Below, in pieces: positions 1 to 53,463 of a stretch of 53,463 nucleotides of DNA. The notes under the pieces are model-generated. The model saw only the letters and a program-made list of their open reading frames with translations. It was not told the origin of the DNA and ran no database searches. Source of the stretch: Dulcicalothrix desertica PCC 7102. GTDB lineage: Bacteria > Cyanobacteriota > Cyanobacteriia > Cyanobacteriales > Nostocaceae. Within the stretch, counting starts at the first letter, position 1, and every line of letters begins with the position of its first letter. The stretch lies in assembly GCF_003991905.1 (NCBI RefSeq), contig NZ_RSCL01000044.1, positions 1-53,463 on the forward strand, in the 5' to 3' direction. A program made the translations under genes and the position numbers.

Positions 1-80
1 CATCCTTGCCCGCCCATAGTTTGAACGGGCAAGGATGCCCATTCCACAATATGGAGAATTAAATTTTTGGAAGTCCCTTA
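1..80. repeat. Partial MITE copy (inner and right part), identical to the window's last 80 bases
   Basis: The first 80 bases are identical to 53384-53463. They contain the right half of a hairpin (arms around 1-12 and 26-37) and a right terminal inverted repeat ending in TGGAAGTCCCTTA at 68-80. The complete element, with both terminal repeats, is at 53335-53463. Either the window is a linear contig broken inside a multicopy repeat at both ends, or it is a circle of about 53.4 kb with an assembly overlap. The sequence alone does not decide. The repeat end coincides with the window end, which mildly favours a repeat-induced break. Confidence 0.85.
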
Positions 81-559
81 AAGGAAAACCCAAGCAGCGC
101 AAAGAGTCAAAATTTGGTTTGATACGCCAACTTTATGAAAAAGGGCTAGAAGAACAAGATATTCGTAACCTCTATAGATTTATAGATTGGGTTATAATTT
201 TACCAGAAAGGCTAGAAAATAAATTTTGGGAAGAATTAAAACAATTTGAAGAGGAGCAGAGTATGCCTTATCTTACCACAGGTGAGCGAATTGGTTACAA
301 ACGCGGTAGAGTTGAAGGACGACAAGAAGGAAGACAAGAAGGAAGACAAGAAGGAAGACAAGAAGGACGAGAAGAAGGACGAATAGAAGGTGAACAATCG
401 TTAATTCTACGCTTGCTGTCACGACGATTTGGAGAATTATTGCCTCAAGTGCGCGTGCGTGTTGAGTCTATGAACTCAAGTGAGTTAGAAGCACTTGGCG
501 AAGCGTTATTAGATTTTGCTAGTATTGATGATTTGAACAACTGGTTGCACGAACATTAA
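35..559 (+). pseudogene. Truncated Rpn-family (DUF4351-type) protein, N-terminus replaced by a MITE
   Basis: The readable frame encodes 174 residues. The first 15 or so come from the adjacent MITE, not from the gene. The remainder resembles the C-terminal half of cyanobacterial Rpn/PD-(D/E)XK 'recombination-promoting nuclease' proteins: the FRFIDWVIILPE and FEEEQSMPYLT segments, then tandem GRQEG pentads (about residues 93-118), then a DUF4351-like end (SLILRLLSRRFGEL). The usual N-terminal nuclease domain of about 150-200 residues is absent, so nuclease activity is unlikely. The four-fold EGRQ repeat comes from 12-base tandem repeats at roughly 316-370, which expand and contract easily. The start codon at 35 lies inside the mobile repeat, so translation from it would be accidental. 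It could instead be the intact end of a gene split by a contig break. Confidence 0.7.
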
Positions 560-599
560 ATAATAGGTTTGTAGTATTTGCGGCTTGAGAGGCAATGTT

Positions 600-858
600 G
601 TAAAAGTTACAGATTCTCTTAAGCCTGCTACTTAAAACTTTAATTATCTCTTGCGGATTTAATTAAATCGGCGCCAAATTCACCAATCATTCGAGGGATG
701 CTTGCTTAAAAGCAGTATTATTGGGTAATGCCATCTGCCAATCTCGCAATGTTTCTACGTCAACAACAGGGTTAAGAAATTCTCCATAAGAACTTCAGCA
801 ATATGTAAATTGTCATAACACCAGTTCTCAATTTTTGCGGCGATGAAAGTAATCTACA
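600..858 (-). pseudogene. Decayed, unidentified coding remnant
   Basis: Read on the minus strand, three short stretches of protein-like sequence lie in successive frames. One contains IENWCYDNLHIAEVLME, the next VETLRDWQMALPNN, and the last MIGEFGADLIKSARD before a stop. This pattern fits one gene broken by at least two frameshifts. I do not recognise the family. Nothing else is visible between the Rpn remnant and the DUF411 gene. Confidence 0.4.
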
Positions 859-1377
859 CTACAGATATTGGTTAAATACTCCAATTCTGTTTTTGTTATC
901 GAAGGAAAGGACGCTAAATGGGTCTTTTCTATCACCCATCTCCATTCCAGGAGTACCTACAGGCATATTAGGAACAGATAAGCCAGAGATATTTGATTTT
1001 TTCTCAAGCAAACGTTTGATATCATTTGCCGGAACATGTCCTTCAATAACATACCCATCTATCATTGCTGTATGGCAAGATGTTAAGTTATCGGGAACTT
1101 GCAACTTCTGTTTTACTGCCTCAATATCAGATGTCGGAAAATCTTGGACAGAGAAACCCTCTGTTTTTAAATGCTTAATCCACCCACCGCAACAGGTACA
1201 CTCAGGACTACGATACACGATTATATGCGGTGTTTGAGCTTTTAACGTTGGCTGAGTAATTGTGCTTGCATAGCTTACAGGAGCAGTGATTCCTAAAATA
1301 CTTAACATGATTACTGTAGTTATTGCTACAATTGCAAGACTTGCTACGATAGAGTACAAACTGTTTCGGCGCCTCAT
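859..1377 (-). CDS. DUF411 family metal-binding protein, membrane-anchored or exported
   Basis: The protein has an N-terminal hydrophobic segment (about residues 6-35 from this start) that looks like a signal peptide or membrane anchor. A DUF411 domain follows, opening with VYRSPECTCCGGWIKHL; the C-x-C-C cluster is the family signature. The rest of the domain matches too: DNLTSCHTAMIDGYVIEGHVP, with Cys and His residues that could bind copper or a similar soft metal. DUF411 proteins are found near copper-handling genes and are presumed periplasmic metal binders; no substrate has been shown for this one. I chose the ATG at 1377 because AGGAAAT lies about 7 bases upstream. A start at 1416 would add 13 basic residues and has no clear ribosome site. 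Two GGCGCC sites flank the start region. It is transcribed divergently from the histidine kinase. Confidence 0.8.
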   Translation of the reverse strand: MRRRNSLYSIVASLAIVAITTVIMLSILGITAPVSYASTITQPTLKAQTPHIIVYRSPECTCCGGWIKHLKTEGFSVQDFPTSDIEAVKQKLQVPDNLTSCHTAMIDGYVIEGHVPANDIKRLLEKKSNISGLSVPNMPVGTPGMEMGDRKDPFSVLSFDNKNRIGVFNQYL

Positions 1378-1756
1378 TTTAAATTTCCTATAATATCGTC
1401 TAAACTTATAGTACATATTTTTTTATTATTAATGCTTTCAGGCGCCGTTTTGCCTACACAAAGCTCGCTGTTGTGTATGATTATGTATAAAAAGTATGCT
1501 AATTATAGATGTTCATCCTGTAAAATAGCGCTTATTTTGCGCTAAGTACTTAAGTTTTTAAATTGATTGTGATTATATTAACTAGGAGTGGGTGCGTGAT
1601 GCTATAAGTAACTGCGCTTCGTTTCAGGATTTTAGGTTTTTGTATTTCTTTGGGTAGAGTTGATTTGAGTTAGTACTAATGCTATATTACATTAGCAGCT
1701 ATTGCTGGTGCTGTTATAGTAAGTCGATGAGATTGTACTCCTTTCGAGATGTTGAT

Positions 1757-4700
1757 ATGAAGTCGCTTCAGGTTCTCTTGCTTGACAACAATCTTGAGGA
1801 TGCCGATCTAATTAAAGCTACCTTGCGTCAGGGGGCCATTAATTGTGAATTATTGAGAGTGGAAACCCGCTCAGATTTCGTTGCAGCACTCGATAATAAT
1901 GTATTTGACTTAGTTTTGGCTGATTTTGCGGTTCCTGATATTAATGGACTTTCTGCTCTAGAAATTGCCTGTAAAATTAGTCCTGATGTTCCATTTATTT
2001 TTGTATCTAGCAGTTTGGATGAGGAGTTAGAGATTGTAGCACTTAAAAATGGCGCCACCGATTATGTACTCAAACAACGTATAAAACGGTTAGTACCATC
2101 TGTAATACGGGCATTGCAGCAAATTCGAGATATTAGCGAGCGTAAATGTGCAGAACTCAACGCCAAATTTCTTGATAAAATTAGTCAAGACTTGGTGGAT
2201 ATAGATGATGTAGATAAGATTGTGCAATTGGTCGGCGAAAAGCTTTGGGGTTATATCAATACTTCAAGCTGTGTGTTTACCAAAATTAATTTGGCGACAG
2301 ATGAAGCGTTAATTGAATATAATTGGCATCAAGATAATATACCGAGTTTGGTTGGCGCCTATCGCATTTCAGAGTTTGTTACCGACGAATTTTTAATCGC
2401 CGTCCAAACCGGAAAACCTATTGTTGTGAGAAATGTTAATACTGATAAACGTGTTTTTGACGCACAACGCTTTCATAAGCTTAAGATCGGTGCGGAACTT
2501 AATATCCCGTTAATTCGAGACGGGGAATGGAAATTTTCGTTTACTGTGTTTCATTCACAGCCTTATAATTGGCACGATGACGAAATTAAATTGATGCAGG
2601 AATTAGCGAACCGCATCTTTCAAAAATTGGAACGCACACGCGTCGAAACAGCATTGCGTGAATCTGAAGAAAAATATCGCACGTTGTTCGAGTCTATTGA
2701 CCAAGGCTTTTGTATTTGCGAAGTGTTGTTTGACGAAAACGATAAACCAATTGATTATCGGTTTCTTGTAGTGAACCCAGTATTTGAAGCGCTTACGGGA
2801 CTTAGGGAAGCGGCAGGTAAAACCATATCCTCTCTCGTGCCCAATATCGAAGCCTTCTGGTTTGAAATTTATGGTAGAGTTGTGAAAACTGGCGAACCCG
2901 TTCGGTTTGAAAATCAATCGAATGTAATGAATCGTTGGTTTGATATCAACGCTTTTCCCCTTGGCGAACCGCAAAGCCACAAGTTAGGCATCTTATTTAC
3001 AAATACTACGGCGCGTAAAAAAATTGAACAGGAACGGGAGCGTTTTCTTGCCGTAGGTTCAGATTTGCAAGTAGTAGTTGGTATAGACGGTTACTTTAAA
3101 TGGGCCAGTCCAACCTTTGAACGAATGCTTGGCTGGACGGTGGACGAAATGACATCGCGTCCTTGGACTGATTTCTTACACCCAGATGATATCGCTAGAA
3201 CCGAAGCGGAAATAGAGCGTGTTTTGTCGGGTAACAAATCATTTGCATTTGAAAACCGTTATCGTCACAAAGATGGCTCCCAGCATTGGTTGCTTTGGAA
3301 CGCACAGTCGTATCCCAAAGAACAGGTAGTTTACGCGGTTGCCGTTGACATTACTGAGCGCAAAATTGCGGAAATAGCTTTAATCGAAAGCGAGAAGCAA
3401 AGCCGAAATATCTTGGAGAGTATAAAAGATGGCTTCCTAGCGCTCGATTTTAACTGGGAATTTACATATGTAAATCAGGCAGCAGAACATTTGCTTGACT
3501 GTAATGCAGGCGCCTTGCTTGGTAAAAATTTCTGGGAATGGTTTCCTGGACTTGCGGATACTAAATTCGGGCAGCTTCACCGTCGCGTCATGCGTAACCG
3601 TGTGGCTGAGTCATTGACAGCGTTTTACCCAGACCATAATCGCTGGTATGAAGTTAACAGCTACCCAGCAAACAACGGAATTACAATTTTCTTCCGCAAT
3701 ATTACTGATAGTAAACAGGCAGAAGAAGCCTTGCGTCAAAGCGAATCTCGCTTCCGGCTCATGGTTGAAAGTGCCAAAGAATACGCAATTTTTACCCTTG
3801 ACCTTAACGGCATAATTTCTAGTTGGAATTCAGGCGCCGAAAGGGTTTTGGGTTATACAGAGGCTGTTGCTATTGGTTGTAGCGGTCGGTTGATTTTTAC
3901 ACCAGAAGACAACGACATTAATAGAGCCGAGCAAGAAATGGAACTAGCCTTGACAGAAGGACGCGCAGAAAACGAACGTTGGCACATACGCTCTAATGGC
4001 AGTCGCTTTTGGGCAAGCGGTTTAATGATGCCATTGCTTTCAGAAGCGGGAAATGTGCAGGGATTTGTGAAAATTTTGCAGGACAAAACCGAGCAACGGC
4101 AAGCTCATGAACAAATTCAACAACAAGCACAGCAACTGCAACAAGCCAACCGAATTAAAGATGAATTTCTAGCGGTATTATCGCATGAATTGCGTTCACC
4201 TTTAAACCCCATTTTAGGCTGGTCAAAGTTACTTCAAACAGGCAAACTCGACTCTTCCAAAACCGCCCAAGCATTAAACGCCATTGAACGCAACGCCAAG
4301 TTACAATCGGAACTAATCGAAGATTTACTTGATGTCTCCCGAATTTTACAAGGCAAATTGTCTCTAAGTGTTCATCCAGTTGATTTGGCGCCGACAATTG
4401 AAGCTGCAATGGAAACAGTACAGCTAGCAGCACAAGCAAAATCAATCCAAATAAATGCAAAGTTTGAACCAAATATAGGACAAGTTTCAGGTGACGCAAA
4501 TCGATTACAGCAAATAGTTTGGAACCTGCTGTCCAACGCAGTTAAATTTACCGACGTTGGAGGACAAGTAAGCATCGCTCTTAAACATCTTGGGAATACA
4601 GCCCAAATAATCGTCAGCGATAATGGTAAAGGCATTAACCCCGGCTTTCTTCCTTACATATTTGATTATTTTCGTCAAGAAGATGGCAGCATAACCCGAA

Positions 4701-5269
4701 AATTTGGAGGTTTAGGTTTAGGATTAGCAATAGTCCGTCACCTAGTAGAACTACATGGTGGAACCGTTTATGCAGAGAGTTTAGGCGAAGGGCAAGGGGC
4801 AAACTTTACTGTTACATTACCACTCATACCAAATTCTTGCCAAACAAACGTCGATAACAAAGCCTCCGAGTCATCCCTTAATTTAGATGGTATTACAGTT
4901 TTGGTAGTTGATGATAATACCGATACATTAGAGTTTATCGCCTCTATGTTGTCTATATATGGAGCATCAGTAACAGCCGTTAATTCAGGCGCCGAAGCTC
5001 TTGCAACTATAGTCCACAACAAACCAGATATATTAGTAAGTGATATCGGAATGCCAGATATGGACGGTTATACACTCATTCAGCAATTAATAACTTTGGC
5101 GCCGCAATATAGAACTATACCAACAATTGCCCTCACCGCATTCGCTGGAGAAATAAATCAAAAACAAGCTTTGCAAGCAGGATTTCAACGACATTTGTCT
5201 AAACCTATTGAACCACAACTCCTAATTACAACCATCAAAGAATTATTCAACGCATCCCTCATGTCATGA
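1757..5269 (+). CDS. Hybrid sensor histidine kinase (REC-GAF-4xPAS-HisKA-HATPase-REC)
   Basis: A soluble 1170-residue hybrid kinase with no membrane segments. An N-terminal receiver (about 1-125) has phosphoacceptor Asp56 in LVLADFAVPD. A GAF domain (about 140-310) and four PAS domains follow (about 315-800; the PAS-to-PAS joins carry DITERK and NITDSKQ type motifs). Then come a coiled Gln-rich linker and HisKA with His810 in LSHELRSPL. The HATPase_c domain has the N box (NLLSNAVKFT), G1 (DNGKGI) and G2 (GGLGLGLAIV). The C-terminal receiver has Asp1096 in VSDIGMPDMDGY. All phosphorelay residues are present, so it should be active. The GAF/PAS set suggests sensing of a small ligand, redox or light, but I see no definite chromophore Cys. 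An ATG at 1679 is in frame, but the receiver fold begins exactly at 1757. No cognate regulator is adjacent; an IS607-type element follows directly. Confidence 0.88.
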   Translation: MKSLQVLLLDNNLEDADLIKATLRQGAINCELLRVETRSDFVAALDNNVFDLVLADFAVPDINGLSALEIACKISPDVPFIFVSSSLDEELEIVALKNGATDYVLKQRIKRLVPSVIRALQQIRDISERKCAELNAKFLDKISQDLVDIDDVDKIVQLVGEKLWGYINTSSCVFTKINLATDEALIEYNWHQDNIPSLVGAYRISEFVTDEFLIAVQTGKPIVVRNVNTDKRVFDAQRFHKLKIGAELNIPLIRDGEWKFSFTVFHSQPYNWHDDEIKLMQELANRIFQKLERTRVETALRESEEKYRTLFESIDQGFCICEVLFDENDKPIDYRFLVVNPVFEALTGLREAAGKTISSLVPNIEAFWFEIYGRVVKTGEPVRFENQSNVMNRWFDINAFPLGEPQSHKLGILFTNTTARKKIEQERERFLAVGSDLQVVVGIDGYFKWASPTFERMLGWTVDEMTSRPWTDFLHPDDIARTEAEIERVLSGNKSFAFENRYRHKDGSQHWLLWNAQSYPKEQVVYAVAVDITERKIAEIALIESEKQSRNILESIKDGFLALDFNWEFTYVNQAAEHLLDCNAGALLGKNFWEWFPGLADTKFGQLHRRVMRNRVAESLTAFYPDHNRWYEVNSYPANNGITIFFRNITDSKQAEEALRQSESRFRLMVESAKEYAIFTLDLNGIISSWNSGAERVLGYTEAVAIGCSGRLIFTPEDNDINRAEQEMELALTEGRAENERWHIRSNGSRFWASGLMMPLLSEAGNVQGFVKILQDKTEQRQAHEQIQQQAQQLQQANRIKDEFLAVLSHELRSPLNPILGWSKLLQTGKLDSSKTAQALNAIERNAKLQSELIEDLLDVSRILQGKLSLSVHPVDLAPTIEAAMETVQLAAQAKSIQINAKFEPNIGQVSGDANRLQQIVWNLLSNAVKFTDVGGQVSIALKHLGNTAQIIVSDNGKGINPGFLPYIFDYFRQEDGSITRKFGGLGLGLAIVRHLVELHGGTVYAESLGEGQGANFTVTLPLIPNSCQTNVDNKASESSLNLDGITVLVVDDNTDTLEFIASMLSIYGASVTAVNSGAEALATIVHNKPDILVSDIGMPDMDGYTLIQQLITLAPQYRTIPTIALTAFAGEINQKQALQAGFQRHLSKPIEPQLLITTIKELFNASLMS

Positions 5270-5416
5270 GTCGCGAACGAAGGGCGCAGTTTTCCCGCAG
5301 CGTAGCATCTTAGCATTATTGTACTAATATATATTGTGTCAACCAGCATTTTTCTGTCGTTGCATCTAATATCAATGTAGTGTAACATATCATGGTAAAG
5401 CGTAGTTAATCTGTGA

Positions 5417-5989
5417 ATGTATATAACGCCACAAGAAGCACAAAGACGGTATGGTTTCCATCCAAGAACCCTAGTGGATTGGGCAAATGACGGAAAAATA
5501 GAATGTATCAAGTCTCCAGGTGGTCATAGACGGTACTCAGTATCCAGTCTCGAACAAATTAAATCTGGTTCAATAACCACAATTTTATATGCGCGCGTTT
5601 CAACAAGTTCTCAGAAAGATGATTTAAAAACACAGATTGAGTACTTAGCAAACCATTACCCAGGCAATGAGTGTATTACGGATATCGGTTCAGGACTAAA
5701 TTTCAAGCGTAAGAAATTCATACAGGTGATGGAAAAAGTCGCAAAGGGTGAAGTTACAAATATTGTAGTTGCCCATAAGGATAGGTTGGCAAGGTTTGGA
5801 TTTGACTTCATTGAATGGTTTTGTAACCTGAATGGCTGCAAGATAATTGTTTTAAATAATACCTACAAACCTCCGCATCAAGAAATGATGGAGGATTTTA
5901 TGAGCATAATGCATTGTTTCAGCAGCAAACTTTATTTCCTGCGTAAGTACGAAAAAAAGATTTTAAATGAGGTTGACAAAACAGAGTAA
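5417..5989 (+). CDS. tnpA: IS607-family serine recombinase TnpA
   Basis: A 190-residue serine-recombinase transposase. The N-terminus is a MerR-like helix-turn-helix (MYITPQEAQRRYGFHPRTL, then the wing GGHRRYS at about residues 35-41). The catalytic serine is in ILYARVSTSSQKDDL, the resolvase nucleophile motif. Further resolvase signatures are present (AHKDRLARFGFDFIEW). Length is normal for IS607 TnpA. The enzyme catalyses circularisation and reinsertion of the element, typically without sequence-specific target choice. The very C-terminus (FLRKYEKKILNEVDKTE) is intact in outline. It starts with an ATG that follows CTGTGA closely, with no strong ribosome site visible. The protein looks functional. 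Confidence 0.88.
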   Translation: MYITPQEAQRRYGFHPRTLVDWANDGKIECIKSPGGHRRYSVSSLEQIKSGSITTILYARVSTSSQKDDLKTQIEYLANHYPGNECITDIGSGLNFKRKKFIQVMEKVAKGEVTNIVVAHKDRLARFGFDFIEWFCNLNGCKIIVLNNTYKPPHQEMMEDFMSIMHCFSSKLYFLRKYEKKILNEVDKTE

Positions 5990-6030
5990 TTCTGTGATAA
6001 TCGTTTTAAGCGAAGGAAAAACAGGGTGGT

Positions 6031-7386
6031 TTGTCAATGCTACAGAAAAAGAAAGGTTACAACATTGGAACTAAGTCTTTACAATGCAAATTGATTCGTA
6101 ATGGGATTGAGTTGATTGAAACAAGATTGGCTTATAACGAAGTTGTAAATTTCTATTTTGCATTGATAAATACTTATCCGGAACACGTTTTGTCGGATGA
6201 TTCTGAGTACTCAGGATGGAGAGCTTATGAATTACTAAGTAATCCAGGTAGCGAATTTGCACTTCCATTTGATATTCCATCTCAGTTAAAGCGTTCCGCA
6301 ATTCGTAAGGCAATCGGTGCATGGGAATCGTGGAATACTTCATACCAGAAATGGAAGGATAGACCGAATAAAAAGAAACATCACCGACCTCCAGTACAGC
6401 CCAGAAAATTTAATTTTTCTCCCAGTTATGATGCTGGAGTTTGGAAGGATGACTTCGACGGAAATATCTTGCTAAAAATTAAAAATAAAGGTCAATGGAA
6501 GTGGATTAAATTTGATTATCAAAGTCGGTCATTTGTTCATGACCCTACAGGATTAAATGGTTGGCATAAAGCATCACCAAGCATTGTAATTAAAGGAAAC
6601 AAGGCTTATCTAACATTCAGTTTACAAAAATATATTCCCGCTACAGGAGGAATTAAAAATCAACTTGCTAAAAACTCAGTACGAGTCTTAGGGGTTGATA
6701 TGGATTTAGATCGTAATATTGCTATTCTTTCCGTTCTAGAAATCGACGCTAACGGTGTAGTTGTGGAAGTTGCACGACACTTCATATCTCAATCGAACCA
6801 TACAAAGCGTAGGAAGAGACGACTAGGACGGATAGCAATCCGAATGCAAAAAACTGGAATTATAAATAAAGGTTTTTGTAATCGACGCTGGGAACAAATA
6901 CACAATGCAGAAAGGGAAATGAGTAGAAGAGTTGCACGAAGAATTGCACATTTTGCTCATGATTGGAAATGTTCTGTAATTGCGTTTGAACATCTTACCA
7001 ATTTAAAACCTTGTCGCGGAAAATATTCCCGTCGTTCAAATCAAAAACGAGCTTATTGGTTAAAATCTAAGGTGTTTCAAGAAACCAACCGGATAGCGTA
7101 TCAAGACTATGGGATACTAACTACTCGTGTTAACCCCAGATACACTTCAAGATTAGACCCTTGGAATAACGAATTGTACAGGATTAATTTACACAGTGGT
7201 GAAGTAGCAATACGCATGATTCATGACGGGAAATTAGAACCAAAATATGAACCAGGTGCTGACTTTGTGGTTAATCCTAAAAATTGTTATTCTGCCCATT
7301 CCGGTTTAAACGCTGCTCGAAACATCGGATTAAAAGCAATAATACGACATCGAACTAACGCAGTCTTTGTACTGCGGAAAGCCTAG
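6031..7386 (+). CDS. tnpB: TnpB-like RNA-guided nuclease homologue with altered RuvC-III and no zinc ribbon
   Basis: A 451-residue TnpB relative downstream of IS607 tnpA. Numbering is from the TTG at 6031; the ATG at 6037, with GGTGG upstream, is the likelier true start. RuvC-I is GVDMDLDRNIAI with Asp223. The basic bridge region is HTKRRKRRLGR. RuvC-II is VIAFEHLTNLK with Glu320. RuvC-III reads AHSGLNAARNIG, where the family has D-x-N-A-A; the catalytic Asp is Gly425 here (GGT at 7303-7305). The usual CxxC...CxxC zinc ribbon between RuvC-II and RuvC-III is missing, with only Cys419 in that stretch. TnpB proteins normally cut DNA guided by an RNA encoded at the element's right end, which keeps the IS from being lost. 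By sequence this one may bind but not cut. The reading frame is intact. Confidence 0.82.
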   Translation: MSMLQKKKGYNIGTKSLQCKLIRNGIELIETRLAYNEVVNFYFALINTYPEHVLSDDSEYSGWRAYELLSNPGSEFALPFDIPSQLKRSAIRKAIGAWESWNTSYQKWKDRPNKKKHHRPPVQPRKFNFSPSYDAGVWKDDFDGNILLKIKNKGQWKWIKFDYQSRSFVHDPTGLNGWHKASPSIVIKGNKAYLTFSLQKYIPATGGIKNQLAKNSVRVLGVDMDLDRNIAILSVLEIDANGVVVEVARHFISQSNHTKRRKRRLGRIAIRMQKTGIINKGFCNRRWEQIHNAEREMSRRVARRIAHFAHDWKCSVIAFEHLTNLKPCRGKYSRRSNQKRAYWLKSKVFQETNRIAYQDYGILTTRVNPRYTSRLDPWNNELYRINLHSGEVAIRMIHDGKLEPKYEPGADFVVNPKNCYSAHSGLNAARNIGLKAIIRHRTNAVFVLRKA

Positions 7387-7600
7387 CTTAGTAACAGATT
7401 AGGTATGCAATGAATCTTGAGCGGTAAGCAACGACCACATTCATTGTATTGGGCTTGGGTAGTCTGCCTGTAAAATTCCTACCATCCTACGTACCATGTG
7501 GTTGAGTTTAAGACTCGCTTGCTACTGGTCACGACTACAGAGGAGTTTTGCGAAGTGAACAGCAAAAAACGAGTTTTTCTTACGATTTACTACGCTTTGT
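7387..7600 (+). ncRNA. Candidate right-end guide (omega/re) RNA of the IS607 TnpB
   Basis: Directly after the tnpB stop there is no believable gene but clear secondary structure. CAATGAAT (7408-7415) pairs perfectly with ATTCATTG (7439-7446), and GGTAG near 7458 can pair with CTACC near 7482. TnpB guide RNAs are transcribed from exactly this position, at the 3' end of the element. The 3' limit, and so the guide segment, cannot be set without the IS boundary. This is inferred from position and pairing only. Confidence 0.4.
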
Positions 7601-7648
7601 TGACTACTCTTTATAGAAAATTTATAATATCCATAACTGATTACGATT

Positions 7649-7759
7649 ATGTTAGGTCAATTACTAGGCGGACGTTATAAAATCGTCCAAAATTTGGGCA
7701 CAGGTAGCTTTGGTCATACTTACATTGCTTTAGACCTCAAACTTTTGGCTCTTCCGTAA
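7649..7759 (+). pseudogene. Ser/Thr protein kinase, N-terminal fragment
   Basis: The 36-residue frame begins MLGQLLGGRYKIVQNLGTGSFGHTYIALD, which is the start of a cyanobacterial Hanks-type Ser/Thr kinase including the glycine-rich ATP loop (GTGSFG). It is cut after ALDLK, where the MITE at 7747-7941 begins. The frame then ends at a TAA inside the element. The lysine, catalytic loop and all later motifs are missing, and I could not find the rest of the kinase on the far side of the MITE. Non-functional. Confidence 0.8.
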
Positions 7760-7941
7760 TTAGCGTGCTAAATTATTTAAAAATAATCTTGAAATTCTTA
7801 CTAGGCTTTTATTACAGCCATTTTTGATTACAATAATGCATTCTAACTAAAATGTACGACTATAAGCGCCGCGTTTGCCTTGATTTTAAAGGAAAGTTAT
7901 CGACTGAGATTAAAATTTAGCACGCTAATTCCGGAAGAACC
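7747..7941. mobile_element. MITE, ISL3-like terminal repeats, copy 1
   Basis: A 195-base element. Terminal inverted repeats of about 28 bases (7747-7774 and 7914-7941) differ at two positions and share the core TAGCGTGCTAAA. The outer bases GGCTCTTCC resemble ISL3-family ends. A second copy of similar length lies at 10141-10336 in the opposite orientation; their interiors are recognisably related (shared ...TTACAGCCATT... segment). It encodes no protein. It truncates the kinase gene on its left. The 8 bases on either side do not match, so no target duplication is visible. Confidence 0.8.
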
Positions 7942-8288
7942 GAACTAATCAAACTATGTAGAAGACCCGCTATTAAGCTACTTAGAAAGGCACTTTTGTG
8001 CAGGCAAGAATTTTCTGAACCTGAGAGTAATTTTATTACATATATGGCTGGATTTTCTCATCATGAATTTGCAAGAAATAGTTAACCGTTAACTGCTAGG
8101 AGATAAATTAATGGCACCTATCAATATAGTTCGGGTACGCACCATCTCACTAAGGAGTTACAAGTGTAAACACCCAGTCCCAGCGTTATATTGTTCGCAC
8201 AAGTACAAACTGTGAGATTATTTTGTCGTGTCCCGTTTAAGCTTTTGTTGGTGCTGAATAATTCGTTTAATTCGTGTCCCGTGATTAG
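7942..8288. other. Intergenic relic DNA
   Basis: Between the MITE and the cyAbrB terminator there is no convincing gene. Two overlapping open stretches of about 45 codons (roughly 7955-8085) could be gene debris but match nothing I recognise. The kinase does not continue here. Confidence 0.4.
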
Positions 8289-8321
8289 AAAAGGCGCCCC
8301 AAGTTTATCACAAAGGGCGCC
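8289..8321 (-). terminator. Possible terminator of cyAbrB copy 1
   Basis: On the minus strand, arms GGGCGCC and GGCGCCC (8315-8321 and 8293-8299) form a 7-base GC stem with a 15-base loop, followed by TTTTC. It lies about 20 bases after the cyAbrB stop. The stem is built from GGCGCC, the palindrome over-represented in this genome. Confidence 0.5.
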
Positions 8322-8343
8322 CATCATAGATTTAAATTAGCTT

Positions 8344-8844
8344 TTAAGCAGCAAGTTCGTCTTGATTTTCTGGCTCTTCTTGCTCTGAGACTGATATCAA
8401 TTTAATGTGCTTTCTTCCGATATTGATGGTAAATTCATCTCCAGGTTTCAAGCCCAATTGTTTTGTATAAGCTGAACCTACAAGCAAATTGCCGTTAGAT
8501 TGCACTGTAATTCGATAGTTTGGACTGCGGCCGACATGACCATGCTCATCCGAACGGGTATCAAATGATATCTCTTCTGCATCAAGTAGAGCATTGAGGA
8601 ATTTCATCATGTTAACTCGCTCTATGCCGTTCTTGGTGACGCTATAGTAGCCGCAGGCCTTAGCTTTTTCTTCTTTACTACTGTTCGGCATTTCTTTGAC
8701 TTTGCTAACTAATGCCTCACCTTCCAAGGGCTTAATTTCTTTGACTTTTTTAGCCGATGCCTTGTTTTCTTCGGGTTTGACTTGTTTGACTTTTTTCGCT
8801 GATGGCTCGCGCTCTTCAGACTTCGTTATTTTTTTTCTCGCCAT
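8344..8844 (-). CDS. cyAbrB-family transcriptional regulator, copy 1
   Basis: 166 residues. The first 50 or so are Lys/Glu-rich and repetitive (three xxSAKKVKxxKP units), a flexible, probably DNA- or RNA-contacting tail. The remaining 110 residues are the cyanobacterial AbrB-like domain: SKEEKAKACGYYSV, RVNMMKFLNALLDAE, then the swapped-hairpin DNA-binding part ending LGLKPGDEFTINIGRKHIKL. cyAbrB proteins are global regulators of carbon/nitrogen balance, hydrogenase and stress genes. A close paralogue is at 23080-23619 on the other strand, with a shorter repeat region here. The upstream 90 bases are also shared between the copies, so the two promoters probably respond alike. I cannot assign calA or calB. 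Confidence 0.85.
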   Translation of the reverse strand: MARKKITKSEEREPSAKKVKQVKPEENKASAKKVKEIKPLEGEALVSKVKEMPNSSKEEKAKACGYYSVTKNGIERVNMMKFLNALLDAEEISFDTRSDEHGHVGRSPNYRITVQSNGNLLVGSAYTKQLGLKPGDEFTINIGRKHIKLISVSEQEEPENQDELAA

Positions 8845-8936
8845 ATTGATACAGTTTAGTTACGAAATTAAAGTGAAATTTTGAGGGCATTACTTTTATT
8901 GTATAGAAGATATTTCTTTTATGCCAATGATAATTC
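8845..8936 (-). promoter_or_regulatory. Conserved upstream region shared by both cyAbrB genes
   Basis: Read on the minus strand this segment is nearly identical to 22999-23079: a CATAAAAGAA block, CTATACAATAAAAGTAAT, then the leader ending ACTGTATCAAT just before ATG. Conservation outside the coding sequence between paralogues points to a shared promoter or regulator site, although it could just be a recent duplication. I see no clear Shine-Dalgarno in either. Confidence 0.5.
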
Positions 8937-9164
8937 GCGCCTTCAGGTACATTTTTTTTGTTGCCGCAAACTATCCTACCATAAATATATATATTACGGA
9001 TAACATGAAAGCTTCGTTTACCAGATTTTTTAGCTTAGAGTAACTCACGCACTAACAAATTCAATCACAATGGGTACAAATGAACCAAATTAGAAGACAT
9101 GTTGTAATATCACAATTGGCGCCTAATGGTAGAAAAAAATAGGATCATTTGAAAAAAATTAATA

Positions 9165-10140
9165 TTACCTTACTCTTGATTGTACTCGCCACAACACTGT
9201 ATAAATTCCATTTTTTTCTAATAGTTGCTCGTGTTTGCCTGCTTCTACTAATTGTCCATATTCCATAACGTATATGCAATCGGGATTACGGATGGTAGAA
9301 AGACGATGGGAAGACAGCTATTGTGGTTCTATTTACTGTAATTTTTTCTAAGGAACGTTGGATTGCGGCTTCGGTTTCGTTGTCTACGGCTGATGTGGCT
9401 TTGTCTAATATTAAGATGGGTGGATTTTTTAATACTGCTCTGGCAATGGCAATTCGTTGTCTTTATCCATCCGATAGTTTTTGACCTCTTTCGCCTACTA
9501 TTGTTTCATACTTAAGGGGAAGTTGGGTAATAAATTCATGTGCTGCGGCTATTTTAGCAGCGTTGATTACTTCTTCGTCTCTGGCGCCAAAGCTTCCGTA
9601 AGCGATATTTTCTGCGACTGTGCCATGAAATAAAAATACATCTTGGCTAACTAAACCGATACTGTGACGTACATCATGTAAGTCTAAATTTTAAATATTT
9701 ATACCGTCTATTGTAATTGTACCATCCGTTACATCATAGAATCTGAGCAAGAGTTTAACTAAGGTGCTTTTACCAGAACCTGTAGAACCAACGATGGCAA
9801 TGGTTTTTCCGGAACCGATATGTAAAGATAGATTTTTGATGATTGGTTGATATTCTGTTTGATAACTAAAACTGACATTTTTAAATTCAATCTCCCCGCG
9901 CGCCTTATCTACGTCTAAATGTATATCACCTGTGTTAATTTGAATTGGTGTATCTAATAAATCCATAACTCTATCTACAGAAGCCATTGTAGTTTAATTG
10001 CTTTATTATTACTCTTTCTATACGCTTCACTCTCAATTCTTAATCGAGCATTTTCATATTCTTCCGCAGTAAAGCTCTTTATTGTTGTAATTCCACTAAT
10101 ATTATTTGCCAATTGTCCGTTAAGCAAACTAACCTTTTCC
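9165..10140 (-). pseudogene. ABC exporter (fused membrane-ATPase type), decayed
   Basis: The minus strand encodes recognisable pieces of an exporter half-transporter. The end of the transmembrane domain is at 10010-10140 (NGQLANNISGITTIKSFTAEEY). Walker A is GSTGSGKST at about 9800. The Q-loop region is [20 protein letters not shown]. The ABC signature region has an in-frame TAA where LSGGQRQR should continue. The Walker B region is [11 protein letters not shown] (Asp-Glu changed to Asp-Lys), and the end is EHGQLVEAGKHEQLL-like. There are further frameshifts near 9315 and 9690. The front half of the membrane domain is missing beyond the MITE at 10141-10336. Closest type: MsbA/lipid- or peptide-exporter family. 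Non-functional. Confidence 0.85.
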
Positions 10141-10336
10141 GGTTCTTTCGTACATAGCGTGCTAAATTTTAATTAAAATTTACAAGTATGCTTTATTTAC
10201 AAGGCTTATAGGCACTTATAGTTTAAATTTAAGCGATAAAAAACCGTTCTGAAGGTAGCAATGGCTGTAAGATAAACCCAGCAAGAGTTTTAAGCTTATT
10301 TTACCACAAGTTTAGCACGCTAAGTACGCAAGAGCC
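10141..10336. mobile_element. MITE, ISL3-like terminal repeats, copy 2
   Basis: A 196-base element with 26-base terminal inverted repeats (10141-10166 and 10311-10336; about three mismatches) carrying the same core TAGCGTGCTAAA as the copy at 7747-7941. Relative to that copy it is inverted. It separates an ABC-exporter remnant on the left from a FecCD remnant on the right, with no target duplication. The flanks therefore were not originally one gene; recombination between copies or deletion is likely. Confidence 0.8.
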
Positions 10337-10552
10337 GCAGTTCCCCATTTATGTAGAAGCATGTTTGGTAGTTGCGACCATCGTATTTTAGTACCTGCGG
10401 TAATAATAATGGGGGCAATTATGGCGTTAATCGCAGATTTAATGTGTACTATTCCTGGAAACCAAACTGTGCTACCATTAAACTCAGTCACTGCCTTAAT
10501 TAGTACACCTGTTGTTTCCTGGGTAATTTTACGTCGATATTATATCAAATAA
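10337..10552 (+). pseudogene. FecCD-type permease, C-terminal fragment
   Basis: The frame from the MITE edge reads AVPHLCRSMFGSCDHRILVP, then GAIMALIADLMC, then VTALISTPVVSWVILRRYY. It aligns with the last 70 residues of FecCD/BtuC permeases (compare VVPHIVRFIVGTDYRWILP and MTALVGAPFFVY in the intact gene at 10824). The first 270 or so residues are missing. This is a relic of another iron-chelate importer next to the functional one. It cannot form a channel. Confidence 0.75.
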
Positions 10553-10573
10553 ACAATTACCAGAACGATAATT

Positions 10574-10723
10574 ATGGAACAGCGGCAATTTTGTACTATT
10601 CCGCGCAAGGTTGCCATAATTGGGCAAGGAACTTGGAAAATTGACACCGACGACTACGACTGTGACTCAGCAATTGCTGCACTAAGTCAAGGTTTGGAAC
10701 TTGGCATGACCCGCAGATATTAA
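10574..10723 (+). pseudogene. Aldo/keto reductase, N-terminal fragment
   Basis: A 49-residue frame, MEQRQFCTIPRKVAIIGQGT, then WKIDTDDYD, then AALSQGLELGMT. It is the opening strand and helix of an aldo/keto reductase. The following HIDTAEMYG-type catalytic region is absent; the frame stops just before it. Non-functional remnant in the same decayed stretch as the FecCD and ABC fragments. Confidence 0.7.
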
Positions 10724-10823
10724 TGAAGGCGGGTTAATTGGATAGGCACCTTGTGTATTCAAATTAATGAGAAGTTATGGTATTTAATATAGTAGGTGAC
10801 TTAAAAGTAATTCTCAATAATTA

Positions 10824-11855
10824 ATGAGTAAATCAACCTCATCTTTGGGGAGAAATTTTCTATTGTCGCTAACTTTGCCTGTTGGAGGCTTAATTTTAGC
10901 GGTAACTGCTCTCCTGGTATGTTTAGTTTTTAGCGTTTCGTTTGGCGCCGCCGATATTCCGCTTAATCAGATATTAAGTGCTTTTACTCAGTTTGATGGT
11001 TCTAGAGAACACCTAATTGTTCAGACTGTGCGCTTACCACGTTCAATAATTGCAATGCTGGTAGGCGCCGCAATGGCTACTGCTGGTGCAATAATGCAAG
11101 GTATAACTCGTAACCCTCTTGCTGACCCTGGTATTTTAGGTGTTAATGCAGGCGCTGCTTTTGCTGTGGTAATTAGTATTTTCGCGTTTGGTGCTTCAAC
11201 TCCAAGCACCTATATTTGGTATGCATTTGCAGGCGCCGGAGTCAGTGTTTTTAGTGTATACTTCCTTGCATCGCTGGGACGTAGTGGTGTTACCCCTCTC
11301 AATCTTACTATTGCAGGCGCCGCTGTGAGTGCATTACTTGCTTCACTAACAACAGGTATTCTCATTGTCAGTCAACGTACTTTAGAAGAAATTCGCTTTT
11401 GGCTAGCTGGTTCGTTAGCTGGTATTGATGAAGGCATTATTGTTCAAATACTGCCTTACATAATTATTGGTTTGATAATCGCATTCGCTTTATCTAGACA
11501 AATCACAATTTTAAGTCTGGGGGAGGATGTGGCGAAGGGATTAGGGCAACAAACTTTATGGGTAAAAATTGCAGGTGCCGTTAGTGTTCTACTTTTAGAA
11601 GGTGCTGCGGTTGCGGCTGCTGGGTCAATAGGATTTATTGGTTTAGTTGTTCCTCATATTGTTCGTTTTATAGTTGGCACTGATTATCGTTGGATTTTAC
11701 CTTATAGTGCCGTTTTTGGAGCAATCTTACTTTTAGGTTCTGATGTCTTAGCGCGATTAGTAATTAGACCCCAGGAAATTCCCGTTGGAGTTATGACCGC
11801 TTTAGTTGGGGCGCCGTTCTTTGTTTATTTAGCGAAAAAGAAGGTGAAGAAGTGA
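10824..11855 (+). CDS. Iron-chelate ABC importer permease (FecCD family), first subunit
   Basis: A 343-residue, strongly hydrophobic permease with about nine to ten predicted membrane helices. Family motifs are present: RLPRSIIAMLVGAAMATAGAIMQG, NPLADPGILGVNAGA, EDVAKGLGQQ (the cytoplasmic loop that contacts the ATPase), and GLVVPHIVR near the end. FecCD proteins import Fe3+-siderophores, haem or B12; the ferric-siderophore branch fits best given FecE and ExbB/ExbD/TonB alongside. Its last bases overlap the next start in GTGA (11852-11855), so translation is coupled. GGCGCC occurs repeatedly inside the gene. No periplasmic binding-protein gene is adjacent. Confidence 0.88.
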   Translation: MSKSTSSLGRNFLLSLTLPVGGLILAVTALLVCLVFSVSFGAADIPLNQILSAFTQFDGSREHLIVQTVRLPRSIIAMLVGAAMATAGAIMQGITRNPLADPGILGVNAGAAFAVVISIFAFGASTPSTYIWYAFAGAGVSVFSVYFLASLGRSGVTPLNLTIAGAAVSALLASLTTGILIVSQRTLEEIRFWLAGSLAGIDEGIIVQILPYIIIGLIIAFALSRQITILSLGEDVAKGLGQQTLWVKIAGAVSVLLLEGAAVAAAGSIGFIGLVVPHIVRFIVGTDYRWILPYSAVFGAILLLGSDVLARLVIRPQEIPVGVMTALVGAPFFVYLAKKKVKK

Positions 11856-12895
11856 AATCACTCGTTATTCGTTCTCCCAAACTTGGTATTTCTTTAAGAT
11901 TGCAACGCCAAGTTCCTGGTATATTTATTATCTTGACATTTATTACTGTTGCGGCAATGGTAATTAACACCTCCGTTGGAGAATACCCGACTCCACCGTT
12001 GGTTGTAATTAAAACTGTATTAGGAATAGATACAGGAAACCCTGATTATGCGTTTGTAATTAATACCTTAAGATTACCGAGAACTTTAACCGCTTGCTTA
12101 GTGGGCATAGCACTGGCAATTTCTGGAACAATTATGCAAGGTTTAACTAAAAACCCTTTAGCTGACCCTGGCATTATTGGTGTAAACGCAGGCGCCAGTC
12201 TAGCGGCTGTTAGTTTAATAGTACTGTTGCCGAGTTTACCTGTAGGAGTTTTACCTCTATCTGCCTTTACTGGTGCGTTACTGACTTCTTTGGTAATTTA
12301 TTTATTGGCATGGGATAAAGGAACTCATCCGATTAAATTAATTTTGATTGGTGTTGGAATTGCCTCTGTCGCAAGTGCTTTTACTAGTCTAATGGTGACA
12401 TTCGGTAATATATATGATGTCAGTCAAGCTTTGGTTTGGTTAGCGGGTAGTGTTTATGGTCGAACTTGGGAACAGGTTTTTTCTTTACTACCTTGGATAG
12501 TTGTATTTGTACCTTTATCTATAATGAAGGCGCCGCAATTGAATACTCTAAACTTAGGAGATGATATTGCTAAAGGGTTGGGTAGTCGGGTGGAATGGCA
12601 ACGCAGTTTTTTACTATTAATTAGTGCGGCACTTTCAGGAGCAGCAATTGCAACCGCTGGAACAATCGGTTTTATCGGCTTAATTGCTCCCCACATCGCG
12701 CGGCAGTTAGTTGGTGCAAATCATCAAGGTTTAATTCCAGTCGCAGGAGTAACAGGCGCCATGATTGTAGTAATATCTGATTTTATTGGGCGTACTGTTT
12801 TTGCTCCGATAGAATTGCCTTGTGGTATCGTAACTGCTGTTATTGGGGCACCGTATTTTGTGTATTTGTTAGTCAAAAGTCGTAAATCTTTATAA
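11852..12895 (+). CDS. Iron-chelate ABC importer permease (FecCD family), second subunit
   Basis: 347 residues, GTG start overlapping the previous stop by 4 bases. Same fold and motifs as its neighbour: LRLPRTLTACLVGIALAISG, NPLADPGIIGVNAGA, GDDIAKGLGSR coupling loop, GLIAPHIARQLVG, IELPCGIVTAVIGAPYF. A slightly longer N-terminus begins with a short basic stretch. Two different FecCD subunits in tandem form the usual heterodimeric pore of ferric-siderophore importers (like FecC/FecD or FhuB halves). The ATPase gene starts 3 bases downstream, so all three form one transcription unit. Confidence 0.88.
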   Translation: MKSLVIRSPKLGISLRLQRQVPGIFIILTFITVAAMVINTSVGEYPTPPLVVIKTVLGIDTGNPDYAFVINTLRLPRTLTACLVGIALAISGTIMQGLTKNPLADPGIIGVNAGASLAAVSLIVLLPSLPVGVLPLSAFTGALLTSLVIYLLAWDKGTHPIKLILIGVGIASVASAFTSLMVTFGNIYDVSQALVWLAGSVYGRTWEQVFSLLPWIVVFVPLSIMKAPQLNTLNLGDDIAKGLGSRVEWQRSFLLLISAALSGAAIATAGTIGFIGLIAPHIARQLVGANHQGLIPVAGVTGAMIVVISDFIGRTVFAPIELPCGIVTAVIGAPYFVYLLVKSRKSL

Positions 12896-12898
12896 AAC

Positions 12899-13726
12899 AT
12901 GTCAAACTTAATAACAGCAAATAATCTAACTCTTGGTTATGATAACGCTACGATTATCAAAAATCTTGATTTGACCATACCCCAAGGACAAATCACAGCA
13001 TTAGTCGGCGCCAACGGTTGTGGCAAATCTACATTATTACGTGGATTAGCAAGATTACTTAAACCTAGTAATGGAACAGTATATTTAAATTCAGCAGATA
13101 TATTTAAATTATCTACTAAAGATGTCGCTAAACAGTTAGGAATACTCACTCAAGGACCAGTGGCGCCGGAAGGTCTAACAGTTCGCGACTTAGTAGCTTG
13201 CGGACGTTTCCCTTACCAAAACTGGTTACAACAATGGACAAAAGAAGATGAGCGCTTGGTAGAAGTAGCTTTAGAGACAACTGGAATCAAAGAACTTGGT
13301 GAACGCGAATTAGATACTTTATCTGGTGGACAAAGACAACGCGCGTGGATTGCAATGGCATTAGCGCAGGACACAAATATTTTACTATTAGATGAACCGA
13401 CTACTTTTTTAGATTTGGCACACCAAATAGAAGTATTAGATTTATTATTTGATTTGAACCAAAATCAACAGCGAACAATTGTAATGGTGCTGCACGATTT
13501 AAATCAAGCTTGTCGTTATGCTGATTATCTTGTTGCTGTTAAAGGGGGCACAATTTTTGCAGCAGGTAGACCAGAAGTTGTGATGACACAAGAAATGGTG
13601 TTGGAAGTATTTGGTTTGGAATGTCGAGTTGTACCTGACCCAGTAGCAGGGACACCCATGTGTGTACCAATTGGAGGAAAGGCAAGAAAGTTGGCAACGG
13701 ATGTAACGGATGTAACGGATAGGTAA
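12899..13726 (+). CDS. Iron-chelate ABC importer ATPase (FecE/FhuC type)
   Basis: A 275-residue cytoplasmic ATPase. Walker A is GANGCGKST (about residues 38-46), Q-loop [13 protein letters not shown], signature [17 protein letters not shown], Walker [14 protein letters not shown]-loop [16 protein letters not shown]. The segment [15 protein letters not shown] is typical of siderophore (FecE/FhuC) rather than B12 ATPases. It ends with a low-complexity TDVTDVTDR encoded by tandem ACGGATGTA repeats, which also take part in an inverted repeat with the downstream terminator. It powers uptake through the two FecCD permeases immediately upstream. Confidence 0.9.
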
Positions 13727-13747
13727 TTTAGATAATTTGGTCAGAAA

Positions 13748-13780
13748 AACGGATGAGTTATTTAGAATCACTCATCCGTT
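13748..13780. terminator. Hairpin between convergent fecE-type gene and exbD
   Basis: Arms AACGGATGAGT (13748-13758) and ACTCATCCGTT (13770-13780) pair perfectly over 11 bases around an 11-base loop. It sits between two converging genes, so it could end transcription from both sides. No long T run follows on either strand. The arms echo the ACGGATGTA repeats at the end of the ATPase gene. Confidence 0.45.
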
Positions 13781-13810
13781 ACATCCGTCAATAATCCGTT
13801 GCCAAGTTTA

Positions 13811-14218
13811 CTATTTCGGACTTTGGGTTGCAATGGCTAACTTGGCGCCTTTTACCTGACGCACTTTATCCATCACCTCAACAATCTCACCGTGTTCTAC
13901 CGTTTTGTCAGCATTAATAATCACTACCGATTCTGGATTTGCACCTACTAATGTACGCACCTTTTCAGTTAAAGCATCAATGCTGGTTGGTACTTTATTC
14001 ACACTGACTTCACCCTCTGCATCGACTGTCACAGTGATTTTAGTGGGGATTTGCGATTTTTGCGAAGTCGCTGCTTGCGGTAAGTTTACTGGTAAACCTT
14101 CTTGCCGTGTTAAAAATAGCGTTGACATGATAAAAAACGTCAAAATCGCGAATATCACGTCAATCATTGGCACAATATTAATTTGTGCTGGAATATCTGC
14201 CTCATCTTGTAATCGCAT
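13811..14218 (-). CDS. exbD: ExbD/TolR family biopolymer transport protein
   Basis: 135 residues. A short cytoplasmic N-terminus is followed by one membrane helix carrying the essential proton-path Asp: INIVPMIDVIFAILTFFIM, about residues 14-32. The periplasmic domain has ITVTVDAEGEVSVN and ESVVIINADKTVEHGEIVEVMD, as usual for ExbD. Length is typical. The start overlaps the end of exbB by 17 bases, so the two are co-translated. ExbB and ExbD form the proton-driven motor that energises TonB. The assignment to ExbD rather than TolR rests on the neighbouring tonB and iron-chelate importer. Confidence 0.88.
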   Translation of the reverse strand: MRLQDEADIPAQINIVPMIDVIFAILTFFIMSTLFLTRQEGLPVNLPQAATSQKSQIPTKITVTVDAEGEVSVNKVPTSIDALTEKVRTLVGANPESVVIINADKTVEHGEIVEVMDKVRQVKGAKLAIATQSPK

Positions 14219-14858
14219 AATTTCTTTCTCCTCCTTTCTCGTAACGACGACGATAAAGTAGCTCTAACTGTCCACCATATTCTTGCATGAACGCAATTTG
14301 ACGCTGATATAGTCCTCGGAAAGTATTAGAAAACATTAAGGTGAAAATCGCAACAATTAATCCTGATGCAGTAGATACCAACGCTTCACTGATACCCGAT
14401 GTTACACCAGCAGTCTTTGTACCACCTACATCACCTAGATTGAGTGAAGCAAACGATGCGATTAATCCTAATACAGTTCCTAACAAACCTAACAACGGCG
14501 CCAAAGAAATAATAGTCTCGAATATATTATTGAATCGCTTCATAATCGGAATTTCTGCTTGCGCTTCACTTTCGAGTGCCAAACGAAATTCCTCTGGATT
14601 AGCTCCTTCTAACTCTAGTGCAGAGAGAAAAATACGCGCGATTGGTAAATCTGTATTCTTTTGCAGTTTATCCAACGCACCAACGACATTATCCAAGCGG
14701 TAAAGATTTAAAACTTCGCGGACTACTTTATTCTGACGATGGGTAATGCGATACCAAAAACGAACTCGCTCGATAATTAGCGCGATTGCAGCAACGCTGA
14801 AACCAAGCAGGGGCCACATGACAATACCACCAGCGGCAAATAACTTATCTATTCCCAT
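14202..14858 (-). CDS. exbB: ExbB/MotA/TolQ proton channel family protein
   Basis: 218 residues with three predicted membrane helices. The first spans about residues 5-27; the others fall in the conserved ExbB/TolQ core: IISLAPLLGLLGTVLGLIASF and GISEALVSTASGLIVAIFTLMF. GLLGTV and the EAL-STA motif are family landmarks. It assembles as a pentamer around ExbD and passes protons to drive TonB. A GGGAGG site lies very close to the ATG, and a duplicated GGATATGGGAGGATATGG sequence makes the exact start slightly uncertain. It is divergent from tonB, sharing a 344-base intergenic region. Confidence 0.88.
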   Translation of the reverse strand: MGIDKLFAAGGIVMWPLLGFSVAAIALIIERVRFWYRITHRQNKVVREVLNLYRLDNVVGALDKLQKNTDLPIARIFLSALELEGANPEEFRLALESEAQAEIPIMKRFNNIFETIISLAPLLGLLGTVLGLIASFASLNLGDVGGTKTAGVTSGISEALVSTASGLIVAIFTLMFSNTFRGLYQRQIAFMQEYGGQLELLYRRRYEKGGERNYAITR

Positions 14859-15202
14859 ATCCTCCCATATCCTTTTATAAATCTCAGATTTGCGTTTAGC
14901 TACAAGGGTTTCAAACTACCAAACACATTGTCAGCAAAATTTGAAATATGTTGCGATAATATCTCATCTTTATGTATATCATAATGACATTAAGTTAAGA
15001 TTTTTTTCAAGCTTGATTTGTATCAATTGTGTAAAGGATTGGTATACTAGTCGAAAGTGAAGGGGCGAGTAATACTCAAAAATGCTCTCTAGACATCTTA
15101 TTGATTAGTGGAACTAGTCGCTAAAAATGTGCTGGTTTTCTAGTTGACTTATTAATTACATAACTTTATAGTACATATAGTGAGAATAAGTAGCAATAAA
15201 TT
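14859..15202. promoter_or_regulatory. Divergent exbB/tonB control region
   Basis: 344 bases with no open frame, AT-rich. On the plus strand TATACT (15043-15048) with TTGTAT 19 bases upstream is a weak -10/-35 pair for tonB. A segment around 14955-14995 (GATAATATCTCATC, TATATCATAATGACA) loosely resembles Fur boxes but matches too poorly to call. Iron control would be expected for these genes; that is knowledge of the family, not something proven here. Confidence 0.4.
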
Positions 15203-17092
15203 ATGAGTTTCTCCAACACCGCTTTTAATCAACGTGAAAAGGAATCTAAAGCTCTGAGGGGTTTTCTCACTCTGAGTCTGATTGGTTCTTTGGGTATACA
15301 TGTAGGTGTATTAGCTTCCGGTATCGGAAATTATCTAACTAGGGCGCCTGAAGTGAGTGAAGACCCAATAGAATTTGCGGTTGTTGATACTCCGTCGGAG
15401 AAACCAAAAGAAGAACCTTTGGAGAAACCAAAAGAGACTGCAAAACTAGAACAAGACACAAAAGTTCTGACAAGTTCGGCAAGTAAACCTTCAACAGAAG
15501 GAATAGTGTCTAACAATACAAAAGTGGAGCCACAAACAAAAATAGAATCGCCTTCTGTACCAAAACCCGTACCAATACCAATACCAGTACCGCAAAGACA
15601 AACAGTAGTGCCACCTCAACCAACACAAAGAATAGTTGAGGAAGCAAAGGTAGTACAGCCAGAAAAAATTCAACCCAAAGTTGAAAGAGCAACTACCCAA
15701 AATACAAACTCAGAAAGACCAATACAACCACGTCAAGTTGCATCATCAAATAGTAATCCTGTTCGTACCAACACCAATACATCTTCGCAGTCTGCAAATA
15801 CTCCAAGCCAAAATAATAATTCTGATGCACTACGCGAAACGCTGCGAGGTGTAAGAGAATCACGTAGCCAAAGTGTTGCTAGCAGTGCCGAAGGTTCAGG
15901 AACACCTGGTAATGGAGATACAGGAACCCGTGGAAGCGGCGCCCCTGGTGGTACTACTGCATTAACAGGTAGTGGTACAGGTATTACAAGTAATACAGGA
16001 ACTGGTGGAGGAAGTGGTGGTACAGGAACTACTGGGGCTGGTACAAGTGGCAGTGGTGGTACTGGTACTACTGGTTCAGGTTTAGGCAGAACTGGAAATA
16101 GTAGCGGTGCTGGTATTGCTTTAAACCCTGGTGATGGTGGTACAGGTACCCGTAATTCAGAAGGTAATGGTAGACAACGAGTCGCAACGGCACCTACAAC
16201 TCCCAAATTACCAAGCAACAGTGGAGACGACGATAACTCACGCCGTAGCGGTGATGGTCGTGCTGCCTGTCGCGAATGTAAAGTTAAATACTCAGAACGT
16301 GCCCGTCGTCGAGGTGCAGAAGGACGAGTAGAAGTATCTGTTGATACAGACAATGAGGGTAGAGTTACCAATGTAAAGTTAGCTCGTTCGAGTGGAGATA
16401 GAGACCTTGACGAAGAAACCCTAAGACAAGCGCGCGAGTGGAAGTTAAAGCCTTCCGAAAGCGGAAGACAAGGAGTAAATATTGGTACAGAGTTTGCAAT
16501 TTCTGGTTCACGACGTTATCGTGATGTCCAAAAACGTCGGCGAGAGCGTGAAGAGCGTTCAAGGCAGGAGCAAGTAGCATCTAGCACTAGTAATAATGAA
16601 TCAAGTACACCAAGACGCAGGCGCCGTATATTAGAAGCGAATGCCAACACGGCAACCAGCGATGTACCAACAACATCAACAAGACGGCGCCGCAGCTTTG
16701 GCACTGAGTCACAGCAAGCATCTTCTAATTCGTCTGAGTCAACAAGTAATAGATTAAGTCGTCGTTTACGTCGTCAAACCGAAGTTACTTCAGCACCAGA
16801 AACTACTCCTAGACGGGTGCGACGTTCTTCTGAAGGAGAAAATTCTATCGGTAGTCGCTTGCGTCGTCGTACAGAAAGTGAATCATCAACTCAGCCAACA
16901 CCACGTCGGCGCCGGGAAGTTACAGCCGATGTCCGAACATCTGGTCAAACACAACCAACTCGCAGACGGCGCCGGGAATTTAATCAATCTTCTCCTGCAT
17001 CAGATTCTAGCAGTCGTTTACGCAACGCTTTACGTCGCAGTCGTGAATCTACACCTGCCGCTGCTCCCAGCACTGGTAGTACAGAAGATTAA
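15203..17092 (+). CDS. tonB: TonB-like energy transducer with Gly-rich spacer and Arg-rich C-terminal tail
   Basis: 629 residues, much longer than enteric TonB (about 240). A short cytoplasmic tail and one membrane anchor (about residues 20-42, GFLTLSLIGSLGIHVGVLASG) lead into a Pro/Lys/Glu-rich stretch (about 50-165). A Gly/Thr/Ser-rich linker follows (about 225-315). The TonB C-terminal domain is at about 350-435: YSERARRRGAEGRVEVSVD, then VKLARSSGDRDLDEETLRQA, then EWKLKP. TonB normally ends there, but this protein continues for about 190 residues of repeated Arg clusters (TPRRRRR, TRRRRS, SRRLRRQTE) separated by Ser/Thr linkers. The core should still couple ExbB/ExbD to outer-membrane receptors. 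The tail's role is unknown. No TonB-dependent receptor gene is in the window. Confidence 0.85.
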   Translation: MSFSNTAFNQREKESKALRGFLTLSLIGSLGIHVGVLASGIGNYLTRAPEVSEDPIEFAVVDTPSEKPKEEPLEKPKETAKLEQDTKVLTSSASKPSTEGIVSNNTKVEPQTKIESPSVPKPVPIPIPVPQRQTVVPPQPTQRIVEEAKVVQPEKIQPKVERATTQNTNSERPIQPRQVASSNSNPVRTNTNTSSQSANTPSQNNNSDALRETLRGVRESRSQSVASSAEGSGTPGNGDTGTRGSGAPGGTTALTGSGTGITSNTGTGGGSGGTGTTGAGTSGSGGTGTTGSGLGRTGNSSGAGIALNPGDGGTGTRNSEGNGRQRVATAPTTPKLPSNSGDDDNSRRSGDGRAACRECKVKYSERARRRGAEGRVEVSVDTDNEGRVTNVKLARSSGDRDLDEETLRQAREWKLKPSESGRQGVNIGTEFAISGSRRYRDVQKRRREREERSRQEQVASSTSNNESSTPRRRRRILEANANTATSDVPTTSTRRRRSFGTESQQASSNSSESTSNRLSRRLRRQTEVTSAPETTPRRVRRSSEGENSIGSRLRRRTESESSTQPTPRRRREVTADVRTSGQTQPTRRRRREFNQSSPASDSSSRLRNALRRSRESTPAAAPSTGSTED

Positions 17093-17115
17093 CTTTTTAT
17101 TACTGGTAAGAAGTT

Positions 17116-17143
17116 GAAAATGTGAACCGTGGTTCACATTTTC
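17116..17143 (+). terminator. Strong hairpin downstream of tonB
   Basis: GAAAATGTGAACC and GGTTCACATTTTC pair perfectly over 13 bases with a 2-base turn, 24 bases after the tonB stop. The 3' arm itself ends in TTTTC. A plausible intrinsic terminator or 3' stabiliser. Confidence 0.6.
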
Positions 17144-17441
17144 ATAGGCACCTAATTTTAAGTGTATAAAGTAACAGCTTTGTACTGATATAAAAAACAT
17201 CCTCAGCAAATTAGAATGCTAAGGACTATATAAATATTCTCTCCTGCTATATATATCTCGAAACTATAAGAAGTTATGCAATCGGTACTAATTCCACAAC
17301 TAATGCAATTAACTCAACACAAAAGTTTATCACTCGTGTATATTTATTTGCTCTAAGTTAAAATAAAAAGTCGATTTTTTCTCAAGATAAATACGCAAAT
17401 CAAGATTTTTATGTATTATATTGGGTCACGTACCTACGTGT
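17144..17441. other. Intergenic region between converging tonB and hps operons
   Basis: About 300 AT-rich bases with no coding potential and no strong repeat that I can see. Confidence 0.5.
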
Positions 17442-18611
17442 TTATGTCATTATTTCTCGATAATATTCTACCATCTGGTGCCCAATTGCATCCCAGCTAA
17501 ATGAATTCAAGGCACATTCTTTTGCGTTAGCTCCTCGTTTTATTCTTTCTTGGGGGTTTTGCAGTGCTTGGATGATAGCTTCGGTGAGAGAGTTAATTTC
17601 TGTTTTACTTACCCATCCCGATTGACTATTATATATTTCATGCCATATGTGTACTTGGTCAGATATAACTACGGGTCTACCTGCAACCATTGCTTCTGCT
17701 ACTGCTATTCCAAAGTTTTCGTAGTATGAGGGTAATACAAATATGTCGGATGCTTCGAGTAGTGCTGATTTGGAGGCGCCTGTGACAAACCCAGTAATAG
17801 TAGTATGTTGATGTAAGGGTGAGTTTTCTAATTGTGTTCTAATGGATGTTTCGTAATTGGGGTCTTGGGGATTTGTACCAGCTAGAATAAAATGAAAGTT
17901 CAATCCTTGTGCTTGAATTCTTTCTAAGGCGGGTATTAATAAGTCTAAACCTTTTTTAGGGTCTATCCGCGACATAAATAAAATTATTGGCACATTTTCT
18001 GATATGCAATATTTAGCACGAATATTTTCTTCACTTTGATTTGCTGAGGGTGTTACACCTAGTGGCAATATAATATCGCGTGTTTTTACTCCAAATCGTT
18101 CTGATACTTTTGCCTCCTGATTACTGGTAAAATGTAAAGCCGAGGCGCCTGCAATGTTAGAACGTTCTAAGAATGCTGCATATATTTTTTTGAGATATTT
18201 CTTTTTACGTAGGTCAGCAGGGTCAAGTGTACCTAGTGGACGCAATATATAAGGTAACTTGTTTTGACGACATATTGCCGCTGCTGCACTCGTAACCGGA
18301 GAAAATAATGCATGAAGATGTGCTACATCATATTCATGTGCATGTTCATTTAACCATTTTAATAATGAAAGCGAAAATTTATAACGACGAAACGGTACAC
18401 AACGAAAATAAATTATTTCATACCCGTCTCGCTTTATCGGTTGCTGCAATGGTACATCTAAAGGTTTTTGTCCTGTGTCACCATTACTATCTGTTGTTAG
18501 TATAGTGACTTCGGCGCCATGTTTTACTAACGCAGGCGCCAGTCCCAACACCATTTGACTTGGGCCACCGTATATTAATGATATAGATGGCACTATTTGT
18601 AATATTTTCAT
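17442..18611 (-). CDS. hpsP: GT4-family glycosyltransferase, HpsP-like
   Basis: 389 residues, GT-B fold. The N-terminal Rossmann half opens MKILQIVPSISLIYGGPSQM. The C-terminal nucleotide-sugar half has LFMSRIDPKKGLDLLIPAL and the E-x7-E motif region YYENFGIAVAEAMVAGRPVV. Glycosyltransferases of this family retain configuration and use NDP-sugars at the cytoplasmic membrane face. It is the last gene of a four-gene minus-strand set (membrane protein, GT2, GT4, GT4). That arrangement fits the hormogonium-polysaccharide hpsL-P type loci of filamentous cyanobacteria. The ATG overlaps the upstream stop by 4 bases. The exact hps letter is inferred from gene order. Confidence 0.75.
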   Translation of the reverse strand: MKILQIVPSISLIYGGPSQMVLGLAPALVKHGAEVTILTTDSNGDTGQKPLDVPLQQPIKRDGYEIIYFRCVPFRRYKFSLSLLKWLNEHAHEYDVAHLHALFSPVTSAAAAICRQNKLPYILRPLGTLDPADLRKKKYLKKIYAAFLERSNIAGASALHFTSNQEAKVSERFGVKTRDIILPLGVTPSANQSEENIRAKYCISENVPIILFMSRIDPKKGLDLLIPALERIQAQGLNFHFILAGTNPQDPNYETSIRTQLENSPLHQHTTITGFVTGASKSALLEASDIFVLPSYYENFGIAVAEAMVAGRPVVISDQVHIWHEIYNSQSGWVSKTEINSLTEAIIQALQNPQERIKRGANAKECALNSFSWDAIGHQMVEYYREIMT

Positions 18612-19780
18612 TTTGTTAATATTTCTTTATAAAAGTCTAACTGCTGTTTCGCCAAAGCTGTATTAGTATATTGTGACATCGCTTTGGCATAACCCAATTG
18701 TCCCAAATTATGCGCTAACTCTGGGTCTTCGATCAACGCAGTCAAACAATTTGCTAACGAGTTTACATTACCTTCCGGAAATATCATCCCAGCATTTCCA
18801 ATCACATGAGGTATTTCCCCAGAGTCAGAACCTATCACTGGTGTTTGACATGCCATCGCCTCTATTATCACATGTCCAAATTGCTCTTTCCAACCGACTG
18901 ACGTTAAAGTTTTGAATTTATATGTTGTTTCTGATGGCAATACCAAAGTACTCATCAAATTAATATAATTACAGACTTCGTGATGCGGTACACTTTCAAC
19001 GATGATTATTCTATCTTCTAAATTAGCCGCACGCGCTTTCTGTAATAATTCATCTTTGAGTTCTCCTCTTCCCAACAACAAACACTTCCACTCTTTATGC
19101 TTTATTGTTTCCAACGCACTCAATAACGTCATTATGCCTTTTTCTGGTACAAATCTACCAACAAAGCCAATAATAAACTCACCGAGTTTAAGATTTAATT
19201 TTTCACTGAGTTCAGGTTGAAGTTTGGGGGTAAAGAGGTTTTCATCGATTCCTAATTGTGGCATAACTTTGATTTTGCCGTTATATCCACGTTGTCTAAG
19301 AATGGAGGCGCCGTCTTGGTTGCCTGATATAATACCGTGAGTATTATCTAAGTTATATTTTTCGAGTAGAGAAGCGACTTTGTTGAGTGAGTATGGTAAA
19401 TTCCACCAGGTAAAGAAGACGTTTTTAGCTTTGAGTGCTAAAAGTTTGTTCAAGGTTATCATTTCAGCATACGCTAAACTTTTGGCACCTTGCTCAACTT
19501 GAATTATATCAGGACGGAATGATTTAAGTAAGGGTACTAAATCGGTGCCGAATGTCAGTAAACCTTGATGGTTTTGACTAAAGTTAGAAACTGGGACTAT
19601 TCGGAAATTTCCTTCGTCTTGATATTGAGTTTCGATGATTTTGTTTTGAACTCCACCAGGTTTCCATCGTTTGGGAACGACTACTGTAACCTGGGTATCC
19701 TCTTCGAGTCGAGAAAGTGCGCGGAGTTTCTCGCAATTGAGGTCTACTATATATGTATGACTAGCAACTAATATTTTCAT
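18608..19780 (-). CDS. hpsO: GT4-family glycosyltransferase, HpsO-like
   Basis: 390 residues, GT-B fold. The N-terminus is MKILVASHTYIVDLNCEKLR. The sugar-nucleotide half carries FVGRFVPEKGIMTLLSALE, LLGRGELKDELL, and the E-x7-E region KEQFGHVIIEAMACQTPVIG, with GSDSGEIPHVIG after it. It probably adds one sugar to a lipid-linked exopolysaccharide repeat unit. It is translationally coupled to the next gene (4-base overlap) and lies 111 bases after the GT2 gene, across a short repeat. The hps identity rests on operon composition and on resemblance to the family as I remember it. Confidence 0.75.
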   Translation of the reverse strand: MKILVASHTYIVDLNCEKLRALSRLEEDTQVTVVVPKRWKPGGVQNKIIETQYQDEGNFRIVPVSNFSQNHQGLLTFGTDLVPLLKSFRPDIIQVEQGAKSLAYAEMITLNKLLALKAKNVFFTWWNLPYSLNKVASLLEKYNLDNTHGIISGNQDGASILRQRGYNGKIKVMPQLGIDENLFTPKLQPELSEKLNLKLGEFIIGFVGRFVPEKGIMTLLSALETIKHKEWKCLLLGRGELKDELLQKARAANLEDRIIIVESVPHHEVCNYINLMSTLVLPSETTYKFKTLTSVGWKEQFGHVIIEAMACQTPVIGSDSGEIPHVIGNAGMIFPEGNVNSLANCLTALIEDPELAHNLGQLGYAKAMSQYTNTALAKQQLDFYKEILTK

Positions 19781-19795
19781 GGTTTGATATATATA

Positions 19796-19885
19796 ATTTC
19801 TTCTCTTTCTTCCTTTGCGTACTTTGCGTACTTTGCGGTTTGTTTATTTGAACCGCACTCGTTCGCAAAGGCACAAAGAAAGGGA
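19796..19885. repeat. Short intergenic inverted repeat of the CTTTGCG type
   Basis: TTTCTTCCTTTGCGTACTTTGCG on the left and CGCAAAGGCACAAAGAAAGG on the right form an imperfect inverted repeat around a spacer containing GGTTTG/TTGAACC pairing. This is a common dispersed repeat style in filamentous cyanobacteria. It sits between two co-oriented glycosyltransferase genes, so transcripts pass through it. Confidence 0.5.
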
Positions 19886-19891
19886 ATAAAT

Positions 19892-20899
19892 TCAGGCGCC
19901 TACGGTATCATCAAGACGGGTATATATTTGTCCATCGTTCCATTTGGACTGAATAACAGTACCTAAAGCTTTGAAAAATCCGAGAGTATAGAAGACAAAG
20001 CGCGTTAAAATTTTAATTGGCGAACCGCTTTTATGACAAGGTGGGCGCCCAAGTACATGGCAGTCGAATAAACGCGCGTATAATCTTAGTGCCTGGTTTG
20101 CGGTAAGATTTTTTAAACCCATCAAAAAATGATTATGGTAAAAGGTGAGTTGATATTTTGGTGAACGTGTACTGATATCGTGACAACCACCCGTTTCTTC
20201 CCCGATATGAATAAGATGTGCTTCGGGGTCGTACCAAATTTTATATCCTGTTTGACGTAATCTTAAACAAAAGTCTGATTCTTCCCGTACTGCACTACCA
20301 CGAAATCTTTCATCAAAGTGTAAACCGTGTTTGAAAAAGATTTCACGACGAAACGACATGTTACACCCCCTTGCGGTTAATACTTGTTGGGGTTTGACGG
20401 TGTGAACTAAGTCGATATAATACCAAGCAATACCTGGGTCCATTGCTTGGGGTGGTAAATAATCGATGCTTTTATAGTTTGCGTCACCTTGAGTACGACC
20501 TATAGAAGCATCTGCCATTTTCATTCGGTCAAATACTCTTCCTGCTACAGCGCCTACTTCTGGGTTATCGATAAAGTTTTGAGCATGAGCCTTTAAAAAT
20601 CCAGGTTCTACTTTTACATCATCATCGATAAATAAGATTATCTCACCAATTGAGCGTCGCACCGCATAATTTCTGGCGCCGGGTAAACTTGCCCAGTTCA
20701 AACGGAACCATTTAATTTTGCAACATTTGGTTTGTTGCTGTAAATAAGTTTCTATTTCAGGTTTATGTTGGGGGGTTTGGTCTACAACAATAATTTCGTA
20801 GTAAGGATAATCTTGGTTTAAAATATCATCGATACTGTCGCGTAAAGGTTCTTCACGCCCATAAGTCGGTATTATTACTGATATATACGGTAAATTCAT
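19892..20899 (-). CDS. hpsN: GT2-family glycosyltransferase, HpsN-like
   Basis: 335 residues. The GT-A catalytic domain starts at once: ISVIIPTYGREEPLRDSIDD. The nucleotide-binding Asp region is IIVVDQTPQHKPE, and the metal-binding DxD-type motif is ILFIDDDVKVEPGFL (about residues 89-103). A later acidic base region is SAVREESDFCLRLRQTG. Cytoplasmic or membrane-associated, it likely adds a sugar to an exopolysaccharide intermediate. The C-terminal 50 residues are hydrophobic/basic and could touch the membrane. It is second in the hps-type operon, 85 bases after the polytopic membrane protein gene. Confidence 0.75.
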   Translation of the reverse strand: MNLPYISVIIPTYGREEPLRDSIDDILNQDYPYYEIIVVDQTPQHKPEIETYLQQQTKCCKIKWFRLNWASLPGARNYAVRRSIGEIILFIDDDVKVEPGFLKAHAQNFIDNPEVGAVAGRVFDRMKMADASIGRTQGDANYKSIDYLPPQAMDPGIAWYYIDLVHTVKPQQVLTARGCNMSFRREIFFKHGLHFDERFRGSAVREESDFCLRLRQTGYKIWYDPEAHLIHIGEETGGCHDISTRSPKYQLTFYHNHFLMGLKNLTANQALRLYARLFDCHVLGRPPCHKSGSPIKILTRFVFYTLGFFKALGTVIQSKWNDGQIYTRLDDTVGA

Positions 20900-20925
20900 T
20901 TTAATTTATAACTCCTAACTAATGT

Positions 20926-20979
20926 ACGGGCGGGTTTATTTATATCTTGGAAAATAATGTAAAATTTAGGTGAACCCGC
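20926..20979. repeat. Inverted repeat within the hps operon
   Basis: GGGCGGGTT (20926-20934) and AACCCGCCC (20971-20979) pair over 9 bases around a 36-base AT-rich loop, between the membrane-protein and GT2 genes. It could reduce readthrough or be a dispersed repeat. No T run follows on the transcribed minus strand. Confidence 0.45.
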
Positions 20980-20984
20980 CCCTC

Positions 20985-22655
20985 CTAACTTTTCTTCTTT
21001 TTAACTTTTGTGGTCTCCACCCTTTCTAATTGTTCCTCTTTGAGTCGTTCGATTTTATCGATTTCCGGAAGTTTTAATAAAATTCCAGCGGCAAACCAGT
21101 AATATACAGCTACCGGGTCAACATCAAGAGGATAGTAATAAGTGTTGTAACTTATAAACAATATAAACACCCACATAGTCGCAGCGTAACTGCGGAAATT
21201 ACGGTTTTTTATTTTTCGATAGGTTTTGAAGCAAATAATAGTCAAAAATGTTACAAATACTATCCAGGCAATTAGCCCAATTATGCCGACTTCGTGCAAT
21301 ACTTTGGGGTAGTATGTTTCGACTAATTTAGTTTCACCCATTGCACGTGCGGAGTTGGTAGCACGACCAAGACCACTACCAAGGGGACCATCAACGTTTT
21401 TCCAAACTTCCTCGAATTGGTTGACAATAAATTCTTGAGGAGGAGAAGCTTCCCAACGACTGGTAAAGCTTTCGGTACGTTCTGCAACAACAGTGGGGTT
21501 ACTGACCATCGCGATACCGAGAATTAATACAAGTCCTCCAAACATGGGAATAAATTTTTTCAAGTTACCGAGTTGTCCTGTGAGTAATAGACAGAGAATG
21601 AAACACACAGGGACTAAAGCTAGAGCAATACGCTGTCCAGAAATAACAGCATTGATGAAAACTACAACTAAAGACCCTAAGCTGATACCTTTCCAAAGTA
21701 TTGAGGGGTCGCTAAATCCGGTTGCGAAGGTAAAAAACGTGCTGGATATTAAAAACCATGCCCATTGCCACGGCGCCACAAAGGTTCCGGGTAAACGTAT
21801 CATACCTTCAGAGGGGCTATAAATTAGGGCGCCGCCGAAATAACATCGAGCATCAATAGAAGCTTTATATAAAGCGTCACCAGTAGCGTTACGAGTACCT
21901 TCGCAGACTCCAACTAACAGCAGCAAATATTGAATAATTCCTAAAATACCGCAAATAAGAATAAATATGACTTGTAAGCGTGACAGTCGTAGAAAATCTC
22001 TTTTATCGCGAATACTATAATAAATGCAGCTAATTAACGGAACATAACCTAAAAATACTTTGAGTCCCAATAAACCCATACCAATAGGGAACTCCTTTGG
22101 AGCAGGTTTAAACGGCAAAGAAGGGGGAGGGTTGAATTGTTGGGGGACGTTAACAAATAATAGAGTTAAAGCGCAACACCCAAGTAAGATATATAACGGG
22201 GTTTTAATCTCTTGGGGGATAAGCAAGGGTAAACGTTCTTTTTTCAGCTTTTGCCATAACCCGATTAAAGCCGGTAAATAGAAAGCATCCTTAGCGAGTT
22301 GTAATATAGGACTATTGCCGATGTAATACGTGATAGTACCACCAAATGGCACATAAGCCATAAAAGCGATTAAAGCTGGGACAGGGTATTTGTAAGAAAG
22401 GGAAATAGAAATTACCCCTAGAACACCGGGTACAGCAACTTTAATACCACCGACCAAGAATAGAATAACACCAAGAAACAACCCGGCACCGACAGCCGCA
22501 GAAAGAAAATTAATCAACTCTTTCTTAGCTTGAGCAGCTTTACGCTTTTGTGTCAATCTTTGCTTCAAGTCAATTTCAGAATCTTGCGACTTTAACTTCG
22601 ACTTTGACTTCGACTTCGACTGAGTAGATTTTCGTGAAATAGGAGTATCCGTCAT
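20985..22655 (-). CDS. hpsL: Polytopic membrane protein, HpsL-like (O-antigen polymerase/ligase-like)
   Basis: 556 residues. A soluble basic N-terminus (about 1-45, rich in SKSKSK) is followed by a dozen or so predicted membrane helices. There is a long periplasmic-type loop (about 400-440, NPTVVAERTESFTSRWEASP then VWKNVDGPLGSGLG). A basic C-terminus (KVKKKKS) closes it. The SRW...G.GLGRA loop and helix layout resemble Wzy/O-antigen ligase family proteins. The family named HpsL in filamentous cyanobacteria has this form and lies with glycosyltransferases of the hormogonium-polysaccharide pathway. It is the first gene of the minus-strand operon. A role as polymerase or ligase is inferred. Confidence 0.7.
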   Translation of the reverse strand: MTDTPISRKSTQSKSKSKSKLKSQDSEIDLKQRLTQKRKAAQAKKELINFLSAAVGAGLFLGVILFLVGGIKVAVPGVLGVISISLSYKYPVPALIAFMAYVPFGGTITYYIGNSPILQLAKDAFYLPALIGLWQKLKKERLPLLIPQEIKTPLYILLGCCALTLLFVNVPQQFNPPPSLPFKPAPKEFPIGMGLLGLKVFLGYVPLISCIYYSIRDKRDFLRLSRLQVIFILICGILGIIQYLLLLVGVCEGTRNATGDALYKASIDARCYFGGALIYSPSEGMIRLPGTFVAPWQWAWFLISSTFFTFATGFSDPSILWKGISLGSLVVVFINAVISGQRIALALVPVCFILCLLLTGQLGNLKKFIPMFGGLVLILGIAMVSNPTVVAERTESFTSRWEASPPQEFIVNQFEEVWKNVDGPLGSGLGRATNSARAMGETKLVETYYPKVLHEVGIIGLIAWIVFVTFLTIICFKTYRKIKNRNFRSYAATMWVFILFISYNTYYYPLDVDPVAVYYWFAAGILLKLPEIDKIERLKEEQLERVETTKVKKKKS

Positions 22656-22998
22656 TGTTCAATAGGCAATAACACATAAAACCTGTTATACACCCTTTTA
22701 GCTAGCAAACCCGGTATCGACTTCTAGCAAAAATACGATTTAGGAAAAAATTGGCAAAAAATCGAAAAATTAACAAAGTCGGGTGCGTCTGCAACGAAGC
22801 AAAAAATCAAAGTGCTGTGACGCACCATCTTTAATTATCTGTTGAACCTACGATATTGTACATCGGTAATAAATTGTGAGAGATAAAAAAGGAAGCAAGC
22901 ATCATCAATAGTTTTATTGTACTAATTAAAATTAGAGGTGTTAATAGTGAATTAGCTCTCCAGCAAAAAAACAGGCGCCTATTTTCAGAAATTATTAT
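22656..22998. other. Divergent intergenic region, hps operon / cyAbrB copy 2
   Basis: AT-rich with no gene. It contains an inverted repeat GGTGCGTC/GACGCACC (22782-22789 and 22819-22826), which looks like a dispersed repeat and not a terminator. It must hold the promoter of the hps operon, but I cannot pick a clear -35/-10. Confidence 0.5.
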
Positions 22999-23079
22999 TG
23001 CCATAAAAGAAGTATCGTCTATACAATAAAAGTAATACCGTCAAAATCTCAATTAATTTCGTAACTGAACTGTATCAAT
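22999..23079 (+). promoter_or_regulatory. Conserved upstream region of cyAbrB copy 2
   Basis: Nearly the same as the region before the other cyAbrB gene (8845-8936, minus strand): CCATAAAAGAA, CTATACAATAAAAGTAAT, then AACTGTATCAAT and the ATG. Shared control or recent duplication. Confidence 0.5.
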
Positions 23080-23619
23080 ATGGCAAGAAAGAAAATAACA
23101 AAGTCTCTTGAAAACAAGGCATCAGCTAAAAAAGTAAAACAAACTAAGCCCGAAGATACTGAGGTATCAGCTAAAAAAGTTAAGCAAACTAAGTCCGAAG
23201 ATACTGAGGCATCAACTAAAAAAGTTAAGCAAATCGAGCCTCTAGAAGGTAAGGAATTAATTAACAAAGTCAAAGAACTGCCAAATAGCAGTAAAGAAGA
23301 AAAAGCTAAAGCGTGCGGCTACTATAGCGTCACCAAAGACGGTATAGAGCGAGTTAACATGATGAAATTCCTCAATGCCCTACTTGATGCAGAAGAGATA
23401 TCATTTGATACCCGTTCGGACGAGCATGGTCATGTCGGACGCAGTGCTAGCTACCGAATTGCAGTGCAGTCTAACGGCAATTTGCTAATAGGTTCAGCTT
23501 ATACAAAACAATTAGGCTTAAAACCAGGGGATGAATTCACCATCAATATAGGTAGAAAACATATTAAACTGGTATCAATTTCAGCAGAGCAAGAAAATCA
23601 AGAAGAAGTAGCTGCTTAA
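23080..23619 (+). CDS. cyAbrB-family transcriptional regulator, copy 2
   Basis: 179 residues. The N-terminal tail has an extra repeat compared with copy 1 (KKVKQTKPEDTEVSA and KKVKQTKSEDTEAST units). The C-terminal cyAbrB domain is almost identical to that at 8344-8844, with changes such as SPNYRITV to SASYRIAV. The LGLKPGDEFTINIGRKHIKL end is unchanged. cyAbrB proteins bind DNA as oligomers and tune carbon/nitrogen genes; targets here are unknown. The two copies point away from each other and enclose about 14 kb containing the iron-chelate/TonB and hps loci. A GC hairpin (23646-23674) follows the stop. Confidence 0.85.
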   Translation: MARKKITKSLENKASAKKVKQTKPEDTEVSAKKVKQTKSEDTEASTKKVKQIEPLEGKELINKVKELPNSSKEEKAKACGYYSVTKDGIERVNMMKFLNALLDAEEISFDTRSDEHGHVGRSASYRIAVQSNGNLLIGSAYTKQLGLKPGDEFTINIGRKHIKLVSISAEQENQEEVAA

Positions 23620-23645
23620 AAGCAAATACAAATCAGCGATTTGGA

Positions 23646-23674
23646 GGCGCCCTTGGTAATTTACTTCGGGCGTC
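23646..23674 (+). terminator. Possible terminator of cyAbrB copy 2
   Basis: GGCGCCC (23646-23652) pairs with GGGCGTC (23668-23674, one G-T pair), 26 bases after the stop. The position and stem match the hairpin after cyAbrB copy 1. No T run follows, so it may act as a 3' stabiliser. Confidence 0.4.
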
Positions 23675-23783
23675 AAGAATTATCTGTACTAGAACAAAGT
23701 TAAAAAAAATACCAGCAAGATAGGAATATTACTCAAGAAATATCAACAATTAAGTCAAATAAATGTTATTCATAACGAGCTAA

Positions 23784-23966
23784 ATGAGTATTCGCTCTTC
23801 TTTACAATATTTACAATTAGCTCAAAGAAAACTCAACGCATCAAATTTGGCGCCAAGGGAAAAATCTTTTATTGAACCCGAACTAGTTGTTGGTTTAGAA
23901 ACTATTCATGATGACCAAGGAAATTATCCTCAAGTTTTAGAAATTACAAGAAAATATCTCAATTAA
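23784..23966 (+). CDS. Small hypothetical protein (60 residues)
   Basis: The frame encodes a soluble 60-residue peptide (begins MSIRSSLQYLQLAQRKLNA; later LVVGLETIHDDQGNYPQVLE). It has protein-like composition and a GGCGCC site, but no ribosome site and no family that I recognise. It could be the end of a lost gene. Confidence 0.3.
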   Translation: MSIRSSLQYLQLAQRKLNASNLAPREKSFIEPELVVGLETIHDDQGNYPQVLEITRKYLN

Positions 23967-24243
23967 TTAATTATTTTTTTTATACCCTGTACACTCAGTA
24001 TAAAACCTCAAACTCTTGGTTTAGCAAGAAAAATCCGTAAAAATAATGTAGCTTTATTGTCATGCTTTTTACTAAGCACAAGTATATACGGAGAGGTGCA
24101 AGATATAAGCCCTTCGACGGGCGCCGCGCGAGAACTAAAATATGAAACAAGCACATTTTTTAAAATTCTTACTATATATGGATTTTGGAATGTGCTAGTT
24201 AGTAGTAAATAGATATTATTGCATTATTACTTAACGCACTCCT
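23967..24243. other. Upstream region of sucrose-phosphate synthase
   Basis: AT-rich leader with no gene. GCCCTTCGACGGGC near 24111 forms a small GC hairpin about 125 bases before the start. I see no convincing -35/-10 or NtcA site. Confidence 0.4.
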
Positions 24244-26406
24244 ATGCAAACTAATTCAACAGAGTTAATGATGTCAAACAAAAGTACTACCAAGCCCTGT
24301 TATATTTTACTAATTAGTATTCATGGGCTGATCCGAGGTCACAATCTGGAATTAGGTCGTGACGCAGATACTGGGGGACAAACTAAATATGTTGTTGAAT
24401 TAGCTAAAGCCTTGGCTCTTCAGCCGGATGTGGAGCGTGTTGATTTAGTCACGCGGCGGGTTGTTGATAGTGCAGTGGACGCTGATTATAGCGCAGCAAG
24501 CGAATCTTTGGGGGCGGGAGTGCAGATAGTTAGGATTGAAGCAGGGCCTAATGGCTATATTGCCAAAGAAGAATTATGGAGTCATCTTGATGGCTTTGCG
24601 GATCGTTTGTTTGCTTGGTTACATGAGCAACCACGTTTGCCTGATATCATCCACACCCACTATGCTGATGCAGGATATGTGGGGGTACGTCTTTCGCATT
24701 TAACAGGCTTACCACTTGTACACACTGGGCATTCTTTAGGACGTGATAAGTACCGTAGATTGTTGGCATTGGGCATGACGATGGAGGATATAGAGCAACG
24801 CTATCACATGCTGCAACGTATTAGTGCGGAAGAAGACACCTTGAGCAATGCAGATTTGGTGATTACCAGCACTTACAACGAAATTGAAGATCAGTACGAG
24901 CTTTATGATTGTTACACACCTGAAAAAATGGTGGTTATCCCACCAGGGACTGATTTAGAGCAGTTTTACCCGCCTAGAGTTGGGGGTGAAACTATCGAGT
25001 TCAAGCAAACATTAGAAAAGTTTCTGAAGCTACCTGATAAGCCGATAATTTTGGCATTATCGCGTCCTGATGAGCGAAAAAATATTGTCACCCTGTTAGA
25101 TGCTTATGGTCAATCGTCACATTTACAAGAATTAGCCAATTTGGTAATTGTTGCAGGTAATCGAGATGATATTCGAGAATTGAACGAAGGCGCCCAAAAT
25201 GTTTTAACCGAATTATTGTTAGTGGTGGATTGCTACGAGCTTTATGGCTGTGTTGCTTTACCAAAACATCATACTTCTAGAGAAGTGGCGGATATTTATC
25301 GATTAGCCGCATCATCAAAAGGTGTTTTTGTCAATCCTGCTCTTACCGAGCCTTTTGGCTTAACCTTATTAGAAGCTGCGGCGAGTGGATTGCCATTGGT
25401 TGCAACAGAAAATGGTGGACCAGTGGATATTATTGGTAATTGTCATAATGGTTTATTGGTTGACCCTTTGAATTCAAACGCAATTACCGAAGCTTTATTA
25501 ACAATTCTCTCTGATTCAACGCTTTGGGAACAATATTCTGAAAATGGTTTAAAAAATGTTGCTAAGTTTTATTCATGGGATGCTCATGCTCAAACCTACT
25601 TAAGAAAAATTCAACCCTTATTGCAACACGAACCTTTATCAAAACCAACACTGCCACCCAAAGCAAGTAGCTATCGAAAAAGGGCTATTTTCACCTCTAT
25701 CGACAATACGTTATTAGGTGATGCTGAGGCATTGTCGCAATTTGTACAAGTAATTCGCCAACATCATAGAGAGTTTTTATTTGGAATCGCTACAGGTCGG
25801 CGGTTTGATTCAGCCCTAAAACTTTTCAAAACTCATGGTATTCCAACCCCTGACATTTTAATTACCAGTTTAGGCACAGAAATTTATTATCCTCCACAAC
25901 TAACTGCCGATGTTGCTTGGAATCACCATATAGATCGTGGGTGGACACCACAAGTATTACGGCGCCTGTGCGATCCATTACCTGGCTTGACACTGCAACC
26001 AAAAAGTGAGCAAAGTCGCTTTAAGATTTCTTATTATTATGATGCGAGCATCGCACCATCATTAGAAGAAATTTTGAGTTTGTTGCGGCAACAAGAATTG
26101 TCGGTTAATACAACACTTTCATTTGGTCAGTATCTCGACTTTGTACCAGCAAGAGCATCTAAGGGTCAAGCGGTACGCTATGTAGCCAAACAATGGAATA
26201 TTCCATTAGATAGATTTTTGGTTAGCGGTGGGTCTGGCGGTGATGAAGATATGTTACGCGGCAATACTCTGGGTGTGGTCATTGCTAATCGTCACCGCGA
26301 AGAACTGTCGAGCTTGACTAATACTGAGCGCGTTTATTTTGCTGAGGGCGCCCATGCCTGGGGCATTTTAGAAGCGATTAAGCATTATAATTTTTTTAAT
26401 TTGTAA
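24244..26406 (+). CDS. sps: Sucrose-phosphate synthase with non-catalytic phosphatase-like domain
   Basis: 720 residues. The N-terminal GT-B domain (about 15-465) has HGLIRGHNLELGRDADTGGQ (acceptor site), HTHYADAGYVG, LALSRPDERKN and the donor-site NPALTEPFGLTLLEAAASGLP. It makes sucrose-6-phosphate from UDP-glucose (or ADP-glucose) and fructose-6-phosphate. A HAD-like C-terminal domain (about 478-720) looks like sucrose-phosphate phosphatase. However, the nucleophile Asp is Ser485 in FTSIDNTLLG, and the later acidic motif is SGGSGGDEDML. As in Synechocystis SPS, the phosphatase part is probably inactive, so a separate phosphatase is needed. It starts with ATGCAAACT; an in-frame ATG at nine codons on is possible. 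It is followed by amylosucrase after 30 bases. Confidence 0.88.
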   Translation: MQTNSTELMMSNKSTTKPCYILLISIHGLIRGHNLELGRDADTGGQTKYVVELAKALALQPDVERVDLVTRRVVDSAVDADYSAASESLGAGVQIVRIEAGPNGYIAKEELWSHLDGFADRLFAWLHEQPRLPDIIHTHYADAGYVGVRLSHLTGLPLVHTGHSLGRDKYRRLLALGMTMEDIEQRYHMLQRISAEEDTLSNADLVITSTYNEIEDQYELYDCYTPEKMVVIPPGTDLEQFYPPRVGGETIEFKQTLEKFLKLPDKPIILALSRPDERKNIVTLLDAYGQSSHLQELANLVIVAGNRDDIRELNEGAQNVLTELLLVVDCYELYGCVALPKHHTSREVADIYRLAASSKGVFVNPALTEPFGLTLLEAAASGLPLVATENGGPVDIIGNCHNGLLVDPLNSNAITEALLTILSDSTLWEQYSENGLKNVAKFYSWDAHAQTYLRKIQPLLQHEPLSKPTLPPKASSYRKRAIFTSIDNTLLGDAEALSQFVQVIRQHHREFLFGIATGRRFDSALKLFKTHGIPTPDILITSLGTEIYYPPQLTADVAWNHHIDRGWTPQVLRRLCDPLPGLTLQPKSEQSRFKISYYYDASIAPSLEEILSLLRQQELSVNTTLSFGQYLDFVPARASKGQAVRYVAKQWNIPLDRFLVSGGSGGDEDMLRGNTLGVVIANRHREELSSLTNTERVYFAEGAHAWGILEAIKHYNFFNL

Positions 26407-26436
26407 AGAGACTGTCACGACAATTAAGATAATACT

Positions 26437-28392
26437 ATGTACGAACAAATTTCTCACTCACTATTAAATTCGATACTGGATGATTTAAAGCCAGAAATTC
26501 GTCGGCAAGATTTGCGGCATTTTTATACACGCCTTGGTGCGAATTTTTACGCTATTCATTCGTTATTTTTTACACTGTACGGACATCGCGATGATTTTAA
26601 AGTGCAAATGTTACGGCTAGTTGAAACAATGGCGAAAGGCTATATTGACCGCTCAAGAGAATTAGAGCAGTTGGATATTCAACGCGAACAGGATCACAAC
26701 TGGTTTTTGTCTCAAAAATGGGTGGGGATGGCTCTTTATTCCAACGGTTTCGCAGAAAACCTTGCAGATTTAGAGAACAAAATAGGCTATTTTCAAGAGC
26801 TAGGTATTAATATGGTGCATATTATGCCGATTTTGAAGTGTCCAATTGGTAAAAGTGATGGGGGCTATGCCATCAGTGATTTTAGAGAAGTTGACGAAAG
26901 AGTTGGTGATTTAGAAGATATTCGTCGTATTGCTTATGAGTTTAGAAAGCGTGATATTTTGCTGGTTCTAGACATTGTGCTTAATCATACTTCTGATGAG
27001 CATGAATGGGCTAGAAAAGCAATTACGGGGGATCGTAATTTTCAAGATTACTATTATATTTTTGAAAACAGAGAAATCCCTGATATGTTTGAGGAAAACA
27101 TGCCAGAGGTTTTTCCTGAAACAGCTCCAAGTAATTTTACTTGGAATAGCGAAATGGAAAAATGGGTAATGACGGTTTTCCATAGTTATCAGTGGGATTT
27201 AAATTACAGCAATCCGAGAGTTTTTATTGAAATGCTCGACATTATTCTGTTTTGGGCAAATCAAGGTGTAGATATTCTCCGACTCGATGCTGTTGCTTTT
27301 TTATGGAAAAAAATCGGCAGTTCTTGCCAAAATGAGCGCAATGCCCATCTAATTTTGCAGTTAATGAAAGATTGTTGTCAAGTGACGGCGCCTGGTGTGT
27401 TATTTATTGCCGAAGCAATCGTTGCTCCTGTTGAAGTAATTAAGTATTTTGGTGAAGATGCAATCGCTGCTAAAGAATGCGAGATTGCTTATAACGCTAC
27501 TTTAATGGCATTATTATGGGATGGAATCGCAACTAAAAACACTAAACTACTTTACCAAGGTATAAAAAGTTTGCCTAACAAATTAGAACGCGCGACTTGG
27601 CTAAACTATGTGCGTTGTCATGATGACATTGGTTTTGGTTTTGACGATTACGATATTCAAGTAGCTGGTTATGAGCCGAGAACACATAGAAAATTTTTAG
27701 TTGATTACTTGAGCGGTAAGTTTGATTCATCATTATCTAAGGGATTGATATTCATGCCTAATGAAGCTACAGGAGACGCGCGTATTTGCGGTTCATTAGC
27801 TTCTTTGGTTGGATTAGAATCTGCGCTATCAGATGCCGATGAGCGTTTGATTGCCCTTGCAATTAATAGAATTTTACTACTCCACGGTATTATTCTATCT
27901 TTTGGAGGAATCCCTTTGATGTATAATGGTGATGCAATTGCTGTGCTTAATGATTACAGTTATACAGATGACCCAAGCAAAATCAATGACAATCGTTGGG
28001 TACATCGCCCTAAAATCGATTGGGAAAAAGCAGAATTACGTAAAAAACAAGGCACAGTGGAATACAGGGTATTCACTGCTATGAAAAAAATGATTGCTAT
28101 CCGTAAAGAAATCTCTGCATTTGCTGATTTTAACAACCGCGAATTGCTGCACGTAGGCAATGAACATTTACTATGTTATATTCGTTTCAATCATGAACGT
28201 CCATCAGAAAAAGTATTGGTCGTTGCCAATTTTGATGCAAATCTCCAATACTTGGATTTAGATAAGCTTAGAAATACAGGCTTTAACACTTATAGTAAGT
28301 TTGTTGATTTATATAGTGGTATAAAGCCTCTTCAATCTGATGGTCGCATCATTCTAGAAGGATATCAATTTTATTGGCTGACAGAGAGTTAA
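26437..28392 (+). CDS. ams: Amylosucrase (GH13_4)
   Basis: 651 residues, close in length and layout to Neisseria polysaccharea amylosucrase. The helical N-terminal domain (about 1-90) is followed by the GH13 barrel. The nucleophile is Asp284 in VDILRLDAVAF, the acid/base Glu326 in LFIAEAIVAP, and the third acidic residue Asp396 in VRCHDDIGF. Also typical are MPILKCPIGKSDGGYAISD, VLNHTSDEHEWA and FHSYQWDLNYSNP. It transfers glucose from sucrose to alpha-glucan and can release glucose and fructose. Pairing with the sucrose-phosphate synthase suggests a sucrose to glycogen link under osmotic or diurnal stress. A 30-base gap to the synthase implies one operon. Confidence 0.9.
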   Translation: MYEQISHSLLNSILDDLKPEIRRQDLRHFYTRLGANFYAIHSLFFTLYGHRDDFKVQMLRLVETMAKGYIDRSRELEQLDIQREQDHNWFLSQKWVGMALYSNGFAENLADLENKIGYFQELGINMVHIMPILKCPIGKSDGGYAISDFREVDERVGDLEDIRRIAYEFRKRDILLVLDIVLNHTSDEHEWARKAITGDRNFQDYYYIFENREIPDMFEENMPEVFPETAPSNFTWNSEMEKWVMTVFHSYQWDLNYSNPRVFIEMLDIILFWANQGVDILRLDAVAFLWKKIGSSCQNERNAHLILQLMKDCCQVTAPGVLFIAEAIVAPVEVIKYFGEDAIAAKECEIAYNATLMALLWDGIATKNTKLLYQGIKSLPNKLERATWLNYVRCHDDIGFGFDDYDIQVAGYEPRTHRKFLVDYLSGKFDSSLSKGLIFMPNEATGDARICGSLASLVGLESALSDADERLIALAINRILLLHGIILSFGGIPLMYNGDAIAVLNDYSYTDDPSKINDNRWVHRPKIDWEKAELRKKQGTVEYRVFTAMKKMIAIRKEISAFADFNNRELLHVGNEHLLCYIRFNHERPSEKVLVVANFDANLQYLDLDKLRNTGFNTYSKFVDLYSGIKPLQSDGRIILEGYQFYWLTES

Positions 28393-29347
28393 GATTATGA
28401 TGACAGAAGCAGTTGAATGTCCAACCTAAATAAAAGTAAAAACAATAAAAATTTACAAAAAATGTAGTGAGATGTATTAAAGCCACTTGGCTTTAATACA
28501 GTTATCGAACAGCTTCATGTATCTATTATGACATATTATTATAGGCAATATTTATAACAATCCACGGCAAAACCAATTTATGAACGAAGGCAGAAGGCAG
28601 AGGGCAGAGGGCACTTATGTACGTTCAGATGGGCTTTCTGACCACAACACAAACGTTGACACCGGGCGCGACGGTGGGGTTTTATACCCCCTTGTTCCCT
28701 TCGGTCACAGGCATCCTTGCTGGAATCAGAATTCCCTTCAACATAAGTGCCTCCTGCCCTCTGCCTTAGCTGATAAAATGGCGCCCCGTTGAACAGTTAC
28801 CAATTTAGCCAGTTATATTATGAGAATTTGAAGGCTATTATTATTGAAAGTAGTGCGTTGACTCGTGAAAGAATGGTGCCTGTTGTGGAATGATTTTTTA
28901 AGTATTACGGTACCACGGGTAAATATAGATACGCTTAAAAACGTTTAAAGTCGGCGCCTGTAATATACTTTGTGTAAGTACTAATTCACAAATAAATACG
29001 AGTGTAAATACCGGGTGCCTTCACTAGATTTGTTAGCGTTTGCAAACTCCGAACGGTTATTAGACAACAGCGCTCGTGTATTATCCACTCGGAGAGGTAG
29101 CCAGTTGAAAGTATTGATGGTTACACTGCGTTCGTTGCAGTTAACCTATCAGATGTTAGCTTGTCATCTACGGGATTTAAAACAAATCGGCTGCCCCAAT
29201 GCATAAATCTAAGCTTTGGTGACTACACATTATTAAACCGATGCTCTAGATGTTTAGCAGCTTCTCAGGAATTAGAGAAAAGAAAGCTGTAGGAACAGGA
29301 AAGCGAAGAGTTGAAGCGAAACAATTCATACAATAAAGCAAAATTTT
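28393..29347. other. Long intergenic region with repeat element
   Basis: Nearly 1 kb without a convincing gene. It carries the inverted repeat at 28593-28768. A GTG-started 63-codon frame at 29015-29206 has no recognisable product. A run of AT-rich leader precedes the ATPase gene at 29348. Confidence 0.5.
28593..28768. repeat. Inverted-repeat element with GGCAGAG heptamers
   Basis: The left arm (28593-28620) and right arm (28741-28768) pair over about 28 bases. They are built of GGCAGAG/GGCAGAA heptamers plus a shared GGCACTTATGT end. Tandem heptamers of this kind are short tandemly repeated repetitive (STRR) sequences of cyanobacteria. The 120-base core encodes nothing recognisable. Confidence 0.7.
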
Positions 29348-30778
29348 ATGCAAAGCCAAGTCAGGAATACATCTGAAACAGCACTTATTTCTTTTGAAGT
29401 CGCCTTACAAGTTGTAAATACGGCGATAATGTCGGAGGAATCAAGACATCTGAAAAATATTGAAATAGAAGTATTACGAGGAGTTTTACAAGGTCAGAAG
29501 TACGATGAGATTGCGGCTATATGTGGATATGCTCCCGAATACATAAAAAATGATGTTGGCCCAAAACTATGGCAATCTTTGTCATCTATCTGGGGGAAGA
29601 AAGTTAGTAAAAATAATTTGATGGCTGTGTTAGCGCAGCAAGTATTTCAAGAGAAGCTACAAAATAAACCATCAACAAAATCTGAATCTCTGCTAAAAGC
29701 CATACCATGTCAGTCGAATTTTTATATAGAGCGTCCTCTCGTTGAGTCTCGCTGTTATGCAGAAATAATAAAACCAGGCGCCCTCATTCAAATCAAAGCT
29801 CCCCAACAAATGGGCAAAACTTCTTTGATGCTCAAAATTCTCGATTATGCTAGAAAAAATTCTTCTACTGCTGATAATCAAGAAGTACGTACTGTAGCAC
29901 TAAGTTTGAAGCGCGCGGATAAAGCAACTTTTAACGATTTAGATAAGTTTTTGCGTTGGTTATGTTATTCAATCACTCGCAAGCTGCAATTACCAAATCG
30001 TATAGAAGAATATTGGAATGAAAATTTTGGTAGTAAAAATAACTGCACGGCTTACTTTGAAGAGTATTTATTACCAGCAATTAATGGAACATTAGTATTA
30101 GGTTTTGATAATGTCGATGTAGTACATTTATATCCAGAAATTGCCGAAGATTTCTTTTCGCTATTAGATTCTTGGTGTGAAGAAGTGAATTATGGAGATA
30201 GTGGAAATCCTATCTGGCAAAATCTGCGATTTATTCTCGTCGATACCGAAGAGGTTTATAATTCTTTGAATACTCATGAATCATTTAATGCTGGGCTAAC
30301 AATTAAACTTCAGCCTTTTACTTCAGAACAGGTACAATGTTTAGCACAGTGCTATAAACTTCAACTGTCCCAAGACGAAACGAGGGAGCTAATGCAATTC
30401 GTTGGTGGGCATCCCTATCTAGTAAAACAGACTTTTGAACATTTAACACAGCAAAAACTTACTTTGAGTGAGTTATTACAAGTAGCCGCTACAGATACAG
30501 ATATTTATGGTCATCACCTGCAACGATATTTACGCAGTTTACAGCAGCATCCTAAATTAGCAGCAGCATATCATCAAGTAGTTAAGGCATCCTCACCAAT
30601 AGAGCTAGAAAAATCGTTAGCATTTAAACTCTGCAATATGGGGTTGGCAACACTGCAAGGAAATAAAATTGTTCCTAGTTGTGAACTATACCGTAAATTT
30701 ATTCCTTACTGGTTTCAAACTAACGAAGCAAGTCAAGACAAAGTTTATATGAGTAAAAATTTATACTTGGTTAGTTAA
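29348..30778 (+). CDS. AAA-like ATPase with N-terminal HTH (vMAP-type)
   Basis: 476 residues. The N-terminus (about 15-90) is a helical HTH-like region of the kind found in cyanobacterial vWA-MoxR-associated proteins (EIEVLRGVLQGQKYDEIAAICGY). A linker carries YIERPLVESRCYAEIIKPG before the AAA-like fold: Walker A is APQQMGKTSLM (about 152-162) and Walker B is TLVLGFDNVDVV (about 250-261). The C-terminal part continues helical (EQVQCLAQCYKLQLSQDE, MQFVGGHPYLVKQTF). Such proteins are regulatory or signalling ATPases and are not directly biosynthetic. Its position just ahead of the NRPS genes, same strand, suggests control of the cluster. The residues needed for ATP binding are present. It could also be an unrelated neighbour. 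Confidence 0.75.
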   Translation: MQSQVRNTSETALISFEVALQVVNTAIMSEESRHLKNIEIEVLRGVLQGQKYDEIAAICGYAPEYIKNDVGPKLWQSLSSIWGKKVSKNNLMAVLAQQVFQEKLQNKPSTKSESLLKAIPCQSNFYIERPLVESRCYAEIIKPGALIQIKAPQQMGKTSLMLKILDYARKNSSTADNQEVRTVALSLKRADKATFNDLDKFLRWLCYSITRKLQLPNRIEEYWNENFGSKNNCTAYFEEYLLPAINGTLVLGFDNVDVVHLYPEIAEDFFSLLDSWCEEVNYGDSGNPIWQNLRFILVDTEEVYNSLNTHESFNAGLTIKLQPFTSEQVQCLAQCYKLQLSQDETRELMQFVGGHPYLVKQTFEHLTQQKLTLSELLQVAATDTDIYGHHLQRYLRSLQQHPKLAAAYHQVVKASSPIELEKSLAFKLCNMGLATLQGNKIVPSCELYRKFIPYWFQTNEASQDKVYMSKNLYLVS

Positions 30779-31017
30779 ATTATGAGATAGTCGAATAGAA
30801 AAGAGTTGTAGCATATCTGTCCTGTGATGTGGATTCGGTCAGGCGAGGTGCCTAACCTACTTGTACAGAAAAGTTAAGTTTTGGAACTAACAATGAACAT
30901 AATTTTTCTATATCGACAAGTAAGTTTAATAGTTTTATAAATATATTAACTAAAGGAGAAAAAGCTTTGATATGTAAACCAAAATAATTTAAAAAACGAC
31001 ATAGGAGTAATGACAAA

Positions 31018-31467
31018 ATGCTAAGTTTACTTGTTAATCATAAAGACCCGCAAGTAACTGCTTTCAGCGAATTAGGCGCCGAAATATCAGAATTAGATAA
31101 ATATTGGCGAGAAGTCGCAGAAAGCACAAGACAAGAAGAGTTAGAGAAGTTGAGATGTAAACTTGAAGTAGGAGTACAAGAACTTACAGTTATAGCCAAT
31201 AAAATAAATAGCTTGGCAAATGAAATAAAAAATCTTTTGTTCACTTTTAAGGAAATTGCCGTAGAAGTAAATCGCAATTATCATTTATTACAGCAACATC
31301 TCAATTTAAAAGTAGCAAAATTAAATAAATCAAAGCGGCGCCTAATTCCTTTAAATATATGGGATGTTCATGATTTGAGTATTCCTAATGTAGTTAGACG
31401 TGGCACCAAATTTATACTAACTAAACAAATTGTAAATTTATTCCCAGCACAAGATACACAAGCATAA
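31018..31467 (+). CDS. Small coiled-coil protein of unknown function
   Basis: 149 residues. The central portion (about 20-105) is almost continuous amphipathic helix (ELGAEISELDKYWREVAEST; VIANKINSLANEIKNLLFTF), likely a coiled coil. A basic stretch follows (KLNKSKRRLIP), then a C-terminus IWDVHDLSIPNVVRRGTKF. No signal peptide, membrane segment or enzyme motif is visible. AGGAGTAATGACAAAATG gives a good ribosome site. It lies 36 bases before mbtH, so it may be co-transcribed with the NRPS cluster. I do not recognise the family. Confidence 0.6.
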   Translation: MLSLLVNHKDPQVTAFSELGAEISELDKYWREVAESTRQEELEKLRCKLEVGVQELTVIANKINSLANEIKNLLFTFKEIAVEVNRNYHLLQQHLNLKVAKLNKSKRRLIPLNIWDVHDLSIPNVVRRGTKFILTKQIVNLFPAQDTQA

Positions 31468-31503
31468 ACGTAAACAATTATTAATTCACAAATAGAGGTA
31501 ATT

Positions 31504-31722
31504 ATGAACAACGCAACACAAAACAACACAATCTATCTCGTCGTTATGAATCACGAAGAACAATATTCAATTTGGCCGAAATGGAAAAAAGAAATTCCAT
31601 TAGGCTGGAAAACCGTGGGTAAAGAAGGTTCAAAAGAAGAATGTCTGAAATATATTGAAGAAGTTTGGACAGATATGCGACCTTTGAGCTTAAGGAAAGC
31701 AATGGCAGAACAATCAGCTTAA
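31504..31722 (+). CDS. MbtH-like protein
   Basis: 72 residues with the full MbtH signature: [20 protein letters not shown], then [20 protein letters not shown], then [12 protein letters not shown]. MbtH proteins bind NRPS adenylation domains, mainly at their N-terminal subdomain, and are often needed for their folding and activity. The three conserved Trp residues are present. It is the first clearly NRPS-linked gene of the cluster. AGAGGTAATTATG gives a clear ribosome site. Confidence 0.92.
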
Positions 31723-31789
31723 AAATCAAGATTACCGACTTCTTTAAAACTTGGGTTGGTAATCTAACAATAAATTAAAAAGAGAAAGT

Positions 31790-31966
31790 ATGAAGCAATA
31801 TCGCAATGACTTAGCGCAAGCTGCAATAGTTTTGATTTATTTCAGCGTTATAACTTTAGCCATTGCAGCTTCAGTAAGCATTATTAGGAATTTAGTAAGC
31901 AGACAAATATGCTTTTTTCGCTGTACTCCACATTCATCATTTATATTCATTAATAATCAAGAATAA
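31790..31966 (+). CDS. Small single-pass membrane protein (58 residues)
   Basis: An ATG at 31790 opens a 58-codon frame ending just 4 bases before the thioesterase ATG at 31971. The peptide MKQYRNDLAQAAIVLIYFSV continues ITLAIAASVSIIRNLVSRQ, one clear membrane helix (about residues 8-32), followed by a short basic, aromatic tail. AGAGAAAGT precedes the ATG. Position, tight spacing and hydrophobic design argue that it is real and not noise. Function is unknown; an accessory to the ABC exporter or glycosyltransferases is possible. Confidence 0.5.
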   Translation: MKQYRNDLAQAAIVLIYFSVITLAIAASVSIIRNLVSRQICFFRCTPHSSFIFINNQE

Positions 31967-31970
31967 TATT

Positions 31971-32741
31971 ATGGTAGCCGAACTAAAACGAGAATCTTGG
32001 GTAACATTTCCTAAACGAAATTATGAAGCGAGTCTACGCCTATTTTGTTTTCCTTATGCAGGTGGTAATGCAATGAGCTTTCGGGGATGGGAGAAAACTT
32101 TAGAAAAAAACTTGTTTAACACAGTTGAAGTTTGTCCTATCGAACTACCAGGACGGGGAAGTCGGTTAATGGAAGAGCCATTTACTAACTTTTCACAGTT
32201 GATTTCTAGTCTAACTCAAGCTCTTGTACCTTACTTAGACAAGCCATTTGCTTTTTTTGGTCATAGTATGGGAGCAATAGTCTGCTTTGAAGTTGCACAT
32301 TTGCTTCGTAAAAAATATTCATCGACTCCAACGCATTTATTTGTTTCTGGACGCAATGCACCTCAAGTTTCTATCGAGGTTGAACATATCCATAATTTAC
32401 CAGAACGCGCGTTTTTACAAGAATTACGGCGCCTGAATGGTACTCCCGAAGAAGTTTTAGAAAACACTGAACTGATGCAAATGCTTTTGCCGATGCTACG
32501 GGCAGATTTTGCGCTAGTTGAAAATTACGTCTATACTCCCGAATATCCACTCTTATGTTCCATTACTGCCTTTGGTGGTCAGCAAGACCCCAAAATTAGT
32601 CAGGATAGTTTACAAGCTTGGCACCAACAGACAACGGGTGACTTTTCAATGCATATGTTTCCTGGCGACCACTTCTTTATACATTCAGCACAACAACTTA
32701 TACTTCAAAACATTTCTCAAAAACTATACCAAGTAATCTAA
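31971..32741 (+). CDS. Type II thioesterase (NRPS editing)
   Basis: 256 residues, alpha/beta hydrolase fold. The N-terminal RLFCFPYAGGNAMSFRGW is the usual type II thioesterase opening. The nucleophile is Ser99 in FFGHSMGAIVCFEV. The catalytic Asp lies near FGGQQDPKI and the His is in FPGDHFFIHS. These enzymes remove wrong acyl groups from NRPS carrier domains; some also help release products. No TE domain is present in either NRPS here, so both roles are open. It lies between MbtH and the first GT32 gene, same strand. Confidence 0.88.
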   Translation: MVAELKRESWVTFPKRNYEASLRLFCFPYAGGNAMSFRGWEKTLEKNLFNTVEVCPIELPGRGSRLMEEPFTNFSQLISSLTQALVPYLDKPFAFFGHSMGAIVCFEVAHLLRKKYSSTPTHLFVSGRNAPQVSIEVEHIHNLPERAFLQELRRLNGTPEEVLENTELMQMLLPMLRADFALVENYVYTPEYPLLCSITAFGGQQDPKISQDSLQAWHQQTTGDFSMHMFPGDHFFIHSAQQLILQNISQKLYQVI

Positions 32742-32749
32742 ATATAGTT

Positions 32750-33547
32750 ATGGCTAAGATACCCAAAATTATACACCAAATTTTTTTCCAAGGTGAAACG
32801 GCTGTTCCCAAAAAATATCAAGGCTACCATGAAACGGTTATAGCACATCATCCTCATTGGGAACATTACTTTTGGGATGAAGCAAAGTCACGGACATTTA
32901 TTCAGGAGAAATATCCCTGGTTTATAGAAGTTTACGATTCTTATCCTCATCGAATTCAACGTTGTGATGCTATCCGGTATTTCATCCTTCATTACTATGG
33001 TGGATTTTATATTGATATGGATGTTGAATGCCTCAAACCTCTTGACGATTTACTTGAAGATTATGAACTAATTCTGTCAAAGCTTGTTGGCTTTAATAAT
33101 GCTATTATGGGCAGTGTTCCAAAACATCCGCTTTGGCTAAAAGTGTTTGATGAATTACAAGAGCGTAAAGATAAGTTGCCATCAAATTCAAATATTAATG
33201 CATTACTCAAAAAGTCAATGCCTTATTATGTATGTTACAGTACAGGACCAATGCTATTTGATGATTGTGTGATTGCTGGCAGTTTCCATAAATGTTCTAC
33301 TGTTCGCGTTTGTCCGGGATATATTTTTGAACCAGGGGCGCCTATGGAAATTGATGAGAAAATAATTCAGCAAAATAGTACTGAACATTCTTATACAATA
33401 CATCATATGGCTTCCCTTTGGCTTCCTCTACATCATCGGATAATAAGCGCTATTTTTAGCGTCGGGGCAAAAGTTTACTGGAATATTATTTCTTTATTTA
33501 AAAAAGTAAGGTGGGCCGAAGCCCACCGTACCCAACGCAGTAATTAG
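32750..33547 (+). CDS. GT32-family glycosyltransferase (DXD type), copy 1
   Basis: 265 residues. The N-terminal KIPKIIHQIFFQG is the family opening. The metal and sugar-nucleotide motif is GGFYIDMDVECLKPLDDLL (DMD at about 88-90), preceded by IQRCDAIRYFILHYYGG. GT32 includes Och1-type mannosyltransferases. A sugar such as mannose on a Thr-rich peptide fits the locus; the sugar itself is inferred. It starts 8 bases after the thioesterase. The last 12 residues (RWAEAHRTQRSN) come from a perfect GGTGGGC/GCCCACC hairpin and flanking repeat-like DNA. They are absent from the second copy at 43417-44169. Confidence 0.82.
   Translation: MAKIPKIIHQIFFQGETAVPKKYQGYHETVIAHHPHWEHYFWDEAKSRTFIQEKYPWFIEVYDSYPHRIQRCDAIRYFILHYYGGFYIDMDVECLKPLDDLLEDYELILSKLVGFNNAIMGSVPKHPLWLKVFDELQERKDKLPSNSNINALLKKSMPYYVCYSTGPMLFDDCVIAGSFHKCSTVRVCPGYIFEPGAPMEIDEKIIQQNSTEHSYTIHHMASLWLPLHHRIISAIFSVGAKVYWNIISLFKKVRWAEAHRTQRSN
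33510..33527. repeat. Short hairpin repeat inside the GT32 3' coding end
   Basis: GGTGGGC (33510-33516), loop CGAA, GCCCACC (33521-33527). A dispersed hairpin of this kind usually lies between genes. Here it encodes part of the C-terminus, so a repeat has probably extended the protein. It is followed by the stop at 33545-33547. Confidence 0.6.
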
Positions 33548-33559
33548 GAACAATAAAAT

Positions 33560-34489
33560 ATGAAACCATTAGAGGTTTACAATCTACACAAACAATATCA
33601 GCAAGGTAAACAATCAATACAAGCCATATCTGGTTTATCATTAAGTATCAATGCTGGAGAAATATTAGCTTTTTTAGGTGCAAACGGCGCCGGCAAGACA
33701 ACTAGTATTAAGATAATTGCAGGTTTAATTCAACCAGATACTGGATGGGTAAAAATTGCAGGCTGTAATCCTCACACCAATCCACAAGCGCTACGAATGC
33801 TTGGTACAGTTATGGAAGGAAGTCGTAATCTTTACTGGCGCCTAACTGCTGAAGAAAATCTTGAATATTTTGGTGTATTAAAAGGAATTAATAGCAGTAA
33901 GGCACGTAAACAAGCACTTAGACTGTTAGACCAGTTTGGTTTAATGCATAAACGTAAGGCGCCTGTAAAAACACTTTCACGAGGAATGCAACAGAAGCTA
34001 TCTATTGCGGTAGCTTTAGTTCACAAACCTAAGTTGCTACTATTAGATGAACCAACTTTAGGCTTGGACATGGAAGCTAGCGAAAGTGTTAAAGCTTTAG
34101 TAAGACAAATAGCATCTGAAGGCTGTGCAATATTACTGACAACCCATCAATTGGATATTGCAGAAGAAATATCAGACAGGGTAGCAATTATCCAAAAAGG
34201 TCAGATTATTACAGAAGAACCAACAAAGGAAATTATTAAGCGCTTTTCTGGTTCTAGCTATATTATTAAAGTAGAAGGTGAGCTAGATTTATTACAAATT
34301 ACAAAAATTGAAACTTTAGGTGCCATAGTAGAATCGGAACAAGAAAGAATCATTTATACTGGCACAAAAGAAGGATTATATAAAGTATTAGCCGCTTTAG
34401 AACCATTGGCTATACTACAAGTTAATCAAGACAAAGCCAACCTAACTCAAGTCTTTTTAAAATTACTAAAACAACATAGCTATGTTTGA
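33560..34489 (+). CDS. ABC-2 exporter ATPase (DrrA/CcmA-like)
   Basis: 309 residues. Walker A is LGANGAGKTTS (about 38-48), signature LSRGMQQKLSIAVAL, Walker B KLLLLDEPTLGLD, H-loop LLTTHQLD. The C-terminal region (about 230-309) is the extra domain of DrrA-type ATPases that couple to ABC-2 permeases. Overlap of 8 bases with the next gene shows the pair works together. Placement among NRPS and glycosyltransferase genes suggests export of the peptide product. Confidence 0.88.
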   Translation: MKPLEVYNLHKQYQQGKQSIQAISGLSLSINAGEILAFLGANGAGKTTSIKIIAGLIQPDTGWVKIAGCNPHTNPQALRMLGTVMEGSRNLYWRLTAEENLEYFGVLKGINSSKARKQALRLLDQFGLMHKRKAPVKTLSRGMQQKLSIAVALVHKPKLLLLDEPTLGLDMEASESVKALVRQIASEGCAILLTTHQLDIAEEISDRVAIIQKGQIITEEPTKEIIKRFSGSSYIIKVEGELDLLQITKIETLGAIVESEQERIIYTGTKEGLYKVLAALEPLAILQVNQDKANLTQVFLKLLKQHSYV

Positions 34490-35276
34490 ACTATTTCAGG
34501 CGGAATTTAAACGGATTTGGATAGAGTTTATTCGCTACCCAATTGATGCTATTAGCGGCATTATCGCTAACGCAGTCGTTTTTTATGGACTATTTTTAAG
34601 CGCTAATTACATTGCTGGTGTTTCTAATTTAAATACAAGTGAGCAAATAAACGTAGGTGAACGACTAGACGTTATCGTAATTGGCTACGTGCTTTGGATA
34701 CTCGTAGTCTTTATTGTCGGAGGTATTGCTTTTGGAATACAAGTAGAAGCTCAGACTGGAACCTTAGAACAGATATTTTTATCTCCATTCGGCACCTTAA
34801 CAGTTTTATTGATTCGTGGGATTGCAAGTTTGACGTTAAATATAACGTTTATTTTGGGAATTTTAATATTTACTATGCTGTTGACGAAACGCTACTTACA
34901 CTTTTCACCAGCTATCATCTTACCGCTATTTACAGTGTTATTAGGAGCTTATGGTTTATCCCTGATAATCGCAGCTTTAACTTTACTTTATAAACGTGTC
35001 CAGCAACTACTGGGATTAGTTCAATTTGGTCTATTTTTTCTACTAACCTTTCCCTCTGAAGTATGGGGTAAGTCTTTACTAAATTTGCGAGCAATGTTAC
35101 CAATGGCTGTAGGTTCTGATGTTCTTCGTGATTTAATGGGACGCAATGAAAATTTAGATTTATCTAGTTTCATATTTGCTTTGATGAATGGACTGGGATA
35201 TTTGATTGTAGGTATGTTAGTGTTTCGTTGGGCTGAAAGCAAAGCTAAACGTCAAGCCCTACTAAATGGGTATTAG
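34482..35276 (+). CDS. ABC-2 type exporter permease (DrrB-like)
   Basis: 264 residues with about six predicted membrane helices: around residues 18-40, 60-90, 105-130, 140-165, 175-195 and 225-250. An amphipathic N-terminus (MFELFQAEFKRIWIEF) precedes the first helix. The EAQTGTLEQIFLSPFG segment in the first cytoplasmic loop is the ABC-2 coupling region. It starts inside the last codons of its ATPase gene and ends 79 bases before the first NRPS. Expected to move the finished, perhaps glycosylated, lipopeptide across the inner membrane. Confidence 0.85.
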   Translation: MFELFQAEFKRIWIEFIRYPIDAISGIIANAVVFYGLFLSANYIAGVSNLNTSEQINVGERLDVIVIGYVLWILVVFIVGGIAFGIQVEAQTGTLEQIFLSPFGTLTVLLIRGIASLTLNITFILGILIFTMLLTKRYLHFSPAIILPLFTVLLGAYGLSLIIAALTLLYKRVQQLLGLVQFGLFFLLTFPSEVWGKSLLNLRAMLPMAVGSDVLRDLMGRNENLDLSSFIFALMNGLGYLIVGMLVFRWAESKAKRQALLNGY

Positions 35277-35355
35277 TTAGTTAATTTTCAAAGAATCAGA
35301 GCAAAGATTAATGTTCTAATAAAATACTAAATAAGCCAAAAATATACACATTGCT

Positions 35356-38300
35356 ATGAATACACAATTAGCGCTTTCTACAAATCAGTTCGATATTTAT
35401 ATTGACCAAATGAGATGGTCTGATGGTTCGCACTTTAATATCGGCGCCGTTATTACAATTACAGGAATCTTGAATAGTGGATATTTCAACCAAGCTTTAA
35501 ATCACATGGTTCGTTGCAACCCAGGTTTACGTTTCCGTATTTATGAATCTGAGGGTAAACCGTTTCAGTTTGTAGCACCACACCAAGAGCAACAATTTAA
35601 GCTAGTTGATTTTTCGGCTAATTGCTCAAACCCCGATGATGTTGAACAACTAGCTAAACGATATATCGAGAATGATTTTAATCAACCTTTTACTTTCGGG
35701 AAAGAATCTTCTCTTTGCAGCTTTCAGTTAATTAGATTAAGCAGCAAAAAATATTTATTTTATTCAAAATTTCATCATATTATTGCTGATGGTTGGGGTA
35801 CTTCGCTTGCCTTTAATGACTTGATTAATAATTACAATCAAATTATCTCTAATGTTGGATTTGAACCATTAGAGCGAAATTTGATATTTACTGATTATCT
35901 TCAAGAAGAATCTGCGTATCGACAGTCTCAGAATTTTGAAAGTGATATAAAATACTGGACTCAGCGTTTAGAAAATGTCAGTCCTCAGATTTTTGCGTCA
36001 ATGCATAAACCTCAACTGCTTGGCGCCCGTAAAGCAATTTATATTAAACGCGAACATTATAATCGAGTTGAAGCTGTTTGTAAAGAAATCCAATCAAATC
36101 CATTTCATTTTATCCTTTCTATTGTATTTATTTATTTAAGCAAGCGTTATCGACAAAATGATTTAGTCATTGGTCTACCAATTTTAAACCGGAGCAAAAA
36201 GGTTTATAAAGACACAGTTGGACTATTTATCAGTATGCTGCCGTTTCGGACGGAAATTAATAATAACGAAACCTTTACTGATATTTTAACGACAGTCCGC
36301 ACTTTATTAAAACAAGATTATCGCCATCAACGCTTACCTCTGGGAGAAATGAAGCGTATTGCCAATTTAGATTTAGACTCAGAAAACTATCAAAATCTAT
36401 TTGATCTTACCCTCTCTTACGAAAAACATGACTATAGTGAGCATTTTGAGCAAACTGAAACAATTTGTGAACCTCTCTACAGTGGTCAACAAAAAACTCC
36501 TCTCGCAATATATGTACGAGAGTTTGATAATCAAAGCGACGTTAAAATAGATTTTGATTATAATCTCTCTTACCTTGATGCTGAAACTATTGAAGAAATA
36601 GTTACACATTTTCAAAAGCTTTTTGATGACGCTTTAGAAAACTTAGAGCAAAATCTAGATAAACCTATTTCTCAACTGTCGCTTATTGAACCAGAAATAT
36701 ATTGGCGCCTAACTCAAGAATCTTTAAATAGTACTAAATTATTACCGACATCAGAAACATTAGTTTCAGTTTTTGAGGAAATTGTTAGCAAGTATCCTCA
36801 GCATATTGCGGTTAAATGCGAAAATACTAAGCTAACATACGCAGAACTAAATCGAAGGGCAAATGTTCTTGCTCATCACTTACAACAACTTGGCATCAAA
36901 CCAGAAACACGAGTAGCTTTATGTCTGGAACGCTCAGAACATATGGTTGTTGCTATACTGGGAGTCTTAAAAGCCGGGGGTACTTATGTTCCCTTAGATC
37001 TTAATTATCCTGCCTCACGTCTAGAATTTATTCTCGAAGATAGCTGTGCTTCCTTATTAATTATCGAATCTTCTAGTTGCCAATTAATTTCTACTAATAT
37101 AAATGTATTGAAATGGGAATCTATTTGGGGCAAGATTCAAAATGACGCTAATCCATCTTCCCCACAAGTATCACTGCACCCTCAACATCCAGCATATATT
37201 ATCTATACCAGTGGTTCGACGGGAACTCCAAAAGGTTGTGTGGTTACTCATGGTAACGTTATGCGCTTAATGCGTTCTACAGAACCTTGGTTTGGCTTCA
37301 ATGCTTTTGATGTATGGACACTGTTTCACTCTTTTGCATTTGATTTTTCTGTTTGGGAATTGTGGGGAGCATTACTTTATGGTGGTAAGGTCGTTATTGT
37401 ACCGTTTTGGTTGAGTCGTTCTCCCGAAGCTTTCCGTGAGCTTCTTACCAAAGAAAACGTCACTGTTCTAAGTCAAACCCCTTCTGCATTTGGGCAAATT
37501 ATCCGCGCGGATAAAACAAGTACGGGTGAATTGGCATTACGATATGTAATTTTTGGTGGCGAAGCTTTAAATTTAGAAAGTTTGCGTCCTTGGTTTGAGC
37601 GACACTCAGATCAAACTCCCCGTTTGGTAAATATGTATGGTATTACAGAAACAACTGTCCATGTTACCTATCGTCCAATTACTTTTAAAGACTTGACGGT
37701 AAATACTGGTAGTGTCATTGGTGAGACAATTCCTGACCTTCGTATATACTTGCTTGATGAAAATCTCGAACCAGTACCTACTGGATGGACGGGGGAAATT
37801 TTTGTAGCAGGCGCCGGAGTTGCGCGCGGTTATTTTAATCGTCCTGGCTTAACTGCTGAACGTTTTATTCCCAACCCTTTTGGTAAAGGTAGACTTTATC
37901 GCAGTGGTGATTTGGGACGGTGGACAAAAGATGGTGATTTAGAGTACTTAGGAAGAATAGATAATCAAGTAAAAATACGTGGCTTTCGGATCGAGTTAGG
38001 AGAAATTCAGGCGCCTCTGGCATCGCATCCACAATTAGAAGAAGCTTTTGTAACTACCTATGGTGAAGGTGAAGACAAACGTATTGTAGCTTATTATGTA
38101 AGCAAACAACCACCTAGTACTAGTGAATTAAATGAGTATTTGCAGTCCCGGCTTCCTAATTATATGATTCCTACGGCATATATTAGCCTGGATGCCTTTC
38201 CTCTCACAGTTAACGGTAAAATCAATACTTCATCTTTACCGAAACCCAACTTTAATCTATCGCGACACTCTCAATATGTAAGTCCCCAAAATTTACAGCA

Positions 38301-41300
38301 AGAGCATCTTTGTACCATCTGGTCAGAAGTTCTCACTATCGAACAAGTGGGTATTGACGATAACTTTTTTGAAATTGGTGGTGATTCAATTCTAGCAATG
38401 CAGGTAGTAGGACAAGCCCAAAATCAAAAGATTCAAATTTCCATCAAAGATATTTATGAAAATCCAACTATACGTCAGTTAGCGGCACTTGAACAAGTAT
38501 CCGATGTAGAAAGTAAGTTTTATTTAGCCCCATCTGTTACTCTGTTAGAAGAAGAAGACAAAAAGAATTTACCCCAAGATGTAGAAGATGCATATCTAAT
38601 TTCTAGCTTACAAGCGGGTATGCTTTATCATAGCGAGCTTCATCCCGGCTCGGCTATTTTCCACGATATTTTTACTTTCTATTTGCGTCTTGATCATGTA
38701 GAGGATGCTTGGCAAAAAGCTATTACCGACATTTGTCAAGCTCATCTAATTCTACGTACTTCTTTTGACTGGACAAAATATAGCACCCCGCTGCAAATTG
38801 TACATCAAGAAGTAGAAATACCTTTAACTATCTACGATTTGAGGGATAAAAAGAATGCTTATTTAGAAGTAAAACAATGGGTTGAATTAGAAAAATCAAA
38901 CTCTTTTGATGTTCGTCGTCCTCCTTTATTCCGCTTTGTCATCCATAGACTTTCTAATTCCGAAATTAGCCTCACTTTCAGTTTTCATCATGCTATTTTG
39001 GATGGTTGGAGTGTGGCAACGTTAATAACTCAATTGCTACAACGTTATATTCAGCATCTGAAAGGACAATATGAACCATTAACTACCCTTCCCATTACTT
39101 ATAAAGATTTTATTGCTCAGGAAAAACAAGCAATAGCAAATGAGGAAATGCGTCAATTTTGGCAGCAGTATCTCAGTGATATGGAACTGAGCAGAGTCCC
39201 ACGTAGCAAGCAAACGGCAGCGTCGCGTCAAGTCGAACGTGTAGCAGTCAAAATAGATGATAATATAGCAAAGGCTTTGATTAGAGTTGCTAACAGTGCA
39301 GAAGTACCCCTAAAAACTGCTTTATTAGCTGCTCATCTGCGTGTGTTGTCATATATTACCGGAAAAACAGAGGTAATTACAGGAAATGTTCTAAATGGAA
39401 GACTTGAAAATGTTGGCAGTGAGAAACTCCTCGGTTTATTCCTAAATACAGTACCATTGCGAATGAAACTGGCGCCAAGTAGTTGGCTATCACTGTTAAA
39501 AGCAGTATTCAAAGTAGAAAATAAAATCCTCCCTTATCGCAATTTTCCTTTACTAGAAATTCAACGAGTCATCGATAAACGACCATTATTTGACGTTGGT
39601 TTTAACTATACCCATTTTCATGTTTACGAAGGTATTCTCAATTTACCCCAAGTTGAAATTCTTAATGTTGAGGATTTTGAAGAAACTGACTTTCCCTTGG
39701 TGGCAAAGTTCGCGCTCATTCCTGGAAGTTCTTCGCTAAAATTGGATTTAGTATATGACGTTCAGGAATTTGACAAAACCCAAATTGAGCAATATGGTCA
39801 ATATTATACTGCTGCGCTGACCGCCCTTACTACCAACCCACTAGCGCCATTTCATAGCCAATCTTTAATGTCAGATGTAGAACATAAGAACTGGCTATTA
39901 GCCGCCAACATGGATGCAGTTAGTAATTTGTCTGACCATACCCTTGTTTCCGCTTTTACCAATGCAGCTAAACAATATTCCGAGAAAGTAGCCCTTTCCT
40001 TTGGTAATAACAGTTTAACGTATACCGAACTTGAAGCACATGCCAACCGTTTAGCGCATTACCTAAAAAGTAAAGGTGTTGGGTCAGAAACCCTGGTTGG
40101 AATTTGTCTTGAACGCTCACAAGAACTAGTTGTCTGTATCCTTGCAATTCTCAAAGCAGGTGGCGCCTATGTTCCAATTGATGTTAATTATCCTCAAGAG
40201 CGGATTGATTTTATTTTGCGGGATAGTGGAATTTCCTTACTACTAACTCAAAGTTCGGCAATTTCTCAAATTTCTCTATCTCAAACAGAATCTAAAATTG
40301 AAATTTTAGTTTTAGAAGATATTGCCCCACAACTACAAAATCAATCCTCGGCGCCTGTCGAAGTCACAATATTACCCGAACATCCCGCCTATGTAATTTA
40401 TACCAGTGGTTCTACAGGTATACCAAAAGGATGTGTAGTCACCCATAATAATGTTATTCGCCTGTTCAAAGCAACGGAGTCATGGTATGGATTTAATAGT
40501 AATGATGTTTGGACTCTGTTCCACTCCTATGCTTTCGACTTTGCTGTCTGGGAACTATGGGGCGCCTTGCTTTACGGAGGTAGAACCGTAATTGTTCCTT
40601 ATTGGACAAGTCGATCACCCGTAGATTTTCTCAAATTACTCCAATCAGAGAAAGTAACGGTACTAAATCAAACTCCTTCTGCATTTAAACAGTTAGTGCA
40701 AGTAGATACAGAAGCAAAATTGAACTTACGCTATGTAATTTTTGGTGGAGAAGCATTAGAAGTGCAAAGCTTGCAACCCTGGTTTGAACGTTATGGCAAC
40801 CAAACTCAACTAGTTAATATGTACGGCATCACAGAAACAACCGTTCATGTAACTTATCGTCCCATCAGCTTTTCAGATGTTAAAGATAACTGTGGTAGCG
40901 TTATTGGTCAGCCAATTTTCGACCTGAAACTGTATATTTTGGATGAGTACCTAGAACCTGTACCCGTTGGAGTCCCTGGAGAATTATATATTGGTGGCGC
41001 CGGAGTTACACGGGGATACTTACACCATCCTCGCTTAACCGCAGAGCGCTTTATTCCTGATATATTTGCCAAAACCCCCAATAGTCGCTTATATCGTAGT
41101 GGCGACTTAGCGCGTCGTCTACCTAATGGCGATTTAGAATATTTAGGACGCTCAGACCAGCAAGTTAAAATACGTGGTTTCCGCATTGAACTGGGAGAAA
41201 TTGAAGCAGCTTTGATGAGTCATCCACAAGTTAAAACAGCATTTGCCACCGCTTACACTGAATCTGCGGGAGATGCGCGTATTGTCGCGTATTTTGTACC

Positions 41301-41787
41301 TCATCAAGAAGATGACCTAATTATAGTCTTGCGTGATTTCCTCTCTAAGAAACTGCCAGATTATATGATGCCTTCCGCACTTATTCCACTTGAAAATATT
41401 CCACTAACACCTCATGGAAAAGTTGACAGGGCAGCATTACCTACACCTAACTGGACACAAAACATCAAACCTTATGTGGCGCCGAGAAACGAAGTGGAAG
41501 CAAATATTTGCTCGCTGATGGCTGCTGTATTAAAGCTGGAACAAGTTGGAGTAATGGATAATTTCTTTGATATGGGTGGAGACTCGATACGAGTTACCCA
41601 GTTAGTTACCCGTTTGCAAGAAACTTATAAAACCGAGTTGCCGTTGCCCTACGTTTTCCAAAACGGTACACCCGAAGGACTAGCAAAGTTAATTGAAGCA
41701 TCCGAACCCAATCAAACAACTACCAGTATTTCACGAGTTAGTCGGAAAAAGCGTGTTGTCAATCTCAGCAATGAGGGTTCTATTTAA
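35356..41787 (+). CDS. hasN: NRPS, two modules: C-A-T-C-A-T (HasN-like)
   Basis: 2143 residues. The first C domain (about 1-440) has an intact HHIIADG and an EntF-like opening, so it may accept an acyl starter. A1 (about 465-963) has specificity residues D-F-W-S-I-G-M-V-H, close to the Thr code DFWNIGMVHK, with Ser for Asn. T1 has Ser1011 (GGDSILAM). The second C domain (about 1075-1500) has HHAILDG. A2 (about 1525-2031) reads D-F-W-N-I-G-M-V-H, a Thr code. T2 has Ser2077 (GGDSIRVT). No epimerisation or thioesterase domain. Making acyl-Thr/Ser-Thr fits the first two residues of hassallidins, whose NRPSs are HasN and HasO. The code reading is by eye, and the symbol rests on the code order plus neighbouring genes. 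Confidence 0.85.
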   Translation: MNTQLALSTNQFDIYIDQMRWSDGSHFNIGAVITITGILNSGYFNQALNHMVRCNPGLRFRIYESEGKPFQFVAPHQEQQFKLVDFSANCSNPDDVEQLAKRYIENDFNQPFTFGKESSLCSFQLIRLSSKKYLFYSKFHHIIADGWGTSLAFNDLINNYNQIISNVGFEPLERNLIFTDYLQEESAYRQSQNFESDIKYWTQRLENVSPQIFASMHKPQLLGARKAIYIKREHYNRVEAVCKEIQSNPFHFILSIVFIYLSKRYRQNDLVIGLPILNRSKKVYKDTVGLFISMLPFRTEINNNETFTDILTTVRTLLKQDYRHQRLPLGEMKRIANLDLDSENYQNLFDLTLSYEKHDYSEHFEQTETICEPLYSGQQKTPLAIYVREFDNQSDVKIDFDYNLSYLDAETIEEIVTHFQKLFDDALENLEQNLDKPISQLSLIEPEIYWRLTQESLNSTKLLPTSETLVSVFEEIVSKYPQHIAVKCENTKLTYAELNRRANVLAHHLQQLGIKPETRVALCLERSEHMVVAILGVLKAGGTYVPLDLNYPASRLEFILEDSCASLLIIESSSCQLISTNINVLKWESIWGKIQNDANPSSPQVSLHPQHPAYIIYTSGSTGTPKGCVVTHGNVMRLMRSTEPWFGFNAFDVWTLFHSFAFDFSVWELWGALLYGGKVVIVPFWLSRSPEAFRELLTKENVTVLSQTPSAFGQIIRADKTSTGELALRYVIFGGEALNLESLRPWFERHSDQTPRLVNMYGITETTVHVTYRPITFKDLTVNTGSVIGETIPDLRIYLLDENLEPVPTGWTGEIFVAGAGVARGYFNRPGLTAERFIPNPFGKGRLYRSGDLGRWTKDGDLEYLGRIDNQVKIRGFRIELGEIQAPLASHPQLEEAFVTTYGEGEDKRIVAYYVSKQPPSTSELNEYLQSRLPNYMIPTAYISLDAFPLTVNGKINTSSLPKPNFNLSRHSQYVSPQNLQQEHLCTIWSEVLTIEQVGIDDNFFEIGGDSILAMQVVGQAQNQKIQISIKDIYENPTIRQLAALEQVSDVESKFYLAPSVTLLEEEDKKNLPQDVEDAYLISSLQAGMLYHSELHPGSAIFHDIFTFYLRLDHVEDAWQKAITDICQAHLILRTSFDWTKYSTPLQIVHQEVEIPLTIYDLRDKKNAYLEVKQWVELEKSNSFDVRRPPLFRFVIHRLSNSEISLTFSFHHAILDGWSVATLITQLLQRYIQHLKGQYEPLTTLPITYKDFIAQEKQAIANEEMRQFWQQYLSDMELSRVPRSKQTAASRQVERVAVKIDDNIAKALIRVANSAEVPLKTALLAAHLRVLSYITGKTEVITGNVLNGRLENVGSEKLLGLFLNTVPLRMKLAPSSWLSLLKAVFKVENKILPYRNFPLLEIQRVIDKRPLFDVGFNYTHFHVYEGILNLPQVEILNVEDFEETDFPLVAKFALIPGSSSLKLDLVYDVQEFDKTQIEQYGQYYTAALTALTTNPLAPFHSQSLMSDVEHKNWLLAANMDAVSNLSDHTLVSAFTNAAKQYSEKVALSFGNNSLTYTELEAHANRLAHYLKSKGVGSETLVGICLERSQELVVCILAILKAGGAYVPIDVNYPQERIDFILRDSGISLLLTQSSAISQISLSQTESKIEILVLEDIAPQLQNQSSAPVEVTILPEHPAYVIYTSGSTGIPKGCVVTHNNVIRLFKATESWYGFNSNDVWTLFHSYAFDFAVWELWGALLYGGRTVIVPYWTSRSPVDFLKLLQSEKVTVLNQTPSAFKQLVQVDTEAKLNLRYVIFGGEALEVQSLQPWFERYGNQTQLVNMYGITETTVHVTYRPISFSDVKDNCGSVIGQPIFDLKLYILDEYLEPVPVGVPGELYIGGAGVTRGYLHHPRLTAERFIPDIFAKTPNSRLYRSGDLARRLPNGDLEYLGRSDQQVKIRGFRIELGEIEAALMSHPQVKTAFATAYTESAGDARIVAYFVPHQEDDLIIVLRDFLSKKLPDYMMPSALIPLENIPLTPHGKVDRAALPTPNWTQNIKPYVAPRNEVEANICSLMAAVLKLEQVGVMDNFFDMGGDSIRVTQLVTRLQETYKTELPLPYVFQNGTPEGLAKLIEASEPNQTTTSISRVSRKKRVVNLSNEGSI

Positions 41788-41802
41788 CAATTTTGCGGAA
41801 TT

Positions 41803-42093
41803 CCCCACCCCTCCCCTAACCCCCTCTCCGTTTGCTGTCGTGTACACATAAGTCTTAAAAAGCTCTTTTAGCAGGGGTGGCAGGGGTAGCAGGGAGGAAA
41901 AAAGCATGGTTTTTAAGGCTTTTCAGCTCCGCATGATATCACATATCGGTGCCCTTAGAATTAATTTTTTGAAATCTCCCGACTCTCCAATTGCTTGATT
42001 TTCCCTACTTCCCCTGCCAAAGTGCTCCCCTACCCCCGATGCCAAAAAGTTGTGTGTACACGACAGGCGTACGGGGAGGGGTTGGGGGTGGGG
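41803..42093. repeat. Long inverted repeat (MITE-like) between NRPS1 and GT2
   Basis: Arms at 41803-41848 (CCCCACCCCTCCCCT..., ending GTCGTGTACACA) and 42053-42093 are imperfect complements, ending in the shared GTCGTGTACACA block. Inside is a second nested inverted pattern of GCAGGGG/CCCCTGC. It is 291 bases, has no gene, and is probably a dispersed element. The rest of the 579-base gap (42094-42366) is AT-rich leader for the next gene. Confidence 0.65.
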
Positions 42094-42366
42094 TTCGAGG
42101 TTTTGTGTGTACACCGTAGCCACAAGGTGGGGATGGATAGCAACAAAAACTAGGGGGATAGCGAACTAAACAGATTTAAACTAACCTACTTAATAAATTC
42201 CCTAACTTTCCCTAACTTATATAAGTTGATTGTATTGAGTTTAATCAATAAAGTGAGATGTAAATACAACACGGTTAAAAAATTAAATCCCCCTCGACGC
42301 GCGCGGTGCTAGTGGGGCTAAAAGCACTATATTCTTCGCACAAAAATATTTACAAGGTCAAAAATC

Positions 42367-43221
42367 ATGTCTAAAATTAGTATTATAACCTCATGTTACA
42401 ACGCAGAAAAGTATATTGCAAAAGCAATTGAAAGCGTAATTGCTTCAACTTTTATAGACTGGGATTATGTAATAGTAGATGACGGCAGCACCGATAACTC
42501 AGCAGAAGCTATTTTAGATTATGTCAAAAAAGAACCACGTTTACGATTCATCCAACAGCCAAATGGAGGTGTTTGTAATGGGCGTAACAACGGTTCTAAA
42601 GCTTGTTCCCCTGAGTCAGAATATATAATGTTTTTGGATGGGGATGACTGTATTGAGCCAGAAACGTTGGAGGTAATAGTTAAATACCTAGACCAAAATC
42701 CTCACGTTGGTTTGATTTTCAGCGATATATGGCTTATTGATAGCGAAGATAGGATTTTAGATTTAGACTCATTTTCTCCCCTACCAAGATTTTTTCCATC
42801 TGGAGATGGAAGATTTAAAGAAGTTCCTGATGATATTCCAGAAACTCCTTTTTTCTCGATTGCTACCGGAGTATGTAGGGAAGCAGGGACTGCTTTACGT
42901 AAGTCTGTTTATCTCAAAACATCTGGGTGGTCTGAGTGGTTAGGACAAGGGTATGAAGGAGTGGATTTATTTATCCAGATGGCATTACTAAGTGATGCTC
43001 ATTTTATACCTAAGAAGCTGTATAAATATCGGCAGCATGAAACACAGTCACATAAATCACTAGACAACACTAACATAGATAAACTTATTGCTAAGTGGAA
43101 ACAAGCAAAAGGATTAACACCAGAGCAACAAGCGAAAATAACTCAAGTGATAGATTACATACCTGCTTATCAAGAATTCTTGCTTGCTCGCGATAGTTAT
43201 TACCTAAATAGTCAACTTTAA
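42367..43221 (+). CDS. GT2-family glycosyltransferase
   Basis: 284 residues. The GT-A domain starts at once: ISIITSCYNAEKYIAKAIES. The nucleotide-binding Asp region is VIVDDGSTDNS and the metal motif FLDGDDCIEPETL (about 93-105). The acceptor side includes GWSEWLGQGYEGVDLFIQMAL. Soluble, no membrane helix. It lies between the two NRPS genes, on the same strand, behind the inverted repeat. It could add a sugar to the peptide's Thr hydroxyls or to a lipid-linked precursor. The donor cannot be told from sequence. Confidence 0.8.
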   Translation: MSKISIITSCYNAEKYIAKAIESVIASTFIDWDYVIVDDGSTDNSAEAILDYVKKEPRLRFIQQPNGGVCNGRNNGSKACSPESEYIMFLDGDDCIEPETLEVIVKYLDQNPHVGLIFSDIWLIDSEDRILDLDSFSPLPRFFPSGDGRFKEVPDDIPETPFFSIATGVCREAGTALRKSVYLKTSGWSEWLGQGYEGVDLFIQMALLSDAHFIPKKLYKYRQHETQSHKSLDNTNIDKLIAKWKQAKGLTPEQQAKITQVIDYIPAYQEFLLARDSYYLNSQL

Positions 43222-43265
43222 GTTTGTAGTTAGTCAAATGACTTTTGACTTCCAAAGTAGCGGTA

Positions 43266-43373
43266 CTAGTAGTCCGTGTCATAAGTTTTGGAGTGTTGCA
43301 TAAAAATCAAAATCTTGTAGAGACGCGATAGGGAGCGTCTCTACACTCCAGAATTAATGACACAGACCACTAG
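43266..43373. repeat. MITE-like element with nested GTAGAGACG hairpin
   Basis: Outer arms (43266-43296 and 43343-43373) pair over 31 bases with several mismatches, ending CTAGT/ACTAG. Inside, GTAGAGACG and CGTCTCTAC form the common cyanobacterial hairpin. It is 108 bases, in the gap between GT2 and GT32 copy 2. The same GTAGAGACG family appears inside the second NRPS gene. Confidence 0.7.
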
Positions 43374-43416
43374 TCAGGACTGAACAACATTACATTATTG
43401 TCGGATAGTCTAAATT

Positions 43417-44169
43417 ATGAGCAAGATTCCAAAAATTATTCATCAGATCTATTATCAAGGCGAAGCAGCTATTCCGCAAAAGTTTCTTCCTTATCGCCAA
43501 ACTGTTTTAGCTCTTCACCCTAATTGGGAGTATTATTTCTGGGATGAGCAGCAGTGCCGGAGCTTTCTCCAAGAGAATTATCCTTGGTTTTTAGAAGTAT
43601 ATGATTCTTATCCACATCTCATTCAACGTTGCGATGCCATTCGCTATTTTCTTTTGTATCACTACGGAGGTTTTTATATAGATATGGACATAGAATTTAT
43701 CAAACCTATGGACGATTTGCTAGAAGACTATGAGCTAATTGTTTCAAATGGCTGTAATAACGCTATTATAGGCAGTATTCCCAAACATCCGCTTTGGTCA
43801 AAAGTTTTTCAGGAATTAGATAAACGTAAGTCAGGAATATCTCGAAAATACAATTCATTATTCGTTACTATGCCACGTTACGTATGTTATACCACAGGAC
43901 CTTTTTTATTAAAGGATTGTTTTTTTGCAGAGAAATATCACGAAAAAAATACAGTCCGCCTTTGCCCAGAGTATATTTTTGAAGCAAATGTACTCAGTGA
44001 AATCAACGGTGTCATTGATAATTTGGACGGCAACAAAGTTTCTTATTCTATTCATAATTCGGCTAGTATTTGGGTACCATCATATTATAAAATCTTGGAC
44101 AAATTTATTCTTTTTTTTCTAAATCAATATCAAAAAATTAAATTAATGGCGCCAATAAAGAAAAAATAA
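43417..44169 (+). CDS. GT32-family glycosyltransferase (DXD type), copy 2
   Basis: 250 residues, clearly paralogous to the gene at 32750. KIPKIIHQIYYQGEAAIPQK, the CDAIRYFLLYHYGG region and GGFYIDMDIEFIKPMDDLL are shared, so the DMD metal site is intact. The C-terminus differs (ILFFLNQYQKIKLMAPIKKK): hydrophobic then basic, possibly membrane-associated. Two GT32 enzymes suggest two sugars or two positions. It ends 64 bases before the second NRPS, so it is probably in the same transcript. Confidence 0.82.
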   Translation: MSKIPKIIHQIYYQGEAAIPQKFLPYRQTVLALHPNWEYYFWDEQQCRSFLQENYPWFLEVYDSYPHLIQRCDAIRYFLLYHYGGFYIDMDIEFIKPMDDLLEDYELIVSNGCNNAIIGSIPKHPLWSKVFQELDKRKSGISRKYNSLFVTMPRYVCYTTGPFLLKDCFFAEKYHEKNTVRLCPEYIFEANVLSEINGVIDNLDGNKVSYSIHNSASIWVPSYYKILDKFILFFLNQYQKIKLMAPIKKK

Positions 44170-44233
44170 TAACGAATAAATTACGCACTATCGCCAAATT
44201 TTATTAGTAAATAATAACTCATTTAAATAAATT

Positions 44234-47200
44234 ATGGAAGTCTATATATTACCTCTTTCTCGCTCACAAAAAAGACTTTGGTATCAAGAAATTATCAATC
44301 CTGATAATAATGCTTTTAATATTCCCATTGCTTTACGCTTACATGGCGAACTTAATCAACTAGCTCTCGAAAACGCTTTTCAAACAATTATCAGGCGCCA
44401 CGAAATTCTGCGGACAAGTTTTGCTACAGAAGATGGTGAGCCAGTACAAATTATCTACCCAGAAATCGAGTTTACTTTAGAGTCTAAAATACTAGAATCT
44501 GAATCGGAACTAGTTACAGAGTCTCGCAAACCTTTTAATCTCGTTAAAGGTTCTTTAATTCGAGCAATATTGTATAAAATTCAACCTCAAGAACATATTT
44601 TGTTCGTGAATATGCATCACATTATCAGTGATGGTTGGTCTTTGGGAGTGTTTTTCAAGGAGCTTTGCCTTTGTTACAATGCGTATATAAGCGGCGCCGA
44701 AATTTCTTTACCAGAGCTACCAATACAATATGGTGATTATGCGGAATGGCAAGAAAATTGGCTACAGGAACCAGAAATTAAAAATCAATTTGAATATTGG
44801 AAAACCCAACTGGCTGATTTACCTCCAGCTTTAAATTTACCTTTGGACTATTCCCGTCCTATACAGCAAACTTGGAATGGAGCTACGGTACGCACACAAA
44901 TACCTCATAAAGTTTATCAATCTTTAGAAGAACTCGCCAGGTCTGAAGGCGCCACTTTTTTCATGGTAGCGTTGGCTTTATTCCAAGTTTTACTGTTTCG
45001 TTATTCTGGTCAAACTGACATTATTGTTGGCAGTCCCATTGCTAACCGTAGACAAAGCGAACTTGATAATTTGATTGGTTTCTTTGTCAACACATTAGCA
45101 TTGCGGGGAGACATGGAAGGAAACCCTTCTTTACGTGAGTTATTGCGTCGCGTTCGCAAAACTTGTTTAGAAGCATATGCTCATCAAGATGTACCTTTTG
45201 AAACGCTTGTTGAGCAACTCGAAGCTAAACGTGACCCTAGTCGTTCTCCTATTTTTCAAACGCTATTTGCCCTCCAAAATGCACCTTTAGATTCTATTCA
45301 GTTATCTGGACTGACTGTAAATCCTATATTTCTTGATAACGGTGGCGCCAAATTTGATTTAACTTTAATGCTTGAGCCATCTGGAAGCAATTGGTCAGCG
45401 ATACTAGAATATAATACTGATTTATTTACACCACAAACAGCGCAATTCATACTTAAGCATTATTGTCAACTGCTTGCCTCAGCAGTGGCTGACCCAAATG
45501 TTGGTATAAATACTTTACCTTTATTAGACGAAAACGAACGTCAGGAACTTATATCTAAGGGAGTTGCAACGGCGCCTATCAATGAGCAAACAGCAAATGA
45601 AAATATAGTTTCTTTATTCGCCAAAACTGCCCATACTTACAGTGATGCAATTGCAGTTAAATATCAAGACCAAGAATTAACATACTTTGAACTTGACGAA
45701 CGCTCAAACCAACTAGCATATTTTCTACGAGAACAGGGTGTTGGGAAAGAAATACGTGTAGGTATTTTTCTAAATCGCAGCCATGAGCTAATTGTCTCAT
45801 TACTCGCTGTTTTAAAAGCAGGCGGAACTTATGTACCTCTTGACCCGGCATATCCCAGCGAACGAATAAACTTTATCTTAGAAGATAGCGGTATTTCTAT
45901 ACTGCTGACAGAAAAAGCTTTGCTCTCTTCTGTGAATACTACTAGCCAGCAAGTGGTGACATTAGAAGATATAAAAGATACAGCCCAAAACCATGTAGAG
46001 ACGTTACATGTAACGTCTCTACATTCTTCGCAGGCGGCATATATTATTTATACCAGTGGTTCTACAGGAAAACCCAAGGGTTGTGTGGTCACTCACAGCA
46101 ACGTTACCCGATTGATGCGTTCTACAGAATCTTGGTTTAATTTTAACGAGAATGATGTTTGGACACTTTTCCACTCTTTTGCTTTTGATTTTTCTGTATG
46201 GGAAATTTGGGGCGCCTTACTTTATGGAGGTAAGTTAGTTGTTGTCGATTATTTGGAGAGTCGTTCGACTGCCGAATTCCGCGAACTTTTGTACCAAGAA
46301 GGCGTTACAGTTCTTAATCAAACACCTTCTGCTTTTCGTCAACTTATTCGTGCAGACCAAGAAACCGATAACTTTTTAGGGTTACGAGTAGTAATTTTTG
46401 GTGGAGAAGCTTTAGAACTACAAAGTTTACGTCCTTGGTTTGAACGTTACGGAGACGAGCAACCAAGGTTAATTAATATGTACGGCATTACAGAAACAAC
46501 CGTACATGTTACTTACCGTCCCATCACACTTTTAGATATTCAGCAAAATCGGGGCAGCGTTATTGGTGTACCTATCCCTGATTTATCACTATACATTTTA
46601 GATGAATCACTTCAACCAACTCCCTTGGGCGCCCCTGGTGAAATTTATGTTGGTGGGATGGGTGTATCTAGAGGGTACCTTAACCGTCCAGAACTTACAG
46701 CCCAACGTTTTATTCCTGACCCATATAGCAGCACCGGAGCTAGAATTTATCGTACTGGCGATATTGCCCGACGTTTACCGAATGGAGATATAGAGTATTT
46801 GGGACGCAGTGACCATCAAGTAAAAGTGCGTGGTTTTCGGATTGAGCTTGGTGAGATAGAATCTGCTTTGGTTTCGATTCCAGAAGTAACAGAAGCTGTT
46901 GTATTAACACATGGTGATGAAGCAGATAAACGTCTTGTGGCTTATATTGTCGCTAGTAATAAGTTTGTAGAACGCAGTTATTTACGAAATGTTCTCAAAC
47001 AGCATTTGCCTGAATATATGATACCGTCAGCGTTTCTTTTTCTAGATGTAATACCGCTGACGAACCAAGGTAAGATTAACCGTGCAGCTTTACTTGCCCA
47101 AGATTGGAGTGATTTTACTACTCAACGGCTTTTAGTTTTACCACAAACACCTGCTGAAAAAGTTATCTGCCAAGTATGGGAAACTGTGTTAGGCATTGAT

Positions 47201-50200
47201 GCTGTTAGTGTGGAAGATAATTTCTTTGAACTTGGTGGTGATTCGATTTTGGCTTTAAAGGTAGTAGCAGAATTACGGCGCCAAAATTTGATGCTAAGTC
47301 CAAAGGATATTTTTAGACTACAGACTGTTAGAGAACTTGCAGGCGCCGCCAAACAGTTACAATCAGAAGTGACAAGTATTGAAAAAGCTGTAGGAGAAGC
47401 ACCTCTAAGTCCAATTCAAAATTGGTTTTTTGAACTAAATATACCAAATCCTCACCATTGGAATCAAGCAGTACTTTTACAAGTTAATAAATTCTTTGAC
47501 TCACAAATTATTCAACAAGCTCTAAACACCGTCGTCGCACATCACGATATTTTCCGAGTACGCTTTTACCAAGAAGAAGGGGTATGGCACCAGTTTTATA
47601 ATGAGAACGAGTCAGCTTTTGGTTTTGAAATTGTTGATTTAACACTTTTAGATGAGATACAGCAAAACGCGACGATTAAAGAAACTTGCGCGCGTTTACA
47701 ACAATCTCTAGACTTAAATAATGGTCCCCTTGCCCGTGCAGCATTATTTAAAGGTAAAATCGGCAAATATCCAGATCAACTTTTCATCGTTTTCCATCAC
47801 CTAATTATTGACGGTGTTTCTTGGCGCATTTTACTTGAAGATATAGCAGGCGCCATGAGTTATATTAGTGCGGGTAAACCTGTTATACTTTCACAACGAA
47901 CTTCATCTTTTAAGCATTGGAGCGAGTTTCTTAATTCAATCGCCAAATCCCCAGCAATTGAGTCAGAAAAGCAGTTTTGGCTAAATATGCTCGAATCGAG
48001 CCAATCTAAATTACCATTAGATTTTTCTAATCCAACACTTCAATTGCAAAATATCGAGTCTTCGGTCAAAACTAGTTCAGTATTTTTGACCCAAGTAGAA
48101 ACAGATATATTACTTACCAAAGCCAACAAAGCTTACCACACTCAACCCCAAGAATTATTACTAGCTGCTGTTGCCAAAACTATCAGTAAAATTACCACAG
48201 ATAATAAAGTTAAAATCATCATGGAGGGGCACGGCAGGGAAGATATATCAAGCGAATTAGATATTACTCGCACTATTGGATGGTTTACAACGCTGTATCC
48301 TTTATGTCTTAATTTACCATCTAGTACTGTTGATAGCTTAAGTACCCAAAACTTAATTACAAGTGTTAAAGAACAAGCTCGTTCAGTACCTCAGCATGGT
48401 TTAGGTTATGGAATTTTAAGATATCTACAAGACAGTAATACAGAACTAGTTCACTCTCCTGCTGATATCAGTTTTAATTACTTGGGTCAAGTTCGTAACC
48501 AAACCGGGGATAATAATTTCTTTAATTTGTTAAACGAAGATACCCAACCCTCACACGACCCCAATGGATTAAGACCACATTTAATTGATATTATTTGTAT
48601 TGTCGTTGAAGGACAGTTACGTGTTGATTGGTTGTACAGCACTAATTTACATCTGGAAGAGACAATTGTTAAGTGGAGTGTTGAGTTCCGTCAAAATTTA
48701 CTAGAAATTCTGGCACATTGTACCCAACCAGGTGTAGGAACATATACAGAGTCAGATTTTCCGTTAGTATGCTTGAATCAATCTCGCCTTTCACAGTTAC
48801 AGACACAATATCCCAACTTAGAAGATATCTATCCTCTTTCGCCATTACAGGAGGGAATGCTTTTCCACTCTGTATATGCTCCAGATGATAGTGTTTATTT
48901 TGAGCAAGTAACAGGTAAAATTACAGGTCAATTAGATACTTCAGCTTTTGCTGTCGCTTGGCAAAGCGTTGTAGATAGACACCAAATTCTCCGTAGTGCA
49001 TTTGTTTGGGAACAAGAAGTACCAATTCAAGTTGTCAATAATTCTGTCGAGTTTACTATTTTAGAAAAAGACTGGCGCCATTTATCACAAGCAGAACAAC
49101 TAGCTCAATTAGACTCATATTTAGCTAGTGACCGTAAACAGGGTTTTGATCTGGGTAAAGCTTTATTAATGCGTTTTGTCATCATCCGTTTGGATGAATA
49201 TAATTGGCAATGGATTTGGAGTCACCATCATATACTTCTGGATGGTTGGTCTATTTCGATAATTTTTAAAGAAGTGCTAGAAATTTACCACTCCCAACTT
49301 CAGGGTGTTCAGCATAATCTTTCCCCAATTATACCTTACCGCGCGTATATTCAATGGTTGGCAGAGCGTAACTATGAAGATGCAGAAGAATTTTGGCGTT
49401 CTCAGTTAGCAGGTATTTCGGAACCTACCTTAATATCATGGAAACCACAAGAAAATATTGAAACCTCAACTCATAATAAAAATGATTATGAAGCGATAGA
49501 ATTACGTTTGAGTGATGAAGACTTTGCCAACTTGCTCAACATGGCTCAAAATCATCGGCTTACACTCAACACTTTAGCACAAGCAGCATGGGCACTACTT
49601 TTACAAAAATATGGCGCCGCCCGAAACGAGTGCAATGATGTATTATTTGGCGCCACTGTTTCTGGTCGTATACCAGAAATAGTTGGGGTAGAAAACATGA
49701 TAGGGTTATTCATCAATACTCTTCCCATGCGAATATCTTTAAATCCAAGTGTAACTGTAAAAGACTGGCTAGAAGAAATTCAACAGCGTCAGGTTCAAAT
49801 GCAAGAGTATCAATACAGCAAGCTCACAGATATTCGTGATAGCATTGAATTTCCGGCTGGAGAATCTTTGTTTGAAAGTATTTTAGTGTTTGAAAATTAT
49901 CCTACTGACCAGTCATTAAAAAATCAGGGTAAGGGAATTGAAGTTTCGCATATCGAGTTTCATGAAAAAACTAATTACCCTCTAACTGTTGCTTTTATTC
50001 CCGATACTGGGCTGTTATTAAAGCTCAATTACGAAACACAGTTATTATCTGACGAAGCAGCAAAAACGATGCTGCAACGCTTGCAATATCTCTTGTTAGA
50101 ACTAGCTAAAAATCCAGAGGTTCTATTAGGAGAAATAGCGTTGGTTGAGAACCTCTCCCCCGACCCCTCTGAGTTTAATTGGAAAGATTTTCATGCGGCT

Positions 50201-53200
50201 CATCAATTATTTGAACGACAAGCAGATTTAGACCCAAATGCAACTGCCTTAGTTTTTGGCGCCAATTCTATTACTTATGGGGAATTAGAGCGTAAATCTA
50301 ACATACTTGCGAATATCTTGAAATCAAAAGGTGTTAGTTATGAATCTTTAGTAGGGTTATACTTTGAACCCTCAATTGATTTTATCGTTGCCTTATTGGC
50401 TGTACTAAAAGCTGGAGGAGCATTTCTCCCATTAGACATTGCACATCCTGAAGAACGTTTGCAAGTTATTTTAGAGGATAGTCAAGTTAGTTTAATTTTA
50501 GCTACAGAAGCTATTGCCTTTAAACATAACCATGAATCGCATCAAGTTATTAGCTTATCAGAAATTGACTGGACACAACATAATACTTCCCGGCGCCTAA
50601 ACCTGAATATCAACTCATCCCATTTGGCATACGTAATTTACACCTCCGGTTCTACAGGAAAACCCAAAGGTGTTCTCGTAACCCATGCGGGAGTTCAAAA
50701 CCTTGTTGAAGCTCAAACAACAACTTTTGGTGTCACAAAACAAAGTCGAATTTACCAGTTTGCCTCGCTTAACTTTGATGCGGCAGTTTCAGAGATTTTT
50801 ATGGCATTAGGCAGCGGTGCAACTTTATATATGGCGCCTGCATCCAACCGTTTTCCAGGTTCAGAACTTTGGTCTACTTTAACCGCATGGAAAATTACCC
50901 ATTTAACCCTGGTGCCATCCGTACTAGCAACAATCAAACCAGAGGAACTGCCAACATTAGAAACTTTAATTGTGGCAGGAGAAGCTGCTTCTGGTAACAT
51001 TTTAAGACGCTGGGGTAAACAATGTCGAGTTTTTAACGCTTATGGGCCAACAGAAGCAACCGTCTGCGCGAGTATGATGGATTGTTCTAATTTAATTGGT
51101 GAACCAAGTATTGGGCAGGGTATGAAAAATAGCAAAATATACCTGCTTAATGAGTATTTTCAACCAGTGCCACCAGGTATACCAGGAGAAATTTATATCG
51201 ATGCAATTGGTTTAGCGCGCGGTTATTTAAATCGACCTGAGTTAACAGCGTCTGCTTTTATTCCTCATCCTTTTGCCAAAGAACCTGGAACACGGCTTTA
51301 CCGCACCGGAGACACTGGTGTTTACGATTCCAATGGTCATATTTATTTTCTGGGTCGGCAAGATAACCGAGTTAAATTGCATGGGTATCGTATCGAACTA
51401 GGCGAAATCGAAGCTGCTTTAGTAAAAAATCCAGCCGTAAACTCTGCTGTGGTACTATTACGAGAAGATACACCTGGGCGCCCGCGACTCGTAGCATACG
51501 TTATAACATCAACAGTAGAGGTAACTTCTCACTCACTACTTGATGATTTATCTCAAGTGCTTCCGTCCTATATGCTCCCAAGTGCAATAGTATTTGTCAA
51601 AGAATGGAGTTTAACTCCAAATGGAAAAATCGACCGCAAAGCACTGAAGGCGCCTGAAATACCAACTGTACAATTATCAACAGTAGCAGCCAGTGAAACA
51701 GAAAAGATACTGTGCAAAATTTGGGCTGAAGTACTGGGTATAGAAACAGTAAACCCAAATGATAACTTTTTTGAGATGGGTGGCGACTCGATAATTACCT
51801 TGCAAATTGTCTCCCGCGCGCGCGAAGCTGGGTTAGATATAAGTCCAAAAGACATCTTTGAAACTAAAACCCTAGCTTCTTTAGCAGCGAGAGCTAAAGC
51901 ATTGCGTACTTCATCAATAGAAGTTGACTCAGCTAACTCAGGAAAAGTACCTCTTGCCCCTATTCAACATTGGTTCTTTGAGCGAAACTTACCACACTCT
52001 CACCAATGGAACCAAATAGTAGCTGTAAGTACTAACCAATTATTGGACATTAACGTTTTTGCAACTGCTTTAGAAACTGTAGTAGCTCATCACGATGCTT
52101 TTCGATTAAGATATGAAGCTCCTGACGGCATATGGCAACAATCATATACCGATTCAGCCCCGATTAAATTACGTATCGAGGACTTTAGTAGCTACTGCAA
52201 GAGTGAACAAGAAAAAGTCTTAGCTGATATTGCAGAACAAGAACAAGCCTTAATAAATCTAAACAATTCCCCCTTACTAAGAGTTGTTTACGCCAAAAAT
52301 CTAGAAGAACATGGCGATGTGATAATATTCTTTGCTCATCACCTAATAATCGATGGAGTATCTTGGCGAATAATCTTTGAAGATTTAAACCAAGCTTACC
52401 ATCAAGCTGAGAAAGGCAAATTTATTTCACTCCCAGCCAAAAGTTCATCTTACAGACAATGGACAACAAGCTTAGAAAAACTAGCAAATTCGCCAATAAT
52501 TGAAAAAGACCTTCAATTTTGGCAAACACAATCATATCCAACAACTTTACCTTTAGATAATATCGGTAATGGCGCCAACACAGTCGAAAGCTTAGTAATA
52601 GAATCTTCGCAACTCTCAGCCCAAGAAACCTCATCTCTTCTTTTAGAAGCAACTGTAGCTTACCATGCTGGTGTACAAGAAATTTTGCTAGCAGCATTAC
52701 TCAAAACCTTTACAGAAAACCACGAATCTAATATACTGATTGACTTAGAAGGACATGGGCGAGAAGATTTAGGAAGCGAGTTAGATATTACAAAAACAGT
52801 CGGATGGTTTACCTCGCTTTATCCTGTTGTTTTGCAAAAACCCCAAGAAAATCAGTTAGAGAACTACCTTAAGGAAGTTAAAAACCAAATTCGCGCTATT
52901 CCCCATCATGGTATAAGTTATGGATTACTCCGTTACTTAAACAAGAATCAAATTACACGTGAAACACTAGCAAATTTACATAAACCGCAAATCAGTTTCA
53001 ACTATCTGGGACAAATTGATAACCAAAATAGCAACAATCTTTTTAGTCTCAGCAATGTTCCTACAGGTTCAGGAATGTTTGGTAAACAGGAACGTCCCCA
53101 TCTTCTAGCTGTAAACGCTCGTATTCAAGATGAACGTTTATTCGTTGACTGGTCTTACAGCAAAAATATACATGGCGCCCAAACCATAAAAAACTTGGCA

Positions 53201-53326
53201 GAAAATTACTTGCGTAATTTGGGCGCCTATTTAGTTAATCCAGCATCTTGTTATACTAGTAGCGATTTTAATTTAGTTGAATTAACCGATAGCGAACTAG
53301 ATTCTCTCTTAGAAGACTTAGAGTGA
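44234..53326 (+). CDS. hasO: NRPS, two modules each with epimerisation: C-A-T-E-C-A-T-E (HasO-like)
   Basis: 3030 residues. C3 (about 1-440) has an intact HHIISDGWS. A3 (about 455-955) reads D-F-W-N-I-G-M-V-H, a Thr code. T3 has Ser1004. E1 (about 1055-1500) has FHHLIIDGVSWR and MEGHGRED. C4 (about 1520-1950) opens YPLSPLQEGMLFHS, the type that follows epimerisation. A4 (about 1990-2470) reads about D-A-S-T-I-A-A-V-C, an aromatic (Tyr/Phe) code. T4 has Ser2519. E2 (about 2575-3020) has HHLIIDGVSWR and LEGHGRED. Product: D-Thr then D-Tyr/Phe, matching positions 3 and 4 of hassallidins. No release domain; another NRPS must follow. An exact palindrome inside A3 (45993-46024) inserts about ten residues in frame. 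The symbol is inferred. Confidence 0.85.
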   Translation: MEVYILPLSRSQKRLWYQEIINPDNNAFNIPIALRLHGELNQLALENAFQTIIRRHEILRTSFATEDGEPVQIIYPEIEFTLESKILESESELVTESRKPFNLVKGSLIRAILYKIQPQEHILFVNMHHIISDGWSLGVFFKELCLCYNAYISGAEISLPELPIQYGDYAEWQENWLQEPEIKNQFEYWKTQLADLPPALNLPLDYSRPIQQTWNGATVRTQIPHKVYQSLEELARSEGATFFMVALALFQVLLFRYSGQTDIIVGSPIANRRQSELDNLIGFFVNTLALRGDMEGNPSLRELLRRVRKTCLEAYAHQDVPFETLVEQLEAKRDPSRSPIFQTLFALQNAPLDSIQLSGLTVNPIFLDNGGAKFDLTLMLEPSGSNWSAILEYNTDLFTPQTAQFILKHYCQLLASAVADPNVGINTLPLLDENERQELISKGVATAPINEQTANENIVSLFAKTAHTYSDAIAVKYQDQELTYFELDERSNQLAYFLREQGVGKEIRVGIFLNRSHELIVSLLAVLKAGGTYVPLDPAYPSERINFILEDSGISILLTEKALLSSVNTTSQQVVTLEDIKDTAQNHVETLHVTSLHSSQAAYIIYTSGSTGKPKGCVVTHSNVTRLMRSTESWFNFNENDVWTLFHSFAFDFSVWEIWGALLYGGKLVVVDYLESRSTAEFRELLYQEGVTVLNQTPSAFRQLIRADQETDNFLGLRVVIFGGEALELQSLRPWFERYGDEQPRLINMYGITETTVHVTYRPITLLDIQQNRGSVIGVPIPDLSLYILDESLQPTPLGAPGEIYVGGMGVSRGYLNRPELTAQRFIPDPYSSTGARIYRTGDIARRLPNGDIEYLGRSDHQVKVRGFRIELGEIESALVSIPEVTEAVVLTHGDEADKRLVAYIVASNKFVERSYLRNVLKQHLPEYMIPSAFLFLDVIPLTNQGKINRAALLAQDWSDFTTQRLLVLPQTPAEKVICQVWETVLGIDAVSVEDNFFELGGDSILALKVVAELRRQNLMLSPKDIFRLQTVRELAGAAKQLQSEVTSIEKAVGEAPLSPIQNWFFELNIPNPHHWNQAVLLQVNKFFDSQIIQQALNTVVAHHDIFRVRFYQEEGVWHQFYNENESAFGFEIVDLTLLDEIQQNATIKETCARLQQSLDLNNGPLARAALFKGKIGKYPDQLFIVFHHLIIDGVSWRILLEDIAGAMSYISAGKPVILSQRTSSFKHWSEFLNSIAKSPAIESEKQFWLNMLESSQSKLPLDFSNPTLQLQNIESSVKTSSVFLTQVETDILLTKANKAYHTQPQELLLAAVAKTISKITTDNKVKIIMEGHGREDISSELDITRTIGWFTTLYPLCLNLPSSTVDSLSTQNLITSVKEQARSVPQHGLGYGILRYLQDSNTELVHSPADISFNYLGQVRNQTGDNNFFNLLNEDTQPSHDPNGLRPHLIDIICIVVEGQLRVDWLYSTNLHLEETIVKWSVEFRQNLLEILAHCTQPGVGTYTESDFPLVCLNQSRLSQLQTQYPNLEDIYPLSPLQEGMLFHSVYAPDDSVYFEQVTGKITGQLDTSAFAVAWQSVVDRHQILRSAFVWEQEVPIQVVNNSVEFTILEKDWRHLSQAEQLAQLDSYLASDRKQGFDLGKALLMRFVIIRLDEYNWQWIWSHHHILLDGWSISIIFKEVLEIYHSQLQGVQHNLSPIIPYRAYIQWLAERNYEDAEEFWRSQLAGISEPTLISWKPQENIETSTHNKNDYEAIELRLSDEDFANLLNMAQNHRLTLNTLAQAAWALLLQKYGAARNECNDVLFGATVSGRIPEIVGVENMIGLFINTLPMRISLNPSVTVKDWLEEIQQRQVQMQEYQYSKLTDIRDSIEFPAGESLFESILVFENYPTDQSLKNQGKGIEVSHIEFHEKTNYPLTVAFIPDTGLLLKLNYETQLLSDEAAKTMLQRLQYLLLELAKNPEVLLGEIALVENLSPDPSEFNWKDFHAAHQLFERQADLDPNATALVFGANSITYGELERKSNILANILKSKGVSYESLVGLYFEPSIDFIVALLAVLKAGGAFLPLDIAHPEERLQVILEDSQVSLILATEAIAFKHNHESHQVISLSEIDWTQHNTSRRLNLNINSSHLAYVIYTSGSTGKPKGVLVTHAGVQNLVEAQTTTFGVTKQSRIYQFASLNFDAAVSEIFMALGSGATLYMAPASNRFPGSELWSTLTAWKITHLTLVPSVLATIKPEELPTLETLIVAGEAASGNILRRWGKQCRVFNAYGPTEATVCASMMDCSNLIGEPSIGQGMKNSKIYLLNEYFQPVPPGIPGEIYIDAIGLARGYLNRPELTASAFIPHPFAKEPGTRLYRTGDTGVYDSNGHIYFLGRQDNRVKLHGYRIELGEIEAALVKNPAVNSAVVLLREDTPGRPRLVAYVITSTVEVTSHSLLDDLSQVLPSYMLPSAIVFVKEWSLTPNGKIDRKALKAPEIPTVQLSTVAASETEKILCKIWAEVLGIETVNPNDNFFEMGGDSIITLQIVSRAREAGLDISPKDIFETKTLASLAARAKALRTSSIEVDSANSGKVPLAPIQHWFFERNLPHSHQWNQIVAVSTNQLLDINVFATALETVVAHHDAFRLRYEAPDGIWQQSYTDSAPIKLRIEDFSSYCKSEQEKVLADIAEQEQALINLNNSPLLRVVYAKNLEEHGDVIIFFAHHLIIDGVSWRIIFEDLNQAYHQAEKGKFISLPAKSSSYRQWTTSLEKLANSPIIEKDLQFWQTQSYPTTLPLDNIGNGANTVESLVIESSQLSAQETSSLLLEATVAYHAGVQEILLAALLKTFTENHESNILIDLEGHGREDLGSELDITKTVGWFTSLYPVVLQKPQENQLENYLKEVKNQIRAIPHHGISYGLLRYLNKNQITRETLANLHKPQISFNYLGQIDNQNSNNLFSLSNVPTGSGMFGKQERPHLLAVNARIQDERLFVDWSYSKNIHGAQTIKNLAENYLRNLGAYLVNPASCYTSSDFNLVELTDSELDSLLEDLE
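45993..46024. repeat. 32-base perfect palindrome inside the NRPS2 A domain
   Basis: ATGTAGAGACGTTACA and its complement run from 45993 to 46024, a perfect inverted repeat of the GTAGAGACG family usually found between genes. Here it is in frame, coding HVETLHVTSLH before AAYIIYTSGSTG. It lies in a variable linker upstream of the ATP-binding loop, so the domain should tolerate it. Confidence 0.8.
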
Positions 53327-53334
53327 AGCGTATC

Positions 53335-53463
53335 TTAGGGACTTCCAAATAAAAAAATACTCAAAAATTTCTTGTGGGGTGGGCATCCTTGCCCGCCCAT
53401 AGTTTGAACGGGCAAGGATGCCCATTCCACAATATGGAGAATTAAATTTTTGGAAGTCCCTTA
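53335..53463. mobile_element. MITE at the right end of the window
   Basis: A 129-base element. Left end TTAGGGACTTCCAAA (53335-53349), right end TTTGGAAGTCCCTTA (53449-53463), nearly complementary 15-base termini. An inner hairpin of about 22 base pairs lies at 53374-53395 and 53409-53430 with arms GGGCATCCTTGCCCG and CGGGCAAGGATGCCC. It begins 8 bases after the NRPS2 stop. Its last 80 bases equal the first 80 of the window. Confidence 0.85.

Follow-up and report, generated by a model that had tools for sequence, protein, structure and literature searches.

In the excerpts of the cited papers that were available, hassallidin synthetases are described with nine modules (PMC5834425), hassallidin C has Gln at position 10 where hassallidin D has Tyr (PMC5706043), and the membrane activity of hassallidins is sterol-dependent (PMC12473245); the skeleton used here for residue comparison comes from PMC10608164. 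A cluster on plasmid 1 of Aulosira laxa NIES-50 is called hassallidin in the accessible part of PMC8600333, and was the published has cluster compared by sequence; the clusters of Anabaena SYKE748A, C. raciborskii and Planktothrix serta were considered through excerpts that describe them. Enduracididine is, in the portion of PMC10367076 at hand, a part of actinobacterial peptides and an intermediate of guanitoxin. The same portion gives MppP/MppQ/MppR as the mannopeptimycin route and has GntB and GntC converting arginine into L-enduracididine in a guanitoxin producer. In none of the papers searched do the words enduracididine and hassallidin appear together.

The window analysed here (53,463 nucleotides) is the entire contig C44 of the 11.4-Mb draft genome of the filamentous cyanobacterium Dulcicalothrix desertica PCC 7102. 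The original prediction placed the left part of a hassallidin-like cluster at 29348..53326. This stood from 31018 onwards, where the conserved part of the cluster begins, while the AAA_35 gene at 29348-30778 was rejected as a member because a BLASTP comparison with the other clusters and contigs gave no match to it. The features are as follows:

31018..31467, + strand: 149-aa protein with no function assigned; 39%, 42% and 51% identity to its homologues in Nostoc UHCC 0926, S. contorta and G083
31504..31722, + strand: MbtH-like protein; PF03621, 77.1 bits, cut-off 27
31971..32741, + strand: type II thioesterase; PF00975, 177 bits; 62-77% in three related clusters
32750..33547, + strand: GT32-type glycosyltransferase 1; PF04488; 60-76% in four related clusters
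33560..34489, + strand: ABC exporter ATPase; PF00005; 61-77% in four related clusters
34482..35276, + strand: ABC-2 type exporter permease; PF12698, weak at 26.5 bits, below the cut-off of 31.6
35356..41787, + strand: NRPS-A, probably HasN-like; starter C, A1 Thr, T, C, A2 Thr, T
42367..43221, + strand: GT2 glycosyltransferase; PF00535; 68% to S. contorta, 51% to Aulosira
43417..44169, + strand: GT32-type glycosyltransferase 2; PF04488; 65% to a S. contorta protein, whose longest contig equals in length the one bearing the second hassallidin-type NRPS-Y of S. contorta
44234..53326, + strand: NRPS-B, probably HasO-like; C, A3 Thr, T, E, C, A4 Tyr, T, E
53338..53460, no strand: MITE-like repeat, read directly; ends GGGACTTCC and GGAAGTCCC, TTA on both flanks

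The expected MbtH, type II thioesterase, ABC-2 exporter and three glycosyltransferases were thus all found by Pfam, the permease weakly. Homologues of this permease occur in four related hassallidin-type clusters (51-77%), and also in G041, G058 and G093 (51-56%), whose contigs were chosen for the permease, carry no A-domain code and were excluded from every count. The ATPase is DrrA-like, with a score below the DrrA cut-off. The 149-aa protein had no match in a Pfam search; its homologues adjoin MbtH and/or thioesterase genes in three related clusters. Both NRPS reading frames are intact (2143 and 3030 aa), NRPS-A has the domain order C-A-T-C-A-T and aligns end to end at 59-64% with its counterparts in three related clusters, and a megablast of window positions 35356-44234 against plasmids gave no match.

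Ten-residue adenylation codes were taken from alignments. A1 and A2 have DFWSIGMVHK and DFWNIGMVHK; A3, with DFWNIGMVHK, and A4, with DASTIAAVCK, each have an E domain after them. These codes read as Thr, Thr, Thr and Tyr. With the E domains this gives Thr, Thr, D-Thr, D-Tyr, in agreement with the predicted order of Thr/Ser-like, Thr, D-Thr and D-aromatic residues. NRPS-B terminates in E, and the chain must therefore pass to another synthetase.

The missing half of the cluster is probably contig C36 of the same genome. The window's final 80 bases (53384-53463) overlap exactly with the start of the C36 reverse strand. C36 encodes NRPSs for Thr, D-Gln and Gly, then for N-methyl-Thr, a ninth residue and release, so that, if the two contigs join, nine modules are distributed over four NRPSs as 2+2+3+2. 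The same 80 bases also open the window, and the join is consequently not unique from sequence: C44 could close on itself, and the repeat at its end occurs in many copies, with at least 79 genome matches among the matches listed (40 of 472 candidates scored). That the contigs do not join, each being half of a different cluster, is nevertheless very improbable, given that NRPS-B ends in E without release, that the first C domain of NRPS-V groups with C domains that follow E, and that S. contorta carries every part, including all four NRPSs (NRPS-B there being two ORFs), on a single contig. In the protein database, moreover, the longest contig given for proteins of C44 and of C36 has one length, 2,189,268, a coincidence that I would put at about one in five for unlinked contigs.

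The codes of A5 to A8 are DFWNIGMVHK, DAWQFGLIDK, DILQFGVIWK and DFWNIGMVHK, and NRPS-Y contains an N-methyltransferase and a TE. By codes and E/MT domains, residues 2-9 fit Thr, Thr, D-Thr, D-Tyr, Dhb (from Thr), D-Gln, Gly and N-MeThr. In a tree of 49 C/E domains at 12 positions, domains grouped by position with those of the published hassallidin cluster, except for Nostoc C5, which was placed in the C7 clade, and this cluster and Aulosira stood together at each of the 12 positions. As to the dedicated lipidation genes by which a hassallidin-type cluster would attach a dihydroxy fatty acid, the starter C domain and an SDR are orthologous to those of related clusters, and a stand-alone acyl-AMP ligase was absent among the cluster genes examined. 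The cluster is almost certainly of the hassallidin type, with its right half very probably on C36. Of the later modules foreseen (Dhb-Gln-Gly-MeThr-Gln), four were recovered, as Thr for a Dhb precursor, Gln with E, Gly, and Thr with N-methyltransferase, while the fifth was not: the A9 code is DGAEVAEVSK and not the Gln code. The term hassallidin-like stands with its last residue changed, because position 10 already varies among hassallidins.

Directly downstream of NRPS-Y on C36 lie a gntB-like and a gntC-like gene. A Pfam reading of the two as an aminotransferase and a 'desaturase' for fatty-acid tailoring was set aside when NCBIfam named them GntC and GntB. The GntB-like protein scored 411.5 bits against NF041365, above the curated cut-off of 380, and has the histidine motifs HEAAH, HVDNH and HLDHH, presumably the metal-binding boxes. 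The GntC-like protein scored 401.8 bits against NF041364, below the NCBIfam cut-off of 415, as did those of the other three carriers (396, 407.5 and 406.2). It is identical to GntC 8fft in 213 of 364 columns (59%) and keeps 11 of the 12 residues named in the available text of PMC10367076 (E9, S25, S26, N52, T84, F108, D186, Y189, K219, R227, H250, R346), Ser26 being replaced by Gly, a change that 46 of 56 rows in the comparison of GntC sequences share. It falls in a different part of the GntC tree from guanitoxin GntC. GntA (NF041366) had no match in this genome or in the other three gntBC carriers, and guanitoxin production was ruled out here on that ground; one of eight other genomes, G197, had a match beside its gntBC, and in a control two of 14 well-known genomes matched, both below the cut-off. 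Pairs of gntB-gntC away from hassallidin-type synthetases occur in G197, G120, G357 and G314. The stretches examined in G357 and G314 (the latter partly masked) showed no A domain; close to the G120 pair there is an NRPS, but its codes are dissimilar.

Across 16 hassallidin-type synthetases, the module 9 code DGA[DE][VA]AEVSK was found at 4/4 loci with adjacent gntBC and at 0/12 without, where the absence of gntBC in Aulosira covers 87 kb of the plasmid only. Eight NRPS loci at 52-53% from the family search and ten from the order search, G020 appearing in the two sets, were left out of the hassallidin-type count, since a gap separates 65% from 53%. The Fisher value for code against gntBC was 0.00055, which overstates the case since the 16 loci are not independent. 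On a tree of NRPS-Y without the A9 core, the trait required three changes, all forced by starred branches, and on the A9-core tree two, which shuffled labels equalled in 15/500 cases. At about residues 2121-2280 of NRPS-Y, which is where the module 9 pocket lies, identity to three Gln-type proteins fell to 12-45%; the remaining steps between 1881 and 2560 gave 42-88%.

An ordinary hassallidin, with Gln, Tyr or some other common amino acid loaded by A9 and gntB-gntC lying beside it by chance through descent, is an improbable reading. In its favour, the carriers number only four and are partly related by descent, shuffled labels needed as few as three changes on the synthetase tree in 147/500 cases, and the module 9 code varies among the 16 synthetases, as does position 10 among the known hassallidins in the excerpt of PMC5706043. 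Against this, the A9 code departs from the Gln code at 8/9 positions read, with D235 alone kept, and in each of two sister pairs the members are unlike in gntBC as well as in module 9: G179 versus the second locus of S. contorta, and S. contorta C43 versus Nostoc UHCC 0926, the latter pair at few pocket positions only.

The best solved relative of the A9 core was ApnA A1, at 322 bits (next single domain, 136), which I take to be an Arg/Tyr-activating domain. For the whole A9 domain, linear gramicidin synthase A was listed first (697 bits, in two stretches), followed by ApnA A1 (598). In line with the ApnA A1 match of the core, module 9 might load plain L-arginine, giving an arginine-hassallidin while the enduracididine from GntB/GntC serves something else; the related Nostoc UHCC 0926 cluster, with code DVADVGEVSK in a genome (G151) without a gntC match at 1e-60, also points this way. 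This is unlikely, if somewhat less so than the ordinary hassallidin, given that gntB-gntC directly follow NRPS-Y in 4/4 carriers, that among the 16 synthetases the code occurs with them only, and that the carriers differ from Nostoc UHCC 0926 by G for V at 236 and A for G at 301. A9 matches none of the arginine or enduracididine codes in those parts of the literature that were compared. With the enduracididine code DAEDVAAMIK, given in the available part of PMC12283262, it has in common the acidic residue at 278, A301, which is present in the carriers generally, and V299, which S. contorta lacks; the acid at 239 is not shared.

The preferred reading, to which I give a probability of roughly 0.7 from the sequence evidence, is a hassallidin with L-enduracididine at position 10 in place of the usual last residue. 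One glycolipopeptide cluster would be split by the repeat over C44 and C36, and NRPS-A, -B, -V and -Y would build fatty acyl-Thr-[Thr-D-Thr-D-Tyr-Dhb-D-Gln-Gly-N-methyl-Thr-X], with ring closure by the thioesterase, sugars added by up to three glycosyltransferases, and export by the ABC pair. X would be L-enduracididine: the GntB-like membrane hydroxylase may act on free L-arginine to give gamma-hydroxyarginine, cyclisation may follow by the GntC-like PLP enzyme, and the ninth A domain, its core apparently swapped for one near a known arginine-type domain, would load the product.

A little more tentatively, I favour a wider reading in which cationic enduracididine-hassallidins occur in at least four cyanobacterial genera, those to which the four carriers belong, and place enduracididine where the ring of a sterol-dependent antifungal closes. 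As the two-gene cassette and the matching A-domain core appear to be gained and lost together, gntB-gntC would serve peptide synthetases as a portable supply unit, rather than belonging to a toxin pathway only. If true, a rare cyclic arginine enters a cyanobacterial antifungal, and the GntB-GntC route gains a second biological use. A positive charge at residue 10 could alter the sterol-dependent membrane activity of hassallidins. One orthologous assembly line would also offer a matched natural set of Gln, Arg-like and enduracididine-like module 9, suited to reading how an adenylation core changes with substrate supply.

Compared with Aulosira, the cluster has the same four NRPSs, nine modules, C/E order, same or near-same codes for residues 2-9, module 8 N-methyltransferase, glycosyltransferases, ABC exporter, MbtH and SDR. 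Module 9 reads DGAEVAEVSK here and DAWQFGLIDK (Gln) there, PKS genes lie beside the Aulosira cluster whereas none were seen here among the genes examined, and, as the original prediction had allowed, gene set and order depart from the known cluster, with two GT32 and one GT2 in another arrangement and gntB-gntC added after NRPS-Y. S. contorta HA4267-MV1 (L073, G195 C43) is alike in its NRPSs (64-65%), the gntB-gntC-SDR order after NRPS-Y and the code DGADAAEVSK, but carries NRPS-A/-B on the opposite strand, with NRPS-B divided between two ORFs and GT2 adjoining NRPS-Y. The guanitoxin pathway of Sphaerospermopsis torques-reginae ITEP-024 is matched by GntB above its cut-off and GntC at 59% identity, whereas here gntBC stand beside an NRPS in a genome without a GntA match. 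As with teixobactin, enduracidin and mannopeptimycin, a peptide synthetase would incorporate a cyclic guanidine amino acid; unlike in mannopeptimycin, the cyanobacterial route through a hydroxylase and a PLP cyclase would supply it, and the peptide would be a glycosylated lipopeptide.

The draft genome of Dulcicalothrix desertica PCC 7102 comprises 11,419,637 bases in 109 contigs, of which C44 is the complete window. A second contig, C36 (85,935 bases), carries the remaining NRPS genes treated here:

31018 to 53326, all forward strand: cluster span in the window by ORF and domain reading, in the order 149-aa conserved protein, MbtH, type II thioesterase, GT32-type glycosyltransferase, ABC ATPase, ABC-2 permease, NRPS-A (2143 aa), GT2, second GT32-type gene, NRPS-B (3030 aa)
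C36:83471-72699, reverse strand: NRPS-V, 3590 aa, C-A-T-C-A-T-E-C-A-T
C36:72456-64018, reverse strand: NRPS-Y, 2812 aa, C-A-MT-T-C-A-T-TE
C36, reverse strand, after NRPS-Y: gntB-like, gntC-like and SDR genes

NRPS-A has the domains C-A-T-C-A-T and NRPS-B C-A-T-E-C-A-T-E, and the adenylation codes of modules 1-4 (DFWSIGMVHK, DFWNIGMVHK, DFWNIGMVHK and DASTIAAVCK), which I take to denote Thr and Tyr, give the order Thr, Thr, D-Thr and D-Tyr. Computed codes and E domains thus bore out the order expected of the two NRPSs in the original prediction, and the MbtH, type II thioesterase, ABC-2 exporter and three glycosyltransferases that it placed among them were all found in the window. Its cluster start at 29348 did not hold: the AAA_35 gene there had no BLASTP match in the compared clusters and is probably a neighbour of the cluster, not a member. 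The protein encoded at 31018-31467 has no Pfam match and is kept in three related clusters at 39-51%.

A repeat closes the window: the final 80 bases of C44 are identical to the first 80 of the C36 reverse strand, and C44 itself begins with them too. A MITE-like element at 53338-53460 (ends GGGACTTCC/GGAAGTCCC, inner inverted repeat, at least 79 matches in the genome) probably broke the assembly within the cluster. I infer that C44 joins C36 from this overlap and from module logic, since NRPS-B ends in E and the first C domain of NRPS-V groups with C domains following E; in Scytonematopsis contorta (G195) every part sits on one contig and, more weakly, the C44 and C36 proteins have the same size given for their longest carrier contig in the protein database. 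C36 is very probably the contig that had been proposed as a search target, with HasV/HasY-like NRPSs (NRPS-V and NRPS-Y) and a beginning in the same MITE; the ~2.4 kb from its reverse-strand start to NRPS-V hold only short ORFs of up to 116 aa.

Modules 5-8 have the codes DFWNIGMVHK, DAWQFGLIDK (with E), DILQFGVIWK and DFWNIGMVHK (with an N-methyltransferase), and for residues 2 to 9 the cluster agrees with the hassallidin skeleton Dht1-Thr2-cyclo-[Thr3-Thr4-D-Tyr5-Dhb6-Gln7-Gly8-Me-Thr9-Gln10] in PMC10608164. Dhb-Gln-Gly-MeThr-Gln had been expected of the later modules; modules 5-8 agree, but the code of module 9, which chooses residue 10, is DGAEVAEVSK in NRPS-Y and not that of Gln. In a tree of 49 C and E domains from this genome, Aulosira, Nostoc UHCC 0926, S. 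contorta and one fragment from genome G083, each position clustered with its counterparts, with C5 of Nostoc UHCC 0926 as the sole exception. A hassallidin cluster is named on Aulosira laxa NIES-50 plasmid 1 in PMC8600333.

Several related loci showed features of their own. The hassallidin-type cluster of Nostoc sp. UHCC 0926 (L134, L150), in a stretch without listed genes on the 1.04-Mb plasmid record pn1, has a Gly-like module 5 (DILQFGFIWK) where the other three clusters have Thr (Dhb), DAWSIGAVCK in module 4 and DVADVGEVSK in module 9, and is perhaps an undescribed variant. In S. contorta two ORFs encode NRPS-B, the split falling at the second condensation domain (L135-L136, C43:113562-122904), and a second hassallidin-type NRPS-Y of this species (L196, C48:59900-72900) lacks adjacent gntBC and reads DAFWLGGTFK in module 9. 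L191 (G112) has DFGNIGMVHK in module 8, where other Y proteins have W239, and DPWQFGLINK in module 9, where other Gln-type ones have A236.

Pfam suggested a fatty acid desaturase and then an aminotransferase for the two genes that come next after NRPS-Y, which NCBIfam assigns to GntB (411.5 bits, cut-off 380) and GntC (401.8 bits, slightly under the cut-off of 415). PMC10367076 describes a route in Sphaerospermopsis torques-reginae in which GntB adds a hydroxyl group to arginine and GntC then closes the ring to give L-enduracididine. Aligned with GntC 8fft, the GntC-like protein shows the same residue in 213 of 364 columns, and it retains 11 of the 12 residues that the paper names; Gly stands in place of Ser26, which is also the case for 46 of 56 rows in the GntC comparison. 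Histidine motifs of the GntB-like protein are HEAAH, HVDNH and HLDHH. GntA, a guanitoxin-pathway protein, had no match in this genome and was matched in only one of eight others (G197, adjoining its own gntB-gntC), so gntBC does not point to guanitoxin here. On G197 C1, this gntA-gntB-gntC locus (3.54 Mb) lies apart from a hassallidin-type NRPS-Y with a Gln code (L195, 4.44 Mb). The gntB-gntC pairs of G357 C35 and G314 C81 (L211-L214) have no A domain in the fetched stretches and no GntA match genome-wide, and may point to further uses of enduracididine.

The gntBC pair covaried with the module 9 code. Searching 217 family genomes for NRPS-Y orthologues gave 14 loci with at least 65% identity (next lower, 53%), and 388 genomes drawn from the order added one outside the family, G290; with the Aulosira plasmid, 16 loci were compared. 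gntC was matched in 6 of the 217 family genomes (1e-60) and in 6 of the 388 order genomes (1e-90), four of the latter being family genomes, including the window's own. gntB, gntC and SDR lie directly 3' of NRPS-Y in 4/16 loci (this genome, S. contorta C43, G083 and G179), the check for Aulosira covering the fetched plasmid stretch. All four carry DGA[DE][VA]AEVSK, and the remaining 12 lack it, being Gln-like (9) or having DVADVGEVSK, DAPIVVEVWK or DAFWLGGTFK; the one-sided Fisher value of 0.00055 is valid only for independent loci, which these 16 are not. On an NRPS-Y tree minus the core of A9, the module 9 adenylation domain, the trait needs three changes, all forced by starred branches, and shuffled labels did as well in 147/500; on the A9-core tree it needs two (15/500), so the core accounts for it better than the backbone does. 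In one sister pair, G179 has gntBC and the code, both of which are missing from the second S. contorta locus; in another, S. contorta C43 has both and Nostoc UHCC 0926 has no gntC match at 1e-60, their module 9 pockets differing at positions 236 and 301. In 40-residue steps along NRPS-Y residues 1881-2560, the Gln-type proteins of Aulosira, G197 and G290 were 12-45% identical at ~2121-2280 (lowest 12-17%) and 42-88% identical in the remaining steps, and identity to G083 and S. contorta stayed at 57-82%. The A-domain core of module 9 looks to have been exchanged.

No co-mention of 'enduracididine' and 'hassallidin' was found in the open-licence papers searched, and the GntC paper (PMC10367076) does not mention 'hassallidin'. 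Alongside the observed genes, domains, codes, orthology and covariation, a route can be proposed in which the GntB-like and GntC-like enzymes would supply free L-enduracididine, module 9 would load it, the thioesterase would shut the ring onto Thr3, the glycosyltransferases would attach up to three sugars and the ABC pair would export the product. The best solved relative of the A9 core was ApnA A1 (322 bits; next single domain, 136); a comparison with the entire domain put linear gramicidin synthase A at the head of the list (697 bits, two stretches), with ApnA A1 at 598. ApnA A1 activates Arg/Tyr in anabaenopeptin synthesis. The present A9 code, with acids at both 278 and 322, Ala301 and no acid at 239, would be compatible with a cyclic guanidine. 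PMC12283262 reports Arg codes that combine Asp278 with Gly301, as well as one code for enduracididine, DAEDVAAMIK. In the related clusters, module 9 reads DGADAAEVSK in S. contorta, DVADVGEVSK in Nostoc UHCC 0926 and, in Aulosira, the Gln code DAWQFGLIDK.
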